From: an uncultured Lachnospiraceae bacterium
Lineage (GTDB): Bacteria > Bacillota > Clostridia > Lachnospirales > Lachnospiraceae
Length of the DNA stretch: 64,000 bases
Assembly (NCBI GenBank): GCA_902777355.1
Contig: CACYTU010000001.1
Span: 1 to 64,000, forward strand
Reading direction: 5' to 3'
This document shows, piece by piece, positions 1-64,000 of this stretch; position 1 is the first letter of the stretch; each line of letters starts with the position of its first letter. Under the pieces are notes generated by a model, which saw only the letters and a program-made list of their open reading frames with translations, was not told the origin of the DNA and ran no database searches. The translations under genes were made by a program, and so were the position numbers.

Positions 1-1
1 C

Positions 2-1261
2 GAAGGCGAAGAACCCGGAGAGGAATCCGGAGAAGAGGACGGAGAAGAAGCCGACGAAGGCGAGGAAGCTGGCGAAGGCGAAGAACCCGGAGAGGAATCC
101 GGCGAAGAGTCCGGAGAAGAGTCCGACGAAGGTGAGGAAACCGGCGAAGGCGAAGAATCCGGCGAAGAGTCCGGAGAAGAGTCCGACGAAGGTGAGGAAG
201 CCGACGAAGACGAAGAATCCGGAGAAGAAGCCGACGAAGGTGAGGAAACCGATGAAGGCGAAGAATCCGGAGAAGAGTCCGGAGAAGAAGCCGACGAAGG
301 AGAGGAAACCGGCGAAGGCGAAGAATCCGGCGAAGAGTCCGGAGAAGAAGCCGACGAAGGTGAGGAAGCTGGCGAAGGCGAAGAATCCGGCGAAGAGTCC
401 GGAGAAGAGTCCGACGAAGGCGAGGAAACCGATGAAGGCGAAGAAGCCGGCGAAGAGTCCGGAGAAGAAGCCGATGAAGGCGAAGAATCCGATGAAGGCG
501 AAGAAGCCGGCGAAGAGTCCGGAGAAGAAGCCGATGAAGGCGAAGAAGCCGGAGAAGGCGAAGAATCCGGCGAAGGCGAAGAATCTGGCGAGGGCGAAGA
601 GTCTGGGGAAGAAGCCGACGAAGGTGAGGAAACCGGCGAAGGCGAAGAATCCGGCGAAGAGTCCGGAGAGGAAGCTGACGAAGGCGTGGAATCCGACAAG
701 GAAGCTGGCGAAGGCGAAGAAGCAGGAGAGGAAGCTGACGAAAGTCTGGAATCTGAACAAAGTGAAGATTCCGGAGAAGAACCCTCAGAAGAAGAATCTG
801 AAGATCAGGAAGATGCCCATGGAAATGGAACTTCACAGCAAGAAGACATGGAGTCAGGCTCCGAACCGGATTTGGACCAGGATAATACAGATTCCATGGG
901 AAATGAGGAAGATTCCGGAGAAGAGCCGGACCAGGAAGAAAACTCTGGTTTTAGGGACCAGGAAGAAAACTCTGGTTTTAGGGACCAGGATGAAGAATCC
1001 GGAAGCGAACCGGACGAATCAGAAAATAATGCTGAGTCCATGAACAATGACCAGGTTGCAGGTGAGGAACCTAGAGATGAAGGTATCGGAGATAGAGAAG
1101 ATGCTTCGATTGACGGCAGGTCCGGTGATGAAGCCGGAATATCTGATGACGGTATGTCTGGCGGGGATACAGGTCCTTCCGGTCCAGACCCTTCAAGCGA
1201 CGGTCCAGACCCTTCAAACGACGGTCCAGACTTGTCAGATGATTCCGGTATGCAGATGTAA
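2..1261 (+). CDS. Extremely acidic repeat protein, C-terminal part (partial)
   Basis: The frame is open from the window edge (first full codon at base 2) to TAA at 1259-1261, so only the last ~419 residues are seen. About the first 240 are almost pure Glu/Gly/Ser/Asp/Ala, built from degenerate 4-7 residue units such as GEESGEE and DEGEEAGE. The tail (from ~690) is still acidic but more varied, with a perfect 9-residue duplication (DQEENSGFR) near 950-990 and SDGPDPS-type repeats at the end. No membrane segment, sorting motif or enzyme motif is visible. The coupling-type ATPase starts 42 bases downstream on the same strand, so co-transcription is likely. The charge would suit a DNA mimic, cation-binding tail or disordered scaffold, but the missing N-terminus decides the family and I do not recognise it. 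Confidence 0.8.
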   Translation, partial: EGEEPGEESGEEDGEEADEGEEAGEGEEPGEESGEESGEESDEGEETGEGEESGEESGEESDEGEEADEDEESGEEADEGEETDEGEESGEESGEEADEGEETGEGEESGEESGEEADEGEEAGEGEESGEESGEESDEGEETDEGEEAGEESGEEADEGEESDEGEEAGEESGEEADEGEEAGEGEESGEGEESGEGEESGEEADEGEETGEGEESGEESGEEADEGVESDKEAGEGEEAGEEADESLESEQSEDSGEEPSEEESEDQEDAHGNGTSQQEDMESGSEPDLDQDNTDSMGNEEDSGEEPDQEENSGFRDQEENSGFRDQDEESGSEPDESENNAESMNNDQVAGEEPRDEGIGDREDASIDGRSGDEAGISDDGMSGGDTGPSGPDPSSDGPDPSNDGPDLSDDSGMQM

Positions 1262-1303
1262 TCCGTTTTTTGCACAGATGGTTAAAGAAGGAAGAGGAAA
1301 GCT

Positions 1304-3448
1304 ATGGGTCAGTACGATAGGAATGAACAGTTCGGGAGCGGGGCGTTCGCGGGAGAGTCGAGTACAAGAGAGAATGAATATCGGGAACGTCCCGGGAGAA
1401 TCAGGCGGTCATTGAATGATACCTTGGAATCGATGTCATCTTTGTCGCAAGGGGGACAAGTGAATCAATCAAATGCCTCCCAGATGCAATACCAAACATC
1501 TGCCGCCACTTCTTATGGCAGCCAATATACAAGTACACCGTCTGCCGGCTATCCTCAGGGATCATTTGTATCTCCCGGCGGCAGTACGAATGGATTCGGA
1601 GCGCAGCAGACAGCGGGCAGTACAAATGGGTTCGGAGCGCAGCAGACAGTGGGCAGTACGAATGGATTCGGAGCGCAGCAGACAGCGGGCAGTCCCAATG
1701 GATTCGGAGCGCAGCAGACAGCGGGCAATCCCAATGGATTCGGAGCGCAGCCTGCTGCCGCAGCAAAGGGATATGCCTGGCAGCAGTTTGCCGGGAACCA
1801 GTCCGGGTATGCAGGGCAGCAGACTCAGAGTGGACAGAACCCGCAGACAAACCAGCCGGCCAACAACCACAGTGCATATGCAGGCCAGCAATTTTCAAAC
1901 GGTCAGAATACATATTTTAATAGTCAGGGTGGAACAGCGCAGGCTTCGCCGGCAGGCAGCCGACAGACAAATCCGGCAGCAAATATCCCTGCTTCCGGCA
2001 GACAGAGGAGTGCTATGCCAAACACGCCTTTTACCAGAGATCGGAACAGAAGCACGGCTTCAGGCGATTCCCGCGTACGTGACAGGCGGATTCCTTCCGA
2101 TCTCTCAATGCGGGAGGCGGATATTTCCGCAGCAGCCAGAAAAAGACAAAGTGAAGTGATCTACGGGGATGCCCTTCGCACTGAAGTACCGATGATTCAA
2201 GGGACTCCGTCATTATATCTTCGGGGTACAGACGGTGAAAACAGGAAGGTGAGTGTTCCTTTTACAAATGACCTGCTCAGCCGTCATATCATGCTTCTGG
2301 GAGGAATCGGTACAGGCAAGACCAATGCTTTTTTCCAGATGATTGATCAGCTGCAGCATTCACTCACAGATGATGACATTATGGTCATTTTTGATACCAA
2401 GGGTGACTTTTATCAGGAGTTTTTCAGCCCCGGAGATGTAGTGATCAGTAATGACAAGACATCCGTCGGGCCCAATGGACGCCGCAATTACTGGAACATT
2501 TTCAATGAGGTCAACAATGACTACCAGTACGAAAGTGTTCTTGAGATTTCCAAGAGTCTTTTTGCGGAGGAATGCAAACGGACAACACAGATTTTCTTCC
2601 CTAATGCGGCCAGGGATATCTTCATGGCCTGTTTTCTGCATTTTCTCCGGTCTGTTCCCCCAAAGGAGAGGACCAATAAAAACCTTGCTGCCTATATTAA
2701 TTCCAGCACATCAGCAGACCTTCGGAAAATGATCCAATCGTATCCGGACCTGCGTGCAATGGTCAGTTATATTTCCAAAGATGATTCCGCCCAGACACAG
2801 GGTGTTCTTTCCGAACTGCAGCAGGTTATCCGCAATATTTTTGTCGGAAATTTTGCCAAAACGGGCAATCTGGGTCTGAGCAGACTGGTACGCGCCAAGG
2901 GTGGTAAAAAGATTTTTATCGAATATGATCTCAGCCTGGGAGAAATGCTGACGCCCATTTACAGCCTCATGTTTGATATGGCGATCAAGCAGGCACTGGG
3001 CCGTTCCAGAAGTGAAGGAAACGTTTATTTCATCACAGATGAATTCCGCCTCCTGCCCAACCTTGTACATATTGATGACGCTGTAAACTTCGGAAGAAGT
3101 CTTGGCATAAAATTCATGATCGGCATCCAGAATGTAGAGCAGATTTTTGAAAACTATGGAGAATACAGGGCGCGAAGTATCCTTTCCGGATTCCTTTCAT
3201 CATTTAATTTCAGGGTAAATGATACAAGGTCAAGGGAATATATAAAGGATTTGTTTGGCAAAAACAGAAAACTGGAGGCTTATGTTCCCATTGTCCAGAA
3301 CCGCGGAATGGTTGAAGAACAGCGCGAAGCCAGTGTTGTGGAAGACTGGGATGTGACAAACCTTGGGATTGGCCAGGCAATCATCGGTCTTCCGGGCTAC
3401 GAACCTTTTATTCTGCAGTTCGACCGCTTTGAGTCCGGAGGGAGGTAA
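1304..3448 (+). CDS. Type IV coupling protein-like ATPase (TraD/TrwB/VirD4 family), no membrane anchor
   Basis: 714 residues, with an AGGAAG-type ribosome binding site before ATG 1304. Residues ~1-270 are Gln/Gly/Asn/Ser-rich and disordered, with five near-identical 12-residue repeats (NGFGAQQTAG core). The RecA-like motor follows: Walker A GGIGTGKT at ~333-340, the family's VIFDTKGDF strand, NYWNIF where TrwB/TraD proteins have their W-I-F motif, and Walker B FITDEF near 575. Family members pump DNA or protein-DNA complexes through type IV secretion systems. Canonical members have an N-terminal transmembrane anchor; none is visible here. A two-helix membrane protein sits 296 bases downstream and a poly-acidic protein immediately upstream. 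No relaxase or VirB4 lies in the window, so it is either the edge of an integrated conjugative element or a stand-alone DNA-pump module. HerA/FtsK-type function is less likely given the TraD-like motifs. Confidence 0.85.
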   Translation: MGQYDRNEQFGSGAFAGESSTRENEYRERPGRIRRSLNDTLESMSSLSQGGQVNQSNASQMQYQTSAATSYGSQYTSTPSAGYPQGSFVSPGGSTNGFGAQQTAGSTNGFGAQQTVGSTNGFGAQQTAGSPNGFGAQQTAGNPNGFGAQPAAAAKGYAWQQFAGNQSGYAGQQTQSGQNPQTNQPANNHSAYAGQQFSNGQNTYFNSQGGTAQASPAGSRQTNPAANIPASGRQRSAMPNTPFTRDRNRSTASGDSRVRDRRIPSDLSMREADISAAARKRQSEVIYGDALRTEVPMIQGTPSLYLRGTDGENRKVSVPFTNDLLSRHIMLLGGIGTGKTNAFFQMIDQLQHSLTDDDIMVIFDTKGDFYQEFFSPGDVVISNDKTSVGPNGRRNYWNIFNEVNNDYQYESVLEISKSLFAEECKRTTQIFFPNAARDIFMACFLHFLRSVPPKERTNKNLAAYINSSTSADLRKMIQSYPDLRAMVSYISKDDSAQTQGVLSELQQVIRNIFVGNFAKTGNLGLSRLVRAKGGKKIFIEYDLSLGEMLTPIYSLMFDMAIKQALGRSRSEGNVYFITDEFRLLPNLVHIDDAVNFGRSLGIKFMIGIQNVEQIFENYGEYRARSILSGFLSSFNFRVNDTRSREYIKDLFGKNRKLEAYVPIVQNRGMVEEQREASVVEDWDVTNLGIGQAIIGLPGYEPFILQFDRFESGGR
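1582..1752 (+). repeat. 36-nt in-frame tandem repeat, about 4.75 copies
   Basis: Within the N-terminal disordered part of the coupling-type ATPase. Each unit encodes a 12-residue Ser/Asn/Gly/Phe/Gln block; copies differ by a few bases only, so the expansion is recent. The last copy is truncated. Confidence 0.9.
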
Positions 3449-3562
3449 AGACTGACTTTTAAAAATGTATAGACAGGCAGGGAGCGGAGATACCCCCTTG
3501 AGATACTTTGCAAAAATATCTTTGGCAGACTGTCTGCAGGAATCTGATATGGCTTCAACGGG

Positions 3563-3591
3563 TTGACTAAGAATCTTTACGATGGTACTAT
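3563..3591 (+). promoter_or_regulatory. Candidate sigma-A promoter for the 3745 gene
   Basis: TTGACT (3563-3568) and TACTAT (3586-3591) are separated by exactly 17 bases, in the 296-base gap before the small membrane protein. Position and spacing fit a housekeeping promoter; this is inference from sequence only. Confidence 0.5.
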
Positions 3592-3744
3592 GAGCCTGCG
3601 TTTACTCATATGGACAGCAGAGGGAGGCAGGCCGGCTTCTGCTAATGCGAAGAAGACAAAGACAGTCGCTCCTGTCACCTGACGTTCAAAGAAGACTGGT
3701 TTGGACCCTGAACAAAAAGAAGATATTTAAAGGGGGAGTGGTCG

Positions 3745-4194
3745 ATGAAAATAAAAAGTGCAAAAAATGGTTATCATAGCACGCAGAGGACCATTTATGG
3801 CAGGATTCCTGCTTCGGAGTTCTATGGCTTTGTAATAGGTATTGCGCTTGGGTATATCGTGCGCGGCGTTGTCAATCTCAGCGGGCTCATGGAGATAAAC
3901 AACAGTGACCTTGCATTTGTGTTCTGCGCGATCGGCGTAGGGATTGGATGGTGGTACGACCAGAAATACTTCATGGTTAAGGATGAGCCGGAAGAGGGCG
4001 CTGAAGAGATTAAAGAAGGCACAGAGGCAGGGACGGCAGAATCTGCTGTGAAGGCAGCTGAAGAGACACCTGAGGAAAGAGAACTGATAGAAGGTTCATC
4101 CACACAGGACGTGCTCAAGCAGATGTTTGCGCGAAATGCAGATGATGAGGATGTATCGGAAGAATATGTATCTGAGAAGGACATTGAGGAATAA
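3745..4194 (+). CDS. Small membrane protein with two N-terminal helices and an acidic cytoplasmic tail
   Basis: 149 residues. AAAGGGGGAG lies ~5 bases before the ATG. Two hydrophobic segments are visible (about residues 27-48 and 52-70: FVIGIALGYIV... and FVFCAIGVGIGWW...), followed by a ~75-residue Glu/Asp/Ala-rich tail. I do not recognise the family. Because the coupling-type ATPase upstream lacks the usual transmembrane anchor, this protein is a candidate membrane partner for it, but a separate promoter-like sequence at 3563-3591 means co-regulation is not proven. A strong terminator follows at 4316-4346. Confidence 0.75.
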   Translation: MKIKSAKNGYHSTQRTIYGRIPASEFYGFVIGIALGYIVRGVVNLSGLMEINNSDLAFVFCAIGVGIGWWYDQKYFMVKDEPEEGAEEIKEGTEAGTAESAVKAAEETPEERELIEGSSTQDVLKQMFARNADDEDVSEEYVSEKDIEE

Positions 4195-4315
4195 GATATT
4201 TTCCACCGATGTGCTCTGGTTTATCAGAAAGTGAAGACGGCGGTCGTTTCAGAGCAAAAGGCGGCAGCTGTTTCAGAGCAAAAGACGGAAGTCATTGCTC
4301 ACATCTCGAAACCCC

Positions 4316-4346
4316 AAAAGGCACACCATTTCCCGGTGTGTCTTTT
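4316..4346 (+). terminator. Rho-independent terminator
   Basis: The stem AAAAGGCACACC / GGTGTGTCTTTT has a 7-base loop and is followed by further T residues. It ends the 3745 unit. It lies inside the longest upstream extension of the methyltransferase reading frame (from 4231), which is the main reason the methyltransferase start is placed at 4384. Two copies of TTTCAGAGCAAAAG occur just upstream (4249 and 4272). Confidence 0.8.
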
Positions 4347-4383
4347 CTTTTCGTCCACGTTCAGGCAGAGAGGGTTACCTACA

Positions 4384-5544
4384 ATGGAACCGGATTTTAA
4401 GAAGATAATACGCGAAGCAAAGGGACTGATGTCAGAAGAAGACTATCGCGAGCTTTATCATGAAGCGATAAAGATCGGTAAAGGCACGATAGTTGAAATC
4501 GGACCGGCAAGGGGAGCAGGAACAATCGTCCTGGGCCTTGCTGCCAGGCAGAACTCCGACATTGAACATATTATCACTATTGATTCATTTCAGAATTCAA
4601 GGTCAATAAAGTCATTCGACAATATTGAAGAAAATATAGAGGACCTTAGGAACAACCTGGCTGCTTTTGATTGTGGAGAAAAGGTCACGATCATGGTGGC
4701 GGGACATGAAGACTGGGAATTGATCAGGGAATGCCCGATTACGATGCTTGTAATTGATGCTGACGGAGCGCTTGACCGCGATTTTTCAAATTACTATAAT
4801 CTGCTGACCCCGGGTGCAAGGGTCTTTGTAGATGATTGTGAAGCAAAGCTCAATTCTCATGTCCGGCTTTATTATACGAGGGAACGCACAGGTTATACGG
4901 ATAATCCGGAGGAAGATGCGGGAGGCTATCTGGAGAAAATATCACCCCTCGGAAAAGAATGCATGACCAGATGCTTCATAGACTATTTGATCAGAGAGGG
5001 ATTCCTGGAAGTACTCAGTAAAGGTCACAAAGCAATTACATTTAAGAAAAGCGAACCGAGTCTGCTTTTCTCTGAGACAAATCTGACCGAGATGCAGCAG
5101 ATCAGGGAGAGGATGAAAGAAGAACTGATAGCTATACGGTCAAAAACTATGAGGATTGCGGGAAGGCTGCGTCCACAGCTGCAGGAGATACAGGAGAAGA
5201 CAGGATGTGAAGAAATCCTTGTGATGAAGGGTGTCCCCATGGATCGGGATATCCGGTATTATCCGATTTATGGGATCGGCAAAGATGGGAAGCGTGCTTC
5301 TGATATAGGGCGTATTTACGAGAAGGATATCCATAAATCCGGCTATGGCGATAAGCAGGTCCTTCTTCTGAAAACCCGAAGACTGTTAAAGAAGGACAAG
5401 TATGCTCTGGTCATTTCCGGACTGCCGGATCAGAAACCCTTCTGCATACCCCTCAAAAGGAAGAGAAGTCTTGTATCGGCTCTTGATGCTGTAGAAACGG
5501 AAACACAGCAGTTATTCAAATCATTAGAGCTTTCATCGCTATAG
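4384..5544 (+). CDS. Class I SAM-dependent methyltransferase-like protein
   Basis: 386 residues from ATG 4384. The frame is open back to 4231 but that stretch holds a terminator hairpin, so the shorter start, with GAGAGG upstream, is preferred. The Rossmann methyltransferase core is recognisable: motif I VEIGPARGAG near residues 37-46, an acidic strand end (TIDSF) where the ribose-binding residue is expected, then MLVIDADGA and RVFVDDCEA strands. It resembles the Methyltransf_24 type that modifies small molecules or glycans; the substrate cannot be read. About 150 C-terminal residues, basic and helical, have no family I recognise. No obvious operon partner. Confidence 0.7.
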   Translation: MEPDFKKIIREAKGLMSEEDYRELYHEAIKIGKGTIVEIGPARGAGTIVLGLAARQNSDIEHIITIDSFQNSRSIKSFDNIEENIEDLRNNLAAFDCGEKVTIMVAGHEDWELIRECPITMLVIDADGALDRDFSNYYNLLTPGARVFVDDCEAKLNSHVRLYYTRERTGYTDNPEEDAGGYLEKISPLGKECMTRCFIDYLIREGFLEVLSKGHKAITFKKSEPSLLFSETNLTEMQQIRERMKEELIAIRSKTMRIAGRLRPQLQEIQEKTGCEEILVMKGVPMDRDIRYYPIYGIGKDGKRASDIGRIYEKDIHKSGYGDKQVLLLKTRRLLKKDKYALVISGLPDQKPFCIPLKRKRSLVSALDAVETETQQLFKSLELSSL

Positions 5545-5588
5545 TCACGTTTGACTGAGTATACTTACTTCTGATTGGAAAAATGATT

Positions 5589-5652
5589 CGGGTTTACCTG
5601 TCGTCACTGCCGTTTCAGTCGGGAGCGGAGGGCGAGGGGACCGCCTTTGCCA
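5589..5652 (-). repeat. Partial copy of the dispersed structured element
   Basis: Read on the minus strand it matches the 5' hairpin of the element found complete at 18241-18369, 52039-52165 and 55055-55180: a GGCAAAGGCGG arm, a CGCCCTCCGC arm, then CCCGAC. The second half (AAAATACATTA core) is diverged or missing. Confidence 0.5.
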
Positions 5653-5658
5653 TTTTTT

Positions 5659-5696
5659 ACAAGTATATGATAATCGTACAAGTATATGATGATCGA
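5659..5696 (+). repeat. 19-nt direct repeat, two copies, upstream of the LRR gene
   Basis: Two adjacent copies of an ACAAGTATATGAT-type unit differing at two positions, 50-90 bases before the start at 5746. Each contains a TATGAT sequence that could be a -10 box, so this may be a duplicated promoter or a direct-repeat operator. Confidence 0.6.
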
Positions 5697-5745
5697 GTAA
5701 GACAATATTTTTATTGTTGTTTTTTTCTTCAGCAAGGAGGACATA

Positions 5746-7281
5746 ATGAAAAAGGAGTGGCTTAAGAGATCTTGCTGCTGTCTGTTTTTTTTATCGCTGC
5801 TGTGTTCATGTTTTCTGTTCACGGATGTCCGGGCGGAAACAGTGACCCGGTACTTCGGAGACGTGAATGGAAACGGGAGGATCGACGAAGATGACGCGCA
5901 TATGATCAGGCTGCATATTGCTGCGCAGAACAGTGAGGAGACAGCTGAGAAAAATCCTGATTGGATTCTTGAAGGTATCGAGCTTGAAGCGGCTGATGCC
6001 AACCGGAGCGGAGAGATTGATTTAGGGGATGAACAAAAAGTCAAACGGCATATTATGGCAGAAGATGACGATGCTGTTTATGAGGAACACCCGGACTGGA
6101 TCATTTCCGAGACATTCTCTTATGAAGTGACGGACGATCAAGAGGAAGAGGAAGCGGAAGTCCTGAGCATGGAACAGTTTGGAATTCCGTATGGTTATTA
6201 TGAAGGCGGTATTCCTATGGGGGACGGCGTCTTCTTTGCGGAGGGGGATCTGAACAGTGACGGGACCTTCCGGATGCAGAGCGATTCGGAACCTCTTTTT
6301 GACGAGACAGATGAGGGCAGAGGCAGTGATATATTCACTTATTCAGGCACTTATTGGGTGGATTACATCGATGAAGCCGGAAGGCCGGTCTTACATTTCA
6401 GCTGTGATGTTCAGGATTTTCAGATGACCTGGAAAGAGGATTCCGGAGGAAATCATTATCTCGATCATGACAGATTCTTTCTGAATCCGTCTTCCGAGGG
6501 GACTTCACAAAACGATACAGATGTTAATGGCGGAAATGAAGATACGGAAAGCGATTACGTTGTGTTTCCGGACAGAGCCCTGGACTATGCAGTGCACAGA
6601 TCCATGGGAATCTCGCAGGGGAAAAAGATCTCAAAGGAGGAGGCCCGGTCGACCAGAAGCCTGAACTTGTCCGGTGGAGAGCATAACGACTATGGATGGA
6701 TCGAGAATCTTGAAGGCCTTGCCTGCTTCACAGGGCTGGAGAAGCTATATTTGGATGATAACATAATCACCGATGTCACGGAGCTGCGAGGGCTGACCGG
6801 ATTAAAGGAACTGAATCTGGAGAAGAACTGCGTTCAGAACGTTGATGCGCTCAGCGGATTGACAAATCTGACTTATCTCGACCTCTATTATAATAATATC
6901 AATGATATCAGCCCGCTTCGCAATCTCACAAATCTGGAAAGATTTGATGCCAGGGGAAATCACCTGATGTCTGTAGAGATCCTCCGGAATATGAAAAAAA
7001 TGAAAAAGCTGTATCTCTCGACAAATAATATTCAGGATGTATCCCCGCTTGCCGGACTCACCAGACTCACATACCTTAGCCTGAACGAAAACCAGGTCAA
7101 TGATGTCAGTATGCTTGGGGGGCTGACGAAGATCCACGAATTCTGTGTCCGTGACAATGACATAAGAGATATCAGTGTAGTTTTAAATTATCCGAAGCTG
7201 TACTGGCTGGAGATTTCCGACAACCCTAACCTTGACAGATCTCCTTTAAAACAGCTTTCTGACAAGGTAAAGATCAAATGA
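5746..7281 (+). CDS. Secreted dockerin-like / leucine-rich repeat protein
   Basis: 511 residues; AAGGAGG precedes ATG 5746. The signal peptide (KK start, hydrophobic core with a CCC cluster) likely ends at VRA-E near residue 30. Residues ~37-110 contain two dockerin-type/EF-hand calcium loops, DVNGNGRIDEDD and DANRSGEIDLGD, each followed by a helix, as in type I dockerins. A middle region (~130-260) has no recognised domain. From ~300 to the end there are at least seven 22-residue leucine-rich repeats of internalin type (LxxLxxLxLxxNxIxDIxPL). Such proteins are exported and bind proteins or scaffolds. No LPXTG, SLH or other anchor is seen, so attachment may go through the dockerin-like part. 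A cohesin partner would lie outside the window. Confidence 0.85.
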   Translation: MKKEWLKRSCCCLFFLSLLCSCFLFTDVRAETVTRYFGDVNGNGRIDEDDAHMIRLHIAAQNSEETAEKNPDWILEGIELEAADANRSGEIDLGDEQKVKRHIMAEDDDAVYEEHPDWIISETFSYEVTDDQEEEEAEVLSMEQFGIPYGYYEGGIPMGDGVFFAEGDLNSDGTFRMQSDSEPLFDETDEGRGSDIFTYSGTYWVDYIDEAGRPVLHFSCDVQDFQMTWKEDSGGNHYLDHDRFFLNPSSEGTSQNDTDVNGGNEDTESDYVVFPDRALDYAVHRSMGISQGKKISKEEARSTRSLNLSGGEHNDYGWIENLEGLACFTGLEKLYLDDNIITDVTELRGLTGLKELNLEKNCVQNVDALSGLTNLTYLDLYYNNINDISPLRNLTNLERFDARGNHLMSVEILRNMKKMKKLYLSTNNIQDVSPLAGLTRLTYLSLNENQVNDVSMLGGLTKIHEFCVRDNDIRDISVVLNYPKLYWLEISDNPNLDRSPLKQLSDKVKIK

Positions 7282-7309
7282 TGTTCTCATCCAAATGATC
7301 TTCTCATCC
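7276..7309 (+). repeat. 17-nt tandem duplication spanning the stop codon
   Basis: Two copies (7276-7292 and 7293-7309; 16 of 17 identical) of an AAATGATSTTCTCATCC unit. The first contains the LRR gene's TGA (7279-7281). Confidence 0.8.
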
Positions 7310-7394
7310 TAGTACGGTTTCATTCAAATTAAAATGAAAGCACCATGGACGCTGACTTGATCTGCATGTGAAGTGATCGGGAAAATGGAAAATT

Positions 7395-7458
7395 GGGGAG
7401 AGACGGACACGCCGCCCTCCCCCGACCGGTCCGCGTCAGCCGGTCATTTATTCCGGCC
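7395..7458 (+). repeat. Partial copy of the dispersed structured element
   Basis: The first hairpin (GGGGAGAGACGG / CCGCCCTCCCC) and the CCGACCGGTCCGCGT linker match the full copies. The 3' half departs from the consensus after the second-stem arm. Lies between the LRR and phosphorylase-like genes. Confidence 0.6.
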
Positions 7459-7516
7459 AATTTTGTTCATTTTGTAAAAGTAGTGTGCAGGTTCACTGAA
7501 AGGATGATTCACTGAG

Positions 7517-8299
7517 ATGAAAGATAATAACTACCATACAGATGTGGCGCTGCTCAGCGTGACCAATCTCGAATTTGCCGCCGTGACCTATTTTCACAAC
7601 TGGAAAGCCAAAACCCTTAGCGGTGATGACCAGATCTATGATGTGGCGACCTTTGAGAGGGAAGGCAAGACCCGTACGCTGGTACACGCCAAGCTGGACG
7701 AGATGGGCATGACCGCTGCTGCAGCCACAGCCATGAAGGTAATCTATGAGTTCCGCCCCCGATATCTCATTATGGTAGGAATCGCGGCGGGCATTGCTTT
7801 GGACAATGTAGTGGCGGAACAGATGTACGGCGACGTAGTGGTGCCCAATATAGTCTGGAATTACTCCGCCGGAAAATTTGTGAGCCCGGATAAATCCGGA
7901 ATCACCTTCGGGGATGTTGGATTTCAGCCTAAATCCACCTATGTCTCTATTCCGGAGGAAATCATGCCCTTTATCAAAAAGGCGGTGGATTCCGAAGAAA
8001 ACGAATGTCACGTGCATATCGGTCCCATGGCCTGTGGCAGTACGGTGGTCGCGAATCGGAAAGTTCTGGAGAAGCAGATCCACTCACAGCTGAGCAGCAC
8101 TGTGGGACTGGATATGGAATCCTATGCAGTGGTTTATGCGGCTTATCACGCCCCTAAACCCAGACCGGTTCCTATCATTGTAAAAAGCGTATGTGATTTC
8201 GCCAACAGCGAAAAGTCTGATGAATATCAGAAATTTGCGGCGTATACAAGCTGTGAGTTTGCGAAATTTCTCTATGAAAAGTTTCTTCCTATGGACTGA
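7517..8299 (+). CDS. Nucleoside phosphorylase superfamily protein (PNP_UDP_1 / MTA-SAH nucleosidase-like)
   Basis: 260 residues. Seen directly: the MVGIAAGI glycine-rich segment (~91-98), the GPMACGSTVV strand, and GLDMESYAV (~198-206), the substrate-binding MES motif typical of the family, followed by VKSVCDFAN, the position of the catalytic acid. The family cleaves N-glycosidic bonds of purine nucleosides, MTA/SAH or uridine. Subfamily and substrate cannot be told apart by eye; the length fits a stand-alone enzyme. AAAGGA at 7499 is ~12 bases from the ATG, a weak site. Terminator-like hairpins follow at 8314 and 8411. Confidence 0.75.
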   Translation: MKDNNYHTDVALLSVTNLEFAAVTYFHNWKAKTLSGDDQIYDVATFEREGKTRTLVHAKLDEMGMTAAAATAMKVIYEFRPRYLIMVGIAAGIALDNVVAEQMYGDVVVPNIVWNYSAGKFVSPDKSGITFGDVGFQPKSTYVSIPEEIMPFIKKAVDSEENECHVHIGPMACGSTVVANRKVLEKQIHSQLSSTVGLDMESYAVVYAAYHAPKPRPVPIIVKSVCDFANSEKSDEYQKFAAYTSCEFAKFLYEKFLPMD

Positions 8300-8313
8300 C
8301 AACAGGGAGACGA

Positions 8314-8353
8314 GGGACGGTTCTCAAGGAGACAGGAGACAGAGAACTGTCCC
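8314..8353 (+). terminator. Hairpin downstream of the phosphorylase-like gene
   Basis: GGGACGGTTCTC (8314-8325) pairs with GAGAACTGTCCC (8342-8353), 12 bp with one G-U. No T-run follows; CTGTCCC is repeated three times after it. A half-copy (GAAGAACCGTCCCC) lies near 51009, so this may be another dispersed element rather than a terminator. Confidence 0.45.
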
Positions 8354-8410
8354 CTGTCCCCTCCCTGTCCCCTCTGCGAAAGCAGTCTCCTGACGAGATG
8401 ATTGAAAAAT

Positions 8411-8456
8411 CAGCCGGCCAACTCATGGCTTCAGTCATGAGTTGGCCGGCTGTTTA
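8411..8456 (+). terminator. Strong hairpin terminator
   Basis: A perfect 17-bp stem (8411-8427 with 8436-8452, GC-rich base) with an 8-base loop, followed by TTTATTTC. Most likely ends transcription from the phosphorylase-like gene. Confidence 0.75.
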
Positions 8457-8492
8457 TTTCCCTGGACAAAAGGACCGCCCTCCTGTCGACTT

Positions 8493-8524
8493 AAAAGCAA
8501 AAAAACGCCGCCCGGAGGCGGCGT
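8493..8524 (-). terminator. Rho-independent terminator of the dehydrogenase-transporter operon
   Basis: On the minus strand CGCCGCC(TCCG)GGCGGCG forms a 7-8 bp stem followed by TTTTTTTGCTTTT, 40 bases after the stop of the YkvI-like gene. Confidence 0.85.
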
Positions 8525-8566
8525 GGATAATGCAATCGTGAAGAATATGATTCGTGAATAAATAAC

Positions 8567-9709
8567 TCACTGTCTGGTGTCAAACCTGGTCACGATCATG
8601 TGGATAATGTAAGGAATCAGTATGACAGGGATAGCCAGGTAGGCAATGGTGCTGTAGGCCTTGGCAATCAGGGTGAGCAGGCCGAACTGGGCGATTCCGA
8701 AGTCGACCAGGCAGCAGCAGAGGGCGATCAAAACGGTCTTCATGATCGGTTTGCCCTGGTCTGTCAGGGCTTTTTCCTCGGGAGTCTCTATGGCGTTTCC
8801 GATTCGCCTGACCATGGCGGCCACCATGTTGACGGCTGTTGTCACTGCACCCAGAATGATCAGGATGGAAATAACGGGTGTCAGGACAGCCGCGCCCACG
8901 CCCTGCTGGACCATGAACAGGGTCGGGACAGATGCGGATGACATATCGGGGTTGGCATAGACGGTCAGAAGTCCCAGGACGACCACCAGCATAAGGGCGG
9001 AGTTGATGATCCATCCGATCAGCATGCTCTTTCCGGAATCATCCGGTTTCTCAAAGACCCTGCCGTGCTGTACGAAGACAGCGACATTGCAAAGCTGGAA
9101 GGTGCCGTACAAAAAGGCCGAATACAGGGCTTTTCCAAAAGGAACCGGCGCAGCCTTCATGGCGGCAATCGACTGGCCGATGCCTGCCGAGTTGGTTATG
9201 ATGTTGGGAATATACACTGCTACCAGACCGATGATGATTACGATGGACAAAACGGAGGAGACCCGGCGCACCAGATCGGTCCCGAAGATGGCCACGATGA
9301 AAATAAAGATGCCGATGAGCAGGGTGCAGAGCAGGTAGGGAAGTCCCGTGACCGAGTTCAGTGTGGCGCCGCCTGTCGCGAAGGCCACTGCCGGCGCGAC
9401 ACACATGACGACAATGTACAGGAACTCAAAAAGGTTTGAAAAAACCGGAGCGTACTTCCCGTAGAAGCTGTTGTTGTAGGAACGATAGTCATAGACCTCA
9501 TGTTTTCTGGCATAGCGCAGACAGTAGTAGAAAAAGAAGGCATTGTAGGCCATGGCCAGAATCGGCATGATCAGGCACCAGATCCCGAAGCGGAGATAAT
9601 AGGAGTAGAGCTGGGCGCCGGAGGCGAAACCGCCGCCGAAGTGCGTCGTGAACCAGACAAATGCTACTCCCATGATGATCGGGAAAGGTGTATTTTTTTT
9701 ATTTGGCAT
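8567..9709 (-). CDS. YkvI-like membrane transporter (COG3949 type)
   Basis: 380 residues with about ten hydrophobic segments. The N-terminus (FVWFTTHFGGGFASGAQ) carries the glycine-rich GGGFASG unwound-helix signature of YkvI-like proteins, related to the APC/LeuT-fold amine and amino acid transporters. AGGAGGTATA lies just before the ATG on the minus strand. It is the second gene of an operon 23 bases behind the GldA/HcxA-like dehydrogenase, under a T-box with a tryptophan specifier, and ends at a clear terminator. YkvI proteins have no established substrate that I know of; the T-box makes tryptophan or a tryptophan-derived compound the leading hypothesis, which is inference from regulation only. 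Confidence 0.8.
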   Translation of the reverse strand: MPNKKNTPFPIIMGVAFVWFTTHFGGGFASGAQLYSYYLRFGIWCLIMPILAMAYNAFFFYYCLRYARKHEVYDYRSYNNSFYGKYAPVFSNLFEFLYIVVMCVAPAVAFATGGATLNSVTGLPYLLCTLLIGIFIFIVAIFGTDLVRRVSSVLSIVIIIGLVAVYIPNIITNSAGIGQSIAAMKAAPVPFGKALYSAFLYGTFQLCNVAVFVQHGRVFEKPDDSGKSMLIGWIINSALMLVVVLGLLTVYANPDMSSASVPTLFMVQQGVGAAVLTPVISILIILGAVTTAVNMVAAMVRRIGNAIETPEEKALTDQGKPIMKTVLIALCCCLVDFGIAQFGLLTLIAKAYSTIAYLAIPVILIPYIIHMIVTRFDTRQ

Positions 9710-9732
9710 GATATACCTCCATGAAAAAATAT

Positions 9733-10839
9733 TTATTCAGCTTCACTGCAGGATCTGAGCTCCGCAAATGCTTTGACCAGCATGGGGCGGGTAATGGGAT
9801 AAGGATTGTGATCGATATCGGGCATGGCCAGTGCTTTGTCAATGACGGTGTCCGTGTCGGCCTCAGTCAGTCCCAGGTCCTCCAGGCGGACAGGGAGCTT
9901 TACGGCGCGGCTGAAATCCAGCATTTTCCGGAAGATTTCCTTATAGGAAGGATCGATCTGGGACTCGATCAGCAGCAGGTTCAGAACTCCGAAGGAGACG
10001 ATTTCGCCGTGCAGATGATTGTGCTCCACCTCGGGATAGGAGGTCAGGCCGTAGTTGATCGCATGGGCGAGACCCGTGTTGTAATCGATGATCTTGTCCT
10101 TGGTGACCAGGATGGAAGTCAGAGCTGTCGTCACATTGATGGCCAGAACGACGTTTTCCAGCGCATCGGAAGCAATGCCTGCCTTGTTGTCTTCCAGGGC
10201 CTGCACACCGTATTTGAGGATGGGATCCAGGCACATGCGGCTGATGGTCACGCCCAGACCGACATAGTGGCTCAGTTCCTCACCGCGGGAGGACATGTCG
10301 GCCTCGAAATACTTGGCATAGGTGTCACCCATGCCCGCCCACATGTAACGGGAAGGGGCGGCGGCTATGATGTCCAGATCCAGGAAAGTATGGAGCGGAG
10401 GACGTGTGATGAAAAAAGGTTTGAGGAAACTTCCGTCCGGATGATACATGATACTGACGCTGGTGCAGCCCGCGCAGTTTGAAGTGATCGTCGGGAAGGA
10501 AAAGACCGCCTTGTTGATCACTTCGCCCAGGGCCTTGACGGTGTCGGTGACCTTTCCGCCTCCGACCGCAAACAGGAGCGTCGCCTCCTGTACCGCCGGT
10601 TCTGCCTTGAGCATTTCAATATTTTCATAGGAACATTCTCCCCCGTACCAGAGGACGCCTGTGACCTTGATATCGCTGTCGCGGCAGGCCTTCTCCACTT
10701 TTTCCTGCGCGGCTGCAAGGGCCTTGTGACCGCCGATGATCACAGCACTCGTTCCGTAGTCCCGGCAGACCTTCCCGATTTTTTCGTAGACACCATGTCC
10801 GATGGTGTAACAGGGAAAATACATGCTGTAGCCTTCCAT
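9733..10839 (-). CDS. Iron-containing alcohol dehydrogenase family protein (GldA/HcxA-like)
   Basis: 368 residues; AAAGGAG before the ATG at 10839 (minus). Seen: the dinucleotide-binding FAVGGGKVTDTVKA loop (~91-104), a FPTITSNCAG segment where GldA has its PTxxST loop, GMGDTYAKYFE with the metal-binding Asp, and AHAINYG ... HNHLHGEIVSFG, supplying the metal-binding His residues. Overall it resembles the glycerol dehydrogenase / hydroxycarboxylate dehydrogenase branch rather than long-chain alcohol dehydrogenases. Relatives reduce small ketones or 2-oxo acids with NAD(P)H. It is the first gene after a Trp-type T-box, so an indole-pyruvate or similar substrate is conceivable but unproven. Confidence 0.8.
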   Translation of the reverse strand: MEGYSMYFPCYTIGHGVYEKIGKVCRDYGTSAVIIGGHKALAAAQEKVEKACRDSDIKVTGVLWYGGECSYENIEMLKAEPAVQEATLLFAVGGGKVTDTVKALGEVINKAVFSFPTITSNCAGCTSVSIMYHPDGSFLKPFFITRPPLHTFLDLDIIAAAPSRYMWAGMGDTYAKYFEADMSSRGEELSHYVGLGVTISRMCLDPILKYGVQALEDNKAGIASDALENVVLAINVTTALTSILVTKDKIIDYNTGLAHAINYGLTSYPEVEHNHLHGEIVSFGVLNLLLIESQIDPSYKEIFRKMLDFSRAVKLPVRLEDLGLTEADTDTVIDKALAMPDIDHNPYPITRPMLVKAFAELRSCSEAE

Positions 10840-10965
10840 ATCTGCTCCTTTCCTGTAAATGGCGTAATATAATACGCCTTTTACGCAACCCTTTATGAAA
10901 ATCTTTTATCCATACCTTTTGAGCGAATCCGTAACGTATAAATGCGGCGCAGACCCTCGTAAGCA

Positions 10966-11424
10966 CAAAAAAACCTGCCCCTGCAAAAGTTTGCTGGGAC
11001 AGGTTAAATATCCTGCGGTGCCACCCGGCTTGGTACAAAAATATACCCACTCAGTGCGTACTGACATACGCCGGCCTTTGTTTACGGAGCGCCATCTCCG
11101 TCTCACATACTGGGTTTATCCATGGCACTGATTCCCGGATCTGAAAGATCATAAATACATATAGATCCTTAAATCATAAAGATTCTTAAATCATAACGAT
11201 CCTTAAATCATAAAGATTCTTAAATCATAAAGATTCTCAAAATCATAAAATCTTAAAGAGTATAAAGATCCCGGAGATTAAAAAGAATCCTCTGCCCTGG
11301 AACATATAAACTTTTCTGCTCGCCCTCGGAAGTCCATTCAACTGTATATTTACCCGCTGCGCTCTCACCATCCACAGCTCTCTGTGCGGAAACCATACAG
11401 CCTACTCACTCTTCTTCAACGGTT
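10966..11424 (-). promoter_or_regulatory. T-box riboswitch, tryptophan specificity predicted
   Basis: Read on the minus strand. Stem I starts with GAAGAAGAGTGAGTAGG and has a CAGAGAGCTGTGG distal motif. Its 3' side reads GAA-TGG-AC, placing the specifier UGG (Trp) at 11336-11334. The antiterminator contains the T-box GGGTGGCACCGCAGG (11011-11030); its variable base is C, fitting the G73 discriminator of tRNA-Trp. The competing terminator (10966-11005) pairs AACCTG..CCC with GGGGCAGGTT followed by seven T. The linker between Stem I and the antiterminator holds 17-nt repeats. Starvation for charged tRNA-Trp should allow readthrough into the dehydrogenase and YkvI-like genes, which start 127 bases after the terminator. 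Confidence 0.92.
11164..11249 (-). repeat. 17-nt tandem repeat within the T-box leader
   Basis: Five copies of a GATYCTTAAATCATAAA unit (plus-strand reading), the last 18 nt. They lie between Stem I and the antiterminator and lengthen the leader to about 455 nt. Confidence 0.9.
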
Positions 11425-11430
11425 TACAGT

Positions 11431-11459
11431 AGTCTATCATCTGATTTTCGTAATTGCAA
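11431..11459 (-). promoter_or_regulatory. Promoter of the T-box operon
   Basis: On the minus strand TTGCAA (11459-11454), a 17-base spacer and TAGACT (11436-11431) sit just upstream of the first T-box Stem I bases. An inverted repeat, ATCTAAAC / GTTTAGAT (11484-11491 and 11506-11513), lies just upstream of the -35. Confidence 0.6.
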
Positions 11460-11652
11460 TTGGTTTTTTCTGAAGTGTTGAAAATCTAAACGATTTTTTT
11501 ACGAAGTTTAGATAATAATGATCGGAATGATGTTCAAGGTCTTCAGATAATATGGCTTTTTCCAGCCGCAATCCGGTCAGAAAGCGCCTTTTCCCGGCAG
11601 AAATCCGTTCAGAGAGCGGCTGATAATGATAAAATGCATACAATGTTTTTCC

Positions 11653-11682
11653 TTGACATTGTATATTGGCTATGGCAATATA
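11653..11682 (+). promoter_or_regulatory. Candidate promoter of ileS
   Basis: TTGACA (11653-11658) with CAATAT/AATATA 17-18 bases downstream. Transcription would start near 11690 and leave a ~360-nt leader. I find no T-box GGTGGCACC core in that leader. Confidence 0.5.
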
Positions 11683-11933
11683 ACTCCATGGCTTTTTTTG
11701 ACGCTGACAGAGTCCTGCGCTGTGTTATTTCTTTAGAACAGTCATGCCTTCTTTTTTATAAGTTTGTAAGATTTAATTTTTAAGTGAGAATTATTCTTTG
11801 AGAATTTATACGAAGGGGCATATGATTCAGGGAAAGAAAATACGGCAGGTCTCTGTGTTATGCTGTATAAAAAGCTGTTATGCCTCCCGGACAGGCGTGT
11901 CACAGCGAATGTGCGCGGCGAAGGAGCGGATAA

Positions 11934-11951
11934 AACCGGTATATACCGGTT
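11934..11951 (+). promoter_or_regulatory. 18-bp perfect palindrome in the ileS leader
   Basis: AACCGGTATATACCGGTT reads the same on both strands and lies 97 bases before the ileS start. It could be an operator for a dimeric regulator or a small hairpin. Confidence 0.4.
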
Positions 11952-12047
11952 ATAACTGCCTGGGGGTGGGGGCACAGATGCTGCAGCCTGATCAGGGCAT
12001 TGACAGCAGCGTTCCGACAGAAAGAAAGAGGAAGGAAGCGAAACAGG

Positions 12048-15000
12048 ATGTACAAAAAGGTAAACCCTGACCTGAATTTTGTGGACCGTGAACACGCGAC
12101 CGTGAAATTCTGGAAGGACAACAATATTTTTGAAAAGAGCATCGAGGAGCGCGAGGGACGTCCGCTCTATATGTTTTATGACGGACCTCCGACTGCCAAC
12201 GGCAAGCCCCATATCGGACATGTCCTGACACGTGTCATCAAGGATATGGTTCCTCGTTACCGCACCATGAAGGGATATCAGGTCCCCCGCAAGGCAGGCT
12301 GGGACACTCATGGACTGCCCGTAGAGCTTGAGGTCGAGAAGGCCATCGGCATCGAGGGCAAGGACGAGATCGAAGCCTACGGCATCGAGCCCTTTATCAA
12401 GAAGTGCAAAGAGAGCGTCTGGCAGTACAAAGGCATGTGGGAGGATTTCTCCGGTATCGTCGGTTTCTGGGCGGACATGGACAATCCCTATGTCACTTAT
12501 TATGACGAGTACATTGAATCCGAGTGGTGGGCCCTGCAGGAGATCTGGAAAAAGGGTCTGCTCTACAAGGGATTCAAAGTCGTTCCCTACTGCCCTCACT
12601 GCGGCACACCCCTGTCTTCACACGAAGTGGCTCAGGGCTACAAGACCCTGAAAGAGCGCTCTGCCATCGTCCGCTTCAAGGTCAAGGGCGAGGACGCTTA
12701 CTTCCTGGCATGGACCACGACTCCCTGGACCCTGGCTTCCAATATCGGCCTGTGCGTGAACCCCGAGGAGACCTACGCCAAAGTCAAGGCCGCTGACGGC
12801 AATATCTATTATATGGCAAAGGCGCTTCTGGATGCCGTCTTTGCTCCCGCCGCTCCCGCTGAGGAGAATGCCGAGGGCAAAAAGGGCAAGAAGAAAAAGA
12901 ATAAGAAGCAGGGCGCTGAAGCTGCCGCAGCAGAGGCGGAAGCCGAAAAAGCTGAAGAGGCAAAGAAGCTTCCTCCCTATGAGATCCTGGAGGAGATGAC
13001 CGGTAAGGACCTGGAGTACAGGGAATACGAGCCCCTCTATCAGTGCGCCGCGGATTCTGTCAAAAAGCAGCACAAGAAGGCCTTCTTCGTCTATTGCGAC
13101 GACTATGTAACCATGACAGACGGTACCGGCATCGTCCACATCGCTCCCGCGTTTGGTGAAGACGACGCCCGCATCGGCCGCAAATATGACGCTCCCTTCG
13201 TCCAGATGGTTGACGACAAGGGCGTCATGAAGCCCGAGACTCCCTTTGCCGGCATGCGCTGCAAGCCCACACAGGCAGAGATGGACGAGGGCGCGGTCAG
13301 TGCCGATCCCGAGGTCCTCAAGGAACTCGATGCCAGAGGCATGCTGTTCGCGGCACCCAAATTTGAGCACGACTATCCTCACTGCTGGCGCTGCAACACA
13401 CCGCTCCTCTATTATGCGCGTGAGTCCTGGTTTATCGAGATGACCAAGGTCCGCGACGACCTGGTCCGCAACAACAAGGAGATCAACTGGATCCCCGCCA
13501 ACATCGGCGAGGGCCGTTTTGGCAACTGGCTGGAGAACATCCAGGACTGGGGTATCTCCAGAAACCGTTACTGGGGTACGCCTCTCAATATCTGGGAGTG
13601 CCCTGACTGCGGAAAGCAGATCAGCGTGGGCAGCCGCAAAGAGCTGGCCGAGCTGACAGGAGATCCTTCAGCTGAGCAGACCGAGCTCCACAGGCCTTAC
13701 GTGGACAACTATTTCATCAAGTGTTCCGAGTGCGGCGGTCAGATGAAGCGCGTCCCCGAGGTCATCGACTGCTGGTTTGACTCCGGCGCTATGCCTTTTG
13801 CCCAGTACCACTATCCATTTGAAAATAAAGAGCTCTTTGAAAAGAACTTCCCTGCCTCCTTCATCAGTGAGGCGGTGGACCAGACCCGCGGCTGGTTCTA
13901 TTCCCTGCACGCGATCTCCACGCTTCTTTTCAATAAGCCCGCCTACAAGAACGTTATCGTTCTGGGCCTGGTTCTGGACAAGGACGGCGAGAAGATGTCC
14001 AAGTCCAAGGGCAATGCCGTAGATCCCTTCGAAGCACTGGAGAAGCACGGCGCGGACGCCATCCGCTGGTATTTCTACTCCAACAGCGCTCCCTGGCTGC
14101 CCAACAAGTTCCACGACAAGGCAGTGCAGGAGGGTCAGAGAAAGTTCCTTGGAACCCTCTGGAACACCTACGCTTTCTACACCCTGTACGCCGAGATCGA
14201 CCAGTTCGATCCCACAAAGTACACCCTGGACTACGCCAATCTTCCCGTCATGGATAAATGGCTTCTGTCCAGAATGAACACCATGATCAAGAAGACGGAC
14301 GACAACCTGGACCGCTACAGAATCCCCGAGGCGGCCAACGCTCTGTCCGACTTTGTCGACGAGATGTCCAACTGGTACGTCCGCCGCTGCCGCGACCGCT
14401 TCTGGGCAAAGGGCATGGAGCAGGACAAGATCAACGCGTATATGACTCTGTATACAGCCCTCGTGGGTGTCTGCAAAGCCGCCGCGCCTATGATCCCCTT
14501 CATGACCGAGGAGATTTACCAGAATATAGTCCGCAGCGTCGACAGCACCGCTCCCGAGAGCATCCACCTCTGCGATTTCCCCGCAGCGGATGAGACCATG
14601 ATCGACACCGCCCTGGAGAAATCCATGGCCGAGGTCCTCAAAGTCGTCGTCATGGGCCGCGCCTGCCGCAACCTTTCTGGCATCAAGAACCGTCAGCCCA
14701 TCGCCAAGATGTTTGTCAAGGCTCCCGAAAAAGAAAGCGGAAAGCTGGAGGACTACTTCGTTGAGATCATTGAGAATGAGCTCAATGTCAAGACTGTGGA
14801 CTTCACGGACGATGTTCGTGAATTTACCAGCTACACCTTCAAGCCCCAGCTCCGCACTGTCGGACCCAAGTACGGCAAGCAGCTGGGCGGCATCCGCAAT
14901 TATCTTGCAAATCTGGACGGCAACGCCGCCATGGATGAGCTCAACGAGAAGGGAGCGATCTCCTTCGATGTCGGCGGGACGACTGTCGAGCTGACAAAAG

Positions 15001-15353
15001 AGGATCTCCTGATCGAGATGACCCAGAAAGAGGGCTACATCTCTCAGGAAGACGGCGGTTACACCGTTGTCCTCGACACAAACCTGACTCCCGAACTCAT
15101 CGAAGAGGGCTTTGTGTACGAGCTGATCAGCAAGATCCAGACCATGCGCAAGGATTCCGGATTCGAGGTCACAGACCGCATCCGCGTTGCTCTTTCGGGC
15201 AACGACAAGCTGACAAAGGTCCTGCGCAGCAATGAAAAAGCCATTGCCGACAAGGTCCTAGCCGTCGAAGTGCTCGACAACCAGACTCTTGCCAACGCAA
15301 AGGAATGGGATATCAACGGCGAAAAGGCCATGATCTCTGTGGAGAAGGCCTGA
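12048..15353 (+). CDS. ileS: Isoleucyl-tRNA synthetase
   Basis: 1101 residues from ATG 12048, with AGGAAGG about 10 bases upstream; an in-frame codon at 12000 is possible but does not look conserved. Class I signatures: PHIGH at residues 54-58 and KMSKS at 649-653, with the WDTHGLPVE editing-domain entry and CPHCG, CWRC, CPDCG and CSECG cysteine pairs. It charges tRNA-Ile in the cytoplasm. The sequence resembles the eukaryote-like (type 2) IleS group, some members of which tolerate mupirocin; that is family knowledge, not shown here. A Lys- then Ala/Glu-rich insert of ~38 residues (272-309) interrupts the editing domain. A hairpin follows the stop at 15387-15423. No Ile T-box is visible upstream. 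Confidence 0.97.
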   Translation: MYKKVNPDLNFVDREHATVKFWKDNNIFEKSIEEREGRPLYMFYDGPPTANGKPHIGHVLTRVIKDMVPRYRTMKGYQVPRKAGWDTHGLPVELEVEKAIGIEGKDEIEAYGIEPFIKKCKESVWQYKGMWEDFSGIVGFWADMDNPYVTYYDEYIESEWWALQEIWKKGLLYKGFKVVPYCPHCGTPLSSHEVAQGYKTLKERSAIVRFKVKGEDAYFLAWTTTPWTLASNIGLCVNPEETYAKVKAADGNIYYMAKALLDAVFAPAAPAEENAEGKKGKKKKNKKQGAEAAAAEAEAEKAEEAKKLPPYEILEEMTGKDLEYREYEPLYQCAADSVKKQHKKAFFVYCDDYVTMTDGTGIVHIAPAFGEDDARIGRKYDAPFVQMVDDKGVMKPETPFAGMRCKPTQAEMDEGAVSADPEVLKELDARGMLFAAPKFEHDYPHCWRCNTPLLYYARESWFIEMTKVRDDLVRNNKEINWIPANIGEGRFGNWLENIQDWGISRNRYWGTPLNIWECPDCGKQISVGSRKELAELTGDPSAEQTELHRPYVDNYFIKCSECGGQMKRVPEVIDCWFDSGAMPFAQYHYPFENKELFEKNFPASFISEAVDQTRGWFYSLHAISTLLFNKPAYKNVIVLGLVLDKDGEKMSKSKGNAVDPFEALEKHGADAIRWYFYSNSAPWLPNKFHDKAVQEGQRKFLGTLWNTYAFYTLYAEIDQFDPTKYTLDYANLPVMDKWLLSRMNTMIKKTDDNLDRYRIPEAANALSDFVDEMSNWYVRRCRDRFWAKGMEQDKINAYMTLYTALVGVCKAAAPMIPFMTEEIYQNIVRSVDSTAPESIHLCDFPAADETMIDTALEKSMAEVLKVVVMGRACRNLSGIKNRQPIAKMFVKAPEKESGKLEDYFVEIIENELNVKTVDFTDDVREFTSYTFKPQLRTVGPKYGKQLGGIRNYLANLDGNAAMDELNEKGAISFDVGGTTVELTKEDLLIEMTQKEGYISQEDGGYTVVLDTNLTPELIEEGFVYELISKIQTMRKDSGFEVTDRIRVALSGNDKLTKVLRSNEKAIADKVLAVEVLDNQTLANAKEWDINGEKAMISVEKA

Positions 15354-15386
15354 TTATCGAAGGATTATAGAAAAAAACAGATATGA

Positions 15387-15423
15387 GCAGTGCTCGGAGT
15401 CCGGTCCGGGCACCGGGCACTGC
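15387..15423 (+). terminator. GC-rich hairpin after ileS
   Basis: GCAGTGCTCGG pairs with CCGGGCACTGC (11 bp, one G-U) 34 bases after the ileS stop. No T-run follows, so termination is probable at best. The rest of the gap to 15643 is AT-rich (CTTATATATT repeated) plus a second imperfect hairpin near 15546-15588. Confidence 0.5.
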
Positions 15424-15643
15424 CATGAAAGATAATACAAAGTATACTGTTATCTATATAATCTTATATATTTTCTTATATATTATCTTATATATTCTGC
15501 CGCCTGTTTCGGACGGGCAGGCAGTAAAAAACAGATATACTGAAGGCACGACACCTGCCTGGAGCGTCCCGGGTGCTGTGCCTGCGGGCATTTTCTATAT
15601 AAAGGCCCGCTGAAAGGGGATGCTTCGGAACGGAGAGTTTTGA

Positions 15644-18163
15644 ATGATTAAAAGACCGGCTATCGAATTCGACAAAGACCTTTTTAAGAGAAGTGTTGAA
15701 TATAATGTTCGTACAATGTATCGCCGCACCATGAAGGAAGCTACAGACCAGCAGGTCTTCCAGGCATCCGCGCTTGCACTGAAAGACCAGATCATTGACT
15801 GCTGGATGCGCACGCAGAAGGCTTTTGATGATCAGGATCCCAAAAAACTGGTTTATCTTTCGATGGAGTTCCTGATGGGACGCGCTTTCGGAAATGACGC
15901 GATCAACCTGATGGCCTATCAGCCTATTGCCGATGCGCTCAAGGAACTTGGTTTCAAGATGAACGCCATCGAGGATCAGGAACCGGACGCAGCCCTCGGA
16001 AACGGCGGTCTCGGACGTCTCGCAGCCTGCTTCCTGGATTCCCTCGCGACTCTGAACTATGCTGCCTACGGCTGCGGAATCCGCTACCACTACGGCATGT
16101 TCAAGCAGAAGATCGTGGACGGATTCCAGAAGGAAGTGCCGGACAACTGGCTTGAGAACGGAAATCCCCTTGAGCTGCGCCGCCCCGAGTATACCCAGAT
16201 CGTCCGTTTCGGCGGTCATCCCGTCAGCTACTACGATGAGAAGCTGGGCCGCAATATGTATCGCCTCGAGGGATACAGCGAAGTCAAGGCTGTCCCTTAC
16301 GATATGCCTGTCATCGGCTACGGCAATGGATTTGTCGATACCCTGAGAATCTGGGACGCACAGCCCGTCGAGAGCTTCAAGCTCGATTCCTTCGACAAGG
16401 GCGACTATCAGAAAGCGGTTGAGCAGGAATACCTTGCAAGGACTATCTGCGACGTTCTCTATCCCAATGACAACAACTACCAGGGCAAAGAGCTTCGTCT
16501 GAAACAGCAGTATTTCTTCGTCTCTGCTTCCCTGCAGTCCATGATCCAGAAATACCTGCAGACTCATGATGATATCAAGAAGCTGCCTGAGAAGATCGTC
16601 TTCCAGATGAATGACACACATCCCACTCTGGTCGTTCCCGAGCTCATGCGTCTGCTGATGGACGAGCATGAACTGACATGGGATGAAGCATGGGAAGTGA
16701 CGACACACTGCACAGCTTACACCAATCACACGATCATGGCGGAAGCACTTGAGAAATGGCCCATCGACCTCTTCTCACAGCTGCTGCCCAGAATCTATCA
16801 GATCGTTGAGGAGATCAACCGCAGATTTGAGCGCGAGATCCACAAGGCCTATGACAATACCGGCGTGAATGTCAACGACAAGATCCGCAGCATGGGCATT
16901 GTCTACGACCAGCAGGTCCGCATGGCCAATATGGCGATCGTGGCAGGCTACAGCGTCAACGGTGTTGCCAGACTCCATACTGAGATCCTCAAGAATCGTG
17001 AGCTCAAGGACTTCTACGAGATGTTCCCGGACAAGTTCAACAACAAGACCAACGGCATCACGCAGAGGCGTTTCCTCCTTCACGGCAACCCCCTGCTCGC
17101 GGACTGGATCACCGATCATATCGGCGACGAGTGGATCACTGACCTGTCCCGCATGAGAGAGCTCAGGGTCTATGCGGATGACAAGAGATCCAGAAAGGAA
17201 TTCCTCAACATCAAGTACAAGAACAAAGTCCGCCTTGCGGAATATATCCTGGAGCACAACGGTATTGAAGTCGATCCCAGATCCATCTTCGACGTTCAGG
17301 TAAAACGTCTCCACGAATACAAACGTCAGTTCCTGAACATCCTGCATGTCATGTATCTGTATAACAAGATCAAGCAGGATCCCACACTGGATATTCCCAA
17401 GCATACATTCATCTTCGGTGCCAAGGCGGCCGCAGGCTATGAGACTGCCAAGCTGACCATCAAGCTGATCAACTCGGTTGCCGATGTCATCAACAATGAT
17501 GAGTCCATCGACGATAAGATCAAGGTTGTCTTCATCGAGGATTACAAAGTATCCAACGCCGAGATCATCATCGCTGCAGCAGATATCTCTGAGCAGATTT
17601 CCACAGCCAGTAAAGAAGCATCGGGCACAGGCAACATGAAGTTCATGCTCAACGGCGCGGTGACTCTGGGAACCATGGACGGCGCCAATGTCGAGATCGT
17701 AGAAGAAGTCGGCAAAGAGAATGCCTTTATCTTCGGTCTTTCCTCTGATGAGGTCATGAACTATGAGAAGAACGGCGGTTATGACCCCATGGAAATCTTC
17801 AACACCGACGAAGAGATCCGCCAGGTGCTGGTCCAGCTGGTCAACGGTACATTCTCTCCCGAGAACCCCGAGCTCTTCCGTCCCCTCTACAACAGCCTGC
17901 TGCAGAGAAACGGCATGGATCCCGCGGACCGCTACTTCATCCTCAAGGATTTCCGCTCCTACATCAAGGCGCAGCATGATATCTGTGAGGCTTACAAAGA
18001 CCAGAAGCGCTGGGCTCAGATGGCCATCCTCAACGTGGCACACGTCGGCAAGTTCTCTTCCGACAGAACCATCGAAGAGTATGTCAAAGATATCTGGCAC
18101 CTCGACAAAGTCAAACTTCCCGCAAAGCGCAGGAGAAAAAAGACTGCTACAACAACAGAATAA
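15644..18163 (+). CDS. glgP: Glycogen / alpha-glucan phosphorylase
   Basis: 839 residues, normal for the family. It releases glucose-1-phosphate from alpha-1,4-glucans using pyridoxal phosphate. Seen: EPDAALGNGGLGRLAACF in the N-terminal domain, the QMNDTHPTL and TNHTIMAEALEKW segments, QVKRLHEYKRQ and the PLP-binding EASGTGNMKF, with lysine at residue ~666. The enzyme is cytosolic. The start follows a GGAACGGAGAG site. No other glycogen gene is adjacent. The last residues (KRRRKKTATTTE) are basic and unconserved-looking, and the stop lies in a 20-nt duplication. Confidence 0.96.
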   Translation: MIKRPAIEFDKDLFKRSVEYNVRTMYRRTMKEATDQQVFQASALALKDQIIDCWMRTQKAFDDQDPKKLVYLSMEFLMGRAFGNDAINLMAYQPIADALKELGFKMNAIEDQEPDAALGNGGLGRLAACFLDSLATLNYAAYGCGIRYHYGMFKQKIVDGFQKEVPDNWLENGNPLELRRPEYTQIVRFGGHPVSYYDEKLGRNMYRLEGYSEVKAVPYDMPVIGYGNGFVDTLRIWDAQPVESFKLDSFDKGDYQKAVEQEYLARTICDVLYPNDNNYQGKELRLKQQYFFVSASLQSMIQKYLQTHDDIKKLPEKIVFQMNDTHPTLVVPELMRLLMDEHELTWDEAWEVTTHCTAYTNHTIMAEALEKWPIDLFSQLLPRIYQIVEEINRRFEREIHKAYDNTGVNVNDKIRSMGIVYDQQVRMANMAIVAGYSVNGVARLHTEILKNRELKDFYEMFPDKFNNKTNGITQRRFLLHGNPLLADWITDHIGDEWITDLSRMRELRVYADDKRSRKEFLNIKYKNKVRLAEYILEHNGIEVDPRSIFDVQVKRLHEYKRQFLNILHVMYLYNKIKQDPTLDIPKHTFIFGAKAAAGYETAKLTIKLINSVADVINNDESIDDKIKVVFIEDYKVSNAEIIIAAADISEQISTASKEASGTGNMKFMLNGAVTLGTMDGANVEIVEEVGKENAFIFGLSSDEVMNYEKNGGYDPMEIFNTDEEIRQVLVQLVNGTFSPENPELFRPLYNSLLQRNGMDPADRYFILKDFRSYIKAQHDICEAYKDQKRWAQMAILNVAHVGKFSSDRTIEEYVKDIWHLDKVKLPAKRRRKKTATTTE

Positions 18164-18193
18164 TAATTACAGGAACAAAATAATAATTACCTG
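18154..18193 (+). repeat. 20-nt tandem duplication spanning the glgP stop
   Basis: Two copies (18154-18173, 18174-18193; ~17 of 20 identical) of an AACARAATAATAATTAC unit; the first contains the TAA at 18161-18163. Confidence 0.75.
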
Positions 18194-18240
18194 AAAGAGT
18201 CTGTGCTTTTGAGGTACAGATCTTTCAGGTGAATATGTGG

Positions 18241-18283
18241 GCCGCAGGTCCGGCAGGACATTGCCGAATCTGCGGCTTTTCTT
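18241..18283 (+). terminator. Terminator after glgP
   Basis: GCCGCAG (18241-18247) pairs with CTGCGGC (18270-18276), with an inner CGGCA/TGCCG stem, then TTTTCTT. A second hairpin (ACCTGAAAGA...TCTTTCAGGT, 18190-18231) precedes it. The same bases form the 3' hairpin of the minus-strand dispersed element below. Confidence 0.75.
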
Positions 18284-18369
18284 ATGACACTGCCCGCGTA
18301 ATGTATTTTCCGCCCTGCGGCGGACGCGGGCCGGTCGGGGGGTAGAGGGCGGCACGGCCGCCTCTACCC
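18241..18369 (-). repeat. Dispersed structured element, full copy
   Basis: Minus-strand order: hairpin A (GGGTAGAGGCGGC / GCCGCCCTCTACCC); linker CCCGACCGG; stem B (GCCCGCGT / ACGCGGGC) enclosing hairpin C (CCGCC / GGCGG) and AAAATACATT; then AGTGTCATAA; then hairpin D. The same order of parts is seen at 52039 and 55055. Confidence 0.85.
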
Positions 18370-18377
18370 TGTTTATC

Positions 18378-18460
18378 GCAGGGCAGCCGTAAGGTATTTT
18401 TCGCCTGACGGCGAACGGCTGCCCGCGGGAGGGCAGAGGGCGGTGTGGCAGCCTCTACCC
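18378..18460 (-). repeat. Dispersed structured element, second adjacent copy
   Basis: Same orientation as the 18241-18369 copy. Stem B here is GGCAGCCGT / ACGGCTGCC instead of GCCCGCGT / ACGCGGGC, and hairpin C is TCGCC / GGCGA, so several pairs changed together while the AAAATAC-TT core stayed. It ends 30 bases before the ddl start. Confidence 0.85.
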
Positions 18461-18490
18461 TATTGTCAACCTGTATCTGGAGGAAATCGA

Positions 18491-19633
18491 TTGGAACCTT
18501 TAAAAATTATTGTCTTATGCGGGGGACTGAGTACGGAGAGAAATATCTCTTTTCTGACCGGTTCACGCGTCTGCGCCGCTCTCAGAAGCCGCGGACACAG
18601 AGCAGTTCTGACGGATCTGTATCTTGGATTTGAAGAACTGGGGGGAGAACAATACAAAAAGGCAGTGAAGGGCGGAAAACTTGATGCCGATGTGCTTTTT
18701 TCCGATCTGCCGCCCATACCCGCCTTCTCATTTGACGGGCAGGCGCCGGACCTGGAGGCTGTCAGGCAATCCAGGAAATGGAAGAACCCCTCACTCTTCG
18801 GCAATCATGTTCTTGAAGCATGCAGGGCAGCGGATATTGTCTTTGTCGCCCTGCACGGAAAAAACGGTGAGGACGGACGTGTTCAGGCGGCCTTTGATAT
18901 GATGGGAATCCCCTATACCGGTTCCGGATACCAGGGGGCGGCCATGGCTATGGACAAGATGATCACCAAAATGATCGTCAGTTCGCGCGGTGTGAGAACC
19001 CCTGCTTTCAGGAGATGGGATTTCATGCCTTCCCGGGACGCTGCCGGCAATCCTGAAACACTGAAAAAGGAAACAGACAGGTTTGTACACTCTGTCTGCA
19101 GGCAGACCGGGATCCCCTGTGTGGTCAAAACACCTGACGGAGGTTCTTCCGTGGGCGTGTATATCGTGCACAAAAAAGAGAAACTGGCACCCGCGGTGCG
19201 CTCCTGCCTCGAATATGGATATTCCTTCATGGTCGAGCAGTTTATCGAAGGAAAAGAGCTCACGTGCGGAGTCCTCTGTGGCAGGGCCCTTCCTTCCGTG
19301 GAAATCGTTCCCAAAGTCCGTTTTTATGATTACTCCAACAAATATGTGGCGGGCGCAACTGAGGAAATCTGCCCCGGACGCGTCAGCGAGGAGATCGAAA
19401 AGGAGATAGGCAGAATAGCTCTCAGCGTCCATGAGATCATGGGACTGCGGACTTATTCCCGCAGTGACGTCATCCTGGACGAAGAGGGAAAGGTCTGGTT
19501 TATCGAGGTCAATACCCTTCCCGGCATGACAGCGACCAGCCTGGTGCCCCAGGAGGCCGCCAAAATCGGGATCGGATATGAAGATCTTTGTGAAATGATC
19601 GTACAGGATGCTCTTTCCGGAAAGCGGGAATAA
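18491..19633 (+). CDS. ddl: D-alanine--D-alanine ligase
   Basis: 380 residues from TTG 18491; GGAGG at 18479-18483 is 7 bases upstream, better than the GTG at 18443 inside the repeat element. It joins two D-Ala for peptidoglycan. ATP-grasp features seen: VLCGGLSTERNISF at the N-terminus, ALHGKNGEDG (~115-124), GSGYQGAAMAMDK, TPDGGSSVGVY, EGKELTCGVL, and the Mg-binding FIEVNTLPGMT near the C-terminus. murF lies directly downstream, the next enzyme in the pathway. The stop codon lies in the first unit of a 13-nt tandem array. Confidence 0.95.
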   Translation: MEPLKIIVLCGGLSTERNISFLTGSRVCAALRSRGHRAVLTDLYLGFEELGGEQYKKAVKGGKLDADVLFSDLPPIPAFSFDGQAPDLEAVRQSRKWKNPSLFGNHVLEACRAADIVFVALHGKNGEDGRVQAAFDMMGIPYTGSGYQGAAMAMDKMITKMIVSSRGVRTPAFRRWDFMPSRDAAGNPETLKKETDRFVHSVCRQTGIPCVVKTPDGGSSVGVYIVHKKEKLAPAVRSCLEYGYSFMVEQFIEGKELTCGVLCGRALPSVEIVPKVRFYDYSNKYVAGATEEICPGRVSEEIEKEIGRIALSVHEIMGLRTYSRSDVILDEEGKVWFIEVNTLPGMTATSLVPQEAAKIGIGYEDLCEMIVQDALSGKRE

Positions 19634-19797
19634 GAGACGTAAATAAGGGTCGCCAAAAAGGGACGCCAATAAGGTACCCCAATAAGAGATGCCAAAAAGG
19701 GACGCCAATAAGAGACGCCAATAAGGGACGCCAATAAGAGATGCCAAAAAGGGACGCCAATAAGAGACGCCAATAAGAGATGCCGATAAGAGTGCCG
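19630..19797 (+). repeat. 13-nt tandem array between ddl and murF, 13 copies
   Basis: Units of the form ATAAGRGACGCCA, the last shortened. The first unit contains the ddl stop TAA (19631-19633). A 13-nt period shifts frame, so it is not coding on the plus strand. The rest of the gap to 19927 shows no other signal. Confidence 0.95.
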
Positions 19798-19927
19798 CAG
19801 GATTTGCGGACCGGAGCAGGTACAGGGATTACCTGTATCTTCAGGAGTAAGACAGCCCATGGACCTGCGGACCAGGGGACCTGAACAAAATGTGTTCCGG
19901 CGCAAAATGCCGGGACATGGAGGAAAA

Positions 19928-21631
19928 ATGGAAAAAATACTGCTTCATGAACTGCTTGAGGCTGTCGGGGGAAAGCTCCTGACGGCGGCAGATAAAGGCT
20001 GTACGGCTTCGCCGGAAATGAGCGCGGAGGAAAGAGATGTCTGCCCGGATGCAGAAGACATGATGTCCACAGAGATCCTGTCAGTAGTGACAGACAGCCG
20101 GAAGATTGAGCCGGGCTGTGTCTTTTTTGCCCTGTGCGGAGAGCGCTTCGACGGGCACGCTTTTGTGGACAGCGCCGTGAAGAGCGGGGCGGCCGGCTGC
20201 GTGATCAGTAAAGAGCCGGAAAATCTGGTTCCCGGGAAATTTTATGTTCTGGTCGAAGATACGCTCAGAGCCCTGGGGAGACTGGCTCATTATTACCGTA
20301 TGAAATTTGACGTCACGGTCATCGGGATCACCGGCAGCGTCGGAAAGACAACCTGCCGTGAGATGGTCAGCGCTGTGCTTTCCGGCCGTTTCCTGGTTCA
20401 CCACACCGAAGGCAATTTCAACAACGAGATTGGCCTTCCCATGACAATCTTCAATCTCTCACATGAACATGAGGTCATGGTACTTGAGATGGGGATGAAC
20501 CATCCCGGAGAAATCAGCCGCCTCACGAGGATCGCCTCCCCCGATATCGCGGTCATCACCAATATCGGGACAGCCCACATCGGACTTCTGGGAAGCAGGG
20601 AAAACATTTTTCTGGCAAAAAAAGAAATTTTTGAAGGCATGAGTGAGGGCTCCGCGGCCATCCTGTGCGGAGATGATGATTTCCTGCCCAAAATCGCGGA
20701 AGACCCCGCGCTTCCCGGAAAATTCCGGATCTTCTACGCAGGAAAAGGCAGTCTGTGCAGCTACAGGGGACTGGATACACGTATCGAAATCGGCGATATG
20801 GTGACGGGTTCACATCGGGCTTTGATCAAGACAACCTGCAGGATCTCTCTGCCGGATGTCCGCCCCGCTGTCATCGGCGGATCAGGGATTTCCGCCGAAA
20901 TCTCCGGAGATCTTTCGGAGAAAGCTGCTGAAGCTGGTCAGGAAGCAGTTGAAGGCGGTTCCAAAGTCCCCGAAGACGTCCCGAAAGCCGGGGAAAACGG
21001 TCAAAAAGCCATGGAATCTGGTCAGGAAACTGCTGAAGGTGATGCCAGGGATGGCAGACAGAGAGAAGTGGAGCTCAGGATCGCAGCTGCGGGGCTCCAT
21101 CTGGTCTGGCCGGCCACAATCGCTGTGGCTGTCGCGGATCTTCTTGGTATGACCGGAGAGGAGATCCTGAAGGGGATGGAGAATTTTTCCGGGCAGCGCC
21201 TGCGCTGTGAAAAATACGGTGACATCCTTCTCTTTGACGACACATATAACGCCAGTCCGGAGTCCATGAAATCCTCCCTGGACCTGATTTCCTGCCTTCC
21301 TGTCAGGAAAAAGGCCGCTGTTCTGGGAGATATGCTGGAGCAGGGGGAATTCGCAGGGCGACTGCACCGGGAAGTCGGGGCAGCGGCAGCCAAAGCCGGC
21401 ATAGATACTCTGATCACGGTCGGCTCCCTGTCTGTGGATATGGCGGACGAAGCTCTGAGGGAAGGGCTGAAAGACGTCCGGGTTTTCCATGACAGAGAAT
21501 CCGCTGAAAAAGCTGTCGAGGAGATCACACAGCCCGGAACGGTCATTCTTTTTAAAGCTTCGCACTCTATGGCATTGGACCGCCTTGCGGCAGTGAGCCG
21601 CAAAAAGGCGGAGGCTCAGGAGGAAAAATAA
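19928..21631 (+). CDS. murF: UDP-N-acetylmuramoyl-tripeptide--D-alanyl-D-alanine ligase
   Basis: 567 residues from ATG 19928 (GGAGG four bases upstream; ATG 19907 is an alternative). MurF adds D-Ala-D-Ala to the UDP-MurNAc-tripeptide in the cytoplasm. Seen: TDSRKIEPGCVFFAL (uracil-binding domain), GITGSVGKTTCREM (P-loop), HTEGNFNNEIGLP, EMGMNHPGEI, TNIGTAHIG, and DDTYNASPESMKSSLD in the C-terminal domain. Family members are ~450 residues; the excess is an Ala/Glu/Gly/Lys-rich insert (about 338-392) made of degenerate GQEAVEG-like repeats before the last part of the ATPase domain, and ~25 extra residues near the N-terminus. Overlaps the NUDIX gene by one base (TAATG). Confidence 0.93.
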   Translation: MEKILLHELLEAVGGKLLTAADKGCTASPEMSAEERDVCPDAEDMMSTEILSVVTDSRKIEPGCVFFALCGERFDGHAFVDSAVKSGAAGCVISKEPENLVPGKFYVLVEDTLRALGRLAHYYRMKFDVTVIGITGSVGKTTCREMVSAVLSGRFLVHHTEGNFNNEIGLPMTIFNLSHEHEVMVLEMGMNHPGEISRLTRIASPDIAVITNIGTAHIGLLGSRENIFLAKKEIFEGMSEGSAAILCGDDDFLPKIAEDPALPGKFRIFYAGKGSLCSYRGLDTRIEIGDMVTGSHRALIKTTCRISLPDVRPAVIGGSGISAEISGDLSEKAAEAGQEAVEGGSKVPEDVPKAGENGQKAMESGQETAEGDARDGRQREVELRIAAAGLHLVWPATIAVAVADLLGMTGEEILKGMENFSGQRLRCEKYGDILLFDDTYNASPESMKSSLDLISCLPVRKKAAVLGDMLEQGEFAGRLHREVGAAAAKAGIDTLITVGSLSVDMADEALREGLKDVRVFHDRESAEKAVEEITQPGTVILFKASHSMALDRLAAVSRKKAEAQEEK

Positions 21632-22203
21632 TGGAACACAAACTCCGCAGAACAGACCGCAGACTTGCCTGCCAGGGAGCTGTCCTGGAATTCTACAGAG
21701 ACAGCATGATCCTTCCGGACGGAGCAGAGCAGACCTGGGACTACGTCCACCACAAAAAGGGAGGGGGCGCCTGCTCAGTGCCGGTCCTGCCTGACGGAAG
21801 CATACTGCTGATCCGCCAGTTCCGGCCGGCCGTCGACCGGGTGACGCTGGAGCTTCCTGCGGGAGCCAGGGATTCCTCGGGAGAGGATCCGGCGGTGACA
21901 GCTGCCCGCGAGCTGGAGGAGGAGACCGGATACCGGCCCGCTTCCATGACAAAACTTGCCCACATCCTTACTGCCGTTGCCTGGTGTAACGAAGCCACGG
22001 ATATTTATCTGGCTGAAGGTCTGGAAAAGGTCAGCGGACAGCACCTGGACGAAGCCGAGGAGATTGAGCTCTGCACATTTACCCTTGAGGAACTTTGCCG
22101 CAAAATATTCGCCGGTGAGATCCAGGACGCCAAAACCGTGGCGGGTATCATGGCTTACAGAAGCCTCCTGGCTGAGCGGGAGAGAGAGGGCGCTGCGAAC
22201 TGA
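21631..22203 (+). CDS. NUDIX hydrolase, ADP-ribose pyrophosphatase-like
   Basis: 190 residues. A complete Nudix box is present: G-x5-E-x7-REL-x-EE-x-G, ending RELEEETGY (~98-106). The preceding QFRPAVDRVTLELPAG is typical of ADP-ribose pyrophosphatases (NudF/YqkG), which split ADP-ribose to AMP and ribose-5-phosphate. The start overlaps the murF stop and AGGAGG lies 5-6 bases upstream, so it is translationally coupled to murF. Confidence 0.85.
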   Translation: MEHKLRRTDRRLACQGAVLEFYRDSMILPDGAEQTWDYVHHKKGGGACSVPVLPDGSILLIRQFRPAVDRVTLELPAGARDSSGEDPAVTAARELEEETGYRPASMTKLAHILTAVAWCNEATDIYLAEGLEKVSGQHLDEAEEIELCTFTLEELCRKIFAGEIQDAKTVAGIMAYRSLLAEREREGAAN

Positions 22204-22433
22204 CAGGATAAGCAAGGGCGCTGCGGAAAAATAACCGGAAAAATAAGCGGGGCCAAATAAGCAGAACGATAACCAGGGAAAAAGAAAAGACAGGACGATG
22301 CGTGGCAATGCATGGTTTATTCTTTCATGTTTGTGAATGCGAGACTACGGTCACAAGCAGGGCTGCTTTGAATCCTGTTAACAAAAGAGCAGAGTATCAG
22401 AAACGGGGCCTGCGGCCCCGGGAGGAAAGAGAC

Positions 22434-23354
22434 ATGCAGCAGAAAAATGCGGCAGACAGATTGTCGCCGCTTTACATCATAATCGCCGGAGCCCTCTGGG
22501 GGAGCATGGGACTTTTTGTGCGCCGTCTGGGAGATGCCGGCTGTAATTCCGCCGAGATCGCCCAGCTGCGAAGCCTGGTGACGGCAGTGATCCTTTTTCT
22601 GTTCCTGATCATAAAAGAAAGGGATCTTCTGCGGATCCGCCTGCGCGACATCTGGTGTTTTGTCGGCACCGGAGTTCTGAGCATCGTCTTTTTTAACCTG
22701 TGCTACTTCACCACTATTGAACTGACTTCCCTCTCAGTGGCCGCTGTTCTGCTGTATACGGCACCGGCTTTTGTCATCGTGCTCTCCGCCATCCTCTTTA
22801 AGGAACAGATTACAAAAAGAAAGGTGATCGCTCTGATCCTGACCTTTGTGGGCTGCGTGTGCGTGAGCGGACTCATCCGCGGCGGAGCGTCAATGACCCT
22901 GAAGGGCTTTCTGGTCGGAATCGGAGCGGGAGTCGGATACGCACTCTACTCTATTTTCAGCCGTTTCGCGCTCGAAAAGGGGTACAGCAGCCTGACCATT
23001 TCTTTTTACACATTCTTTTTTGCGGTCTTCGGAACGATCCCCTTTGTCTCCATGAGCAGGGTCCTGCACTCAGTCACGACATCTGCGGGGCAGACCGCTT
23101 TTATTCTGCTGTTCGGCATTATCACCACAGTGCTTCCCTATCTCTTATATACCAAAGGGCTGGAGGGCGTCGAGAACGGGAAGGCCTCCATTCTGGCTTC
23201 TGTAGAACCGGTTGTGGCGACCATCTTGGGTACGCTGGTATTTCATGAGATGCTTCATCTGGATGAAATTTGCGGCATTCTCCTGATACTGGGAGCCATA
23301 CTCATCAGCAACCGGTCCTCATCAGTAACCGAACATGACCAACAGCCAATCTGA
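22434..23354 (+). CDS. EamA/DMT-family membrane transporter
   Basis: 306 residues from ATG 22434, where GGAGG lies 8 bases upstream; the frame is open to 22302 but that part has no site. Ten hydrophobic segments form two repeated five-helix EamA units, with a GALWGSMGLFVR start and ILASVEPVVATILGTLVFHE near the end, both typical of drug/metabolite exporters. Substrate unknown. GGGGCCTGCGGCCCC (22408-22422) makes a hairpin that reaches the ribosome binding site. Confidence 0.85.
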   Translation: MQQKNAADRLSPLYIIIAGALWGSMGLFVRRLGDAGCNSAEIAQLRSLVTAVILFLFLIIKERDLLRIRLRDIWCFVGTGVLSIVFFNLCYFTTIELTSLSVAAVLLYTAPAFVIVLSAILFKEQITKRKVIALILTFVGCVCVSGLIRGGASMTLKGFLVGIGAGVGYALYSIFSRFALEKGYSSLTISFYTFFFAVFGTIPFVSMSRVLHSVTTSAGQTAFILLFGIITTVLPYLLYTKGLEGVENGKASILASVEPVVATILGTLVFHEMLHLDEICGILLILGAILISNRSSSVTEHDQQPI

Positions 23355-23435
23355 TTCAGAAGCGGGTCTGATTCAGAAGCCGGCCTGATTCAGAAGCCGG
23401 CCTGATTCAGAAGCCAGCCTGATTCAGAAGCCGGT
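23351..23435 (+). repeat. 17-nt tandem array spanning the transporter stop, 5 copies
   Basis: CTGATTCAGAAGCSRGY units. The first contains the TGA stop at 23352-23354, and every unit carries the TGA. Confidence 0.95.
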
Positions 23436-23542
23436 CAGATGCAGCCGGTTTGGTTTGACTGGATAAATAAGCGGTAATGTCTTAACTTAATCCCGATAAA
23501 AAATAAGATAAAAAATAGGCTGAAGAAATCTTTTTCTGCCGG

Positions 23543-23571
23543 TTGTCATGGCAGAAAAGGAGTGCTATACT
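23543..23571 (+). promoter_or_regulatory. Promoter of ddh
   Basis: TTGTCA (23543-23548), 17-base spacer, TATACT (23566-23571). The -35 is within an imperfect hairpin (CTTTTTCTGCC / GGCAGAAAAGG). A ~150-nt leader follows with a small TAACAC/GTGTTA hairpin; no riboswitch core was recognised. Confidence 0.65.
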
Positions 23572-23728
23572 ATTTTCTTGTTTAAAACGCTTTAACACGT
23601 TTATGTGTTACAGTGCTAAAAGCGGCGCGGGGACTGCAGCATCAGTCTGTGCCCTGTGTCCTGAAAAAGAAGAAGCATGATGGCTGAACCGCTGTCTACA
23701 CCCGGCAGAAAAAAGGAGATAAACAGAT

Positions 23729-24715
23729 ATGAGCATTAAAATCGGTATTCTTGGATACGGCAACCTCGCAAAGGGCGTGGAGAGCGCGATCATGCAGAAC
23801 GACGATCTGGAGCTGACAGCGGTTTTTACCCGCCGCGACCCCGCTTCCGTCAAGATCCGCACCGCCGGTGTTCCTGTCCTCGCGCAGGAGTCACTGTCTG
23901 ATATGAAGGGTAAAATCGATGTCCTCGTGATCTGCGGCGGCAGCGCTACAGACCTCCCTGTCCAGACTCCCAAATACGCGGAAATGTTTAATGTTGTGGA
24001 CAGCTTTGACACTCACGCCAAGATTCCGACCCATTTCGCCAATGTTGACGCGGCTGCCAAGAAGGGCGGCAATGTCGGCCTTATTTCCTGCGGCTGGGAT
24101 CCCGGCATGTTCTCTCTGAACCGCCTCTATATGAACTGTATCCTGCCCGAGGGCCGGGATTACACTTTCTGGGGCAAAGGCGTCAGCCAGGGCCACTCCG
24201 ATGCAGTGCGGCGGATCGAAGGCGTCCTTGACGCGCGCCAGTACACCATCCCCGTAGATGCGGCTGTCGAGAGTGTCCGGAAGGGTGAGAACCCCGAACT
24301 GACGACCCGCCAGAAGCACACCAGAGAGTGCTTCGTTGTGGCAGAAGAGGGCGCGGACCTTGCCCGCATCGAAAACGAGATCAAGACCATGCCCAACTAT
24401 TTTGATGAATATGACACCACAGTGCACTTCATCAGCGCGGATGAAATGAAAGCCAGCCACTCCGGTCTTCCCCATGGCGGCAGTGTCATCCGCAGCGGCG
24501 TTACCGGCATTAATAAAGAGCATAATCATGTGATTGAATACAGCCTCAAGCTGGATTCCAACCCCGAGTTCACGGGCTCCGTTCTGGCAGCTTATGCCCG
24601 TGCAGTTGCCCGCCTCAGCAAAGAAGGACGCACCGGCTGTGTTACTGTTTTTGATATTGCGCCCGCATACCTGAGCGCAGCCGCCCCCGAAGACCTTCGC
24701 GCACACCTGCTTTGA
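23729..24715 (+). CDS. ddh: meso-Diaminopimelate D-dehydrogenase
   Basis: 328 residues, the normal length. It reductively aminates L-2-amino-6-oxopimelate with NADPH and ammonia to meso-DAP in one step, feeding both lysine and peptidoglycan. Seen: IGILGYGNLAKGVE (nucleotide fold), FTRRDP, ICGGSATDLP, NVVDSFDTHAKIP, ISCGWDPGMFSLNR and FWGKGVSQGHSDAVRRI, all strongly diagnostic. AAAGGAG lies before the ATG. Monocistronic, between its own promoter and a strong terminator. Confidence 0.96.
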   Translation: MSIKIGILGYGNLAKGVESAIMQNDDLELTAVFTRRDPASVKIRTAGVPVLAQESLSDMKGKIDVLVICGGSATDLPVQTPKYAEMFNVVDSFDTHAKIPTHFANVDAAAKKGGNVGLISCGWDPGMFSLNRLYMNCILPEGRDYTFWGKGVSQGHSDAVRRIEGVLDARQYTIPVDAAVESVRKGENPELTTRQKHTRECFVVAEEGADLARIENEIKTMPNYFDEYDTTVHFISADEMKASHSGLPHGGSVIRSGVTGINKEHNHVIEYSLKLDSNPEFTGSVLAAYARAVARLSKEGRTGCVTVFDIAPAYLSAAAPEDLRAHLL

Positions 24716-24786
24716 CAGACTGCCGCACAAGGCGCCAAAAACCGGATTGCTTCTGAGCAAAACCGCTCTGACAAACATCATGAACG

Positions 24787-24830
24787 AAAAGTGTGACAGG
24801 GAGAACAAGACTCCCTGCCGCACTTTTTTT
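24787..24830 (+). terminator. Terminator of ddh
   Basis: AAAGTGTGACAGGGAG pairs with CTCCCTGCCGCACTTT (one mismatch) across a 7-base loop, followed by a T-run. Confidence 0.9.
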
Positions 24831-24875
24831 GACGAATGAGTTCAGACAGATGTCGAACAGCTGTTTTTGTGGTAC

Positions 24876-25112
24876 TATGATTAAAGCAGCGAGGAAAGCG
24901 GCCGCAAATGCCGAGCTTGCTCGGGCATTTGCGGACATTTTCCGAGCGCCCACACATGAGCATGAAAAGATTTTTTGCGCAGAATGCGCAAAAAAGATTG
25001 GGAATGCGAATGTGTGGAGCGATGTGAGAGCGCGGGACGCGCGAAACAGCGCGTGCTTTAATCATAAAAAAAGAAGCAGCGAGGAAAGCGGCCGCAAATG
25101 CCGAGCTTGCTC
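24876..25112 (+). repeat. Inverted-repeat-bounded structured element with partial tandem duplication
   Basis: TATGATTAAAGC (24876-24887) and GCTTTAATCATA (25055-25066) are perfect 12-nt inverted repeats. Between them are hairpins CCGCAAATGCC/GGCATTTGCGG (24902-24934), CCACACAT/ATGTGTGG (24950-25017) enclosing TTTTTTGCGCA/TGCGCAAAAAA (24971-24995), and ACGCGC/GCGCGT (25037-25054). A perfect 39-nt segment (24884-24922) recurs at 25074-25112. A frame is open through this stretch but has no credible ribosome binding site or protein-like composition. It occupies most of the 448-base gap before the DUF815 gene. Confidence 0.7.
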
Positions 25113-25163
25113 ACAAATGTGCCCACACATGAGACCTACACATGAGTATGGAGGCAACAGATT

Positions 25164-26588
25164 ATGTATAGACTGACTTCAAAACTGATTATTTACAGGG
25201 AAATCGGCGAAGACAGTATCCTGATGAGACTGTCGGATGTCTGCAGGCGGTTTGACCGGGGAGACTATGACAAAGAAGCACTCACAGCTATGGTACTGGA
25301 TCAGATTCACCGTCTGCTGGACCTGGCGACCCGCTATGGGTTCGACCGGAATCTGTGGCACAATTATCTGGCCTTTCTGCTCGCCATGACCGAGACTCCT
25401 TTTACACTTGTTTCCGAAAAAGTGGGCGCCAACGAGGGCTCGGTCAATCACTTTGTCAAAAATGACCTGCGGGTATTCCGTCAGTTGTTTGACTATGATT
25501 TTTCACCTATCGAGAAGGCGCTGGAGACAGATGTTTTTTCCATCATAGAAAATTATCATGCCGTGGGCAAAAAGGAGAGGGTCTATAACCGGAGTGTCAG
25601 TGAAAAGGTAAGGGCTCTCAGCAGCAGCCTGGAGCAGGCTTCGGACGAAGAAGATATGTACCGGATCATCACAGATTTTTACCGCAACTACGGGGTAGGC
25701 ATGTTCGGACTGAACAAGGCCTTCCGGATCAATGAGCGGTGGAGCAACTCCCCGGAGAGTGCCTCTTCCGACAGCCGTGGAATTGCCGGAGGAGGACAGC
25801 GCGCGGGAGTTTCCCCGTCAGCAGGCCCTTCGGTGGACTATGCTGCGGCGGGTGAGGACGATTTCCTGATCCCGATTACAGCAACCAGCGATGTGGTCCT
25901 GGACGACCTGATCGGATATGAGCTGCAGAAAGAGAAGCTGATCGCCAACACCGAGGCCTTCGTCAGCGGCCGGGCAGCCAACAATGTCCTGCTCTATGGA
26001 GACGCCGGCACAGGCAAGTCCACCAGTATCAAAGCCATACTGAACCAGTATTATGACCGTGGTCTTCGGATGATAGAAGTCTACAAGCACGAGTTCCGCT
26101 ACCTGCAGCGGATACTGGCGGAAGTCAAAAACCGCAATTACCGCTTTATCATTTACATGGATGATCTCTCATTTGAAGAATTTGAGATCGAGTACAAATA
26201 TCTCAAGGCGGTCATAGAGGGAGGTCTTGAGACCAGACCGGAAAACGTGCTGATCTACGCGACATCCAACCGCAGACACCTGATCCGTGAGACATGGTCC
26301 GACCGGTCTGACCGCTCGGATGATGAGCTGCACCGCTCCGACACCCTGCAGGAAAAACTTTCTCTTGTGGCCCGCTTCGGCATTTCAATAGGCTACATGA
26401 AGCCTTCTCACAAAGAATATCTGCACATCGTAAGCGAGCTGGCCAAACGATATCCTCAGATTTCCCTCTCCGAAGAGGAACTCACACTGAAGGCAAACCA
26501 GTGGGAACTCAGGAGCGGGGGAGCCTCCGGACGCGCCGCCCAGCAGTTTATCGACTTCCTTGCGGGAACAGCTGTCCAACCGGAATAA
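25164..26588 (+). CDS. AAA-type ATPase of the DUF815 family
   Basis: 474 residues; GGAGG 10 bases before the ATG. An N-terminal helical region (1-~180) is followed by a Ser/Gly-rich linker and an ATPase core: Walker A GDAGTGKS at 279-286, Walker [12 protein letters not shown] at ~329-339, and a sensor-like [10 protein letters not shown]. The gap between Walker motifs and the DDLSFE form match DUF815. Members are common in Clostridia; their function is not established. It stands alone, between the structured element upstream and an 81-nt repeat at its stop. Confidence 0.85.
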
Positions 26589-26782
26589 AGGCAGAAGCAA
26601 TTGACAGAGGAAATCGGCTGGAGAGACAGCTGCCCGCGGAATCAGCTGACAGCTGTCGAACCGGAATAAAGGCAGAAGCATTTGACACAGAGAGCCGGCG
26701 GGAGAGACAGCTGCCCGCGGGATCAGCTGACAGCTGTCGAACAGAAGTAAAGGCAGAAGCAATTGAAGGAGAAAGCCGGCTG
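26568..26782 (+). repeat. 81-nt tandem repeat spanning the DUF815 stop, ~2.6 copies
   Basis: Units begin ACAGCTGTC at 26568, 26649 and 26730. The first includes the last six sense codons and TAA (26586-26588); because 81 is a multiple of three, the stop recurs in frame. Copies are ~90% identical by eye. Confidence 0.93.
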
Positions 26783-26874
26783 TCCGGTTCTGAGGAACAG
26801 GAGCAGATCCAATAAACTAAAGGCGAAAGCTTTTTCACAAGGGATTTTTCAGAGTAAAAAGGAAACCGAATTTC

Positions 26875-29142
26875 ATGTATGACGACTTTCAGGATTATGA
26901 AGAGTATACAGACTTTCAGGATTACGAAGAGTATACAGACTCTCAGGATTACGAAGAGTATACAGACTCTCAGGATTATGATGACATTCAGGAACTCCAG
27001 GGGCTGAATCCTGCCCAGCTGGAGGCGGTCACCGCGACGGAAGGATTTGTCAGGGTAATCGCTGGGGCAGGTTCCGGAAAGACACGCGCCCTGTCCCGCC
27101 GCTTTGCCTATCTGGTCAACGAAATCGGGATCCTGCCAGGCAACATCCTGTGTGTGACTTTCACCAACAAGTCGGCAAACGAGATGCGTCAGCGCATCCA
27201 CCTTCTGACAGGCGATAACGACACGGGCTATATCAACACCTTCCATGGTTTCTGCGTGTCCGTCCTGCAGGAGGACAGCAATGCCGTCCAGTATCCCAAG
27301 AGCTTTCTGGTCCTGGACAATGCCGATATTGACGCCATGCTGGGCACCATCTATGAGGAGCGGGGGCTCACACTCCGCGACATGACCTTCGGGCAGGCCC
27401 GTGACATGATCGAGATCCGCAAGATCTTCAAAGAGCCTCAGTACTATCTGGACATGATCACCATGTCCCTGGACACGATCCGGGACAAATACCTCAGGTC
27501 CGTCGATCCTGGGGACATTATTTTTTACGGATATCTCTATCAGGAGAAAAAATGCTTCGGCCTGGATTACAATGACCTGATCAAATTCACTCTCTATATT
27601 TTTTCACAGAATGAGGAGATCCGCCAAAAGTGGCAGAGCCGGCTGGAATATATCATGATCGATGAATTTCAGGACATCGATGACCTGCAGTATGAACTCA
27701 TGACCGTGCTCTGCGGCCTTCATAAAAACCTCTTCATTGTCGGCGACCCGGACCAGACCATTTACACCTGGCGCGGAGCCAACGTCAAATATCTGCTGGA
27801 TTTCGATAATCATTATCCCGGGACCAGGACCGTCATGATGATGGACAATTACAGGTCGACGCCTCCCATCCTGGCGGCGGCCAATTCCCTGATCGACAAA
27901 AATACGATCCGGATCAAAAAAAATCTGGTTCCTACCCTGGACGGAGGCTTCGTCCCGGTCTGTCATCACGCGAAGACAACTGCGGAAGAGGCGGAGTGGA
28001 TCGCCGCCAAGATCACGGACCTTCACACGCAGAAAGATATCCCATACAGGGATATCACCATCCTTTACCGGGCCCACCATGTGACCCGGAGCGTTGAAGA
28101 AGCTCTTTTGAAAAAAGAGATTCCCTACACGATCTACAGCGGGGTACAGTTTTTCGGAAGGATGGAGATCAAGGATGCCCTCTGCTATCTGAGGATGATC
28201 GCCTACAAGGACGATCTGTCCTTTTCCCGCATCGTCAACCGCCCCCGCCGCAACATGGGAAAGCGCAGGATGGCTTTCCTGCAGGAAATGGCGGAAGCGA
28301 CGAAAATGTCCCTCTATGACACTCTGGTCCGATATCTGGACAACGAGATTTTCAAGGGGACCAAAGCCCGGCAGTTTGTGGATCTGATCGAGAGATTTTC
28401 CGCGGAATCAGGTGCCCGTCCCGTCTCGGAGATCCTGTCCGAGATCCTGGACGAGAGCGGGTATGAGACCGCCCTGCGGACCGAGGGGAGCCAGGAACGC
28501 CTGGACAACCTGGCCGAGCTCAAACAGTCTGTCTACATTTTTGAGACTACCTGCGGGGAGGAGACCGGCCTGGAGGATTACCTGCGCCACGCGGCTCTTT
28601 TTTCAAACTCCGACGCCGACAGCGGAAGCGGGGACAAGGTCCGGCTCATGACTGTCCACACCGCCAAGGGCCTGGAATTTCCCTATGTTTTTCTGTGCGG
28701 CATGAATGAGGGAATATTCCCCTCCCGCAAGACCCGGACTCTGGAGGGGATGGAAGAGGAGCGCCGCCTGGCCTTTGTCGCCCTCACCAGGGCGCAGAAA
28801 GGCCTGTATCTGAGCGAGGCCCAGGGCCGCAATTTTGACGGGTCGCCCCGCTACCCTTCCAGGTTCATCCTGGATATTGATCCGGCCCTTTTGTCCTTTG
28901 TGCCCGATATGGACGAAAACCTGATCCGCGAGGCAAAGGCCAGTATACGCCTGAGCGACCGCAGGCTGAAAACAGGCAAGAGGGAGGGCCTCCTGCAGGA
29001 GGGCGACCGCGTCCGCCACCGCATTTTCGGACCCGGAACCATCCGGGGAGTGGACCCCGACAAGTCCGCCTACATCATCCGGTTCGATGACCTGGACACG
29101 GACAGACAGATCACTTTCCGCGCAAAACTCGAAAAAATATAG
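26875..29142 (+). CDS. ATP-dependent DNA helicase, UvrD/PcrA family
   Basis: 755 residues. Superfamily 1A motifs: QxxA-type LNPAQLEAV, Walker A AGAGSGKT (63-70), motif Ia FTNKSANEM, Walker B IDEFQDI, motif III GDPDQTIYTWRGA, motif IV NYRSTPPIL, motif V TVHTAKGLEF and motif VI ALTRAQKG. The C-terminal ~50 residues (VRHRIFGPGTIRGV...) resemble the PcrA RNA-polymerase-binding Tudor-like domain. PcrA/UvrD unwinds DNA in repair and clears recombinases and stalled polymerase. The first ~40 residues are an odd Asp/Tyr/Glu repeat (DYEEYTD, 30-nt units). AAGGAAA lies ~10 bases before ATG. Confidence 0.92.
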   Translation: MYDDFQDYEEYTDFQDYEEYTDSQDYEEYTDSQDYDDIQELQGLNPAQLEAVTATEGFVRVIAGAGSGKTRALSRRFAYLVNEIGILPGNILCVTFTNKSANEMRQRIHLLTGDNDTGYINTFHGFCVSVLQEDSNAVQYPKSFLVLDNADIDAMLGTIYEERGLTLRDMTFGQARDMIEIRKIFKEPQYYLDMITMSLDTIRDKYLRSVDPGDIIFYGYLYQEKKCFGLDYNDLIKFTLYIFSQNEEIRQKWQSRLEYIMIDEFQDIDDLQYELMTVLCGLHKNLFIVGDPDQTIYTWRGANVKYLLDFDNHYPGTRTVMMMDNYRSTPPILAAANSLIDKNTIRIKKNLVPTLDGGFVPVCHHAKTTAEEAEWIAAKITDLHTQKDIPYRDITILYRAHHVTRSVEEALLKKEIPYTIYSGVQFFGRMEIKDALCYLRMIAYKDDLSFSRIVNRPRRNMGKRRMAFLQEMAEATKMSLYDTLVRYLDNEIFKGTKARQFVDLIERFSAESGARPVSEILSEILDESGYETALRTEGSQERLDNLAELKQSVYIFETTCGEETGLEDYLRHAALFSNSDADSGSGDKVRLMTVHTAKGLEFPYVFLCGMNEGIFPSRKTRTLEGMEEERRLAFVALTRAQKGLYLSEAQGRNFDGSPRYPSRFILDIDPALLSFVPDMDENLIREAKASIRLSDRRLKTGKREGLLQEGDRVRHRIFGPGTIRGVDPDKSAYIIRFDDLDTDRQITFRAKLEKI

Positions 29143-29288
29143 AAATTCAGAGCAAAGGCTGCGGGTCAGGGCTGTCTGAAACGAGAAGAGTTCTGCGTGG
29201 TTCCCGATGCAAAAACCGGGCTTTACGGCGCGGAGAATTTCTACAGGCGATCCGGTTTGGAAATGGTATAAAGTTTCAAAAGTGACTC

Positions 29289-29317
29289 TTGAAAATCACC
29301 AAAATACTCCGCATACT
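29289..29317 (+). promoter_or_regulatory. Candidate promoter of the glycosyltransferase
   Basis: TTGAAA, a 17-base spacer and CATACT, within the 424-base gap after the helicase. A second TACAAT box at ~29332 is also possible. Confidence 0.35.
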
Positions 29318-29356
29318 ACAATAAAATATGTTACAATAAAAAATGCGCTGTAGTCT

Positions 29357-29549
29357 CAGACTGCCGTCCGGAGGCTTCTTTTAAAAAGCCGGAAGCATGT
29401 GGCAGGCATTGATTCAGACACCGTCCCGGACCGCTGACCCGGACTGTTTTAAAGCCGGAACCGTGCGGCCGGGCATTGATTCAGACACCGTCTCAGACCG
29501 CCGTCCGGAGACTTATTTTAAAAAGCCGGAACCCTGCGGTCCTGCATGG
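29357..29549 (+). repeat. ~60-68-nt tandem repeat, three copies, upstream of the glycosyltransferase
   Basis: Units begin CAGACNSCGT and contain TTTTAAA(AA)GCCGGAA and a CATTGATT/CTGCATGG end. They differ by small indels. The last copy ends just before the ribosome binding site at 29558. Confidence 0.8.
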
Positions 29550-29566
29550 AGGCAAAAAGGAGAAAA

Positions 29567-30553
29567 ATGGAGAAAAAGCTCCCGGTATTGTGGATCGTCA
29601 TCCCCTGCTACAATGAGCAGGCAGTGCTGCCGATCACGGCACCTATGTTTCTTGATAAAATCACACAGCTTGCTCAGGAGGGGCTGATCTCCCCGGAGAG
29701 CAGGGTCCTTTTTGTGAACGACGGGTCAAAGGATACGACCTGGGAAATCATCAGCGGGCTGGCAGATTCCGACCCTCATTTTCTGGGCATATCCCAGAGC
29801 CGCAACCGCGGACATCAGAACGCCGTGCTGGCAGGTCTCATGACCGCGAAAGAATATTGTGACATTACGATCTCTATCGACTGTGACGGACAGGACGATA
29901 TCAATGCCATGGATGAAATGGTGCGCCAGTATCTGGACGGGTGTGAGATCGTTTACGGGGTCAGGTCCCGCAGAGATACGGACACCTGGTTCAAGCGGGT
30001 GACGGCCGAGAGCTTTTATAAGCTGATGAATGACATGGGCGCGGAAGTCGTCTATAATCACGCCGACTACCGCCTTGTCTCTGCAAAAGTGCTGCAGGCT
30101 TTTTCATGCTATAAGGAAGTCAACCTTTTCCTGCGGGGAATGTTCCCTCTTGTGGGATTCAAGAGCACCTCGGTCTACTATGCCAGACATGAGAGGATCG
30201 CAGGCGAAAGCCATTATCCTCTTTCCAAGATGCTGGGACTTGCCATGGACGGCATTACCAGCATGAGCACCAAACCCATCCGTCTGATCACCGGTTTCGG
30301 AGTCCTTGTGGCTCTGATCAGCTTTGTGGGTGTGATCTGGTCCATAGTCGCCCATTTTATGGGTGTGGCGGTCGCCGGCTGGTCCAGTATGGTCTGCATA
30401 CTCTGCTTTCTGGGGGGCATTCAGCTTTTGGGAATCGGCGTCATCGGAGAGTATGTCGGCAAGACCTACATGGAGACAAAGAAAAGGCCCAGATACATTA
30501 TCAGCGAGAAGACCTGGGAGGACCAGGACAAAACGGACACTCTGATCGGGTGA
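29567..30553 (+). CDS. Family 2 glycosyltransferase, polyprenyl-phosphate sugar synthase type (GtrB/CsbB/DPM1-like)
   Basis: 328 residues from ATG 29567 (AAGGAG 5 bases upstream; ATG 29546 is weaker). GT-A features: VIPCYNEQAVLP, FVNDGSKDTTW, the DCDGQDD metal motif, and GESHYPLSKML after the catalytic core. Two hydrophobic helices at the C-terminus (~232-260 and ~265-290) match GtrB-type enzymes, which load a sugar onto undecaprenyl phosphate for envelope glycan decoration. No flippase or acceptor transferase is adjacent. Confidence 0.88.
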   Translation: MEKKLPVLWIVIPCYNEQAVLPITAPMFLDKITQLAQEGLISPESRVLFVNDGSKDTTWEIISGLADSDPHFLGISQSRNRGHQNAVLAGLMTAKEYCDITISIDCDGQDDINAMDEMVRQYLDGCEIVYGVRSRRDTDTWFKRVTAESFYKLMNDMGAEVVYNHADYRLVSAKVLQAFSCYKEVNLFLRGMFPLVGFKSTSVYYARHERIAGESHYPLSKMLGLAMDGITSMSTKPIRLITGFGVLVALISFVGVIWSIVAHFMGVAVAGWSSMVCILCFLGGIQLLGIGVIGEYVGKTYMETKKRPRYIISEKTWEDQDKTDTLIG

Positions 30554-30643
30554 TGACCGGGTGACGACCGGGTGATGAATGGGTAATGACCGGGTGATGA
30601 CCGGATGATGAATGGGTAATGACCGTGTGACGACAGGGTGACG
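30545..30643 (+). repeat. 11-nt tandem array spanning the glycosyltransferase stop, 9 copies
   Basis: Units of the form ACCGGGTGATG. The first contains the TGA at 30551-30553. The rest of the gap to 30842 is AT-rich with no clear signal. Confidence 0.93.
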
Positions 30644-30842
30644 GATTCCTGCGAGGATGAAAACACATATAGAATCCGCCCTGCTTTAAGTATACATGCG
30701 GCCATGGGCCGGTGCCCGCAGACATGGCCGCAGGGAAAAAATAAAATAATAAAGACATAATAAAACATAATAAAAACATTGAAAGTGTATTTATAAACCG
30801 GTTTCCGATCATCTTGAGTTAAGGATATAGGAGGAAGAAAAG

Positions 30843-32045
30843 ATGATAAAGACTGCGAACTTTGATTTTTATGCGCCTACAAAAGTAGTTTTCGGTAAAG
30901 GCTCAGTTGACAGGCTGGGTGCCCTTGTCAAAGCGCAGGGCTGTTCCAAAGTCCTGATCCACTACGGCGGAAAGAGCGCCATCAGGTCCGGACTCATCGA
31001 CAGGGTCCGTGCTGCTCTGGACGCTGAAGGCATCGGCCATGTTTCCCTGGGCGGCGTTGTTCCCAACCCCCATCTGGGACTGGTCTATGAAGGTATCGAA
31101 CTGGGCAAAAAAGAGGGCGTCGATTTTATCCTGGCAGTCGGCGGCGGAAGTGTCATTGACTCCGCAAAGGGCATCGGATACGGCATCGCGGATCCCGAGC
31201 AGGGGGACGTTTGGGATTTCTATGTCAAAAAGAGAAAATCCACTGCCTGCCTTCCTGTCGGCGTAGTACTGACCATTGCCGCGGCAGGTTCCGAGATGAG
31301 TAACGATTCCGTCGTAACTAACGAGAAGACTGGTATAAAGCGCGGACACGGAAACGACGTTTCCCGCGCCAAATTCGCGGTCATGGATCCCGAACTGACC
31401 ATGACTCTGCCGGATTACCAGTCCATGAGCGGCTGCACCGATATCATGATGCACACCATGGAACGCTATTTTACAAACGGCGGCAACATGGAACTGACTG
31501 ACAGCATCGCTGAGGGTCTTCTCCGCACTGTCAAAAAATACACTCAGATCATCCATGCCGAGCCCGACAACTACGAGGCGCGCGCGGAAGTGATGTGGGC
31601 GGGCAGCCTGTCCCACAACGGACTGACCGGCTGCGGAGCTGCAGAGAGAGATTTCGCCAGCCATATTCTGGAGCATGAGCTGGGCGGTATGTTCGATGTG
31701 ACCCATGGCGCAGGCCTTGCCGCCATCTGGGGCACATGGGCAAGATACGTCTATCGCGACTGCCTGGACCGCTTCGTGAAGTTTGCGGTCAATGTAATGG
31801 AAGTGACTCCCGGAGCCACCGACGAAGAGACCGCGCTGAAGGGAATTGAAGCGATGGAAGACTTCTATCGCAGCATCGGAATGCCCACCAGCATTCATGA
31901 ACTCGGCATCGACTACACAGATGATCAGATCGCGGTCATGGCACACAACGCGATCATTGCTTCCGGCGGAAAGCGCGGAAGCGCCAAAGTCCTTTACGAG
32001 GACGATTTTGTAAAGATTTACAAAGCGGCCAGAGATGACCGCTGA
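30843..32045 (+). CDS. Iron-containing alcohol dehydrogenase (butanol dehydrogenase type)
   Basis: 400 residues; GGAGGAAG before the ATG. NAD(P)-binding AVGGGSVIDSAKGIGYG (~98-114), LTIAAAGSEMSN, and metal ligands in the CTDIMMHTMERYF and LEHELGGMFDVTHGAGLAA segments match BdhA/YqhD-type enzymes. It probably reduces aldehydes to alcohols with NAD(P)H at the end of fermentation. It differs from the GldA/HcxA-like enzyme at 9733 in length and motifs. The VanY gene begins 32 bases downstream, so readthrough is possible. Confidence 0.88.
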   Translation: MIKTANFDFYAPTKVVFGKGSVDRLGALVKAQGCSKVLIHYGGKSAIRSGLIDRVRAALDAEGIGHVSLGGVVPNPHLGLVYEGIELGKKEGVDFILAVGGGSVIDSAKGIGYGIADPEQGDVWDFYVKKRKSTACLPVGVVLTIAAAGSEMSNDSVVTNEKTGIKRGHGNDVSRAKFAVMDPELTMTLPDYQSMSGCTDIMMHTMERYFTNGGNMELTDSIAEGLLRTVKKYTQIIHAEPDNYEARAEVMWAGSLSHNGLTGCGAAERDFASHILEHELGGMFDVTHGAGLAAIWGTWARYVYRDCLDRFVKFAVNVMEVTPGATDEETALKGIEAMEDFYRSIGMPTSIHELGIDYTDDQIAVMAHNAIIASGGKRGSAKVLYEDDFVKIYKAARDDR

Positions 32046-32077
32046 TCAGGCATTTATGGGAAAATAAGAGGTTACCT

Positions 32078-34597
32078 ATGGGTCTGCGTTCCGGAAAGAG
32101 TAAAAACAGAAAACTGAACAGAGCAGATACCGGGCGTTCCGCAAACCGGCGGGCGGATTTCTATGACCTTCGCAGTGGAAGCGGAGCGGAATCGGAATAC
32201 CCCGCCGGCGAGGGGGAACGGTATTACGAAGATGAGATTACGGAAGACATAAACGGCGAGAGCCGCTATGGCAGTGCGGGAAGATATCCTGATTATACAA
32301 ATTTTACCGCTTTCTCTGACAGGTCCGACAGATCGGGCGGATCCGCCAGACCGGAGGATGAAAGACCTTACCGCGAGCGCCATCGCGTTGAGATGAACGA
32401 TGGAGCGTATACTCGTTCTTCCGGCTCTTATAATGCGGACCGGGGACCGGAAGTTCCTTCGTTAAGCCGCAGTGACGGCCGACGCACATCCGGGACATCC
32501 GGCTATGAAAGAAACCGTTACGGAACAGGAAGCTCCTCATCCTATGGGGGCGGCAGTTCCACATCCTATTCATCCAATGGAGCAGGCAGCCCGGGCTTTT
32601 TTGAAGACCTTAACTCTTACTCCAACGGGTCCGGCAGTTCCACATCCTACGGAGGCGAAAACAGGGTCGTCCGTGGGAATGTGCCCGCAAACCGCAGGGA
32701 CAGCGTGGAAAACGGTGCGGAAAGGGAAATTTCCGCGGATCTGTTTGTTCCCAATACATTTTCCGGCGGCGGAAGGCGGAGCCGGGTGACACGCAGATCC
32801 CGGGAATCGATTCAGGATTCCCGCGGAGGCAGCTATCGGGACAGTACTTCCGATCGTCCTTACCGGGACAGCGCTTATGACAGCAGTTCCCGGGGAGGCG
32901 CTTATGACAGCGGTTATCGGGGCAGAGCTTCCGATCGTCCTTATCGGGGTGACGCTTACGGCAGCAGTTCCCGCAGCGGCTCTTATGACAGCAGTTATCG
33001 GGGCAGCGCTTATGACAGCAGTTATCGGGGCGGCGCTTCCGATCGTCCTTCCCGGGGCGGCTCTTACGGCAGCAGTTCCCGCAGCGGCTCTTATGACAGC
33101 AGTTATCGGAGCAGCTCTTCCGACCGAGCTTACCGGGCCGGAAGTTCCGGCAGTGACTCCATGGGAGCCGGCTCCGACAGATTTAGAAACTCCTGGACAG
33201 CAGCGGGCAGGACACAGGAAAGCGGCCCGGGCTTTTATTCCGCTCCGGGATATCTGGGCGGTTCCCGCAGGGGTTCCGGCACAGGTACCAGGACGGGAGA
33301 CAACTACCGCAGAGACGGTGGATCGGGAAGACGGGGAGGCGCTGATCCCGGCCAGGATTATTTTTACGAAGAAGAGCTTCCTGCGGACAACCTTCTGTGG
33401 GACGGAATCGGAGACGATCCTGATGAGACTCCTGCGCAGAAAAGAGCCCGTCAGAGGGAAAGGATCCGCCAGGAACGGGAAAAAGAGCTCCGGAAAATGT
33501 ATTTCCGGCTTGGAGCCGGCGCGGCGGTTGCCATGGTTGCGATCATCATCGTGATTGTGATCGCGGTGATCGGGCTCCGCAGCAAAGATGATGATAATAC
33601 TGCTGCGGCAGGTTCCGGAACTGAGCAGACGACAGTCGCCTCCGGAAATGAAACGGATTCATCAGCGGGCAGCGGATCTGAAGGGGATGTGGGAGAAGAA
33701 AATTCCCCTCAGACAGAGCAGACGAACGGGGACGAGGACCTTTCGCAGGATGCCCGGGACAATCAGGAGGGAACAGCAGACGGTCCTCAGGATGCTTCCG
33801 ATGAAACCGCAGAGGAGACAGACATGACAAATACGACAGATACAACAGGTGCGGATACCGAAAACGGCGGCCGGCAGGAGGGCACTGCGGGACAGCAAGA
33901 GAATACTGCTTCAGACACGGAAAATCCGGCTGATCAGGGGAATACACAATTATCCCCTACTGATTCCTGGACAGAAGAAGCCCGGCAGGGAATCGCCGCG
34001 GACGGAAACGGGGCAGGGGTCAGCTACACTCGTCAGGACGAATGGAATCTGATTCTGGTCAATCCCTGGCATAAACTCCCCGAAGGATACACTGTAGAGA
34101 CAACGACTCTTCTGAACGGCGAATCCATCGACAGCAGATGCTACAGCGCGCTGTCGCAGATGCTGAATGACTGCCAGGAACAGAGCGGAGGTATTCCGAT
34201 TGTCTGTTCCTCCTATCGTCCCCATGAAAAGCAGGTACTGCTCTATGATGACCAGGTCAAATCGCTCATGAGTGCCGGGAAAACGAAGGAGGAAGCTGAA
34301 AAGGAAGCGGGCACTGTCGTTGCGGTTCCCGGTACCAGTGAACATGAACTTGGACTCGCAGTGGACATATGTGACAGCGAAAACCAGCTGCTTGATGAAT
34401 CACAGGCAGATACCAATACACAGAAGTGGCTCATGGAAAACTGTTGGAAATATGGATTTATCCTGCGATATCCCAAGAATAAGAGTGATATTACCGGGAT
34501 TATCTATGAGCCCTGGCACTACAGATATGTCGGAAACGAAGTCGCCAGGGAAATCCAGGAGAGTGGAATCTGCCTGGAGGAGTACCTTGCGGAATAA
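32078..34597 (+). CDS. Membrane-anchored VanY-type D,D-carboxypeptidase with Ser/Tyr/Gly/Arg-rich cytoplasmic domain
   Basis: 839 residues. Residues 1-~470 are a low-complexity region, increasingly built of YDSSYRG, SYGSSSRS and ASDRPYRG blocks between ~250 and ~350. One transmembrane helix (~478-500) gives an N-in topology, then an acidic Thr/Asp/Glu/Gln-rich stalk, then an M15B peptidase domain (~645-839). Zinc-site motifs are visible: SSYRPHEKQ, SEHELGLAVD (H-x6-D) and EPWHYRYVG (H). VanY enzymes remove the terminal D-Ala from peptidoglycan stem peptides. The paralogue at 34642 shares architecture and catalytic motifs. The cytoplasmic region is far longer than usual in VanY proteins and has YS/RG spacing resembling phase-separating domains. 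Confidence 0.88.
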   Translation: MGLRSGKSKNRKLNRADTGRSANRRADFYDLRSGSGAESEYPAGEGERYYEDEITEDINGESRYGSAGRYPDYTNFTAFSDRSDRSGGSARPEDERPYRERHRVEMNDGAYTRSSGSYNADRGPEVPSLSRSDGRRTSGTSGYERNRYGTGSSSSYGGGSSTSYSSNGAGSPGFFEDLNSYSNGSGSSTSYGGENRVVRGNVPANRRDSVENGAEREISADLFVPNTFSGGGRRSRVTRRSRESIQDSRGGSYRDSTSDRPYRDSAYDSSSRGGAYDSGYRGRASDRPYRGDAYGSSSRSGSYDSSYRGSAYDSSYRGGASDRPSRGGSYGSSSRSGSYDSSYRSSSSDRAYRAGSSGSDSMGAGSDRFRNSWTAAGRTQESGPGFYSAPGYLGGSRRGSGTGTRTGDNYRRDGGSGRRGGADPGQDYFYEEELPADNLLWDGIGDDPDETPAQKRARQRERIRQEREKELRKMYFRLGAGAAVAMVAIIIVIVIAVIGLRSKDDDNTAAAGSGTEQTTVASGNETDSSAGSGSEGDVGEENSPQTEQTNGDEDLSQDARDNQEGTADGPQDASDETAEETDMTNTTDTTGADTENGGRQEGTAGQQENTASDTENPADQGNTQLSPTDSWTEEARQGIAADGNGAGVSYTRQDEWNLILVNPWHKLPEGYTVETTTLLNGESIDSRCYSALSQMLNDCQEQSGGIPIVCSSYRPHEKQVLLYDDQVKSLMSAGKTKEEAEKEAGTVVAVPGTSEHELGLAVDICDSENQLLDESQADTNTQKWLMENCWKYGFILRYPKNKSDITGIIYEPWHYRYVGNEVAREIQESGICLEEYLAE

Positions 34598-34641
34598 CCT
34601 GTTCAAAGCAACGAATCCTATGAAGGGAAGACAGCTGAGAG

Positions 34642-37600
34642 ATGCATTTGGACCCGAACGATTTAAAAAAGACAATAAATAATGCCGCGCATTCCTTTCA
34701 GGAAAAAACAGGGAAAAAGGGTAAGAATGCAAGTGCCCCTCAGGGGGAAGAGACACCATCCCCTGACAAGCCTTCTGTGTCCGGACAGGATGGATCTTCG
34801 GGGGAAAACGGAAGACCGGAAAAGCTGACCAGACGGCAGAAAAAGTCCAGACGGTCGAGAAGGTCCGGAAAGGCGGCTGAATCAGACAGGTCAGCCCGGT
34901 CCGGCCAGGCGCATCCGGGCGACCGCAAAGCAGAGCCGGGCTGCAAGGCAGAGTCCGGCCAGCCGCATACGGGTACGCATCCGGACAGACCGAAGGCAGA
35001 GTCCGGCCAGCCGCATCAGAGCGACCGGAGAGCGGAGACGGGGCAGAAGGCAGAGTCCGGCCAGCCGCACCAGAACGAACATCCGGACGGACAGACAAAA
35101 CAGTCCGGCGCGCTGAAGGCCGGAATCGCAGGAAAAACGAAGAAGGGACTGTTTCAGAAAAAGGAGAGGAGCCCGGAAATTCAGGTTCCCGATGCAGAAG
35201 ATGCCCCTTCTCAAAAACATCATGACAGGAAAGAACTCTGGGCCGGACCGGCTCAGAAAATATCTGAAACTGTCAGGAAAATAGGAATAAATCCTGCCAG
35301 ACGAAAAGCATCTGAAGATGTTAAAGCGCTGCAGGAAACACATGCTCTTTTAACGGAAAAAAGCCAGGACCAGCCTGAGTCATCCACGGCTGAAAGTGCT
35401 AAAACACAGGATCCGCCAAAGGCATCCGAAAAAGCGAAGGCACAAGACCAGACTAAGGAATCCGAAAGGGAAAAAGCTCAGGATCAGACCAGGGAATCCG
35501 AAAAGGAAAAGGCTCAGGGACGGTCAAGGAAATCCAGAAGAGCGAGAAAGAAAGAACGGTCAAAAAGGTCCGGGAAAGCTAAGTCACAGGACCGGTCAAA
35601 AACATCTGAACCGGTTAAAAGCAGGAGCCGGTCGATTGTCTCTGAGCCGGTTAAAGATTCCGGAAAAACGCAGGATCATTTAAAGAGCTTCGCAAGTGGG
35701 ACATCTCCGGAATCAGAGGCCGGTCTGCTGAATACTTCTCCGGAGACGGCAGATATTTTTCTGCAGGAACAGAAAGCCGCAGGAGAACCGGCGGCTTGGG
35801 GAGAAACGGCAACTCCGGAAGGAAAAGCGGCTGCAGAATCAAAAGCAGCTGCAGGATCAAAAGCAGCTGCAGAAAGCCCTGTTTCCGAAAAAGAAACAGC
35901 TCCGGAAAAGGAAACAGCTCCGGAAAAGGAAACAGTTCCGGAAAAGGAAACAGTTCCGGAAAAAGAAACAGCTCCGGAAGGAGAAACGTCACCGCAAGGT
36001 CCTGGCCGCAAGTCAGAATCTGAGAATCCGGAAACAGTCGATGCCCTGTCCGGTGAAGAGGTGAAGGCGTCTGAAGAGATATCCGACGGCGGTCTTCAAA
36101 AGACACAAGGAAGTCTGTCTGAGCTGCCTGCAAGAGGGACTGGCTTTCTGAGGAATCTGTGGGTAATATGCGTCACCTGGTGGAAAGCGCTGTTTGCCTC
36201 TCTGGTAAAGAAGGTCGGATATACACTTGCAGCAGCCGGAGTTATCGCCTTTATCGCGGCTTTGTTCTGCTGTATCCTCTATCTGAGCACAATGGGATCC
36301 CGGAGCGCACAGACAGTGGATTCCGGAGACCGGGACAGAGAAGAAATGACCCCGGAAGAAGGAGCGGAAGCGGATTATGACGGAATCGCTCCGGCAGATG
36401 AAGCCGGGACTACAGGATGGTCCCAGGTCTTGCCTGACCAGACCGCGGGGACAGATGGAGACCAGGCACTCGCCAAAGCATTCGAGGGACTTTTTTCACG
36501 GACCCGCCAGGCCGCTGTTGTCCTGAGACAGCAGGCCGAGAATACGATTCGCGACGAGTATTTGGAAATCCTCGAAAGCGGAAAGGGATCGGAGTTTACA
36601 CCTGAATCAGAAGCGCAGAAAAAGCTGTGGGAGCAGGTCAGACAAGAACGCAAAGAGAACCTGAAGGAGAAGCCTCTTCTTATTCTGGTCAATAAATGGC
36701 ACACTCTCCCTGAAGACTATGTGGTAGAGCCTGTTGACCTGGAGAACGGGCAGCAGATCAGCAGTATCTGTTATGACCAGATGGTGGAAATGCTTCAGGA
36801 CTGCCGCAGCGCGGGAGGCACGCCCATCGTCTGTTCAGGATACAGACCCCATGAAACGCAGGTCTATCTTTTTGACGAGCAGATCAAAAGATGGCTCTAT
36901 ATGGGCTATGGGCAGGAAGAGGCGGAAGCCATGGCAGCTACTGCCGTAGCAGTGCCCGGAACCAGCGAACATGAGCTGGGACTTGCCGCGGATATCTATT
37001 CCTCCGAAAATATGGATCTGGATGAGAGCCAGGTCAACACATTTACACAGCAGTGGCTCATGGAACACTGCTGGGAGTACGGTTTCGTTCTGCGCTATCC
37101 CAACGGAAAAAGCAGTATCACCGGAATCATATTTGAACCCTGGCATTATCGGTATGTCGGGAGAAAATACGCGGAAAAAATACAGAAAGCCGGTGTCTGC
37201 CTGGAAGAATACCTCGATGAGGCGGAACACCCCTACTCACCATTGGATCCTTTTGCGGAGACCGCGGAAGAGACAGGGGACGGAACCGGAAACCAATCCG
37301 GGAACGGGTCAACGGACGGAACCGGAGATACACTTCAGAACGACGCCGGGAATACAACTGAAGACGCGTCCCTGAATGAGACAGGGCATGGATCCGAAGG
37401 CGAATCCCTGAATGGGACAGGAGATGGAACCAATACTGGATCCCTGAACGGGACGACGGACGGATCTGAAAACGGTGACATAAACCAACCGTCAGACGTG
37501 ACCGGAGATGGATCCTGGAACAATACGTCAGACGGGACCGGAGATGGATCCTGGAACAATACGTCAGACGGGACCGGAAATGGATCCTGGAACAATGCGT

Positions 37601-37842
37601 CAGACGGGACCGGAGATGGATCCTGGAACAATACGCCAGACGTGACCGGAGATGGATCCTGGAACAATACGTCAGACGGAGCCGGAAATGGATCCTGGAA
37701 CAATACGTCAGACGGGACCGGAGATGGATCCTGGAACAATACGTCAGACGGGACCGGAAATGGATCCTGGAATAATACGTCAGACGGATCCCAAAATGGA
37801 TCCATAAACGAAAATAACGGTGGCACCTTTAATGGGTATTAA
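34642..37842 (+). CDS. Second membrane-anchored VanY-type D,D-carboxypeptidase with charged N-terminal and repeat C-terminal domains
   Basis: 1066 residues. N-terminal ~515 residues are Lys/Glu/Ser/Arg-rich and disordered, with repeated blocks (AESGQPH near 90-150; EKAQDQT near 265-300; PEKETAPEKET near 415-450). One transmembrane helix (~521-548), a stalk, and a VanY/M15B domain (~675-865) with SGYRPHETQ, SEHELGLAAD and EPWHYRYVG. The C-terminal ~200 residues are an extracellular Gly/Asp/Asn/Thr region with 12-residue DGTGDGSWNNTS repeats. It lies 44 bases downstream of its paralogue and was probably produced by gene duplication, with the disordered parts diverging completely. GGGAAG is ~12 bases from the ATG, a weak site. 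Confidence 0.88.
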   Translation: MHLDPNDLKKTINNAAHSFQEKTGKKGKNASAPQGEETPSPDKPSVSGQDGSSGENGRPEKLTRRQKKSRRSRRSGKAAESDRSARSGQAHPGDRKAEPGCKAESGQPHTGTHPDRPKAESGQPHQSDRRAETGQKAESGQPHQNEHPDGQTKQSGALKAGIAGKTKKGLFQKKERSPEIQVPDAEDAPSQKHHDRKELWAGPAQKISETVRKIGINPARRKASEDVKALQETHALLTEKSQDQPESSTAESAKTQDPPKASEKAKAQDQTKESEREKAQDQTRESEKEKAQGRSRKSRRARKKERSKRSGKAKSQDRSKTSEPVKSRSRSIVSEPVKDSGKTQDHLKSFASGTSPESEAGLLNTSPETADIFLQEQKAAGEPAAWGETATPEGKAAAESKAAAGSKAAAESPVSEKETAPEKETAPEKETVPEKETVPEKETAPEGETSPQGPGRKSESENPETVDALSGEEVKASEEISDGGLQKTQGSLSELPARGTGFLRNLWVICVTWWKALFASLVKKVGYTLAAAGVIAFIAALFCCILYLSTMGSRSAQTVDSGDRDREEMTPEEGAEADYDGIAPADEAGTTGWSQVLPDQTAGTDGDQALAKAFEGLFSRTRQAAVVLRQQAENTIRDEYLEILESGKGSEFTPESEAQKKLWEQVRQERKENLKEKPLLILVNKWHTLPEDYVVEPVDLENGQQISSICYDQMVEMLQDCRSAGGTPIVCSGYRPHETQVYLFDEQIKRWLYMGYGQEEAEAMAATAVAVPGTSEHELGLAADIYSSENMDLDESQVNTFTQQWLMEHCWEYGFVLRYPNGKSSITGIIFEPWHYRYVGRKYAEKIQKAGVCLEEYLDEAEHPYSPLDPFAETAEETGDGTGNQSGNGSTDGTGDTLQNDAGNTTEDASLNETGHGSEGESLNGTGDGTNTGSLNGTTDGSENGDINQPSDVTGDGSWNNTSDGTGDGSWNNTSDGTGNGSWNNASDGTGDGSWNNTPDVTGDGSWNNTSDGAGNGSWNNTSDGTGDGSWNNTSDGTGNGSWNNTSDGSQNGSINENNGGTFNGY
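37495..37790 (+). repeat. 36-nt in-frame tandem repeat, ~8 copies, in the second VanY
   Basis: Units encode DGTGDGSWNNTS with small changes (DV/DG, GN/GD, NA/NT). Copies are nearly identical, implying recent expansion of the surface-exposed tail. Confidence 0.93.
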
Positions 37843-37889
37843 GTGAAATAAAACGCGGTACCCGCAACAGGTATTCAGTGAAACGAAAC
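37835..37889 (+). repeat. Duplication spanning the second VanY stop
   Basis: GGTATTAAGTGAAATAAAAC (37835-37854) recurs as GGTATTCAGTGAAACGAAAC (37870-37889). The first contains the TAA at 37840-37842. Confidence 0.75.
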
Positions 37890-37968
37890 AGGGAGAGTCC
37901 ATACTTTGTTTTCAGCAGGCTGACAGGATATGGGGACTCGCTCCAAAAATTGAAAAAGGAGAAAAAAT

Positions 37969-39606
37969 ATGACACAGGATGTGATCTATATTACTGGACA
38001 TCAGCACCCTGATACAGACTCTATCGCTTCCGCGATCGGCTACGCTTTTTTCAAGCGTGCCAATGGCGTGAAGGCCGTTCCCTGCAGACTTGGAAAAATC
38101 GGAACCGAGACCAGATACCTTCTCGACAGATTCGGGTTCCAGGAGCCCATGCTGCTTGAGGACGCCCGTGTCAAGATGTCCGAGATCGAGATCGATGACC
38201 CGACCACGATCATGCCGGACAAAACTATCTTTGAGGCGATCCAGCTGATGCATGGCGCTGACAAGCAGACCTGCGGCGTTGTTGATGAAGACAACAAAGT
38301 CGTCGGCATGGTTACCATGAACGATATCGGCCTGGTTGCCATGGGCGATACTGCCAGTACCGAGAAACTTCTCGAGGATATCTCTCCCGAGAACATCAAT
38401 ACCGCGATTAACGGAAAGATCATTTACCGTGCGCCGGACCGCCACATCCGCGGAAGAGTATCGGTTATCGCCATCACCAAGGAAGATATCGCCATCCACG
38501 AAGTCAAGGACAAGATCGTTATCGTCGGTGACGACATAGACGCCCAGAAACACGTGATCGAGATGGGCGCAGGCATGCTGATCCTGGTGCGTGCGGATGA
38601 AGTTAGTGAGGAAGTTTTGGAACTGGCCAGGGAATACGGCGTCTCCGTGATCATTTCCGGTCACAGCACCATGAACACTTCCCGATACACTTATTTCGCT
38701 CCTCCCATCAGCAAGATCATGGCGACCAAAATCGTCAAGTTCTATGCCAACGAGCTGGCTGAGGATGTCGGTATCAAGATGATGAGAACACGTTATCACG
38801 CCTATCCCATCGTCGATGAGAATGACAGGATCGTGGGCTGCGCTTCCCGCTACCACATCATGAACAGCAAGAATAAAAAGATCATTCTGGTCGACCACAA
38901 CGAGTTCTCCCAGTCCGTGAGAGCAATAGACAAAGCAGAGGTTCTGGAAGTAATCGACCACCACAGGATCAACGACTTCTCTACAAAGCGTCCGGTGGCT
39001 TTCCGTAACGAGATCATCGGAAGTACAGCGACCATCGTCGCGACCATGTTCCGTGAGAACCAGATTCCGATTCCTCAGAATCTGGCAGGACTCCTGCTCG
39101 GAGCCATCCTCTCCGATACCCTCAAATTCCAGTCCCCGACCACGACCGAAAAGGACAAGCGCACAGCCAACATCCTGGCGGCCATCGCGGATCTGGACAT
39201 CGACGAATTCGCGAATGAAATGTTCTCTGTCGGCGCGGACATCAAGGGCAAGAGCATTCCCGAGCTTCTCAATCAGGATATCAAGTACTTTGAGATTGAA
39301 AACTGCAAGACCATGGTCTCCCAGGTCATCATCTCCACATTCAAGGCTCTCGAGGGCAAGAGCGACGAGATTCAGGCTGTTCTCAGCGAGTTCACCAAGA
39401 AAAAGAACCTGGATCTGTGCCTGATGGTCTTCACCAGCATCCTGGACAATGGTTCGATCGTCTACCGCGCAGGTGATAAATCCGACTGGGCACTGGAAGC
39501 CTTCCCGGACAAGGACAATGAAGTGCACTCCCTGCAGAAGGGAGTCCTCTCCAGAAAGTCTCAGATCGTTCCCATCCTGACAGCGACGATCCAGAAGTAC
39601 TCATAA
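37969..39606 (+). CDS. Manganese-dependent inorganic pyrophosphatase with CBS and DRTGG domains
   Basis: 545 residues; AAAGGAG before ATG. The DHH-family catalytic domain is split: GHQHPDTDSIAS at the N-terminus and DHHRIND near residue 330, followed by the DHHA2 part (QSPTTTEKDKRTA...). Between them lie CBS-type segments (DDPTTIMPDKTIFEAIQLM, TCGVVDEDNKVVGMVTMNDIG, YHAYPIVDENDRIVG) and a DRTGG-like region. Such CBS-PPases hydrolyse pyrophosphate and are regulated by adenine nucleotides or diadenosine polyphosphates. Cytosolic. Confidence 0.92.
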   Translation: MTQDVIYITGHQHPDTDSIASAIGYAFFKRANGVKAVPCRLGKIGTETRYLLDRFGFQEPMLLEDARVKMSEIEIDDPTTIMPDKTIFEAIQLMHGADKQTCGVVDEDNKVVGMVTMNDIGLVAMGDTASTEKLLEDISPENINTAINGKIIYRAPDRHIRGRVSVIAITKEDIAIHEVKDKIVIVGDDIDAQKHVIEMGAGMLILVRADEVSEEVLELAREYGVSVIISGHSTMNTSRYTYFAPPISKIMATKIVKFYANELAEDVGIKMMRTRYHAYPIVDENDRIVGCASRYHIMNSKNKKIILVDHNEFSQSVRAIDKAEVLEVIDHHRINDFSTKRPVAFRNEIIGSTATIVATMFRENQIPIPQNLAGLLLGAILSDTLKFQSPTTTEKDKRTANILAAIADLDIDEFANEMFSVGADIKGKSIPELLNQDIKYFEIENCKTMVSQVIISTFKALEGKSDEIQAVLSEFTKKKNLDLCLMVFTSILDNGSIVYRAGDKSDWALEAFPDKDNEVHSLQKGVLSRKSQIVPILTATIQKYS

Positions 39607-39750
39607 TACCGGAAAGAGTGCTCCGAATAATACCGGAAAAATACTCCGGACAATACCGGTAGAAGTGCTCCGAATAGTACCTGAAGATATACTTCGAATA
39701 ATGCCTGAAGAAGTGCTTCAAATAATACCGGAAAGAGTGCTCCGAATAGT
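39603..39750 (+). repeat. 24-nt tandem array spanning the pyrophosphatase stop, 6 copies
   Basis: ATAATACCGGAAAGAGTGCT-type units. The first contains TAA (39604-39606), and the period of 24 repeats the stop in frame in the next unit. Confidence 0.93.
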
Positions 39751-39921
39751 AGCGCAATATTCTTTTTCCTGAATCAGATCATAGAAATCTGCCGCGTCCG
39801 TAAAAAAGCATGTAAAAATGCCTTCGGACGTGGCAGATACTGCGTGATAAGACAGGAAATGTGTGTTATGATTGCAGGAGCGCTCTGTATAAGCAGCATC
39901 AGGCCCGGTTGTCCTGAAAAA

Positions 39922-40091
39922 GCGGAACCGGCAGGCGGAAGACAAGAGACCGCGCAGTTTCCGGCAGCACACCATCCATTGCCTTGAGAGAGTGAAACCG
40001 GAAAATGGAAGACAAGAGACCGCGCAGTTTTCCGGCAGCACACCATCCATTGCCTTGAGAGAGTGAAACCGGAAAATGGCAGACAAGAGAC
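39922..40091 (+). repeat. 70-71-nt tandem repeat, ~2.4 copies
   Basis: Contains GACAAGAGACCGCGCAGTTT and CACACCATCCATTGCCTTGA, nearly identical in the two full copies. Together with the 24-nt array it fills most of the 559-base gap before Hsp33; no gene is supported there. Confidence 0.93.
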
Positions 40092-40165
40092 AGAAGACTG
40101 CGGACCGCGCCTTCCTGCGCCGCTTACTAATATTTTAAAAAGGAAACAGAAAGCAGTATTTACTT

Positions 40166-41128
40166 ATGAATGAAAACAAAGACTATATGATTCGTGCTGT
40201 TGCCGCGGATGCCCAGATTCGTGCTTTCGCGGTCACTTCCCGAAATCTGACAGAAAAGGCCAGGCAGGCTCACAATACCAGTCCCATCGCCACAGCGGCT
40301 CTGGGGCGCGCCATGTCAGGCGCTTTGATGATGGCTGAAATGCTCAAAGGACCCCATGATCTGCTCACCATCCAGATCGACGGAGACGGCCCCATGCAGG
40401 GCCTGCTGGTCACGGCGGACAACCACGGTCATGTCAAAGGATATGTCAAGAATCCCCATGTCATCCTTCCTCCCAATGCCCAGGGACACCTCAATGTCGG
40501 CGGGGCTGTGGGAAAGGGCACCCTCACCGTAATCCGGGATATGAACCTCAAGGATCCCTATATCGGACAGATTCCTCTGGTGACAGGTGAGATTGCCGAG
40601 GATCTGACAGCTTACTACGCCCAGTCGGAGCAGATTCCTTCCGCTGTGGGACTTGGTGTGCTCATGAACAAAGAGAACACTGTCCGCAGAGCCGGCGGAT
40701 TCGTCGTTCAGCTCATGCCCTTTGCGGACGACGAAGTGATCGCGCGCCTGGAAAAAAATATCCGCGGGATCTCTTCGGTCACTACTATCCTGGAAGAAGA
40801 GAATACACCGGAACATCTTCTGGACCGCGTCCTGGAGGGATTCGAGCCGGAAGTCACATCTCGTGAGGACGTCAGCTTTTTCTGTAACTGCAGCAAGGAG
40901 AGATTCGAACGGGGACTGATCCTTCTAGGAAAAGAAGAGCTGGAGAACATCATCAGCGATGGAAAGGACATAGAACTCAAGTGCCAGTTCTGCAACAGCG
41001 CCTATAATTTTTCCACGGATGAAGTGAAAAAACTTCTGCCCCGCACACAGGTTTCCGCAGCAGGAGCAGAAACGCAGACCGATTCGGAACATAACGATTC
41101 GGAACAGACTGATTCTGAGAATTCATGA
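40166..41128 (+). CDS. hslO: Redox-regulated chaperone Hsp33
   Basis: 320 residues. Typical start DYMIRAVAADAQIRAFAV, then RAMSGALMMAEMLKG and GDGPMQGLLVTAD. The redox zinc switch is present as C240-x-C242 and C273-xx-C276. Hsp33 is a cytosolic holdase activated by oxidative unfolding. The last ~25 residues are an extra Asp/Ser/Glu/Thr tail made of 15-nt duplications (DSEHN DSEQT DSENS). The nearest AAAAGGAAA is ~19 bases from the ATG, so the start codon is less certain. Confidence 0.93.
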   Translation: MNENKDYMIRAVAADAQIRAFAVTSRNLTEKARQAHNTSPIATAALGRAMSGALMMAEMLKGPHDLLTIQIDGDGPMQGLLVTADNHGHVKGYVKNPHVILPPNAQGHLNVGGAVGKGTLTVIRDMNLKDPYIGQIPLVTGEIAEDLTAYYAQSEQIPSAVGLGVLMNKENTVRRAGGFVVQLMPFADDEVIARLEKNIRGISSVTTILEEENTPEHLLDRVLEGFEPEVTSREDVSFFCNCSKERFERGLILLGKEELENIISDGKDIELKCQFCNSAYNFSTDEVKKLLPRTQVSAAGAETQTDSEHNDSEQTDSENS

Positions 41129-41301
41129 AGATTCTTCGGAATTCCTGCTTAGAATTCCTTAGACCTTATGGGGACTCCCCGGAAATTCTGCTCAGGATTC
41201 CAGAGGATTCATTAGGACTCCCCGGAAATTCCGCTCTGGATTCCAGAGGATTCATTAGGACTCCCCGGAAATTCTGCTCAGAATTTCAGAGAACTCATGA
41301 G
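41121..41301 (+). repeat. 43-nt tandem array spanning the Hsp33 stop, 4 copies
   Basis: Units ATTCATKARGACTCCCCGGAAATTC... The first (diverged) copy starts ATTCATGA and contains the TGA at 41126-41128. The gap then continues AT-rich to nested short hairpins at 41384-41412. Confidence 0.85.
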
Positions 41302-41544
41302 GATTGCAAAACACAGGACATCTTATTATAATGATATCGATTTTTTGATGATTTCGAATAATCTTTAATTAGAACATATATGCCCTGCGCCAGGGGCTCC
41401 ATTTATGTGGAGTCGCAGACGGATTAACTCAGCTCTGCAAAGAAAACCTTTTGTGGATCCCTTTTCAAAGCCATGAGAACCGGGAACCGAATGGAAAAAA
41501 GACGCGGGACGGCTTAAAAATAGAGGACAAAGAGGACTAAGAAA

Positions 41545-43125
41545 ATGTATTGTGCAAAATGTGGCGCCAGACTGGCAGAGGGCGCCAAAAAGTGTGACAA
41601 GTGCGGTGAACCCGTGCGTGCACGTCGCGCTGTTGCATCCAAAAAAACTGAAAAGCATTCAGAGACATCGTTTGATTATGCTCCCGGAAATCTGAATGAA
41701 TCGGACAATTCCAATGAAAAGACCGGTGATTATGTTCCTGCGGATCAGGAAGTCAAAGATCCCGCATTTTGTGAAGAACCCGGGGAGAATGTCGATGTTC
41801 AGTCGATTATCAGGATCGCACATGGCGAAGAGCCGGCTTCCGAAAAGACAGGTTCTGATCCTGAGGACGGAAAAAGGTCTGTTGATTCAAACCGCAGGGG
41901 AAAGCTTCGCTACGGTGCAGTCACCCCTCTGGAGAAAGCGCGCCGCCGAATCGCCGAGATGAGGCATCATCTGGAAGAAACAGCGGAAGAAAAGCGCATG
42001 AACAGGCACATGGAGCGCGCGGCAAAACACTATGAAGAGCTGGGAGCTGCGCCTACCCCGATTTTAAAGTCGGCAGTGAAGAAGACCAGGACCAGGAAGG
42101 ACGGGGATTCCCGGAAATCAGCTGCTGAGTCTGCGGTCCCGACACGGGAAGCAAAGAAAACTGCCGCAAGGCCGGCGGCCCCTGAGCATGAAGGTAAGAA
42201 AGCTGCCGCAAGGCCGGCAGACATTGAGCAGGAAGCTAAGAAAGCTGCTGCCCAAGCCGGTCAGTCTGAAGCAGAAGCCGGAAATGCTGCTGCAGACAGC
42301 GCCGTAAAGGCAGCAGCTATTGAGGAGCAGCTCGCAAAGGAACGCCAGGAAAAGGTCCTCGCGCAGCAGGAAAAACAGGAAAAAGAGGCTCAGAAAGCCG
42401 TCTCGGAAGCAGAAACACCGGATCGAAAAGAAGCCACTGCAGAAGGAGAATCCCCGGCTGGAGAAGCAGCCGCAGAGGGGGAAGCCCTTGACAGCGAGGC
42501 CGCTGAGAGAAAGGCCGTTGAGGAAAAGATCCTGGCCGAACAGAAGGCCAGAGCTGAGCAGAAAGCTGCAGCCCAGCAGGAAGCCGCTGAGAGAGAGGCC
42601 GTCGAGAGAAAGGCCGCCGAGGAAAAGATCCTGGCCGAAAAGAGAGCACGCAAAGCCCTCGAGGATCAGGAGCGCAGGGATCGTGAACGACGTGCACGCA
42701 GCCGGGCAGCTGTCGCGGCGAGAACCATTTCGGAAGAGGAAAAGCAGATTCAGGAAGCCCGCCGTATCCGCAGGTATTATGAAGAGGAATCCGATGCCAT
42801 GGATCTGTTCCTCGACAAATTCGGAATTACCAAGGAGACCGGAGTCAAGATCGCAACGCTCTTCCTGGTCGTCGTCCTGAGCCTGGTCTATGTGATCGGC
42901 CGCAGCAGGTCCGGAGGAAGCAGCAGCGCTTCACCTTCCGGCCAGGGCGAAGCAGGAGAAACCTTCTCTGTATCTCCCGAATCAGAAGAGGGTGATGACA
43001 GCGGCATTTCTGATGACAGTGATCTGCCGACCGGCGGCGGAGATTTCGAGGATTCCCAGTCCGACACAGACGCGCAGCAGGAAGGACCTGACACACAGGA
43101 GCCGACTGAGAACAAAGAACCATAA
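41545..43125 (+). CDS. Zinc-ribbon, coiled-coil membrane protein of unknown function
   Basis: 526 residues. An N-terminal zinc ribbon (C3-xx-C6 ... C17-xx-C20, of the zf-ribbon_3 type) is followed by ~390 residues of Ala/Glu/Lys/Arg-rich sequence likely to form long helices (AEQKARAEQKAAAQQEAAEREA), one transmembrane helix (about 435-453, IATLFLVVVLSLVYVIG), and a short Ser/Glu/Asp-rich outer tail. The topology should put the zinc ribbon and coiled coil in the cytoplasm. GAGGAC before the ATG. It lies 81 bases upstream of an NSS symporter. The function cannot be inferred; envelope or division scaffolding is possible. Confidence 0.8.
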   Translation: MYCAKCGARLAEGAKKCDKCGEPVRARRAVASKKTEKHSETSFDYAPGNLNESDNSNEKTGDYVPADQEVKDPAFCEEPGENVDVQSIIRIAHGEEPASEKTGSDPEDGKRSVDSNRRGKLRYGAVTPLEKARRRIAEMRHHLEETAEEKRMNRHMERAAKHYEELGAAPTPILKSAVKKTRTRKDGDSRKSAAESAVPTREAKKTAARPAAPEHEGKKAAARPADIEQEAKKAAAQAGQSEAEAGNAAADSAVKAAAIEEQLAKERQEKVLAQQEKQEKEAQKAVSEAETPDRKEATAEGESPAGEAAAEGEALDSEAAERKAVEEKILAEQKARAEQKAAAQQEAAEREAVERKAAEEKILAEKRARKALEDQERRDRERRARSRAAVAARTISEEEKQIQEARRIRRYYEEESDAMDLFLDKFGITKETGVKIATLFLVVVLSLVYVIGRSRSGGSSSASPSGQGEAGETFSVSPESEEGDDSGISDDSDLPTGGGDFEDSQSDTDAQQEGPDTQEPTENKEP

Positions 43126-43180
43126 CAAAATCAGGAAGAACCTGATACTCAGAAGCTGACGGAAAGAGAAGCAGCAAAAA
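43081..43180 (+). repeat. 54-nt duplication spanning the zinc-ribbon gene stop
   Basis: GAAGGACCTGACACACAGGA (43081-) recurs as GAAGAACCTGATACTCAGAA (43135-). The first copy contains the last 14 sense codons and the TAA at 43123-43125. Confidence 0.8.
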
Positions 43181-43206
43181 AGAAGGAAAGAAAAGGTATC
43201 GTAATT

Positions 43207-44562
43207 ATGCAAAGAGAATCATTGGGCAGTCGTTTGGGATTTATACTGATCAGCGCGGGCTGCGCGATCGGTATTGGTAATGTATGGAGATTTCCGTATT
43301 TGTGCGGGCAGTACGGCGGCGGCGCATTCGTGCTCATCTATCTGTTTTTCCTTTTCATCATGGGCCTTCCGGCAATGTGCATGGAGTTTTCTGTCGGACG
43401 TGCCAGCCAGACCAGTCCCATAAGCATGTATCAGAAGCTTGAGCCCAAGGGTTCCAAATGGCATCTTCACGGTTTTGCCTGCCTGGCAGGCAACTACATT
43501 CTGATGATGTTCTACACCACTGTCGCCGGATGGATGCTTCAGTACTTCTTCCTGGAAGCGGGCGGAAGGTTTGAAGGCCTGGACCCCGACGGCGTGGCAA
43601 ATGTCTTTTCACAGAATCTCCTGAGTCCCGCCATGCAGGTGGGCTTTATGGGTCTCGTAGTCGTGCTTGGATGCTTCGTCAACATGAGAGGTCTGCAGGC
43701 CGGACTGGAGCGCGTGACCAAGGTCATGATGATTCTTCTGATCATCATCATGATGATTCTCGCCGTGAACAGTATCTTCCTGCCCGGTGCAGCAGAGGGA
43801 ATCCGTTACCTGCTCATCCCTGATTTCAAGAGAATGCAGGAAGCCGGAATCTGGAACGTGATTTCAGCCGCAATGAACCAGTCATTCTTCACACTCAGTG
43901 TAGGCATCGGTTCCATGGCTATTTTCGGAAGCTATATCGGAAGAGAGCGGTCCCTGTTCGGAGAGTCCGTCAATGTCGTCCTGCTGGACACATTTGTTGC
44001 GATCTGCTCCGGCCTGATCATCATCCCTGCCTGCTTTGCATACGGCGTGGAGGCGGGCGCAGGCCCCAGCCTGATCTTCATCACCCTTCCCAACATTTTC
44101 AACAACATGCCTCTGGGAAGAGTATGGGGAAGCCTGTTCTTTGTCTTTATGTCCTTCGCGGCATTTTCCACAGTGCTCGCCGTGTTTGAAAATATCATGG
44201 CCATGTGCATGGATCTGTTCGGATGCAGCAGGTTTAAGTCCGGACTGTTTAATATTTTCGCAATCTTCATCGGATCCCTGCCCTGTGCTCTGGGATTCAA
44301 TGTACTCTCCTGGATCCAGCCCCGCGGAGAAGGCTCTGCCATCCTCGACCTGGAAGACTTTATTGTCAGCAACTTCCTGCTGCCTCTGGGCGCTCTGGTC
44401 TTTGTCCTTTTCTGCACCCGCAAATTCGGCTGGGGATGGGAAAACTTCAGGAATGAAGCCGATGAGGGCGAGGGTGTGAAGCTTCCGGAATGGACGAGAC
44501 CCTATATCACATGGGTCCTTCCGATTTTGATCATCATCGTCTTTATCAAGGGACTGATCTGA
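43207..44562 (+). CDS. Sodium-dependent neurotransmitter-type symporter (NSS/SNF family)
   Basis: 451 residues with 11-12 hydrophobic segments. The first helix carries the family signature SAGCAIGIGNVWRFPYLCGQYGGGAF, whose unwound middle binds Na+ and substrate in LeuT. Bacterial members import amino acids or amines with sodium. The 11-helix bacterial subfamily is likely from the length. AAAGG is ~11 bases from the ATG. No enzyme neighbour hints at a substrate. Confidence 0.93.
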   Translation: MQRESLGSRLGFILISAGCAIGIGNVWRFPYLCGQYGGGAFVLIYLFFLFIMGLPAMCMEFSVGRASQTSPISMYQKLEPKGSKWHLHGFACLAGNYILMMFYTTVAGWMLQYFFLEAGGRFEGLDPDGVANVFSQNLLSPAMQVGFMGLVVVLGCFVNMRGLQAGLERVTKVMMILLIIIMMILAVNSIFLPGAAEGIRYLLIPDFKRMQEAGIWNVISAAMNQSFFTLSVGIGSMAIFGSYIGRERSLFGESVNVVLLDTFVAICSGLIIIPACFAYGVEAGAGPSLIFITLPNIFNNMPLGRVWGSLFFVFMSFAAFSTVLAVFENIMAMCMDLFGCSRFKSGLFNIFAIFIGSLPCALGFNVLSWIQPRGEGSAILDLEDFIVSNFLLPLGALVFVLFCTRKFGWGWENFRNEADEGEGVKLPEWTRPYITWVLPILIIIVFIKGLI

Positions 44563-44574
44563 CCGCCGGTACCC

Positions 44575-44731
44575 CTGTCAGGGAACGGATTCGATCAATG
44601 ATATTTCTGCCAGAGAGTGGATCCGGTCATGGATATCCTGTCAGGGAATGGATTTGATCAATGATATTTCTGTCAGAGAGCGGATTCGGTCATTGATATC
44701 ATGTCAGGGAACGGATCCGGTCATGTATATC
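44575..44731 (+). repeat. 63-nt tandem repeat after the symporter, 2.5 copies
   Basis: CTGTCAGGGAAYGGATTYGATCAATGATATTT units, each itself two ~31-nt half-repeats. Unlike most arrays here it begins 12 bases after the stop. Confidence 0.9.
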
Positions 44732-44791
44732 TCTGTACAGGACTGAAATATACAGGATTAAAAAAAGAAAAGAAATAAAAACAAAAAAGCA

Positions 44792-44833
44792 GACAGGGCG
44801 GGACAGGAGCTGCCTCCTGTCTCTCCCCTGTCT
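44792..44833. terminator. Bidirectional-looking hairpin
   Basis: GACAGG..GACAGGAG pairs with CTCCTGTC..CCTGTC. An A-run lies 5' and TTTC 3', so a T-run follows mainly on the minus strand. Probably ends symporter transcription. Confidence 0.5.
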
Positions 44834-44857
44834 TTCGGAAAGGGTAACACACGGGAG

Positions 44858-46294
44858 ATGCTGTCTGTACAAAACGGCACAACTGAAAATGTTTCCGCGA
44901 AAAGGTCAGCGCGGCGGGGAAAACTATGGATTTTTCCGGTCGTGCTTCTTTTGTGTGTCCTGGCTGCTGCCCTGGGAGGCTTTCTGATCTACCGTCTCTA
45001 CACTCCCTCCGAGTACACGGAGAGCGAAGTCAATGAGTATGTCAAAAGCATCTACGGTGACTCATGGAAGCTCCAGAAGAAGACCCCTCTCTCTGATGAA
45101 AAAGGTGAGGGAATCCGCTATCTTTACGCCAGTGGGGACGGGGGCAGCTTCTCCGTCTTCTCCATTTCGGTGCCGGTCTATGAGAAAGGCGAGGCAACAG
45201 GGCGCTGGGAAAAGGCTTTGTCCGACAATTATTTCAGCACTGTGATCGAAAAGAACATGGACGCGCTGAAAAAAATAGAAAAGAAGTGCAAAAAGAACCC
45301 GGAAATCCGCCTGGAAATAGAGAAAACGGGAGACGATTCCGGAATCTACGGGGCTTCCTATACATTCAGAATGTACCTGGAGACCAACACATGCTTCGAA
45401 GAGGCAGCCGGAATTCTGAAGAAAATGGATAAGCTCTTTTCATTTTCCTGCGGGGCAGGTACGCCGCCCTACGATCAGATGCGCAAGGAGAATCCGTCTG
45501 TGGGGGTTTATCTGAAACCTGAAAAATCAGGGCCGGCAGCGGATGTGATCTCTTCTTCCGCCCCCATTGTACAGAAGGGGGACAGCGGGCGCATACCCAA
45601 TCTGTCAGCTGACTGGAGTGCGACGGGAGAGCGTGAAAAATACCGCATCAGTACGATCTCTTTCACGGACGCAACATCCTCCTCCCGCCTTAAGACCGAA
45701 GATGTCTTTATCCGTCTTGAAAACGATTACGTCGATGCGGCGAAAACATTCGGCAAGACCTGCTACGCGGCTCCTGCTGAACTCAAGGACAAGTATCCCG
45801 CGCCGATCCTCGCACTGGTCAATGTGGGAGGGCATAAACTCAAGGTATCTGATGCCGACAGTGCCAGTTATAAATTCTATTATCACCGCGGAACAGGCAC
45901 ATACTGGCTGGCCGGACTCGACGTCTGTGAGGACTTTGACGGGAATCCATTCGGAGACTACTCCGGAAGAGGAAGCTTCGCAAAACTGATCGATTACCTG
46001 GGCGGCAGCTACAGCTGTGATAAATGGAAGAGCGGATGGAGAATCGGCAACAACCAGTGGACCGCCGAGGCGGAGACAGAGAAGACCGGAAAAAGTCCAT
46101 ACACCTACAAAGGGATGACACTCTTCAGGAACGGCAACAATGAAAACCTGGATCCGATACCCAAAATCTTTGAAGGTACAGGAGCCCTTCCCTCCGGCAG
46201 ACCCTACAGCATCAGAGACCTGATCCGCATGCTGGACGTCCGCATCACGATCAATCAGAAAGACATGACTGCTGTCATGTTCAGAAATTTCTAG
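44858..46294 (+). CDS. Membrane-anchored extracytoplasmic protein of unknown function
   Basis: 478 residues. A basic N-terminus (KRSARRGK) and one hydrophobic helix (~25-46, FPVVLLLCVLAAALGGFLIY) anchor it with the rest outside. Outer part: two alpha/beta-looking stretches (to ~210 and ~240-478) with the partial echo YTESEVNEYVKSIYGDSW; no catalytic motif recognised. GGGAG abuts the ATG and AAAGGG is ~14 bases away. The gene is flanked by hairpins at 44792 and 46295, so it is probably its own unit. Confidence 0.75.
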   Translation: MLSVQNGTTENVSAKRSARRGKLWIFPVVLLLCVLAAALGGFLIYRLYTPSEYTESEVNEYVKSIYGDSWKLQKKTPLSDEKGEGIRYLYASGDGGSFSVFSISVPVYEKGEATGRWEKALSDNYFSTVIEKNMDALKKIEKKCKKNPEIRLEIEKTGDDSGIYGASYTFRMYLETNTCFEEAAGILKKMDKLFSFSCGAGTPPYDQMRKENPSVGVYLKPEKSGPAADVISSSAPIVQKGDSGRIPNLSADWSATGEREKYRISTISFTDATSSSRLKTEDVFIRLENDYVDAAKTFGKTCYAAPAELKDKYPAPILALVNVGGHKLKVSDADSASYKFYYHRGTGTYWLAGLDVCEDFDGNPFGDYSGRGSFAKLIDYLGGSYSCDKWKSGWRIGNNQWTAEAETEKTGKSPYTYKGMTLFRNGNNENLDPIPKIFEGTGALPSGRPYSIRDLIRMLDVRITINQKDMTAVMFRNF

Positions 46295-46369
46295 AGCCTG
46301 TCTTATTCAGAAAGCGCACAAAGGCGAACAGATCATTCGGCTTTATGCGCTTTCTGTATGGGACAGGCT
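46295..46369. other. 75-nt near-palindromic hairpin directly after a stop codon
   Basis: AGCCTGTC / GACAGGCT and CAGAAAGCGCA / TGCGCTTTCTG are perfect arms separated by 5-base internal loops, with an inner AAAGGCGAA/TTCGGCTTT stem. It starts on the base after the stop of the 44858 gene. No T-run follows. It could be a terminator, an mRNA-stabilising structure or a small palindromic mobile repeat. Confidence 0.6.
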
Positions 46370-46542
46370 GTAAATGCTGCATATAATAGTTGACGAAAAA
46401 AACAGCGTCATATGATAACAGGCGGATAATAATTGCGTCATATGATAATAGATGAAAAATAAATACCTGAATATGATACTTGACGGAAAACCTTGTCTGC
46501 CGGAAATCTGATATTCTGAAAATGGAGGATTGAATCCTTAGA

Positions 46543-47079
46543 ATGAAAAACAACAGAACAATTCGCAGAAGGGTCCTGACCGCACTCACCCTTTTCTGGA
46601 TGCTGTTCATCTTTATCATGTCCTCAGCGAGAAGTACGGTGTCCGACTACCAGAGCGATACACTCATAGATTTTATCTGCACCGTTTTTGTAAAAGGCTA
46701 CACCGAAATGCCGCCTGATAAAAAACTGGAGCTGCAGGATCAGGGGACTTTTCCGGTCAGAAAATGCGCCCATATGACGGAATATGCCATACTGGGCGCA
46801 TTGCTTTCACTCACTATCACTGAATATATGCAGGATTCCGATTCTTCTTCGCGGAAAAGAGACGGAAATTCTGCTTCGAAGATTCTGCGCAGGGCAGTTT
46901 TCATAGGATTCCTCTATGCCTCCACGGATGAGTTCCACCAGACTTTTGTTCCGGGGCGGTCGGGAGAAATCAGGGATATTCTGATCGACACATTCGGAGT
47001 CCTGCTGGGAGCCCTGATCGTCACCCGCTTAATTCCTTCACTGCTGCAGCGCAGAAGAGCGAACAACTACAGATTCTGA
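46543..47079 (+). CDS. VanZ-like family membrane protein
   Basis: 178 residues with four hydrophobic segments. The family hallmarks RKCAHMTEYAILGALL, STDEFHQTFVPGRSGEIRDILIDTFG and a FIMSSA first helix are all present. VanZ-like proteins are linked to glycopeptide or lipid-related phenotypes, but the biochemical role is unclear. Its 3' end overlaps the convergent UvrA-like gene by 13 bases, and no terminator separates them. AATGGAGGATT lies ~14 bases before the ATG. Confidence 0.88.
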   Translation: MKNNRTIRRRVLTALTLFWMLFIFIMSSARSTVSDYQSDTLIDFICTVFVKGYTEMPPDKKLELQDQGTFPVRKCAHMTEYAILGALLSLTITEYMQDSDSSSRKRDGNSASKILRRAVFIGFLYASTDEFHQTFVPGRSGEIRDILIDTFGVLLGALIVTRLIPSLLQRRRANNYRF

Positions 47080-49634
47080 CCCGTCAGGCTCTCCTGACAG
47101 GCGCGTACTTGTGCCGGCGTGCCGCTCACGACAATGCGGCCTCCTTCCGCGCCGCCTCCCGGCCCCATGTCGACGATATAATCCGCGCTGCGGATAACGT
47201 CAAGATCATGCTCGATGACGATGACAGTGGCTCCGTGGTCGAGAAGGCTGCGGAATACATCCAGAAGCACTCGAACATCTTTGGGATGGAGGCCGATGGT
47301 CGGCTCGTCAAAAACAAAGACGGAATCCGACTGCCCCCTGCCCATTTCACTGGCCAGCTTCAGGCGCTGTGCCTCTCCGCCCGAAAGACCGGGGGTCTCC
47401 TCTCCCAGGGTAAGGTAGCCAAGCCCCAGATCGTGGAGGACCTTGAGGCGTCTGTGTGTTGTTGCCAGATCCGAGCAGGCCTCCAGTGCCTCATCGACGC
47501 TCATGGACATGAGATCGGGAAGGCTGAAGGAAGTTCCGTTTTTGGCCCTGCGCACCACCTCGTGGGCTTCCCGGCGGTACCTTCCGCCCCTGCAGTCCGG
47601 GCATGGAATATCGACATCCGGCAGGAACTGGACATCCAGCGAGATCTCCCCGGTTCCGTCGCAGGTGGGACAGCGCAGCTTACCGGTATTGTAGGAAAAG
47701 TCACCGGCCTTGTAGCCGCGCTCTTTTGCGTCCGGCGTGCGGGCATAGATTTTGCGCAGATCATCGTGGACATTTGCATAGGTCGCCACTGTGGACCGCA
47801 CATTGATGCCGATTGGAGTGGCGTCGATCAGCTTGACCTGATTGATGCCGGGTGCCTCCAGCGACTTCACATGGGCGGGATTTTTTTTGCCCTTTATGGA
47901 GGCCGACAGTGCCGGAATCAGGCTCTCAAGGATCATAGTTGTCTTACCCGAACCGGAGACGCCTGTGACTACCGTCAGCCGCCCTTTGGGGATCTTGACA
48001 TCAAGTGGATGCACCGTGTGGATCTGGCCGGTCCGCATGTGGATCACGCCGTCCGCAAATAAGTCATCGTGCAGGTTCTTGTGCGGGACGTTATGCATGT
48101 TTTCGTGCAGGTCTGTATGGAGGTCGCTATGCAGGCCTTCGCACGTGTCCGGGCTTTCGCATGATTTTTGTTCGGACAGATAGGGTCCGATCACAGAGTC
48201 CGGATTCTTTTTGATTTCTTCAATAGTCCCCTCAGCGATGACTGTGCCGCCAGAAGCGCCGGCGCCTGGCCCCATCTCGATCATCCAGTCCGCATGGGCC
48301 AGAACCTGTACGTCGTGGTCGACGATCACGACGGTATTTCCGTCTGCCGCCAGGTCGTCCATCACCCCTGTAAGGCCTTTCAGGTTATAGGGATGCAGGC
48401 CGATCGAGGGTTCGTCCAGGACATAGAGCACACCGGTCGTCCGGTTGCGGACAGCCCTGGCCAGCTGTACCCGCTGACGCTCGCCGGTAGACAGAGTAGA
48501 GGCCGCCCGGTCCAGGGAGAGATAGCCAAGCCCCAGATCGATCAGGCGGACAGAGGTATCCAGAAATGACTCGCAGATATTTTTGGCCATGGGACGCATG
48601 GGCTCCGGCAGGGAATCCGGAACGCCTTTGACCCAGGGAATGAGGTCAGAGAGAGTCATGGCCGTCGCCTGATCCAGCCCAATCCCCCGCAGACGGGGAG
48701 CCCGGGAAGCCTCGGACAGACGTGTCCCGCCGCAGTCGGGACAGGTGCCTTCTGCCAGAAAACGCTCGATCCGTTTCATTCCTTTTTCATCTTTTACTTT
48801 GGACAGGGCATTTTCCACCGTATAGACGGCGTTAAAATAGGTGAAATCCATCTCCGCAGTCTGCTTTGTCTGCGGATTCATATAAAAAATATGCTTCTTT
48901 TCGGCGGGGCCGTGATAGACCATCTCTTTTTCCGCCGCAGTCAGATCTTTGAAGGGCACATCCGTGCGCACACCCATTTCCCGGCAGACATCTTTCATGA
49001 GCGACCACATGAGAGTCCCCCAGACTACTACCGCGCCCTCGTCTATGGTCAGATCCTCATTGGGCACCAGAGTGGACTCATCGACCGTGCGGGTGATGCC
49101 TGTCCCTCCGCAGGTGGGACAGGCGCCGCTGCTGTTGAAGGCCAGTTCCTCCGCCCCGGGCCCGTAAAATCCGACGCCGCACACGGGGCACACTGTCTCC
49201 TTCATGGCCGCCACATCCATGGATGGCGGCACATAATGTCCGTTGGGGCAGCGGTGGCTGGCCAGACGGGAGAACATGAGCCTGAGGCTGTTAAGCAGCT
49301 CTGTCATGGTCCCGAAAGTGCTCCTGATTCCCGGAACCCCGGGCCTCTGGTGCAGAGCAAGGGAAGCAGGCACAAAGCGGACATCATCCACGTGGGCCCG
49401 CGCAGCCTGGGTCATCCGCCTGCGGGTATAAGTCGAGAGCGATTCCAGATACCGCCTGGAACCCTCAGCGTAGAGCACACCCAGGGCCAGAGAAGATTTT
49501 CCGGACCCTGAGACGCCGGCTATGGCTGTGATCTGATTCAGCGGAATATCCACATCGATATTTTTCAGGTTATGTACGCGCGCCCCTCGCACTTCCATGC
49601 TGCGGGGAAGCATCTTTTTGTCTCTATGATCCAT
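47067..49634 (-). CDS. UvrA-like excinuclease ABC subunit A paralogue (short, UvrA2-type)
   Basis: 855 residues, shorter than canonical UvrA (~940). Two ABC ATPase modules: Walker A GVSGSGKSS (~40-48) and GVSGSGKTT (~571-579), signatures LSTGERQRVQLARA and LSGGEAQRLKLASE, and CxxC zinc modules (CPVC, CPTCGGTG, CPTCDGTG, CPDCRGG). The reduced N-terminal insertion suggests loss of the UvrB-binding domain, as in UvrA2/DrrC-like proteins associated with DNA-binding drug tolerance. Between the ATPase halves is a His-rich linker (LHSDLHTDLHENMH..., plus-strand 48057-48140). GGAGG is 13 bases before the ATG, rather far. Confidence 0.88.
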   Translation of the reverse strand: MDHRDKKMLPRSMEVRGARVHNLKNIDVDIPLNQITAIAGVSGSGKSSLALGVLYAEGSRRYLESLSTYTRRRMTQAARAHVDDVRFVPASLALHQRPGVPGIRSTFGTMTELLNSLRLMFSRLASHRCPNGHYVPPSMDVAAMKETVCPVCGVGFYGPGAEELAFNSSGACPTCGGTGITRTVDESTLVPNEDLTIDEGAVVVWGTLMWSLMKDVCREMGVRTDVPFKDLTAAEKEMVYHGPAEKKHIFYMNPQTKQTAEMDFTYFNAVYTVENALSKVKDEKGMKRIERFLAEGTCPDCGGTRLSEASRAPRLRGIGLDQATAMTLSDLIPWVKGVPDSLPEPMRPMAKNICESFLDTSVRLIDLGLGYLSLDRAASTLSTGERQRVQLARAVRNRTTGVLYVLDEPSIGLHPYNLKGLTGVMDDLAADGNTVVIVDHDVQVLAHADWMIEMGPGAGASGGTVIAEGTIEEIKKNPDSVIGPYLSEQKSCESPDTCEGLHSDLHTDLHENMHNVPHKNLHDDLFADGVIHMRTGQIHTVHPLDVKIPKGRLTVVTGVSGSGKTTMILESLIPALSASIKGKKNPAHVKSLEAPGINQVKLIDATPIGINVRSTVATYANVHDDLRKIYARTPDAKERGYKAGDFSYNTGKLRCPTCDGTGEISLDVQFLPDVDIPCPDCRGGRYRREAHEVVRRAKNGTSFSLPDLMSMSVDEALEACSDLATTHRRLKVLHDLGLGYLTLGEETPGLSGGEAQRLKLASEMGRGQSDSVFVFDEPTIGLHPKDVRVLLDVFRSLLDHGATVIVIEHDLDVIRSADYIVDMGPGGGAEGGRIVVSGTPAQVRACQESLTGQNL

Positions 49635-49706
49635 GTGTAGCCGCCATCCTCCCAGAATATTTAATTTATGCGCGATATTTTTTCAGCTATTATTACAGGA
49701 CTTCAT

Positions 49707-49805
49707 GACTACGCGATTTCATGATTTCGCAATTACATTATTTCATGATTTCGCAATTGCATTATTTCATGATTTCACAATTGTATTATTGCATGATTTC
49801 ATGCT
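49707..49805 (-). repeat. 24-nt tandem array spanning the oxidoreductase stop (minus strand)
   Basis: Minus-strand units AAATCATGAAATAATGCAATTGCG, ~3.5 copies. The first, diverged unit begins AAAGCATGA and contains the stop (49801-49799). Shows the pattern is not limited to plus-strand genes. Confidence 0.85.
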
Positions 49806-50968
49806 TTCTGCGGCATGGCCGCGGGCAGATCAAAGGTAGAGTCTATGGAGATAAACCTGTGCTCCTTTGCGGAGTTGATTATTGCCTCGCCCACCTCAAG
49901 CGAATGCAGGGCCATGTCGCCGCCGGCCCTGTTGGGACGGCCTTCGGCGATTGCACGGACCAGATCCACAAGGCCGATTCCGCGATTATTGGTCACGAAG
50001 CTGGTCGCGTCGAAATCGTGCTTTACCTCGGCAATTTCCCACGGAATGTCCTCATCCCCCTCGTGACGCGGCATATTTTTCCAGCGGTAGGTCTCGACAG
50101 TTTTTACCAGAGTATCTCCACCGAAGACATTCGGCCCCTTGTTGGGATCCTCCTCCGCCATGACCAGAGTCGCCTTTGTTCCGTACAGCTCCATGCGGGG
50201 CATGACGGAATCCCAGGCATCCCAGATCATGTTGTAACTCACGACAGCCCCGCAGCGGAATTTCAGGACCGCCATCAGTGAGGACATGATCTCCGGGTCC
50301 ACCTTCAGCTTCTGCCCTTTGAGAGGCTCGGAATAGATCATCCGCTCCTGTTCCGGCTGGATTCCCATGGCAGTGACCGATTCCACCGGCCCCAGAAGGG
50401 ACAGAAGAGCAGTCATGTAATAAGGTCCGATATCCAGTACCGGGCCGGCGCCCTTCTGGTAGAAAAATTCCGGGTTGGGATGATACCACTCCCAGCCGTG
50501 GGAGATGCAGTTGGCAGTACCGCCTACGATCTTGCCCGTGACGCCCTCATCGATCAGACGGCGGAAGGTCTGAAGCCTGGCACCCATGAAGGTATCCGGC
50601 GCACATCCCACATACAGCCCCTTCTCAGCTGCGGCTTCCATGATCTCCCTGCCCTCCGCGTAGGTCGCGGCCAGAGGCTTCTCGGAATACACATGCTTGC
50701 CGGCACGCAGCGCGGCAATATTATAGTGATAATGAGCCGCCGGCGTCGTCAGATTCAGGACGACATCCACATCCGGATCCTGAAGCAGTTCATCGCCTGT
50801 ATCATAAGCCTTTTTGAAGCCGTACTGCTCCTTCCTGGCTCTCGCCTTTTCCGGCGTGCGGCAGGCACAGGCATAAAGCTCAACTTCATCCGGATATTTC
50901 TGCAGATTTGTCAGATAGGCATTGCAGATATCCCCAAGACCGATGACACCTATACGTAAAGCTCTCAT
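49799..50968 (-). CDS. Gfo/Idh/MocA family oxidoreductase
   Basis: 389 residues from ATG 50968 (GGAGGGATAT upstream on the minus strand; the frame continues to 51070 without a site). Seen: RIGVIGLGDICNAYL nucleotide fold, TPAAHYHYNIAALRAGKHVYSEKPLA with the EKP motif, and a C-terminal beta-sheet dehydratase-like domain with DIGPYYMTALLSLLG. Members oxidise or reduce sugars and inositols with NAD(P). Substrate unknown; no sugar-uptake genes adjacent. Confidence 0.9.
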   Translation of the reverse strand: MRALRIGVIGLGDICNAYLTNLQKYPDEVELYACACRTPEKARARKEQYGFKKAYDTGDELLQDPDVDVVLNLTTPAAHYHYNIAALRAGKHVYSEKPLAATYAEGREIMEAAAEKGLYVGCAPDTFMGARLQTFRRLIDEGVTGKIVGGTANCISHGWEWYHPNPEFFYQKGAGPVLDIGPYYMTALLSLLGPVESVTAMGIQPEQERMIYSEPLKGQKLKVDPEIMSSLMAVLKFRCGAVVSYNMIWDAWDSVMPRMELYGTKATLVMAEEDPNKGPNVFGGDTLVKTVETYRWKNMPRHEGDEDIPWEIAEVKHDFDATSFVTNNRGIGLVDLVRAIAEGRPNRAGGDMALHSLEVGEAIINSAKEHRFISIDSTFDLPAAMPQKA

Positions 50969-51267
50969 ATATCCCTCCTGTGTTTTTGAAAAAAAGCATT
51001 TAGGAGACGAAGAACCGTCCCCTTCCGGGTTTCGAGAAGGTTTGTAACTATCAGAAAAGACCGGAACCAAATATCAGAAGGGACCGGTTGACATTGTCTC
51101 AATCCCAGAATAACATGGAATTGTAAAAAAAGGTGCGGCGCCCGGATTATTTTCGCAAATCCGTAAATCGCATTTGCGCATATTTTTCCACGCTGCTTAA
51201 TTTATTCTTCGTCGCGCAATACTCGCGAGCGAGTCTTGAATACAGCTCAGAAAGGAGAAACTCAAAG

Positions 51268-51942
51268 ATGTCAGATATTGAAAACAGCGTCAGCAGTATG
51301 CCTTTGATCGGCGATCCCGCCCCCGCCTTCCGCTCTATGACCACAATGGGAAAGGTGAATTTCCCGGAAGACTATCGGGGCAAATGGGTCGTCTTTTTCT
51401 CCCATCCCGCGGATTTTACCCCCGTGTGCACCACAGAGTTCATCGCGCTGGCAAGGCGCGCCGATGAGTTCCGTGAGATTAATACAGAGCTCCTGGGTCT
51501 TTCCATTGACTCACTCCACTCTCATCTTGCATGGGCGGAGAGCATCGAGCACATAGACCTGGGCGGAAAGGGCAAAGTCAAGATTCCTTTCCCGATCGTG
51601 GCGGATATCACCATGAGCGTGGCCAAGGCCTATGGAATGCTTCAGGCTGTTGCCAAGACCCAGACTGTGCGCGCCGTCTTCATCATAGATCCGGATTCGA
51701 TCATCCGCGCCATTCTGTTCTACCCCATGTCCACCGGCCGCAATATTGACGAGATCAAGCGCATCATTCTCTCTCTTCAGAAACATGATGCGGACAACGT
51801 CTCAACGCCCGCGGACTGGAATCCCGGTGATCCCGTTGTCATGGGGGCTCCGCTGACCCTTGAAGCTGCAAAGGACAGAATGGAAAGCGCCGATGATAAC
51901 ATGATTCCCTACAGCTGGTATCTCACGATGAAAAAACAGTGA
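51268..51942 (+). CDS. 1-Cys peroxiredoxin (Prx6/AhpC-TSA family)
   Basis: 224 residues from ATG 51268 (AAAGGAG 11 bases upstream; an in-frame ATG at 51133 would add 45 unrelated residues). The peroxidatic motif HPADFTPVCTTEF places the catalytic Cys at residue 54, and no other Cys is present, so the enzyme must use an external resolving thiol. The long C-terminal domain (NVSTPADWNPGDPV) matches the Prx6 subfamily. It reduces H2O2 and organic peroxides in the cytoplasm. No clear PerR box was seen. Confidence 0.93.
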   Translation: MSDIENSVSSMPLIGDPAPAFRSMTTMGKVNFPEDYRGKWVVFFSHPADFTPVCTTEFIALARRADEFREINTELLGLSIDSLHSHLAWAESIEHIDLGGKGKVKIPFPIVADITMSVAKAYGMLQAVAKTQTVRAVFIIDPDSIIRAILFYPMSTGRNIDEIKRIILSLQKHDADNVSTPADWNPGDPVVMGAPLTLEAAKDRMESADDNMIPYSWYLTMKKQ

Positions 51943-51976
51943 TTGTAAGTATCTCACTGTGAAGAAGCAGTGGCTG
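51919..51976 (+). repeat. 31-nt duplication spanning the peroxiredoxin stop
   Basis: TATCTCACGATGAAAAAACA (51919-) recurs as TATCTCACTGTGAAGAAGCA (51950-). The first copy holds the last seven sense codons and TGA (51940-51942). Confidence 0.8.
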
Positions 51977-52038
51977 AATTGGACAGGAACAGCATTTCCC
52001 GATCAATCAGCCGGTCAATTAACTGATTATTGTGCATA

Positions 52039-52127
52039 GGGCAGAGGCGGGAGAGCCGCCCTCTGCCCCCGACAGGCCCCCGTCCGCTGCAAGGCGGAGA
52101 AAACATTGTGCGGGCCGTGTCATAAAC
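52039..52127 (+). repeat. Dispersed structured element, full copy
   Basis: Same order of parts as 18241-18369: GGGCAGAGGCGG / CCGCCCTCTGCCC hairpin, CCCGACAGGCCC, CCGC/GCGG hairpin, AGAAAACATT core, GCGGGCCGTGTCATAA, then a terminator-like hairpin at 52128. Confidence 0.85.
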
Positions 52128-52165
52128 AGGAGCCGCAGTCCGTGATATGCAGCTCCTATTTTTAT
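52128..52165 (+). terminator. Terminator after the peroxiredoxin
   Basis: AGGAGCCGCA / TGCAGCTCCT stem (one mismatch) followed by ATTTTTATAA. It is also the 3' hairpin of the dispersed element. Confidence 0.75.
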
Positions 52166-52231
52166 AATTAAGGAACTGCAGCAAGGTGATGTACCCACGG
52201 ACGACTTCGGCGGCCGGGGTTTTACGCACCG

Positions 52232-52277
52232 ATTCCATAATGCCGAAAAAGAGAATTCCATAATGCCGAAAAAGAGA
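52232..52277 (+). repeat. 23-nt perfect direct repeat
   Basis: ATTCCATAATGCCGAAAAAG-type unit, two identical adjacent copies upstream of the mannose-6-phosphate isomerase promoter region. Confidence 0.9.
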
Positions 52278-52292
52278 ACAGAAACATTTCGT

Positions 52293-52321
52293 TTGTCAGT
52301 CCGAATGAAAAATGGAATTAT
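52293..52321 (+). promoter_or_regulatory. Candidate promoter of the mannose-6-phosphate isomerase gene
   Basis: TTGTCA (52293-52298), 17 bases, AATTAT (52316-52321), about 60 bases before the start. Confidence 0.4.
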
Positions 52322-52379
52322 ATCATCAGGACAGGCAAATAGTTTGTTTTTCTACAGTTCCTAAGTCAGGAGAGCAGAA

Positions 52380-54305
52380 ATGAGCAGCTACCAGAAATAT
52401 CCTTCCACATATGTGAAGACACATGACGGTGAGCTTCTGGCAGGTTATGACGCCATCATAAGCCGGATCCGACAGGAATATGAGAGCAGTGAAAAAAGTG
52501 ATTTCCTGATCGCCATAGACACCTATCCCGGAGTCTGTGATGATGAAGTTCTTGAAGCCCTGAAAGGGCTTTCCTGCAGCCGACTTTTTAATATGCGGAC
52601 TGTTTTCCGTGGTGAAGAAGAATTGGCGGAGCAGCTGAAATATCATCTCACTGATGACCGTGTCTTCGGAAGGATGTTCTTCGGGGACCTCGAGGACCTC
52701 ATGGATCCGGGCAGGCTGGCCAGGATACGGGAAGATGTGAAGACAGCGGAGGGCCTGTGTATTGTCTACGGATTCGGCGCCTTTCTGGTGGCGTCTCCGG
52801 TTCAGGGACATGCCGGACTGCCAACCGGAACCTGCGAGGACAGGGCTGGCGGAGAGACTGAAGACAGCACCGGATTGCCAGCCGGAGCAGCCGGAGCCGT
52901 CGTAGACAGGGCTGGCGGAGAGACTGAAGACAGTGCCGGACTGCCAATCGGAGCAACCGGAACCGTCGTGGACAATACCATCCGCCGTCCTGACCTCTGC
53001 CTCTATCTGGACATGGCCCGCTGGGAGATCCAGCTCCGCTACCGCAGGGGCATGCCCAATTACAACTGCACCAACTTCGACGAAGATATACTTCGCAAAT
53101 TCAAGAGGGGATATTTCATCGAATGGCGGGTCGCCGACAAGCACAAAATGCGCTGGTTCGACCAGGTCGATTATTTTATTGACTCCAACTGCGCCGGCCA
53201 GCCTAAAATGGTGCCGGGCCCGGCCGTTCGCGATGCCCTGCGGGGGCTCACCGGGCGCCCTTTCCGCACTGTTCCCTATTTTGATCCCGGCGTCTGGGGC
53301 GGACAGTGGATGAAAGAAGTCTGCGGCCTCGACAAAAGCAAGCCCAATTATGCCTGGAGTTTCGACGGCGTCCCTGAGGAGAACTCCCTGCTTCTGGACT
53401 TTGGCAACGGGATTTTCGAACTGCCGGCCATGGACCTGGTCCTGGCATACCCCCGGCAGCTGCTGGGCGAAAAGGTCTATTCCCGGTTCGGCGCCGAGTT
53501 TCCCATCCGCTTTGACTTTTTGGACACCATCGGCGGCCAAAACCTGTCCCTTCAGGTCCATCCCGTGACCGATTACATCCGCCGTCAGTTCGGAATGGCC
53601 TACACCCAGGATGAGAGCTATTACATCCTGGACGCCGCGGAAGAAGCCTCCGTATACCTGGGCCTCAGGCAGGACGCCGATCCCGGGCAGATGTTCGCGG
53701 AACTTGAGCGGGCCAACCGCGGAGAGTGCCTGTTTGACGCGGAAAAATACGTCAACCGATTCCCTGCAAGGAAACATGACCATTTCCTGATCCCGGCGGG
53801 AACCTGCCACGGCGCAGGTTCCGGAACCATGGTTCTGGAGATCAGCGCGACGCCTTATATTTTCACATTCAAACTCTGGGACTGGGGCCGCCTGGGACTT
53901 GACGGAAAGCCACGCCCCGTCCATCTGGAGCACGGACGGCAGGTGCTGCGCGCGGACAGAAAATATGAATGGGTAAAAAAGAACCTCGTCAACGCAGTCC
54001 ATATAGTTAACGATAATGACGATTACACAGAGGAGCATACCGGTCTCCATGAACTGGAATTCATCGAGACCCGCCGTTACACGATCCGCGGCAAGGCGGA
54101 CCTGGACACAGAGAGCAGCGTCAACATGCTGAACCTGGTGGAGGGAAGTGCGGCAGTGATTGAGAGTCCCGCCGGCGGATTTGAACCCTACACAGTCCAC
54201 TATGCCGAGACATTTATCCTGCCTGCGAAGGCAGGTCCCTTTACCATCCGCCCAGCCAATAAGGACGAAACGATCATCGTGATACGGGCCTATGTAAGGA
54301 CCTGA
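52380..54305 (+). CDS. Large class I mannose-6-phosphate isomerase-like protein with N-terminal extension
   Basis: 641 residues; GGAGAG before the ATG. The C-terminal half is a type I phosphomannose isomerase: NLSLQVHPVTDY with the zinc-binding Q/H pair, an EFxxxxDE-like stretch, HDHFLIPAGTCHGAGSG with the second zinc His, and a final beta domain. The N-terminal ~270 residues (LIAIDTYPGVCDDEVL..., IVYGFGAFLVASP) resemble the nucleoside/uridine-kinase fold but lack a Walker A, so probably do not bind ATP in the normal way. Between them is a 66-nt (22-residue) in-frame duplication (52839-52970). The enzyme interconverts mannose-6-P and fructose-6-P for mannose use or glycan synthesis. A CpsB-like phosphatase follows. 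Confidence 0.85.
   Translation: MSSYQKYPSTYVKTHDGELLAGYDAIISRIRQEYESSEKSDFLIAIDTYPGVCDDEVLEALKGLSCSRLFNMRTVFRGEEELAEQLKYHLTDDRVFGRMFFGDLEDLMDPGRLARIREDVKTAEGLCIVYGFGAFLVASPVQGHAGLPTGTCEDRAGGETEDSTGLPAGAAGAVVDRAGGETEDSAGLPIGATGTVVDNTIRRPDLCLYLDMARWEIQLRYRRGMPNYNCTNFDEDILRKFKRGYFIEWRVADKHKMRWFDQVDYFIDSNCAGQPKMVPGPAVRDALRGLTGRPFRTVPYFDPGVWGGQWMKEVCGLDKSKPNYAWSFDGVPEENSLLLDFGNGIFELPAMDLVLAYPRQLLGEKVYSRFGAEFPIRFDFLDTIGGQNLSLQVHPVTDYIRRQFGMAYTQDESYYILDAAEEASVYLGLRQDADPGQMFAELERANRGECLFDAEKYVNRFPARKHDHFLIPAGTCHGAGSGTMVLEISATPYIFTFKLWDWGRLGLDGKPRPVHLEHGRQVLRADRKYEWVKKNLVNAVHIVNDNDDYTEEHTGLHELEFIETRRYTIRGKADLDTESSVNMLNLVEGSAAVIESPAGGFEPYTVHYAETFILPAKAGPFTIRPANKDETIIVIRAYVRT
52839..52970 (+). repeat. 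66-nt in-frame tandem duplication in the isomerase gene
   Basis: Two copies encoding DRAGGETEDS-GLP-GA-G-VV blocks, ~90% identical, in the linker between the two domains. Flanking residues hold fainter copies. Confidence 0.9.
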
Positions 54306-54353
54306 GAAGACGCTCCAATGCCGGTAGGACCTGAGAGGACAAGCCAATGATAG
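54294..54353 (+). repeat. 30-nt duplication joining two genes
   Basis: GTAAGGACCTGAGAAGACGC (54294-) and GTAGGACCTGAGAGGACAAG (54324-). The first holds the isomerase TGA (54303-54305); the second supplies GAGAGGA and the ATG (54347) of the next gene. Confidence 0.8.
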
Positions 54354-55060
54354 ATATTCATTCCCACATTATTCCCGGAGTTGATGACGGCTCGGGCAGC
54401 ATAGAAGAATCCCTGAAAATGCTGCGCAGTGCAGTAAGGCAGGGCGTCACCGCGATCATGGCGACTTCCCACAGTGACGCCTTCCTGTTTAATGCAAATC
54501 TGGTGTCCGTAAAGTATAAACTTCTTCAGGATGCGGTAAAAGAGAAAGGAATTCCCATCACCCTGGGATTTGGCACGGAACTCTACTGCTCAGTCCGATA
54601 TATCGAAGAGAACCTGGAGCTTCTGAATTCCGGAACATATCCGACCATGAACGGCACTGATTACGTCTTGGCTGAATTCAGCACACGAGTATCAGAAGAA
54701 AACGCGGTATTTTGCCTTACCAGGCTGCAGGAAGGCGGCTACAGGCCCATCCTGGCCCACGCCGAGCGCTGCGCTTTTATCGATGAGCACGCAGCTGAAA
54801 GTCTTCGCGAGCGGGGAATCTTCTTCCAGATCAACGTCTACAGCGTCAAAGAGGAAAAAGACGCAGCCATCAGAAACCGGGCAAATATGCTTTTGCGGAA
54901 GGGACTGGCGGACTTCGCCGGATCGGATGCCCACAGGATGATCCACCGGCCGCCTGCCTACACCGAAGGCATTAAGCATATGTACCGCGAATATGACCAT
55001 GATTACATCGACAAGGTCCTGATCCACAATCCTCAAAAATGTTTTTTTGAAATAGGGTAG
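54347..55060 (+). CDS. PHP-domain phosphatase, CpsB/YwqE-like
   Basis: 237 residues. The PHP signature opens the protein, DIHSHIIPGVDDGS (residues 3-16, metal ligands H5 and H7), with later ligands in TSHSD, ELY, AHAER and FAGSDAH. This set and length match Mn-dependent tyrosine phosphatases of the CpsB/YwqE type, which dephosphorylate bacterial tyrosine kinases controlling capsule or exopolysaccharide. No partner kinase is in the window. Adjacent isomerase suggests glycan metabolism. Its stop codon overlaps the first bases of a dispersed element. Confidence 0.88.
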   Translation: MIDIHSHIIPGVDDGSGSIEESLKMLRSAVRQGVTAIMATSHSDAFLFNANLVSVKYKLLQDAVKEKGIPITLGFGTELYCSVRYIEENLELLNSGTYPTMNGTDYVLAEFSTRVSEENAVFCLTRLQEGGYRPILAHAERCAFIDEHAAESLRERGIFFQINVYSVKEEKDAAIRNRANMLLRKGLADFAGSDAHRMIHRPPAYTEGIKHMYREYDHDYIDKVLIHNPQKCFFEIG

Positions 55061-55145
55061 AGGGGACTGTGCCGTCCTTTGCCCCACGACCGGCCAGTGT
55101 CCGCCGCAAGGCGGCAAATATATTTTATGGGCCCTATCATAAAAC
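55055..55145 (+). repeat. Dispersed structured element, full copy
   Basis: Begins with GGGTAG, whose TAG is the PHP stop (55058-55060). GGGTAGAGG...CCTTTGCCC hairpin, CACGACCGGCC, CCGCCGCAAGGCGG hairpin, CAAATATATTTTA, then GGGCCCTATCATAAAACAG leading into the terminator. Confidence 0.85.
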
Positions 55146-55179
55146 AGCCCGGCCGGTTTTCTGCCCGGCCGGGCTTTTC
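55146..55179. terminator. Bidirectional terminator between convergent genes
   Basis: AGCCCGGCCGG / CCGGCCGGGCT (perfect 11 bp, 8-base loop), TTTTCC on the plus side and GTTTTATG on the minus side. Serves the PHP gene and the convergent secreted-protein gene. Confidence 0.85.
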
Positions 55180-55204
55180 CTGCAAAATATTGACAGCCTC
55201 AATC

Positions 55205-55915
55205 TTAACGTTCAAGAGTGCCGTCCCTCCAAATGCTAAAATACTCGCTCCAATCTGAAAAATAGTAATTGGAACCGACCTTTTTATAAGTCCGGATCCA
55301 TACCCTGTATCTGTAGGCGGTAGAAGAGATTTTTATCTTGTGTGTGGTTGCGCGGGCATTTTTGATTCTGACACGATTTAAATTCGGACTGAGGTGAGGA
55401 TATCTTGCTCCGCTGTAGGTAATCTGGTAACCGCTTGTCTGCTTGCTTTGCCTCTTCCAGCATACGGTCATGATGGAACCGCTGCGTTTCAGCAATGTCA
55501 GTGCGGTCGGTTTGGGCTTGATTATGAAAGTCTTTGTGATTGTACCAGTGTACTTGCCCCTGCCCCGGATGATCATCGTTGCCCTGCCAACATTTATGTT
55601 TGATTTGTAGCTGATTTTGTAATCAGTGCCTTTTCTCAGCGTCCTGCTCCCCAGTTTCACAACAGGATTCTGGGTCAGCGCCTTACCGGTCCAGGTCCTG
55701 CACTTGAGTCCTGTCACCTTCGCATTCGAGATAGATGTGGCTGCAGCCAGGCTGATGGAATCAGCGGCCCCTACCTGCGTGCCGCCGGCAAATACCGCAC
55801 AGGGATATAACGCGACAGCCGAAACAGCGATGACCAGCGTCAGGAACCAGGCGGTCAGCCTTTTTTTGCAAATCCCTTTCACTTCTTTTGAACGATCATA
55901 GATTTTTGTCTCCAT
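55205..55915 (-). CDS. Secreted protein with Ig-like and fibronectin-like C-terminal folds (paralogue 1)
   Basis: 236 residues from ATG 55915 (GGGGAGG 8 bases upstream). A long basic N-region, a hydrophobic core (LTLVIAVSAVALYPCAVFA) and a likely cleavage after VFA form the signal peptide. Then an Ig-like/MBG-type domain (TGKALTQNPVVKLG...GTDYKISYKSN...GRGKYTGTITKTFIIKP) and a fibronectin III-like domain ending WIRTYKKVGSNYYFSDWSEY. Such domains usually mediate surface binding. Its neighbour at 56003 is ~70% identical, from tandem duplication. No cell-wall anchor seen. Confidence 0.82.
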   Translation of the reverse strand: METKIYDRSKEVKGICKKRLTAWFLTLVIAVSAVALYPCAVFAGGTQVGAADSISLAAATSISNAKVTGLKCRTWTGKALTQNPVVKLGSRTLRKGTDYKISYKSNINVGRATMIIRGRGKYTGTITKTFIIKPKPTALTLLKRSGSIMTVCWKRQSKQTSGYQITYSGARYPHLSPNLNRVRIKNARATTHKIKISSTAYRYRVWIRTYKKVGSNYYFSDWSEYFSIWRDGTLER

Positions 55916-55936
55916 AATGCCTCCCCATAGAAAAAT

Positions 55937-56852
55937 TGAATCTGCCGAAAACACGGCGGCTGCAGCAAAATGCTTAAAACGAAATTAATTGCAGTTTCAG
56001 CTTTAATATCCGTACTCGAGATCGCCGTTTTTCCAGACGGCGAGATAAGGGCTCCAATTTGAAAAGTAATATCTGGAACCGATCTGTTTATAGGTCCGGA
56101 TCCATACTGTGTATCTGTTCCCTGTCGCGGAGATTTTTACCTTGCGGGATGTTGCTCGTGCACTCTTGACTCTTACGCGTTTTATATACTTGTTATTGTG
56201 GGGATACCTTGCGCACACATATGAGAACTGATAACCGCTTGTCTGCTGACTCTGCTTTTTCCAGTACACGGTCATCACGGAACCCCTGCGCGTCAGATTT
56301 ACCAGTTTGGTCGGCTTGGGCTTGATAATGAAGGTCTTCGTGATCGTTCCGCTGTATTTACCCCTTCCGCGGATGATCATCGTTGCCCTGCCGACATTTT
56401 TGTTGGACTTGTAACTGATCCTGTAATCAGTGCCGGCTCTCAGCGTCCGGCTCCCAAGCTTTACGACCGGTTTCTGGGTGATCGCCTTGCCGGTGTATGT
56501 CTTGCTCTTAAGGCCTGTCACCCTGGCCTTTGCAATCGACTTCGAAGCCGCCAAGCTTATGGAATTAGCGCTCTCACCCTGCGTGCCGTCGGCAAATACC
56601 GCACAGGGGTATAACGCGACAGCCGATACTGCGATGATCAGCGTCAGCAGCCAGGCGGTCAGCCTTTTTTTGCAAATCCCTTTCACTTCTTTTGAATGAT
56701 CATAGATTTTTGTCTCCATAATGCCTCCCCATAGAAAAAACGAATCTGCCGAAAACACTGTGACTGCTGCAAAATGCTTAAATCTCCCTCCGTGGAAAAT
56801 ATGAAAACCTGGATCTGCCGAAAACACTGTGACTGCTGCAAAATGTTTAAAA
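55937..56852 (-). repeat. ~40-nt repeat upstream of the two secreted paralogues, three copies
   Basis: Copies at 55937-55979, 56742-56781 and 56812-56852 share ATCTGCCGAAAACAC and CTGCAGCAAAATGCTTAAA-type segments. One lies ahead of each paralogue and one is extra, so the duplicated unit included the 5' region. Confidence 0.8.
56003..56719 (-). CDS. Secreted protein with Ig-like and fibronectin-like C-terminal folds (paralogue 2)
   Basis: 238 residues from ATG 56719. Same architecture as the 55205 gene: nearly identical signal peptide, IG-like region (TGKAITQKPVVKLG...GTDYRISYKSN) and fibronectin III-like end (WIRTYKQIGSRYYFSNWSPY). The mature C-terminal half differs most, suggesting diversification of the exposed surface. 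The ~510 bases upstream, to the GNAT gene, hold 40-nt repeats, an AT-rich stretch and nothing else I can support. Confidence 0.82.
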   Translation of the reverse strand: METKIYDHSKEVKGICKKRLTAWLLTLIIAVSAVALYPCAVFADGTQGESANSISLAASKSIAKARVTGLKSKTYTGKAITQKPVVKLGSRTLRAGTDYRISYKSNKNVGRATMIIRGRGKYSGTITKTFIIKPKPTKLVNLTRRGSVMTVYWKKQSQQTSGYQFSYVCARYPHNNKYIKRVRVKSARATSRKVKISATGNRYTVWIRTYKQIGSRYYFSNWSPYLAVWKNGDLEYGY

Positions 56853-57158
56853 CCTAAATATATTATATCACAGTTTTTATTTTGAAATACGGTAAATAGA
56901 ACTTGAAAAAACGTTTAAAATCCATGGCGATTTCCTGACAATTCTTCTGATGATATTCCATTGAATGTAAAAGTAACTGCCAGATTTCGAGAGTAGTTGT
57001 AAGGAAAAACTTGCAGTTAAAAATACAATTAACCAACCCCCCTGACCCGTATTGAGGGAGGATTTTGGGACTTATTCGCGTTCTATAATCGTATCATCAA
57101 CAGACAGCTCTCTCTATCTATACCCATTTTTATCTGTTTTGACAGCTTCTGACAGCCA

Positions 57159-57181
57159 ATTCCCACCTTTCTGGTGGGAAT
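57159..57181 (+). promoter_or_regulatory. Inverted repeat upstream of the GNAT gene
   Basis: ATTCCCACC / GGTGGGAAT with a 5-base loop, 18 bases before a TATAAT box (57199-57204). Could be an operator or small hairpin. Confidence 0.4.
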
Positions 57182-57233
57182 GGACAAAAGCCGGAGATGC
57201 TATAATCCACTTTATGTGAGCGGAGGTGTCGAT

Positions 57234-57809
57234 ATGACGATTATAGATAAACTTAATAAAAATGATGTGATTGAGGAAGATGAGTGTTTGAAGCTGAGAA
57301 AACTGAAGCCTGAAGACCGCGCGGATTTCTTCCGGGTACTGAAGCAGGTCAGCCCCGTTCCCGAAATCTTCAACCTGGACGGCTTTGAAGATCTTTTGTG
57401 GAAAGAGACTCTTTCTTCCAACACAGAGATGGCTCTGGCGATCGAGAAAAAAGGATTTGCTTATGTCGGGGAGTGCATGGTGAAAAACCCGGAACCCGGC
57501 ATCCTGGAGCTGGGGGTAGACGTCGGGACAGAATACCAGAACAGGGGGATCGGAACCAGGGCCATGCGTCTTCTGATCACCGGAATCCGACAGCGCTGCC
57601 CCGGCTGCAGACTCATCGCCAGGATTTACTCTGACAATGTGAAAAGCATTCATATCATCAGGAAGCTGGGTGGTATGAAGATTGCCGAGGAACCCGGCGA
57701 ACATAAGGAAGCGGCTGCCGTAGCTGCTGCTGCCGGCAGGCAGAGCAAGCCTTCCTCACCAGGTCTCCCCGGCAGCGTCCATATCGAGGTGTTTGAGATT
57801 CTGCCATGA
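57234..57809 (+). CDS. GNAT-family N-acetyltransferase
   Basis: 191 residues from ATG 57234 (GGAGGT 6 bases upstream). Acetyl-CoA-binding motif A is clear: DVGTEYQNRGIGTRAMRLLI, followed by SDNVKSIHIIRKLGG. It transfers an acetyl group to an amine; substrate unknown. The C-terminal ~30 residues are an Ala/Pro/Ser-rich tail. The downstream gap to 58055 is discussed under rejected items. Confidence 0.85.
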   Translation: MTIIDKLNKNDVIEEDECLKLRKLKPEDRADFFRVLKQVSPVPEIFNLDGFEDLLWKETLSSNTEMALAIEKKGFAYVGECMVKNPEPGILELGVDVGTEYQNRGIGTRAMRLLITGIRQRCPGCRLIARIYSDNVKSIHIIRKLGGMKIAEEPGEHKEAAAVAAAAGRQSKPSSPGLPGSVHIEVFEILP

Positions 57810-58055
57810 ACCGTCACCTCCATATGGCAGAGCGAATCCTATGGATATAGTCCTCTGCTGCTTTGGCAGCCCCGGCGGCCCCTTCATATCCAGAAAAATC
57901 CAGAGTGAGATTGTTCACACAAAAAGTCACTATTCCGGCCACGATTGCTCCAAAAGAATGTAGAAGGATGGGGCGGAAAATGGTACACTATTATAGTTGG
58001 ATAATTTCATGACTTTATTGAAATAAGGACTAAGAAAAGGATAGGAGGATTAAGC

Positions 58056-58253
58056 ATGACGGTCTCTTATGGTGGATTATGGAAATTATTAAAAGAGAAC
58101 GGATTACGCAAACAGAATCTGGTCGATGACGTGGGAATCAGCCCTGTGACAGTATCCAAAATGGGCAAAGGAAAACTGGTGACAGACAAGGTCATTGACC
58201 GCATCTGTGAATATCTGGACTGCAAGCCCAGGGATATCATAGAGATTGAGTAA
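58056..58253 (+). CDS. Small XRE-type helix-turn-helix regulator
   Basis: 65 residues; AGGAGG ~7 bases upstream. The whole protein is a Cro/CI-type DNA-binding domain: LWKLLKENGLRKQNLVDDVGISPVTVSKMGKGKLVTDKVIDRICEYLDCKPRDI. The class resembles the short YozG-like regulators. The surface protein starts 88 bases downstream, so it may control that gene. Confidence 0.88.
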   Translation: MTVSYGGLWKLLKENGLRKQNLVDDVGISPVTVSKMGKGKLVTDKVIDRICEYLDCKPRDIIEIE

Positions 58254-58341
58254 TCCTGAGTTTTGAATATTGACTCAGACAAAAAAATCAAATGCTGAAA
58301 GCCGGGGATTCCAATACGTCTGGGAACAGAAGGAGATAAGA

Positions 58342-60642
58342 ATGAAAAAAGGGAACCGATTGGCTGCCATGATCATGGCTGCGGTCCTCGCTGCTGGAAC
58401 TTTGACAGGTCCTGTGTTCGCTGCTGATTATACGACAACAGGTGAGATTTTAACTGAAGAAGGCAGCTATGATTATTCAAGTGAAAACGTCGGATTGACC
58501 GATGAGACAGTTCAGGAGAACAGTGCCTTATCGATCGACCCTGCTTCCGAAACGGACAGTTCCGTATCGGAATCTGCGGCCGGGGACCAGGAATCGGTAT
58601 CCGTATTATCGACAGATGCGGCTGACAGGTCTGAAGACGGAAATACAATGGACGCGCAATTTCCTGGAGAGGCAGAAGTCGCAGGGGCTGCGGAGGAGAC
58701 AGCAGATTCTGCAGATTCTTCGGCTGCTGAAGCTACAGATCAGGCAGCTGCTGAGGAGACATCATCGGAGGCTGGAGAAGAGACTGAAGCGGAGGCAGTA
58801 GAGAATGCAGAGATGCCGGACGATTCAGACGCCTCAGCAGACGGTGTTTCTTCCATTGATAAAACGGAAGATGTTTCCTCCGGAATAACTGACGGCGGAG
58901 AAATGATCTCTGATGAGATGCCCGGTGCGGATCAGGAACCGCAGGAAGACTCCACCCCTGTCCAGGAAGACAATGCACTTACAGAAGACCAGACAGCCGC
59001 AGACAACTCTGCCGAATTTCTGACAGAGGATCCTTCCGCTATTGCTGACCCTAAACCGGCAGACGTTAATGAAGGACGGAATGCAGATGCCGAAGTCCTG
59101 GAGGAGTCGGAAGACAGAGAAATTGTATCGGAAGAGAAGGTGGCAGAAAGTGCAAATAGTTTTAATCCGATCAGTGTGGATGTCAAATCGATAGAAATAA
59201 CAGCCGGAAATTCAGATGAGATTTATGTTGATAATTCAACCTATTATTATGATGAGGATGAAGATATCAATTCTGTAAAATCCTCTAATAGTAATATAGT
59301 GACGGCTTCCGTTTATGACTATATTTACATTAAGATTTCTGCAAAGAGAGCGGGAAATGCAAAAGTGACAATTGAAGGAACATATGGAACTGTTCTAACA
59401 ATCAATGTCAAGGTGGTTTCTTTCCTTGGAAAAAGCTCAGTGACGGCTAAAGCAGAACATACGACAAAAGTAGCTTTGTATGAGGATGCTGGCTTCGGAC
59501 TATACGAAGCAACGGATATCCATCATTCTGTTTCCACATCAAATAGCAAAGTCGCAACGGCTTCTATAGAGTTAGATGAAGATGATTACTTCTACAAGTT
59601 GGTTATCGAGGGAATCAAACCAGGAAATGCGATTATTACGGTAAAGGATACCAATAACGGAGGAATTAGTACGATTTCAGTGAATGTTGTAAAACCTCCT
59701 TTTAATCTAAGCACATCGGAAGTGACAATCGACTGGTTGAGGACCTGGCAGGTTACAGCTTCAGGAAGTGATATTGGAACAGTTGCCAGCTCCAACACAA
59801 ATATAATAAAAGTTAAAAAGGTCAATTCCAGGAAGGTTCAATTCATACCCACAGGGCATGGAAAAGCGACTGTGACAATTACAAATAAATTCGGAACCAG
59901 ACGTACCGTCTCTGTTATCGTTTCATATTTCTATTTCAAAGACCTGCTGAATGATCGAACCAAGACGGGTACCATGATATATGGATCCACAGTTCTGAAA
60001 GGAAAGACGGTGCCTTCAGCAACAGTGAGTGTTCGGATTGGAGGAAAGACATATACCGGCAAGGCGGATTCATCGGGAATCTATAAAATCCAGAGAGTAC
60101 CGGTTGTGAAATACGGGACAAACCTGAAACTGACATACAAATTGTGTGGTACATCAATTACTAAAACAGTAAAAGTCGGGAAGGGAAATTATAAAATATC
60201 CAGCTCCTATGTGTATAAAGACAGTACCAAGATCCTTGTTACGGTGACCAATACTCATGGTAGTGACAAGATTGTTATCAACATTGGTGGGAAACAGTAT
60301 ACTAAAAAAATTGGAAAAGCCTATAGTCGGACAACTGTAACAGTGCCAATAAGTAAACCAAATAAATACGGCATAAAAATGACTATAAAGCTGAATAATA
60401 AGTTTAATCAGCAGCTTGCATCTTATTCTGCTTATGTATACCTTCGCAGCATGGTTCGCAAGGGTGATACAAAAGGGATGGTCAAATGGATTCCCAGGTG
60501 GAACAGTCCGTCCGAAAGAAATGTTTATTCTGATTGGGAAAGCTGGTGGTATGAATACTGGGACGATAATGATGACTATGATGCGAATCTTTGGTTCGAC
60601 AAGAACGGTAAAGTAGAAGACTGGACATTGTACTATGATTAA
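58342..60642 (+). CDS. Large secreted surface protein with Ig-like (Big_2-type) domains
   Basis: 766 residues from ATG 58342 (AAGGAGATAAG upstream). Signal peptide MKKGNRLAAMIMAAVLAAGTLTGPVFA. Residues ~30-270 are Glu/Asp/Ser/Ala-rich and disordered. Then two or three Big_2-like beta domains (SIEITAGNSDEIYVDN..., SVTAKAEHTTKVALYED..., TVASSNTNIIKVKKVN), a carboxypeptidase-regulatory/Ig-like unit (SATVSVRIGGKTYTGKADSSGIYKI) and a Trp/Tyr/Asp-rich end. No LPXTG motif. The second half is visibly more AT-rich than its neighbours, suggesting acquisition or relaxed composition. Probably an adhesin or envelope-matrix protein. Confidence 0.83.
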   Translation: MKKGNRLAAMIMAAVLAAGTLTGPVFAADYTTTGEILTEEGSYDYSSENVGLTDETVQENSALSIDPASETDSSVSESAAGDQESVSVLSTDAADRSEDGNTMDAQFPGEAEVAGAAEETADSADSSAAEATDQAAAEETSSEAGEETEAEAVENAEMPDDSDASADGVSSIDKTEDVSSGITDGGEMISDEMPGADQEPQEDSTPVQEDNALTEDQTAADNSAEFLTEDPSAIADPKPADVNEGRNADAEVLEESEDREIVSEEKVAESANSFNPISVDVKSIEITAGNSDEIYVDNSTYYYDEDEDINSVKSSNSNIVTASVYDYIYIKISAKRAGNAKVTIEGTYGTVLTINVKVVSFLGKSSVTAKAEHTTKVALYEDAGFGLYEATDIHHSVSTSNSKVATASIELDEDDYFYKLVIEGIKPGNAIITVKDTNNGGISTISVNVVKPPFNLSTSEVTIDWLRTWQVTASGSDIGTVASSNTNIIKVKKVNSRKVQFIPTGHGKATVTITNKFGTRRTVSVIVSYFYFKDLLNDRTKTGTMIYGSTVLKGKTVPSATVSVRIGGKTYTGKADSSGIYKIQRVPVVKYGTNLKLTYKLCGTSITKTVKVGKGNYKISSSYVYKDSTKILVTVTNTHGSDKIVINIGGKQYTKKIGKAYSRTTVTVPISKPNKYGIKMTIKLNNKFNQQLASYSAYVYLRSMVRKGDTKGMVKWIPRWNSPSERNVYSDWESWWYEYWDDNDDYDANLWFDKNGKVEDWTLYYD

Positions 60643-60683
60643 TCAGAACGGAAACCAATATCTATTATAAGACGAAACAAAAA

Positions 60684-60730
60684 CTGCAGGTGAGTCAGGG
60701 GATATCCCATATCTCCTGACTCACCTGCAA
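60684..60730. terminator. Hairpin after the surface protein
   Basis: GCAGGTGAGTCAGG (60686-60699) pairs with CCTGACTCACCTGC (60715-60728) around a GATAT/ATATC inner stem. The T-run is on the minus side; downstream on the plus strand are AACCTGCAACTTGCAACTTG short repeats. Confidence 0.55.
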
Positions 60731-60837
60731 CCTGCAACTTGCAACTTGTAACCTGTAATCCATAACCAATAATCTATAATTTTTGATTAATAACCCATAC
60801 ACCGCAGCCATAGCCGCAAGAAAAACGGAGCCCCCTT

Positions 60838-61314
60838 ATGCACAAAATCGCCGTCATATCCGATACACACAACCTGCTTCGCCCGGAGGTGCTTGACATC
60901 ATCAAGACCTGCGAGCTCATTCTACATGCCGGCGATATATCAAGGCAGGACATACTGGACACGCTCCAGGACTTGAAAAAGGTATACGCCGTTCGCGGCA
61001 ATAACGACAGGGGAGGTTGGACAGCAGACATTCCCTGTTTTCTTGACTTTAATCTATTCGGATGCAGGATTTACATGACCCATATCAAGAGGAATATCCC
61101 CGATGACCATGGAGCGGATCTGGTGATCAGCGGCCACAGCCATCGGTATTCCTGCGTGCAGGATGGAGACACCATTTATCTGAATCCCGGCAGCTGCGGA
61201 CCCCGCAGATTCAACCAGGATATCACCATGGCAATCCTGACGATTGACGAGGAAAAAAAGGCTCCGGGATCAGGTGCCGCTATTTCCATTGAGCGGATAG
61301 ACATTCCGCACTGA
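60838..61314 (+). CDS. Metallophosphoesterase, YfcE/MJ0936-like
   Basis: 158 residues. The calcineurin-like dimetal site is complete: SDTHN, LHAGDIS, GNNDRGG, MTHIK and SGHSHR, then NPGSCGPRR typical of YfcE. These are cytosolic phosphodiesterases with broad activity on model substrates; the physiological substrate is unknown. GGAG 8 bases before the ATG. The gene end is duplicated downstream. Confidence 0.9.
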   Translation: MHKIAVISDTHNLLRPEVLDIIKTCELILHAGDISRQDILDTLQDLKKVYAVRGNNDRGGWTADIPCFLDFNLFGCRIYMTHIKRNIPDDHGADLVISGHSHRYSCVQDGDTIYLNPGSCGPRRFNQDITMAILTIDEEKKAPGSGAAISIERIDIPH

Positions 61315-61442
61315 GGTTTAAAGCTCCGGAATCAGGTGCCACTATATCCATTGAGCGAATCGATATTTCACATTGAATTTTTGACCGGATCTCCATTCCA
61401 CATTGACGTTTTGAGCGGATCTACATTCCACACTGAGGTTTC
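61261..61442 (+). repeat. 62-nt duplication of the phosphodiesterase gene end, plus 30-nt repeats
   Basis: GCTCCGGGATCAGGTGCCGC (61261-) recurs as GCTCCGGAATCAGGTGCCAC (61323-). The first copy holds the last 17 sense codons and TGA (61312-61314). Two further 30-nt units (61383, 61413) repeat its end, and the last supplies GAGG before the next start. Confidence 0.88.
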
Positions 61443-61448
61443 CAATTC

Positions 61449-62993
61449 ATGTTTTTCAAGCAGATATTCAGAATAAAGGCAGTACCGGTGTGCCTGGCAG
61501 CGCTGGCAATAATGATCTGCCTGCTTCCCGCCGCGGTCAGCGCGGCGCCTGATCAGGGTCCCATTCCGGAATACACGGAATTTGAACAGCTGAGCGGGTG
61601 CAACATAGGTATGATCACCGGTGCTCCCTTTGAAGAACTGGTCAAGAGCAAAATCCCGGACGCAGGACCGGTCCTTTACTACAATTCCCCGGCGGATATG
61701 GTGACAGCTCTTAAAGCCGGGAAAGTGGAAGCCTATTTTAACAGCAACGCGGTCGGTTCCCTGCAGGTCAACCAGGACAGCTCTCTGGCGATTTTTCCCC
61801 ATAGCCTGGGCGAGACAAATTTCGGATTCGCCTTTAAAAAGAACAGCAAAGAGCGTCAGAGATGGGAGAGGGCTTTCAGTACGATATCTGAAGAAGAAAA
61901 ACAGAAGATATGGGAAAAATGGACCGGCGCGGATGAAAGCGTCAAGGTCCTTCCCGAACAGGACTGGCCGGGAACTGCCGGCACTGTCAAAGTCGCCGCC
62001 TGCGACACCCTTCCTCCCATGAGCTACCGCGGCCCGGGCGGAAAACTGGCCGGATTCGATATAGAGATCATTCTGCGGATGGCTAAGGAACTGGACGTGC
62101 ATGTCGAGTTCAAGGGGATGGAGTTTTCAGCCGTCCTGCCCTCTGTAGAATCCGGAATGGCCCCGATGGGAACGGGGTCAATTGTTGTGTCTCCCGAGCG
62201 AAAGGAAGTCGTTGATTTTATAGAATATCACCCCGCCTCCTATGTCCTGATTGTCCGCTCTCTGGGGAATGAAGAGACAGGCGTTGGATTCTTTGCAGGT
62301 CTGAAACAGAGCTTTTACAGGACTTTTATCAAAGAAAATCGCTATCGCCTGGTGCTCTCAGGATTTCTGACTACTCTCATAACCTCCTTTATGTCCGGCA
62401 TCTTCGGGCTGATCCTGGCCTTCTGCCTGATCTTTCTGCGCCACAAAGACAACCGCCTGATCAATCGCCTGATCGGTATCTACACCAGCCTTGTGGCAGG
62501 GATACCGGCGGTCGTCATTCTCATGGTTCTCTACTACATTGTATTCGGGAAATCAGGCCTTTCCGCGATCATAGTTGCCATCATCGGATTCTCGATCATC
62601 TTCGCCGCCCGCGCATTCGGTGTGATCTGGAACACGCTTGAAGGGATCGACCCCGGACAGAGAGAGGCGGCGTTGGCACTGGGATACACGGAAGCCCGGG
62701 CTTTTAGGGAGCTTATCCTGCCTCAGGCCCAGCGGGGCTACAGACCTCTGCTCGTCGCGCAGTTTGTCTCCCTTGTCAAGGAGACCAGCATAGCGGGCTA
62801 CATCACTGTCGTGGAACTCACCCGTGCCGGCGACCTGATCCGCAGCAGGACCATGGAGGCCTTCTTCCCCCTGCTGTCGATCGCCCTGATCTACTTTGTC
62901 CTGATCTGGCTTCTGGAAAGGATAGCCGGGCTGTTGGACAAACACCTGGCAAAGAAACACGAAGAACGAAAGATCAAGGGGGTGGATGCATGA
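61449..62993 (+). CDS. Polar amino acid ABC transporter, fused substrate-binding protein and permease
   Basis: 514 residues. Signal/anchor helix (VCLAALAIMICLLPAAVSA), then binding-protein sequence in two parts: a C-lobe-like piece (~50-170, DMVTALKAGKVEAYF) and a second N-lobe-like piece (~180-275, VKVAACDTLPPMSYRGPGGKLAGFDIEI...SVESGMAPMGTGSIVVSPER). A HisM/GlnP-type permease follows (~300-500) with EAALALGYTEARAFRELILPQA, the cytoplasmic EAA loop that docks the ATPase. Both binding regions look incomplete, so the arrangement may be degenerate or permuted. Overlaps the ATPase gene by ATGA, so they are translationally coupled. Confidence 0.87.
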   Translation: MFFKQIFRIKAVPVCLAALAIMICLLPAAVSAAPDQGPIPEYTEFEQLSGCNIGMITGAPFEELVKSKIPDAGPVLYYNSPADMVTALKAGKVEAYFNSNAVGSLQVNQDSSLAIFPHSLGETNFGFAFKKNSKERQRWERAFSTISEEEKQKIWEKWTGADESVKVLPEQDWPGTAGTVKVAACDTLPPMSYRGPGGKLAGFDIEIILRMAKELDVHVEFKGMEFSAVLPSVESGMAPMGTGSIVVSPERKEVVDFIEYHPASYVLIVRSLGNEETGVGFFAGLKQSFYRTFIKENRYRLVLSGFLTTLITSFMSGIFGLILAFCLIFLRHKDNRLINRLIGIYTSLVAGIPAVVILMVLYYIVFGKSGLSAIIVAIIGFSIIFAARAFGVIWNTLEGIDPGQREAALALGYTEARAFRELILPQAQRGYRPLLVAQFVSLVKETSIAGYITVVELTRAGDLIRSRTMEAFFPLLSIALIYFVLIWLLERIAGLLDKHLAKKHEERKIKGVDA

Positions 62994-64000
62994 GTCTGAT
63001 AGAGATCAGAGATCTGAAAAAAGAATATGGCTCTGTCTCCCCTCTGAAGGGAGTCAACGCGGACATCGAAGAGGGAGAAGTGATCAGCATCATCGGCCCA
63101 TCCGGGACCGGTAAATCCACTCTGCTCCGCTGTATCAACCGGCTGGAGACCCCCACCTCGGGAACCGTGACCGTGGACGGCGTAAACGTATGCGACCCTT
63201 CCGCCGACCTTCCCAAAGTTCGCAGAATCATGGGCATGGTCTTCCAGTCCTTTAACCTCTTTCCCCACAAAATGGCGGTGGAAAATATCATGATCCCCCA
63301 GCAGAGTCTTCTGGGAAAATCTCCTCAGGACGCCTACAGCGAAGCCATGGAACAGCTGACCAGAGTCGGTCTGGCCGATAAGGCACGTCACTATCCCGAC
63401 GAACTTTCCGGCGGCCAGAAACAGCGCGTCGCCATCGCCAGAGCCCTTGCCATGCATCCAAAGATCCTGCTTTTCGACGAGCCGACCAGCGCTCTGGATC
63501 CCACCATGGTGTCCGAAGTGCTCTCCGTCATCCGCGACCTGGCCGGCACCGGCCTGACCATGCTGATCGTGACCCACGAAATGCGCCTTGCCAAAAACGT
63601 CTCCGACCGGATCTTCTTCATGAACGAGGGCGAGATCTGTGAAGAGGGACCTCCCGAGCAGATCTTCGAAAATCCCCTCCGAGAGGCCACCAGGAACTTT
63701 ATTTTCCGCATCCGCAACTGGAATTACAAGCTGTCCCCCACCGAACAGGACTTCCCCGCAATGATGGCTTCCCTGGAAAAATTCTGCAAGGACCAGTTCC
63801 TCGGCAGACGCCAGGCCGACAACTGCCAGCTTGCCGTGGAGGAACTGACCGCGTCCGTGCTCCTTCCTGCCATCAACCGTACCGGACAGGGCTCCTTCTC
63901 CCTCACTCTCCAGGCCGGGGAAGAAGGCACCAACCGCCAGCTCACGATTGACGGAAGCGATTTCCCCGAGTGGAAACCGATAGCGGACAAGCTGACAGAG
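62990..64000 (+). CDS. Polar amino acid ABC transporter ATPase with C-terminal extension (partial, runs off window)
   Basis: ATG 62990 overlaps the permease stop; the frame is open for 337 residues to the window end. Residues 1-~240 are a GlnQ/HisP-type ATPase: Walker A GPSGTGKS, Q-loop VFQSFNLFPH, signature LSGGQKQRVAIARAL, Walker B ILLFDEPTSALDP and the H-loop THEM. The normal family ends near 245. Here the chain continues with KFCKDQFLGRRQADNCQLAVEELTAS..., resembling the first helix/N-box region of anti-sigma-type GHKL ATPases, although the usual Asn of the N-box is not obvious. The rest lies beyond 64000. Confidence 0.87.
   Translation, partial: MSLIEIRDLKKEYGSVSPLKGVNADIEEGEVISIIGPSGTGKSTLLRCINRLETPTSGTVTVDGVNVCDPSADLPKVRRIMGMVFQSFNLFPHKMAVENIMIPQQSLLGKSPQDAYSEAMEQLTRVGLADKARHYPDELSGGQKQRVAIARALAMHPKILLFDEPTSALDPTMVSEVLSVIRDLAGTGLTMLIVTHEMRLAKNVSDRIFFMNEGEICEEGPPEQIFENPLREATRNFIFRIRNWNYKLSPTEQDFPAMMASLEKFCKDQFLGRRQADNCQLAVEELTASVLLPAINRTGQGSFSLTLQAGEEGTNRQLTIDGSDFPEWKPIADKLTE

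Follow-up and report, generated by a model that had tools for sequence, protein, structure and literature searches.

The window, that is, the whole 64-kb stretch of DNA from an uncultured Lachnospiraceae bacterium that was analysed here, contains 14 gene ends at which a tandem duplication includes the stop codon of the upstream gene in its first copy; unless stated otherwise, all lie on the plus strand. The first is a 17-nt unit in 2.1 copies (7275..7309; TRF and alignment) that has the stop of the gene 5746-7281 in its first unit. It is followed by a 20-nt two-copy duplication over the stop of the phosphorylase gene 15644-18163 (18154..18190; 16/17 identical; gene identified with Pfam), a 13/26-nt array, with a 13-nt unit in 12.6 copies, that starts at the stop of a D-Ala-D-Ala ligase-like gene (19629..19792), and a 17/34-nt array over the stop of an EamA-type transporter gene (23344..23444). 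An 81-nt unit in 2.6 copies takes in the final 6 codons and the stop of a DUF815 ATPase gene (26568..26780), an 11/33-nt array runs over the stop of a family 2 glycosyltransferase gene (30543..30641), and a 35-nt duplication in two copies lies over the stop of the gene 34642-37842 (37835..37889; 17/20 identical). The 24/48-nt array at 39603..39757 begins at the stop of a DHH/DHHA2/CBS gene, and a 27-nt array is present at this same stop (39606) in the closest relative, L049. A degenerate 43-nt array starts in the final codons of the Hsp33 gene (41111..41303; 48/65 identical), and approximately 12 final codons, the stop and a spacer of the gene 41545-43125 are present in two copies (43086..43188; 38/52 identical). 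On the minus strand, a 24-nt array passes over the stop of the gene 49799-50968 (49692..49808). The remaining three sites are a 31-nt two-copy duplication of final codons and stop of the gene 51268-51942 (51918..51973), in which the copied stop reads TGG, a 29-nt two-copy duplication over the stop of the gene 52380-54305 (54297..54349; 20/24 identical), and a 62-nt duplication of 17 final codons plus the stop, followed by a 30-nt array (61261..61441; 45/54 identical). For comparison, a 71-nt array at 39937..40091, for which no strand is given, is entirely intergenic and touches no stop, and a 36-nt array at 37490..37787 (plus strand) lies within coding sequence and has a period that is a multiple of three. 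Genes were called with our own dicodon caller, so that gene starts are approximate.

The duplications noticed by the sequence-only reading are present at all 14 sites. At 13 of these, the stop-spanning local match beats all 200 shuffles (p=0.005 each), whereas the fourteenth, at the stop 51942 (copy 1, 51918-51942; copy 2, 51949-51973), passes a 24-mer test, the local aligner having given no stop-spanning match there because of the TGG in place of the copied stop; TRF alone (score of at least 50) reports an array over just 7 of the 14 stops. The units of 11-81 nt, in up to 12.6 copies, agree with the sizes originally read off. By a sensitive test, 15 of the 38 usable gene ends in the window straddle (the listed 14 and the one at 22203), so that the initial estimate of about a third of the genes suits the window; for the sampled genome, it is too high, as 106 of 503 non-overlapping gene ends (~21%) straddle, compared with 6-25 of 529 in five runs of a shuffled control. 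The window is thus richer in such ends than the rest (15/38 vs 91/491, Fisher p=0.005). With TRF, there are 54 stop-straddling arrays per 611 called genes in 854 kb of the genome.

Could these arrays be copies of a mobile element? A dispersed mobile repeat (REP, STAR or MITE) requires one unit at many loci, and the units are unrelated: for 52 of the 54 arrays that straddle a stop, no other noncoding array gives a match (E 1e-4), which upholds the original view that this is not a mobile repeat, and the same lack of matches at this threshold is found for 239 of all 251 noncoding arrays. The two related stop-straddling arrays match a neighbouring array and, in the case of C13:43214, an array elsewhere. 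Copies are ~74-96% alike (10th-90th percentiles), with a median copy match of 85-89% in all three array classes (genic, stop-straddling and intergenic). An assembly artefact is unlikely because the copies within arrays differ from each other.

Against a crude null, stop-straddling arrays are in clear excess (36 vs 11.6 and 18 vs 9.5 expected, in 854 kb), and a looser overlap rule with rotated positions gives the same picture (37 vs 12.4 at stops, 8 vs 12.8 at starts). This excess vanishes once the null spares proteins and a flank of 30-50 nt before each start: 44 of 217 arrays straddle stops, the expectation being 39.8 with a 30-nt and 47.7 with a 50-nt flank, and in G008 the figures are 12 of 64 compared with 12.6 or 15.2. 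This null took in 217 of the 251 noncoding arrays (64 of 70 in G008), arrays at an edge or lacking two well-scored flanking genes being left out, and the width of the protected zone was picked after the start profile had been seen; if no 5' zone is protected, more arrays straddle stops than expected (44 vs 25.1, z 4.3), and with an 80-nt zone their number is overpredicted (59.1 expected vs 44 observed). With 50 nt protected, the first set yields 33 of 118 against 28.6 expected and the second set 11 of 99 against 19.1 (z -2.7), a deficit that also counts against the model. Convergent gene pairs, for which no protected zone is needed, show 9 of 29 against 5.2 expected (z 1.9), an excess that comes from the first set (8/17 vs 3.0, z 3.3; second set, 1/12 vs 2.2). 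Furthermore, when true stops are paired with pseudo-stops 40-200 nt downstream, arrays are not commoner at stops than at these matched noncoding sites: the pseudo-stop and true-stop counts are 100 vs 64 at +40 (n=251), 90 vs 54 at +60 (n=223), 76 vs 48 at +80 (n=198), 58 vs 45 at +100 (n=184), 35 vs 35 at +150 (n=142) and 33 vs 30 at +200 (n=113). With pseudo-stops hit at least as often and the protected-flank null predicting the count, the earlier proposal of a position-specific process at gene ends is not supported. The duplication profile rises through the stop up to a plateau; at starts, its value is 5.3% at position 0 and has risen to 18.7% by 64 nt upstream. The units of arrays across stops have the greater median length (35.5 vs 24.5), in line with length-biased sampling, which predicts 37.5 (95% range 29.5-46).

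These observations bear on the possibility that stops are a mutational hotspot, where ribosome release would uncouple transcription from translation and expose the DNA (R-loops, stalled forks). We regard this scenario as unlikely. In its favour, the density of leading edges is ~1.7-fold higher from -20 to +45 (88 per 25,249 positions) than from +45 to +500 (110 per 55,069), with bins of up to 4.65 per 1000 positions; against it, the bin that holds the stop (-3 to +4) has a low value of 1.35 per 1000. Likewise, the excess at convergent pairs and the skew of the stop toward the left edge of the first unit (mean position 0.40, KS p=0.013) are compatible with a hotspot, but pseudo-stops at +40 to +80 exceed true stops within the same regions and the total agrees with the protected-flank null. 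Comparison of orthologous gene ends cuts both ways: two adjacent genes end in arrays both here and in the closest relative, whereas sharing of stop-end arrays is not seen among 50 orthologous ends, none of which is straddled in both genomes (~1 expected by chance, Fisher p 0.56, a weak test of low power) and 5 of which have an array start within 40 nt in both, with no association (Fisher p 0.35).

Selection that favours repeated stop codons, or spacing or structure of the 3'UTR, which was also suggested from the sequence, appears highly improbable. The period is divisible by 3 in 116 of 123 arrays within genes, in 67 of 186 intergenic ones and in 24 of 54 across stops, the latter share being slightly over a third (p=0.085), as selection for repeated stops might have it, and not clearly in frame. 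A stop is retained at its position in 74 of 96 copies (65 with the same stop, 9 with a different one) and per-base identity among copies is 0.872 at the stop, 0.860 in the coding part and 0.821 beyond the stop, which is compatible with such selection as well; yet the retention of the unchanged stop triplet (65/96, 0.68) falls within the 0.53-0.78 range of the neighbouring triplets, so that stops are kept about as well as their neighbours, and in-frame backup stops find no support in either the period or the triplet test. Folding is hardly stronger in the arrays than in downstream DNA without arrays (median z -1.86 vs -1.23; z below -2 in 39% of 49 arrays vs 31% of 101 array-free stretches), which argues against RNA structure; medians are quoted, the mean z of the intergenic class being spoiled by zero-variance shuffles. 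The triplet and folding tests covered 48 of the 54 stop arrays, with copies sharing 65% or more identity with the first copy; in the other 6, gene scores were weak or the stop lay beyond the unit taken. Moreover, for none of 13 straddling arrays of this genome is there an array across the corresponding stop in G008 or G010. Truncation of in-frame C-terminal repeats by a new stop, with the arrays as leftovers, seems highly improbable too: C3:57549-57732, C13:45907-45994 and the Hsp33 gene with its repeat-rich tail do have this appearance, but in 30 of the 54 straddling arrays the unit length is not divisible by 3, and most comparable proteins of the window end where their orthologues end. Specifically, an orthologue reaching the gene end was found, within the stretches compared, for 9 of the 14 window genes, and in 6 of these 9 the protein ends within ~6 residues of its orthologues, which thus lack the longer C-termini that truncation would predict. 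The claim that protein ends are preserved holds for these six; the protein end of the gene ending at 23354 ranges from -12 to +6 among orthologues, the protein of the gene ending at 41128 is 17-22 residues longer than all three orthologues, and that of the gene ending at 43125 is 12-22 residues longer than four of five.

The explanation that we consider most probable is head-to-tail duplication across the entire genome, filtered by purifying selection, with no process specific to stops. Segments of ~10-80 nt anywhere in the genome are duplicated head-to-tail, probably through strand slippage during replication or through recombination at short direct repeats, after which copy number would expand and contract and the copies would diverge. 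From the observed positional pattern, we infer that selection sets where arrays persist: within genes, almost only multiple-of-three units survive; just upstream of start codons, arrays are scarce, and those crossing starts are mostly lost; in other noncoding DNA, they persist freely. A stop-spanning duplication retains, in its first copy, the coding sequence and stop as they were, which leaves the protein unchanged, and the stop presents no barrier; hence arrays traverse stops at about the rate of other noncoding sites. Most likely, then, arrays cross gene ends in the repeat-rich genome of this gut bacterium because duplication there spares the protein. Owing to the geometry of tandem duplication, arrays are tolerated at the 3' edge of a gene but not at its 5' edge, and repeats through stops need no stop-specific mechanism. 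The earlier idea of slippage tolerated only from the stop outward comes close to this explanation.

The unusual feature is the density of the arrays. There are 44 per 100 kb in this genome, 27 in G010 and 22 in G008 (both congeners), 5-13 in G004, G013, G015 and G019, and a single array in a 50-kb sample of E. coli MG1655; the zero densities of G006, with both stretches wholly N, and G011, with one of two stretches N and 12 kb readable, carry no weight and little weight, respectively. In coding DNA, the density per 100 kb is 17.7 here, 11.2 in G008, 4.5 in G004, 1.7 in G013 and 10.0 in G015; in noncoding DNA, the respective values are 158, 88, 20, 37 and 51. Given that coding and noncoding arrays are both raised, a higher rate of formation fits at least as well as weaker selection. 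It is conceivable, and we put it forward tentatively, that this Lachnospiraceae clade is a natural short-tandem-duplication mutator, in which duplications of 10-80 nt form several times faster than in relatives and noncoding DNA is rewritten up to the edges of proteins. Absence of MutS, RecJ or exonuclease VII cannot explain the density because the genome has matches above the family cut-off for all three. The long frame of MutS had raised the suspicion of a tandem array within it, but none was found, and the overhangs of 102 high-identity arrays are too mixed to favour either side on microhomology. With ~5% of its sampled DNA in tandem arrays, this lineage might serve as a natural system for studies of duplication formation.

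Minisatellites (VNTRs) that arise by replication slippage resemble the arrays described here in unit size, copy-number range and imperfect copies; the density here is far above that in the E. coli sample. The TAACTGA direct repeats of Beggiatoaceae are, according to the available part of PMC4679880, mostly intergenic, as are the present arrays, but consist of one fixed 7-nt unit located mostly upstream of starts, whereas the units here vary by locus and are scarce near starts. Among the open-licence PMC papers listed by our literature searches, none appears, from its title and the opening of its abstract, to describe such repeats in Lachnospiraceae. The closest signature is that of the tandem repeats of archaeal Borgs, as portrayed in the accessible portion of PMC9879509. 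In common with Borg repeats, units are unrelated between loci, are divisible by three in genes and not in intergenic regions, and are different or absent at orthologous sites (the stop 39606 in L049 excepted). However, Borg units are described in that text as perfect copies, on linear extrachromosomal elements, and as A-enriched, whereas the arrays analysed here lack such SNP-free copies, belong to a bacterial genome and seem just slightly richer in A (fraction 0.318 in the 54 stop-straddling arrays vs 0.272 in 122 array-free downstream stretches).

All 14 sites singled out by the sequence-only reading proved to be duplicated gene ends with the stop inside the duplicate; 13 of them pass a shuffle test, and the fourteenth, in which the copied stop is mutated, passes the 24-mer test. 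According to a scan of ten proteins, the genes at these ends include a phosphorylase, a D-Ala-D-Ala ligase-like enzyme, an EamA transporter, a DUF815 ATPase, a glycosyltransferase, a DHH/DHHA2/CBS protein and Hsp33. Long tandem repeats with multiple-of-three periods are also present inside coding sequences of the window (1-753, 32829-33149, 35407-35979 and 37490-37787).

How common are such arrays across the genome (3.87 Mb, 150 contigs, 84% complete), of which the window is the opening 64 kb of contig 1? We sampled 22% of it, in a first set of 464 kb that includes the window and a second set of a further 390 kb, combining TRF arrays (score at least 50) with a home-made gene caller; the assemblies are drafts and each species is represented by one genome. 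The first set yielded 213 arrays, of which 76 lie within genes, 95 lie between genes, 36 cross a stop, 5 cross a start and 1 crosses both; the second yielded 161 (47, 91, 18, 4 and 1, respectively). A simple random-placement comparison, which takes no account of selection, does show an excess at stops, with 36 observed against 11.6 expected in the first set and 18 against 9.5 in the second. The same comparison gives 12 against 5.4 in the congener G008, 1 against 0.9 in the congener G010, 2 against 0.7 in G004 and 3 against 0.6 in G015; no stop-crossing arrays were found in G003, G013 and G019, where 0.4-0.7 were expected. In a more sensitive test, a downstream copy of stop-spanning DNA accompanies 106 of 503 gene ends, whereas five shuffled runs gave 6-25 of 529, and the window is high in this respect (15 of 38).

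So is there anything special about the stop? Among 367 stop ends and 380 start ends, each with at least 120 nt of intergenic DNA, duplicated 24-mers climb from 15.8% at -16 to 19.6% at the stop and 22-27% at +8 to +64, with 14-17% beyond +120; at starts, the level is 5.3% at position 0 and 18.7% by 64 nt upstream. Under a refined null that collapses expanded copies, protects 5' flanks and places each array randomly within the intergenic region it occupies, the 44 stop crossings among 217 arrays compare with 39.8 expected when 30 nt are protected, 47.7 with 50 nt, 59.1 with 80 nt and 25.1 without protection, the protected width having been picked from the very data on which it was tested. With 50 nt protected, the first set lies above expectation (33 vs 28.6) and the second below it (11 vs 19.1); convergent gene pairs contribute 9 stop-crossing arrays of 29 against 5.2 expected, 8 of the 9 in the first set. 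The pseudo-stop test, in which the stop test is shifted downstream within the same regions, needs no model of protected flanks. Pseudo-stops at +40, +60 and +80 are hit more often than true stops, those at +100 to +200 do not differ significantly from them, and in G008 there is no significant difference at any of six distances. The position-specific process at gene ends proposed from sequence alone is therefore not supported: by this test stops are no hotspot, but simply no barrier. A milder enrichment is left over, the leading edges of arrays being ~1.7-fold enriched in the zone from -20 to +45. The first ~60 nt past stops are ~1.5-fold denser in arrays than deeper intergenic DNA, perhaps because the latter holds promoters and RNAs.

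Of the 123 arrays inside genes, 116 have a period divisible by three, as do 67 of the 186 intergenic ones and 24 of the 54 that cross stops. Straddling units are longer than others, as expected given that long units are likelier to cross a boundary, and 52 of the 54 stop-straddling arrays bear no likeness to any other array. Of 96 copies, 65 retain the stop triplet, which puts it within the range of neighbouring triplets. Later copies are slightly closer to one another (0.866) than to the first copy (0.836), as expected if arrays expand among noncoding copies.

The true oddity is repeat density, rather than stop crossing. There are 43.7 arrays per 100 kb in this genome, 27.0 in G010 and 22.1 in G008, with sparser values in G004 (6.2), G013 (5.0), G015 (13.3) and G019 (5.0); where 12-75 kb of other congeners could be read, the values run from 0 (G011) to 30 (G001), the G006 sample being all N, and one array turns up in 50 kb sampled from E. 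coli MG1655. The higher density is visible in coding and noncoding DNA alike. Three named relatives were reached via one window protein: a Eubacteriales MAG (contig L049, 9.4 kb) and Lachnospiraceae RGIG5640 from sheep duodenum (L051, 21.6 kb), both with ~64 arrays per 100 kb, and uncultured Lachnospiraceae RUG375 (L050), with 28. The RUG in the latter name stands for rumen genomes, from which we infer a ruminant-gut origin. The genome that holds the window has MutS, RecJ and exonuclease VII, so loss of any of these three does not explain its density. In the stretch G000:C12:29900-33900, a 44-nt x 5.8 array precedes the first start of the mutS frame by ~45 nt, and ~80 residues near residue 415 of MutS fall outside the profile match.

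Comparison with G008 and G010 gave 68 reciprocal best pairs, and in 50 of these both sides offer 60 nt or more of intergenic DNA. In these 50, straddling arrays occur in 13 here, 4 there and 0 in both, a weak test given that chance alone would produce ~1 (Fisher p=0.56). Arrays starting at most 40 nt from the stop are found in both members of 5 pairs (p=0.35), and arrays anywhere within 200 nt in both members of 15, fewer than expected (p=0.07). In the closest relative, L049, the counterparts of the two window genes ending at 39606 and 41128 also have arrays at their ends, with different units: one crosses the DHH/DHHA2 stop (5001-5067) and the other begins at the final base of the Hsp33 stop codon (6287-6323). 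At the DHH/DHHA2 end, the copies in both species have CCGGAA where both genes have CCAGAA (read by eye), suggestive of a single old array that later turned over; the two units at the Hsp33 end look unrelated.

Several dispersed sequences were met in passing. The intergenic stretches 18275-18373 and 52036-52126 resemble copies of a single dispersed element, since both hit a number of shared sites in G009, in opposite orientations. Intergenic 7389-7442 has 24 further partial matches in its own genome among the candidates scored, one of them at 18318-18369 on the minus strand. Parts of the stretch 24881-25061, which holds a Clostridiales-1 RNA (RF01699, 101.9 bits), recur at many sites in G008-G010, as though the RNA or the DNA around it were dispersed. 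The stop-straddling array at G000:C13:43214-43531, with a 151-nt unit containing an inverted repeat, is possibly a tandemly duplicated dispersed element; its unit matches an array near 45393 of G000:C2, and G008 has a comparable inverted repeat downstream of one of its genes.

Taken together, stop-straddling arrays are best understood as a normal outcome of unusual repeat abundance. Archaeal Borg elements (PMC9879509) show a similar pattern of tandem repeats, from which the arrays here differ in that their copies are imperfect and the host is bacterial.
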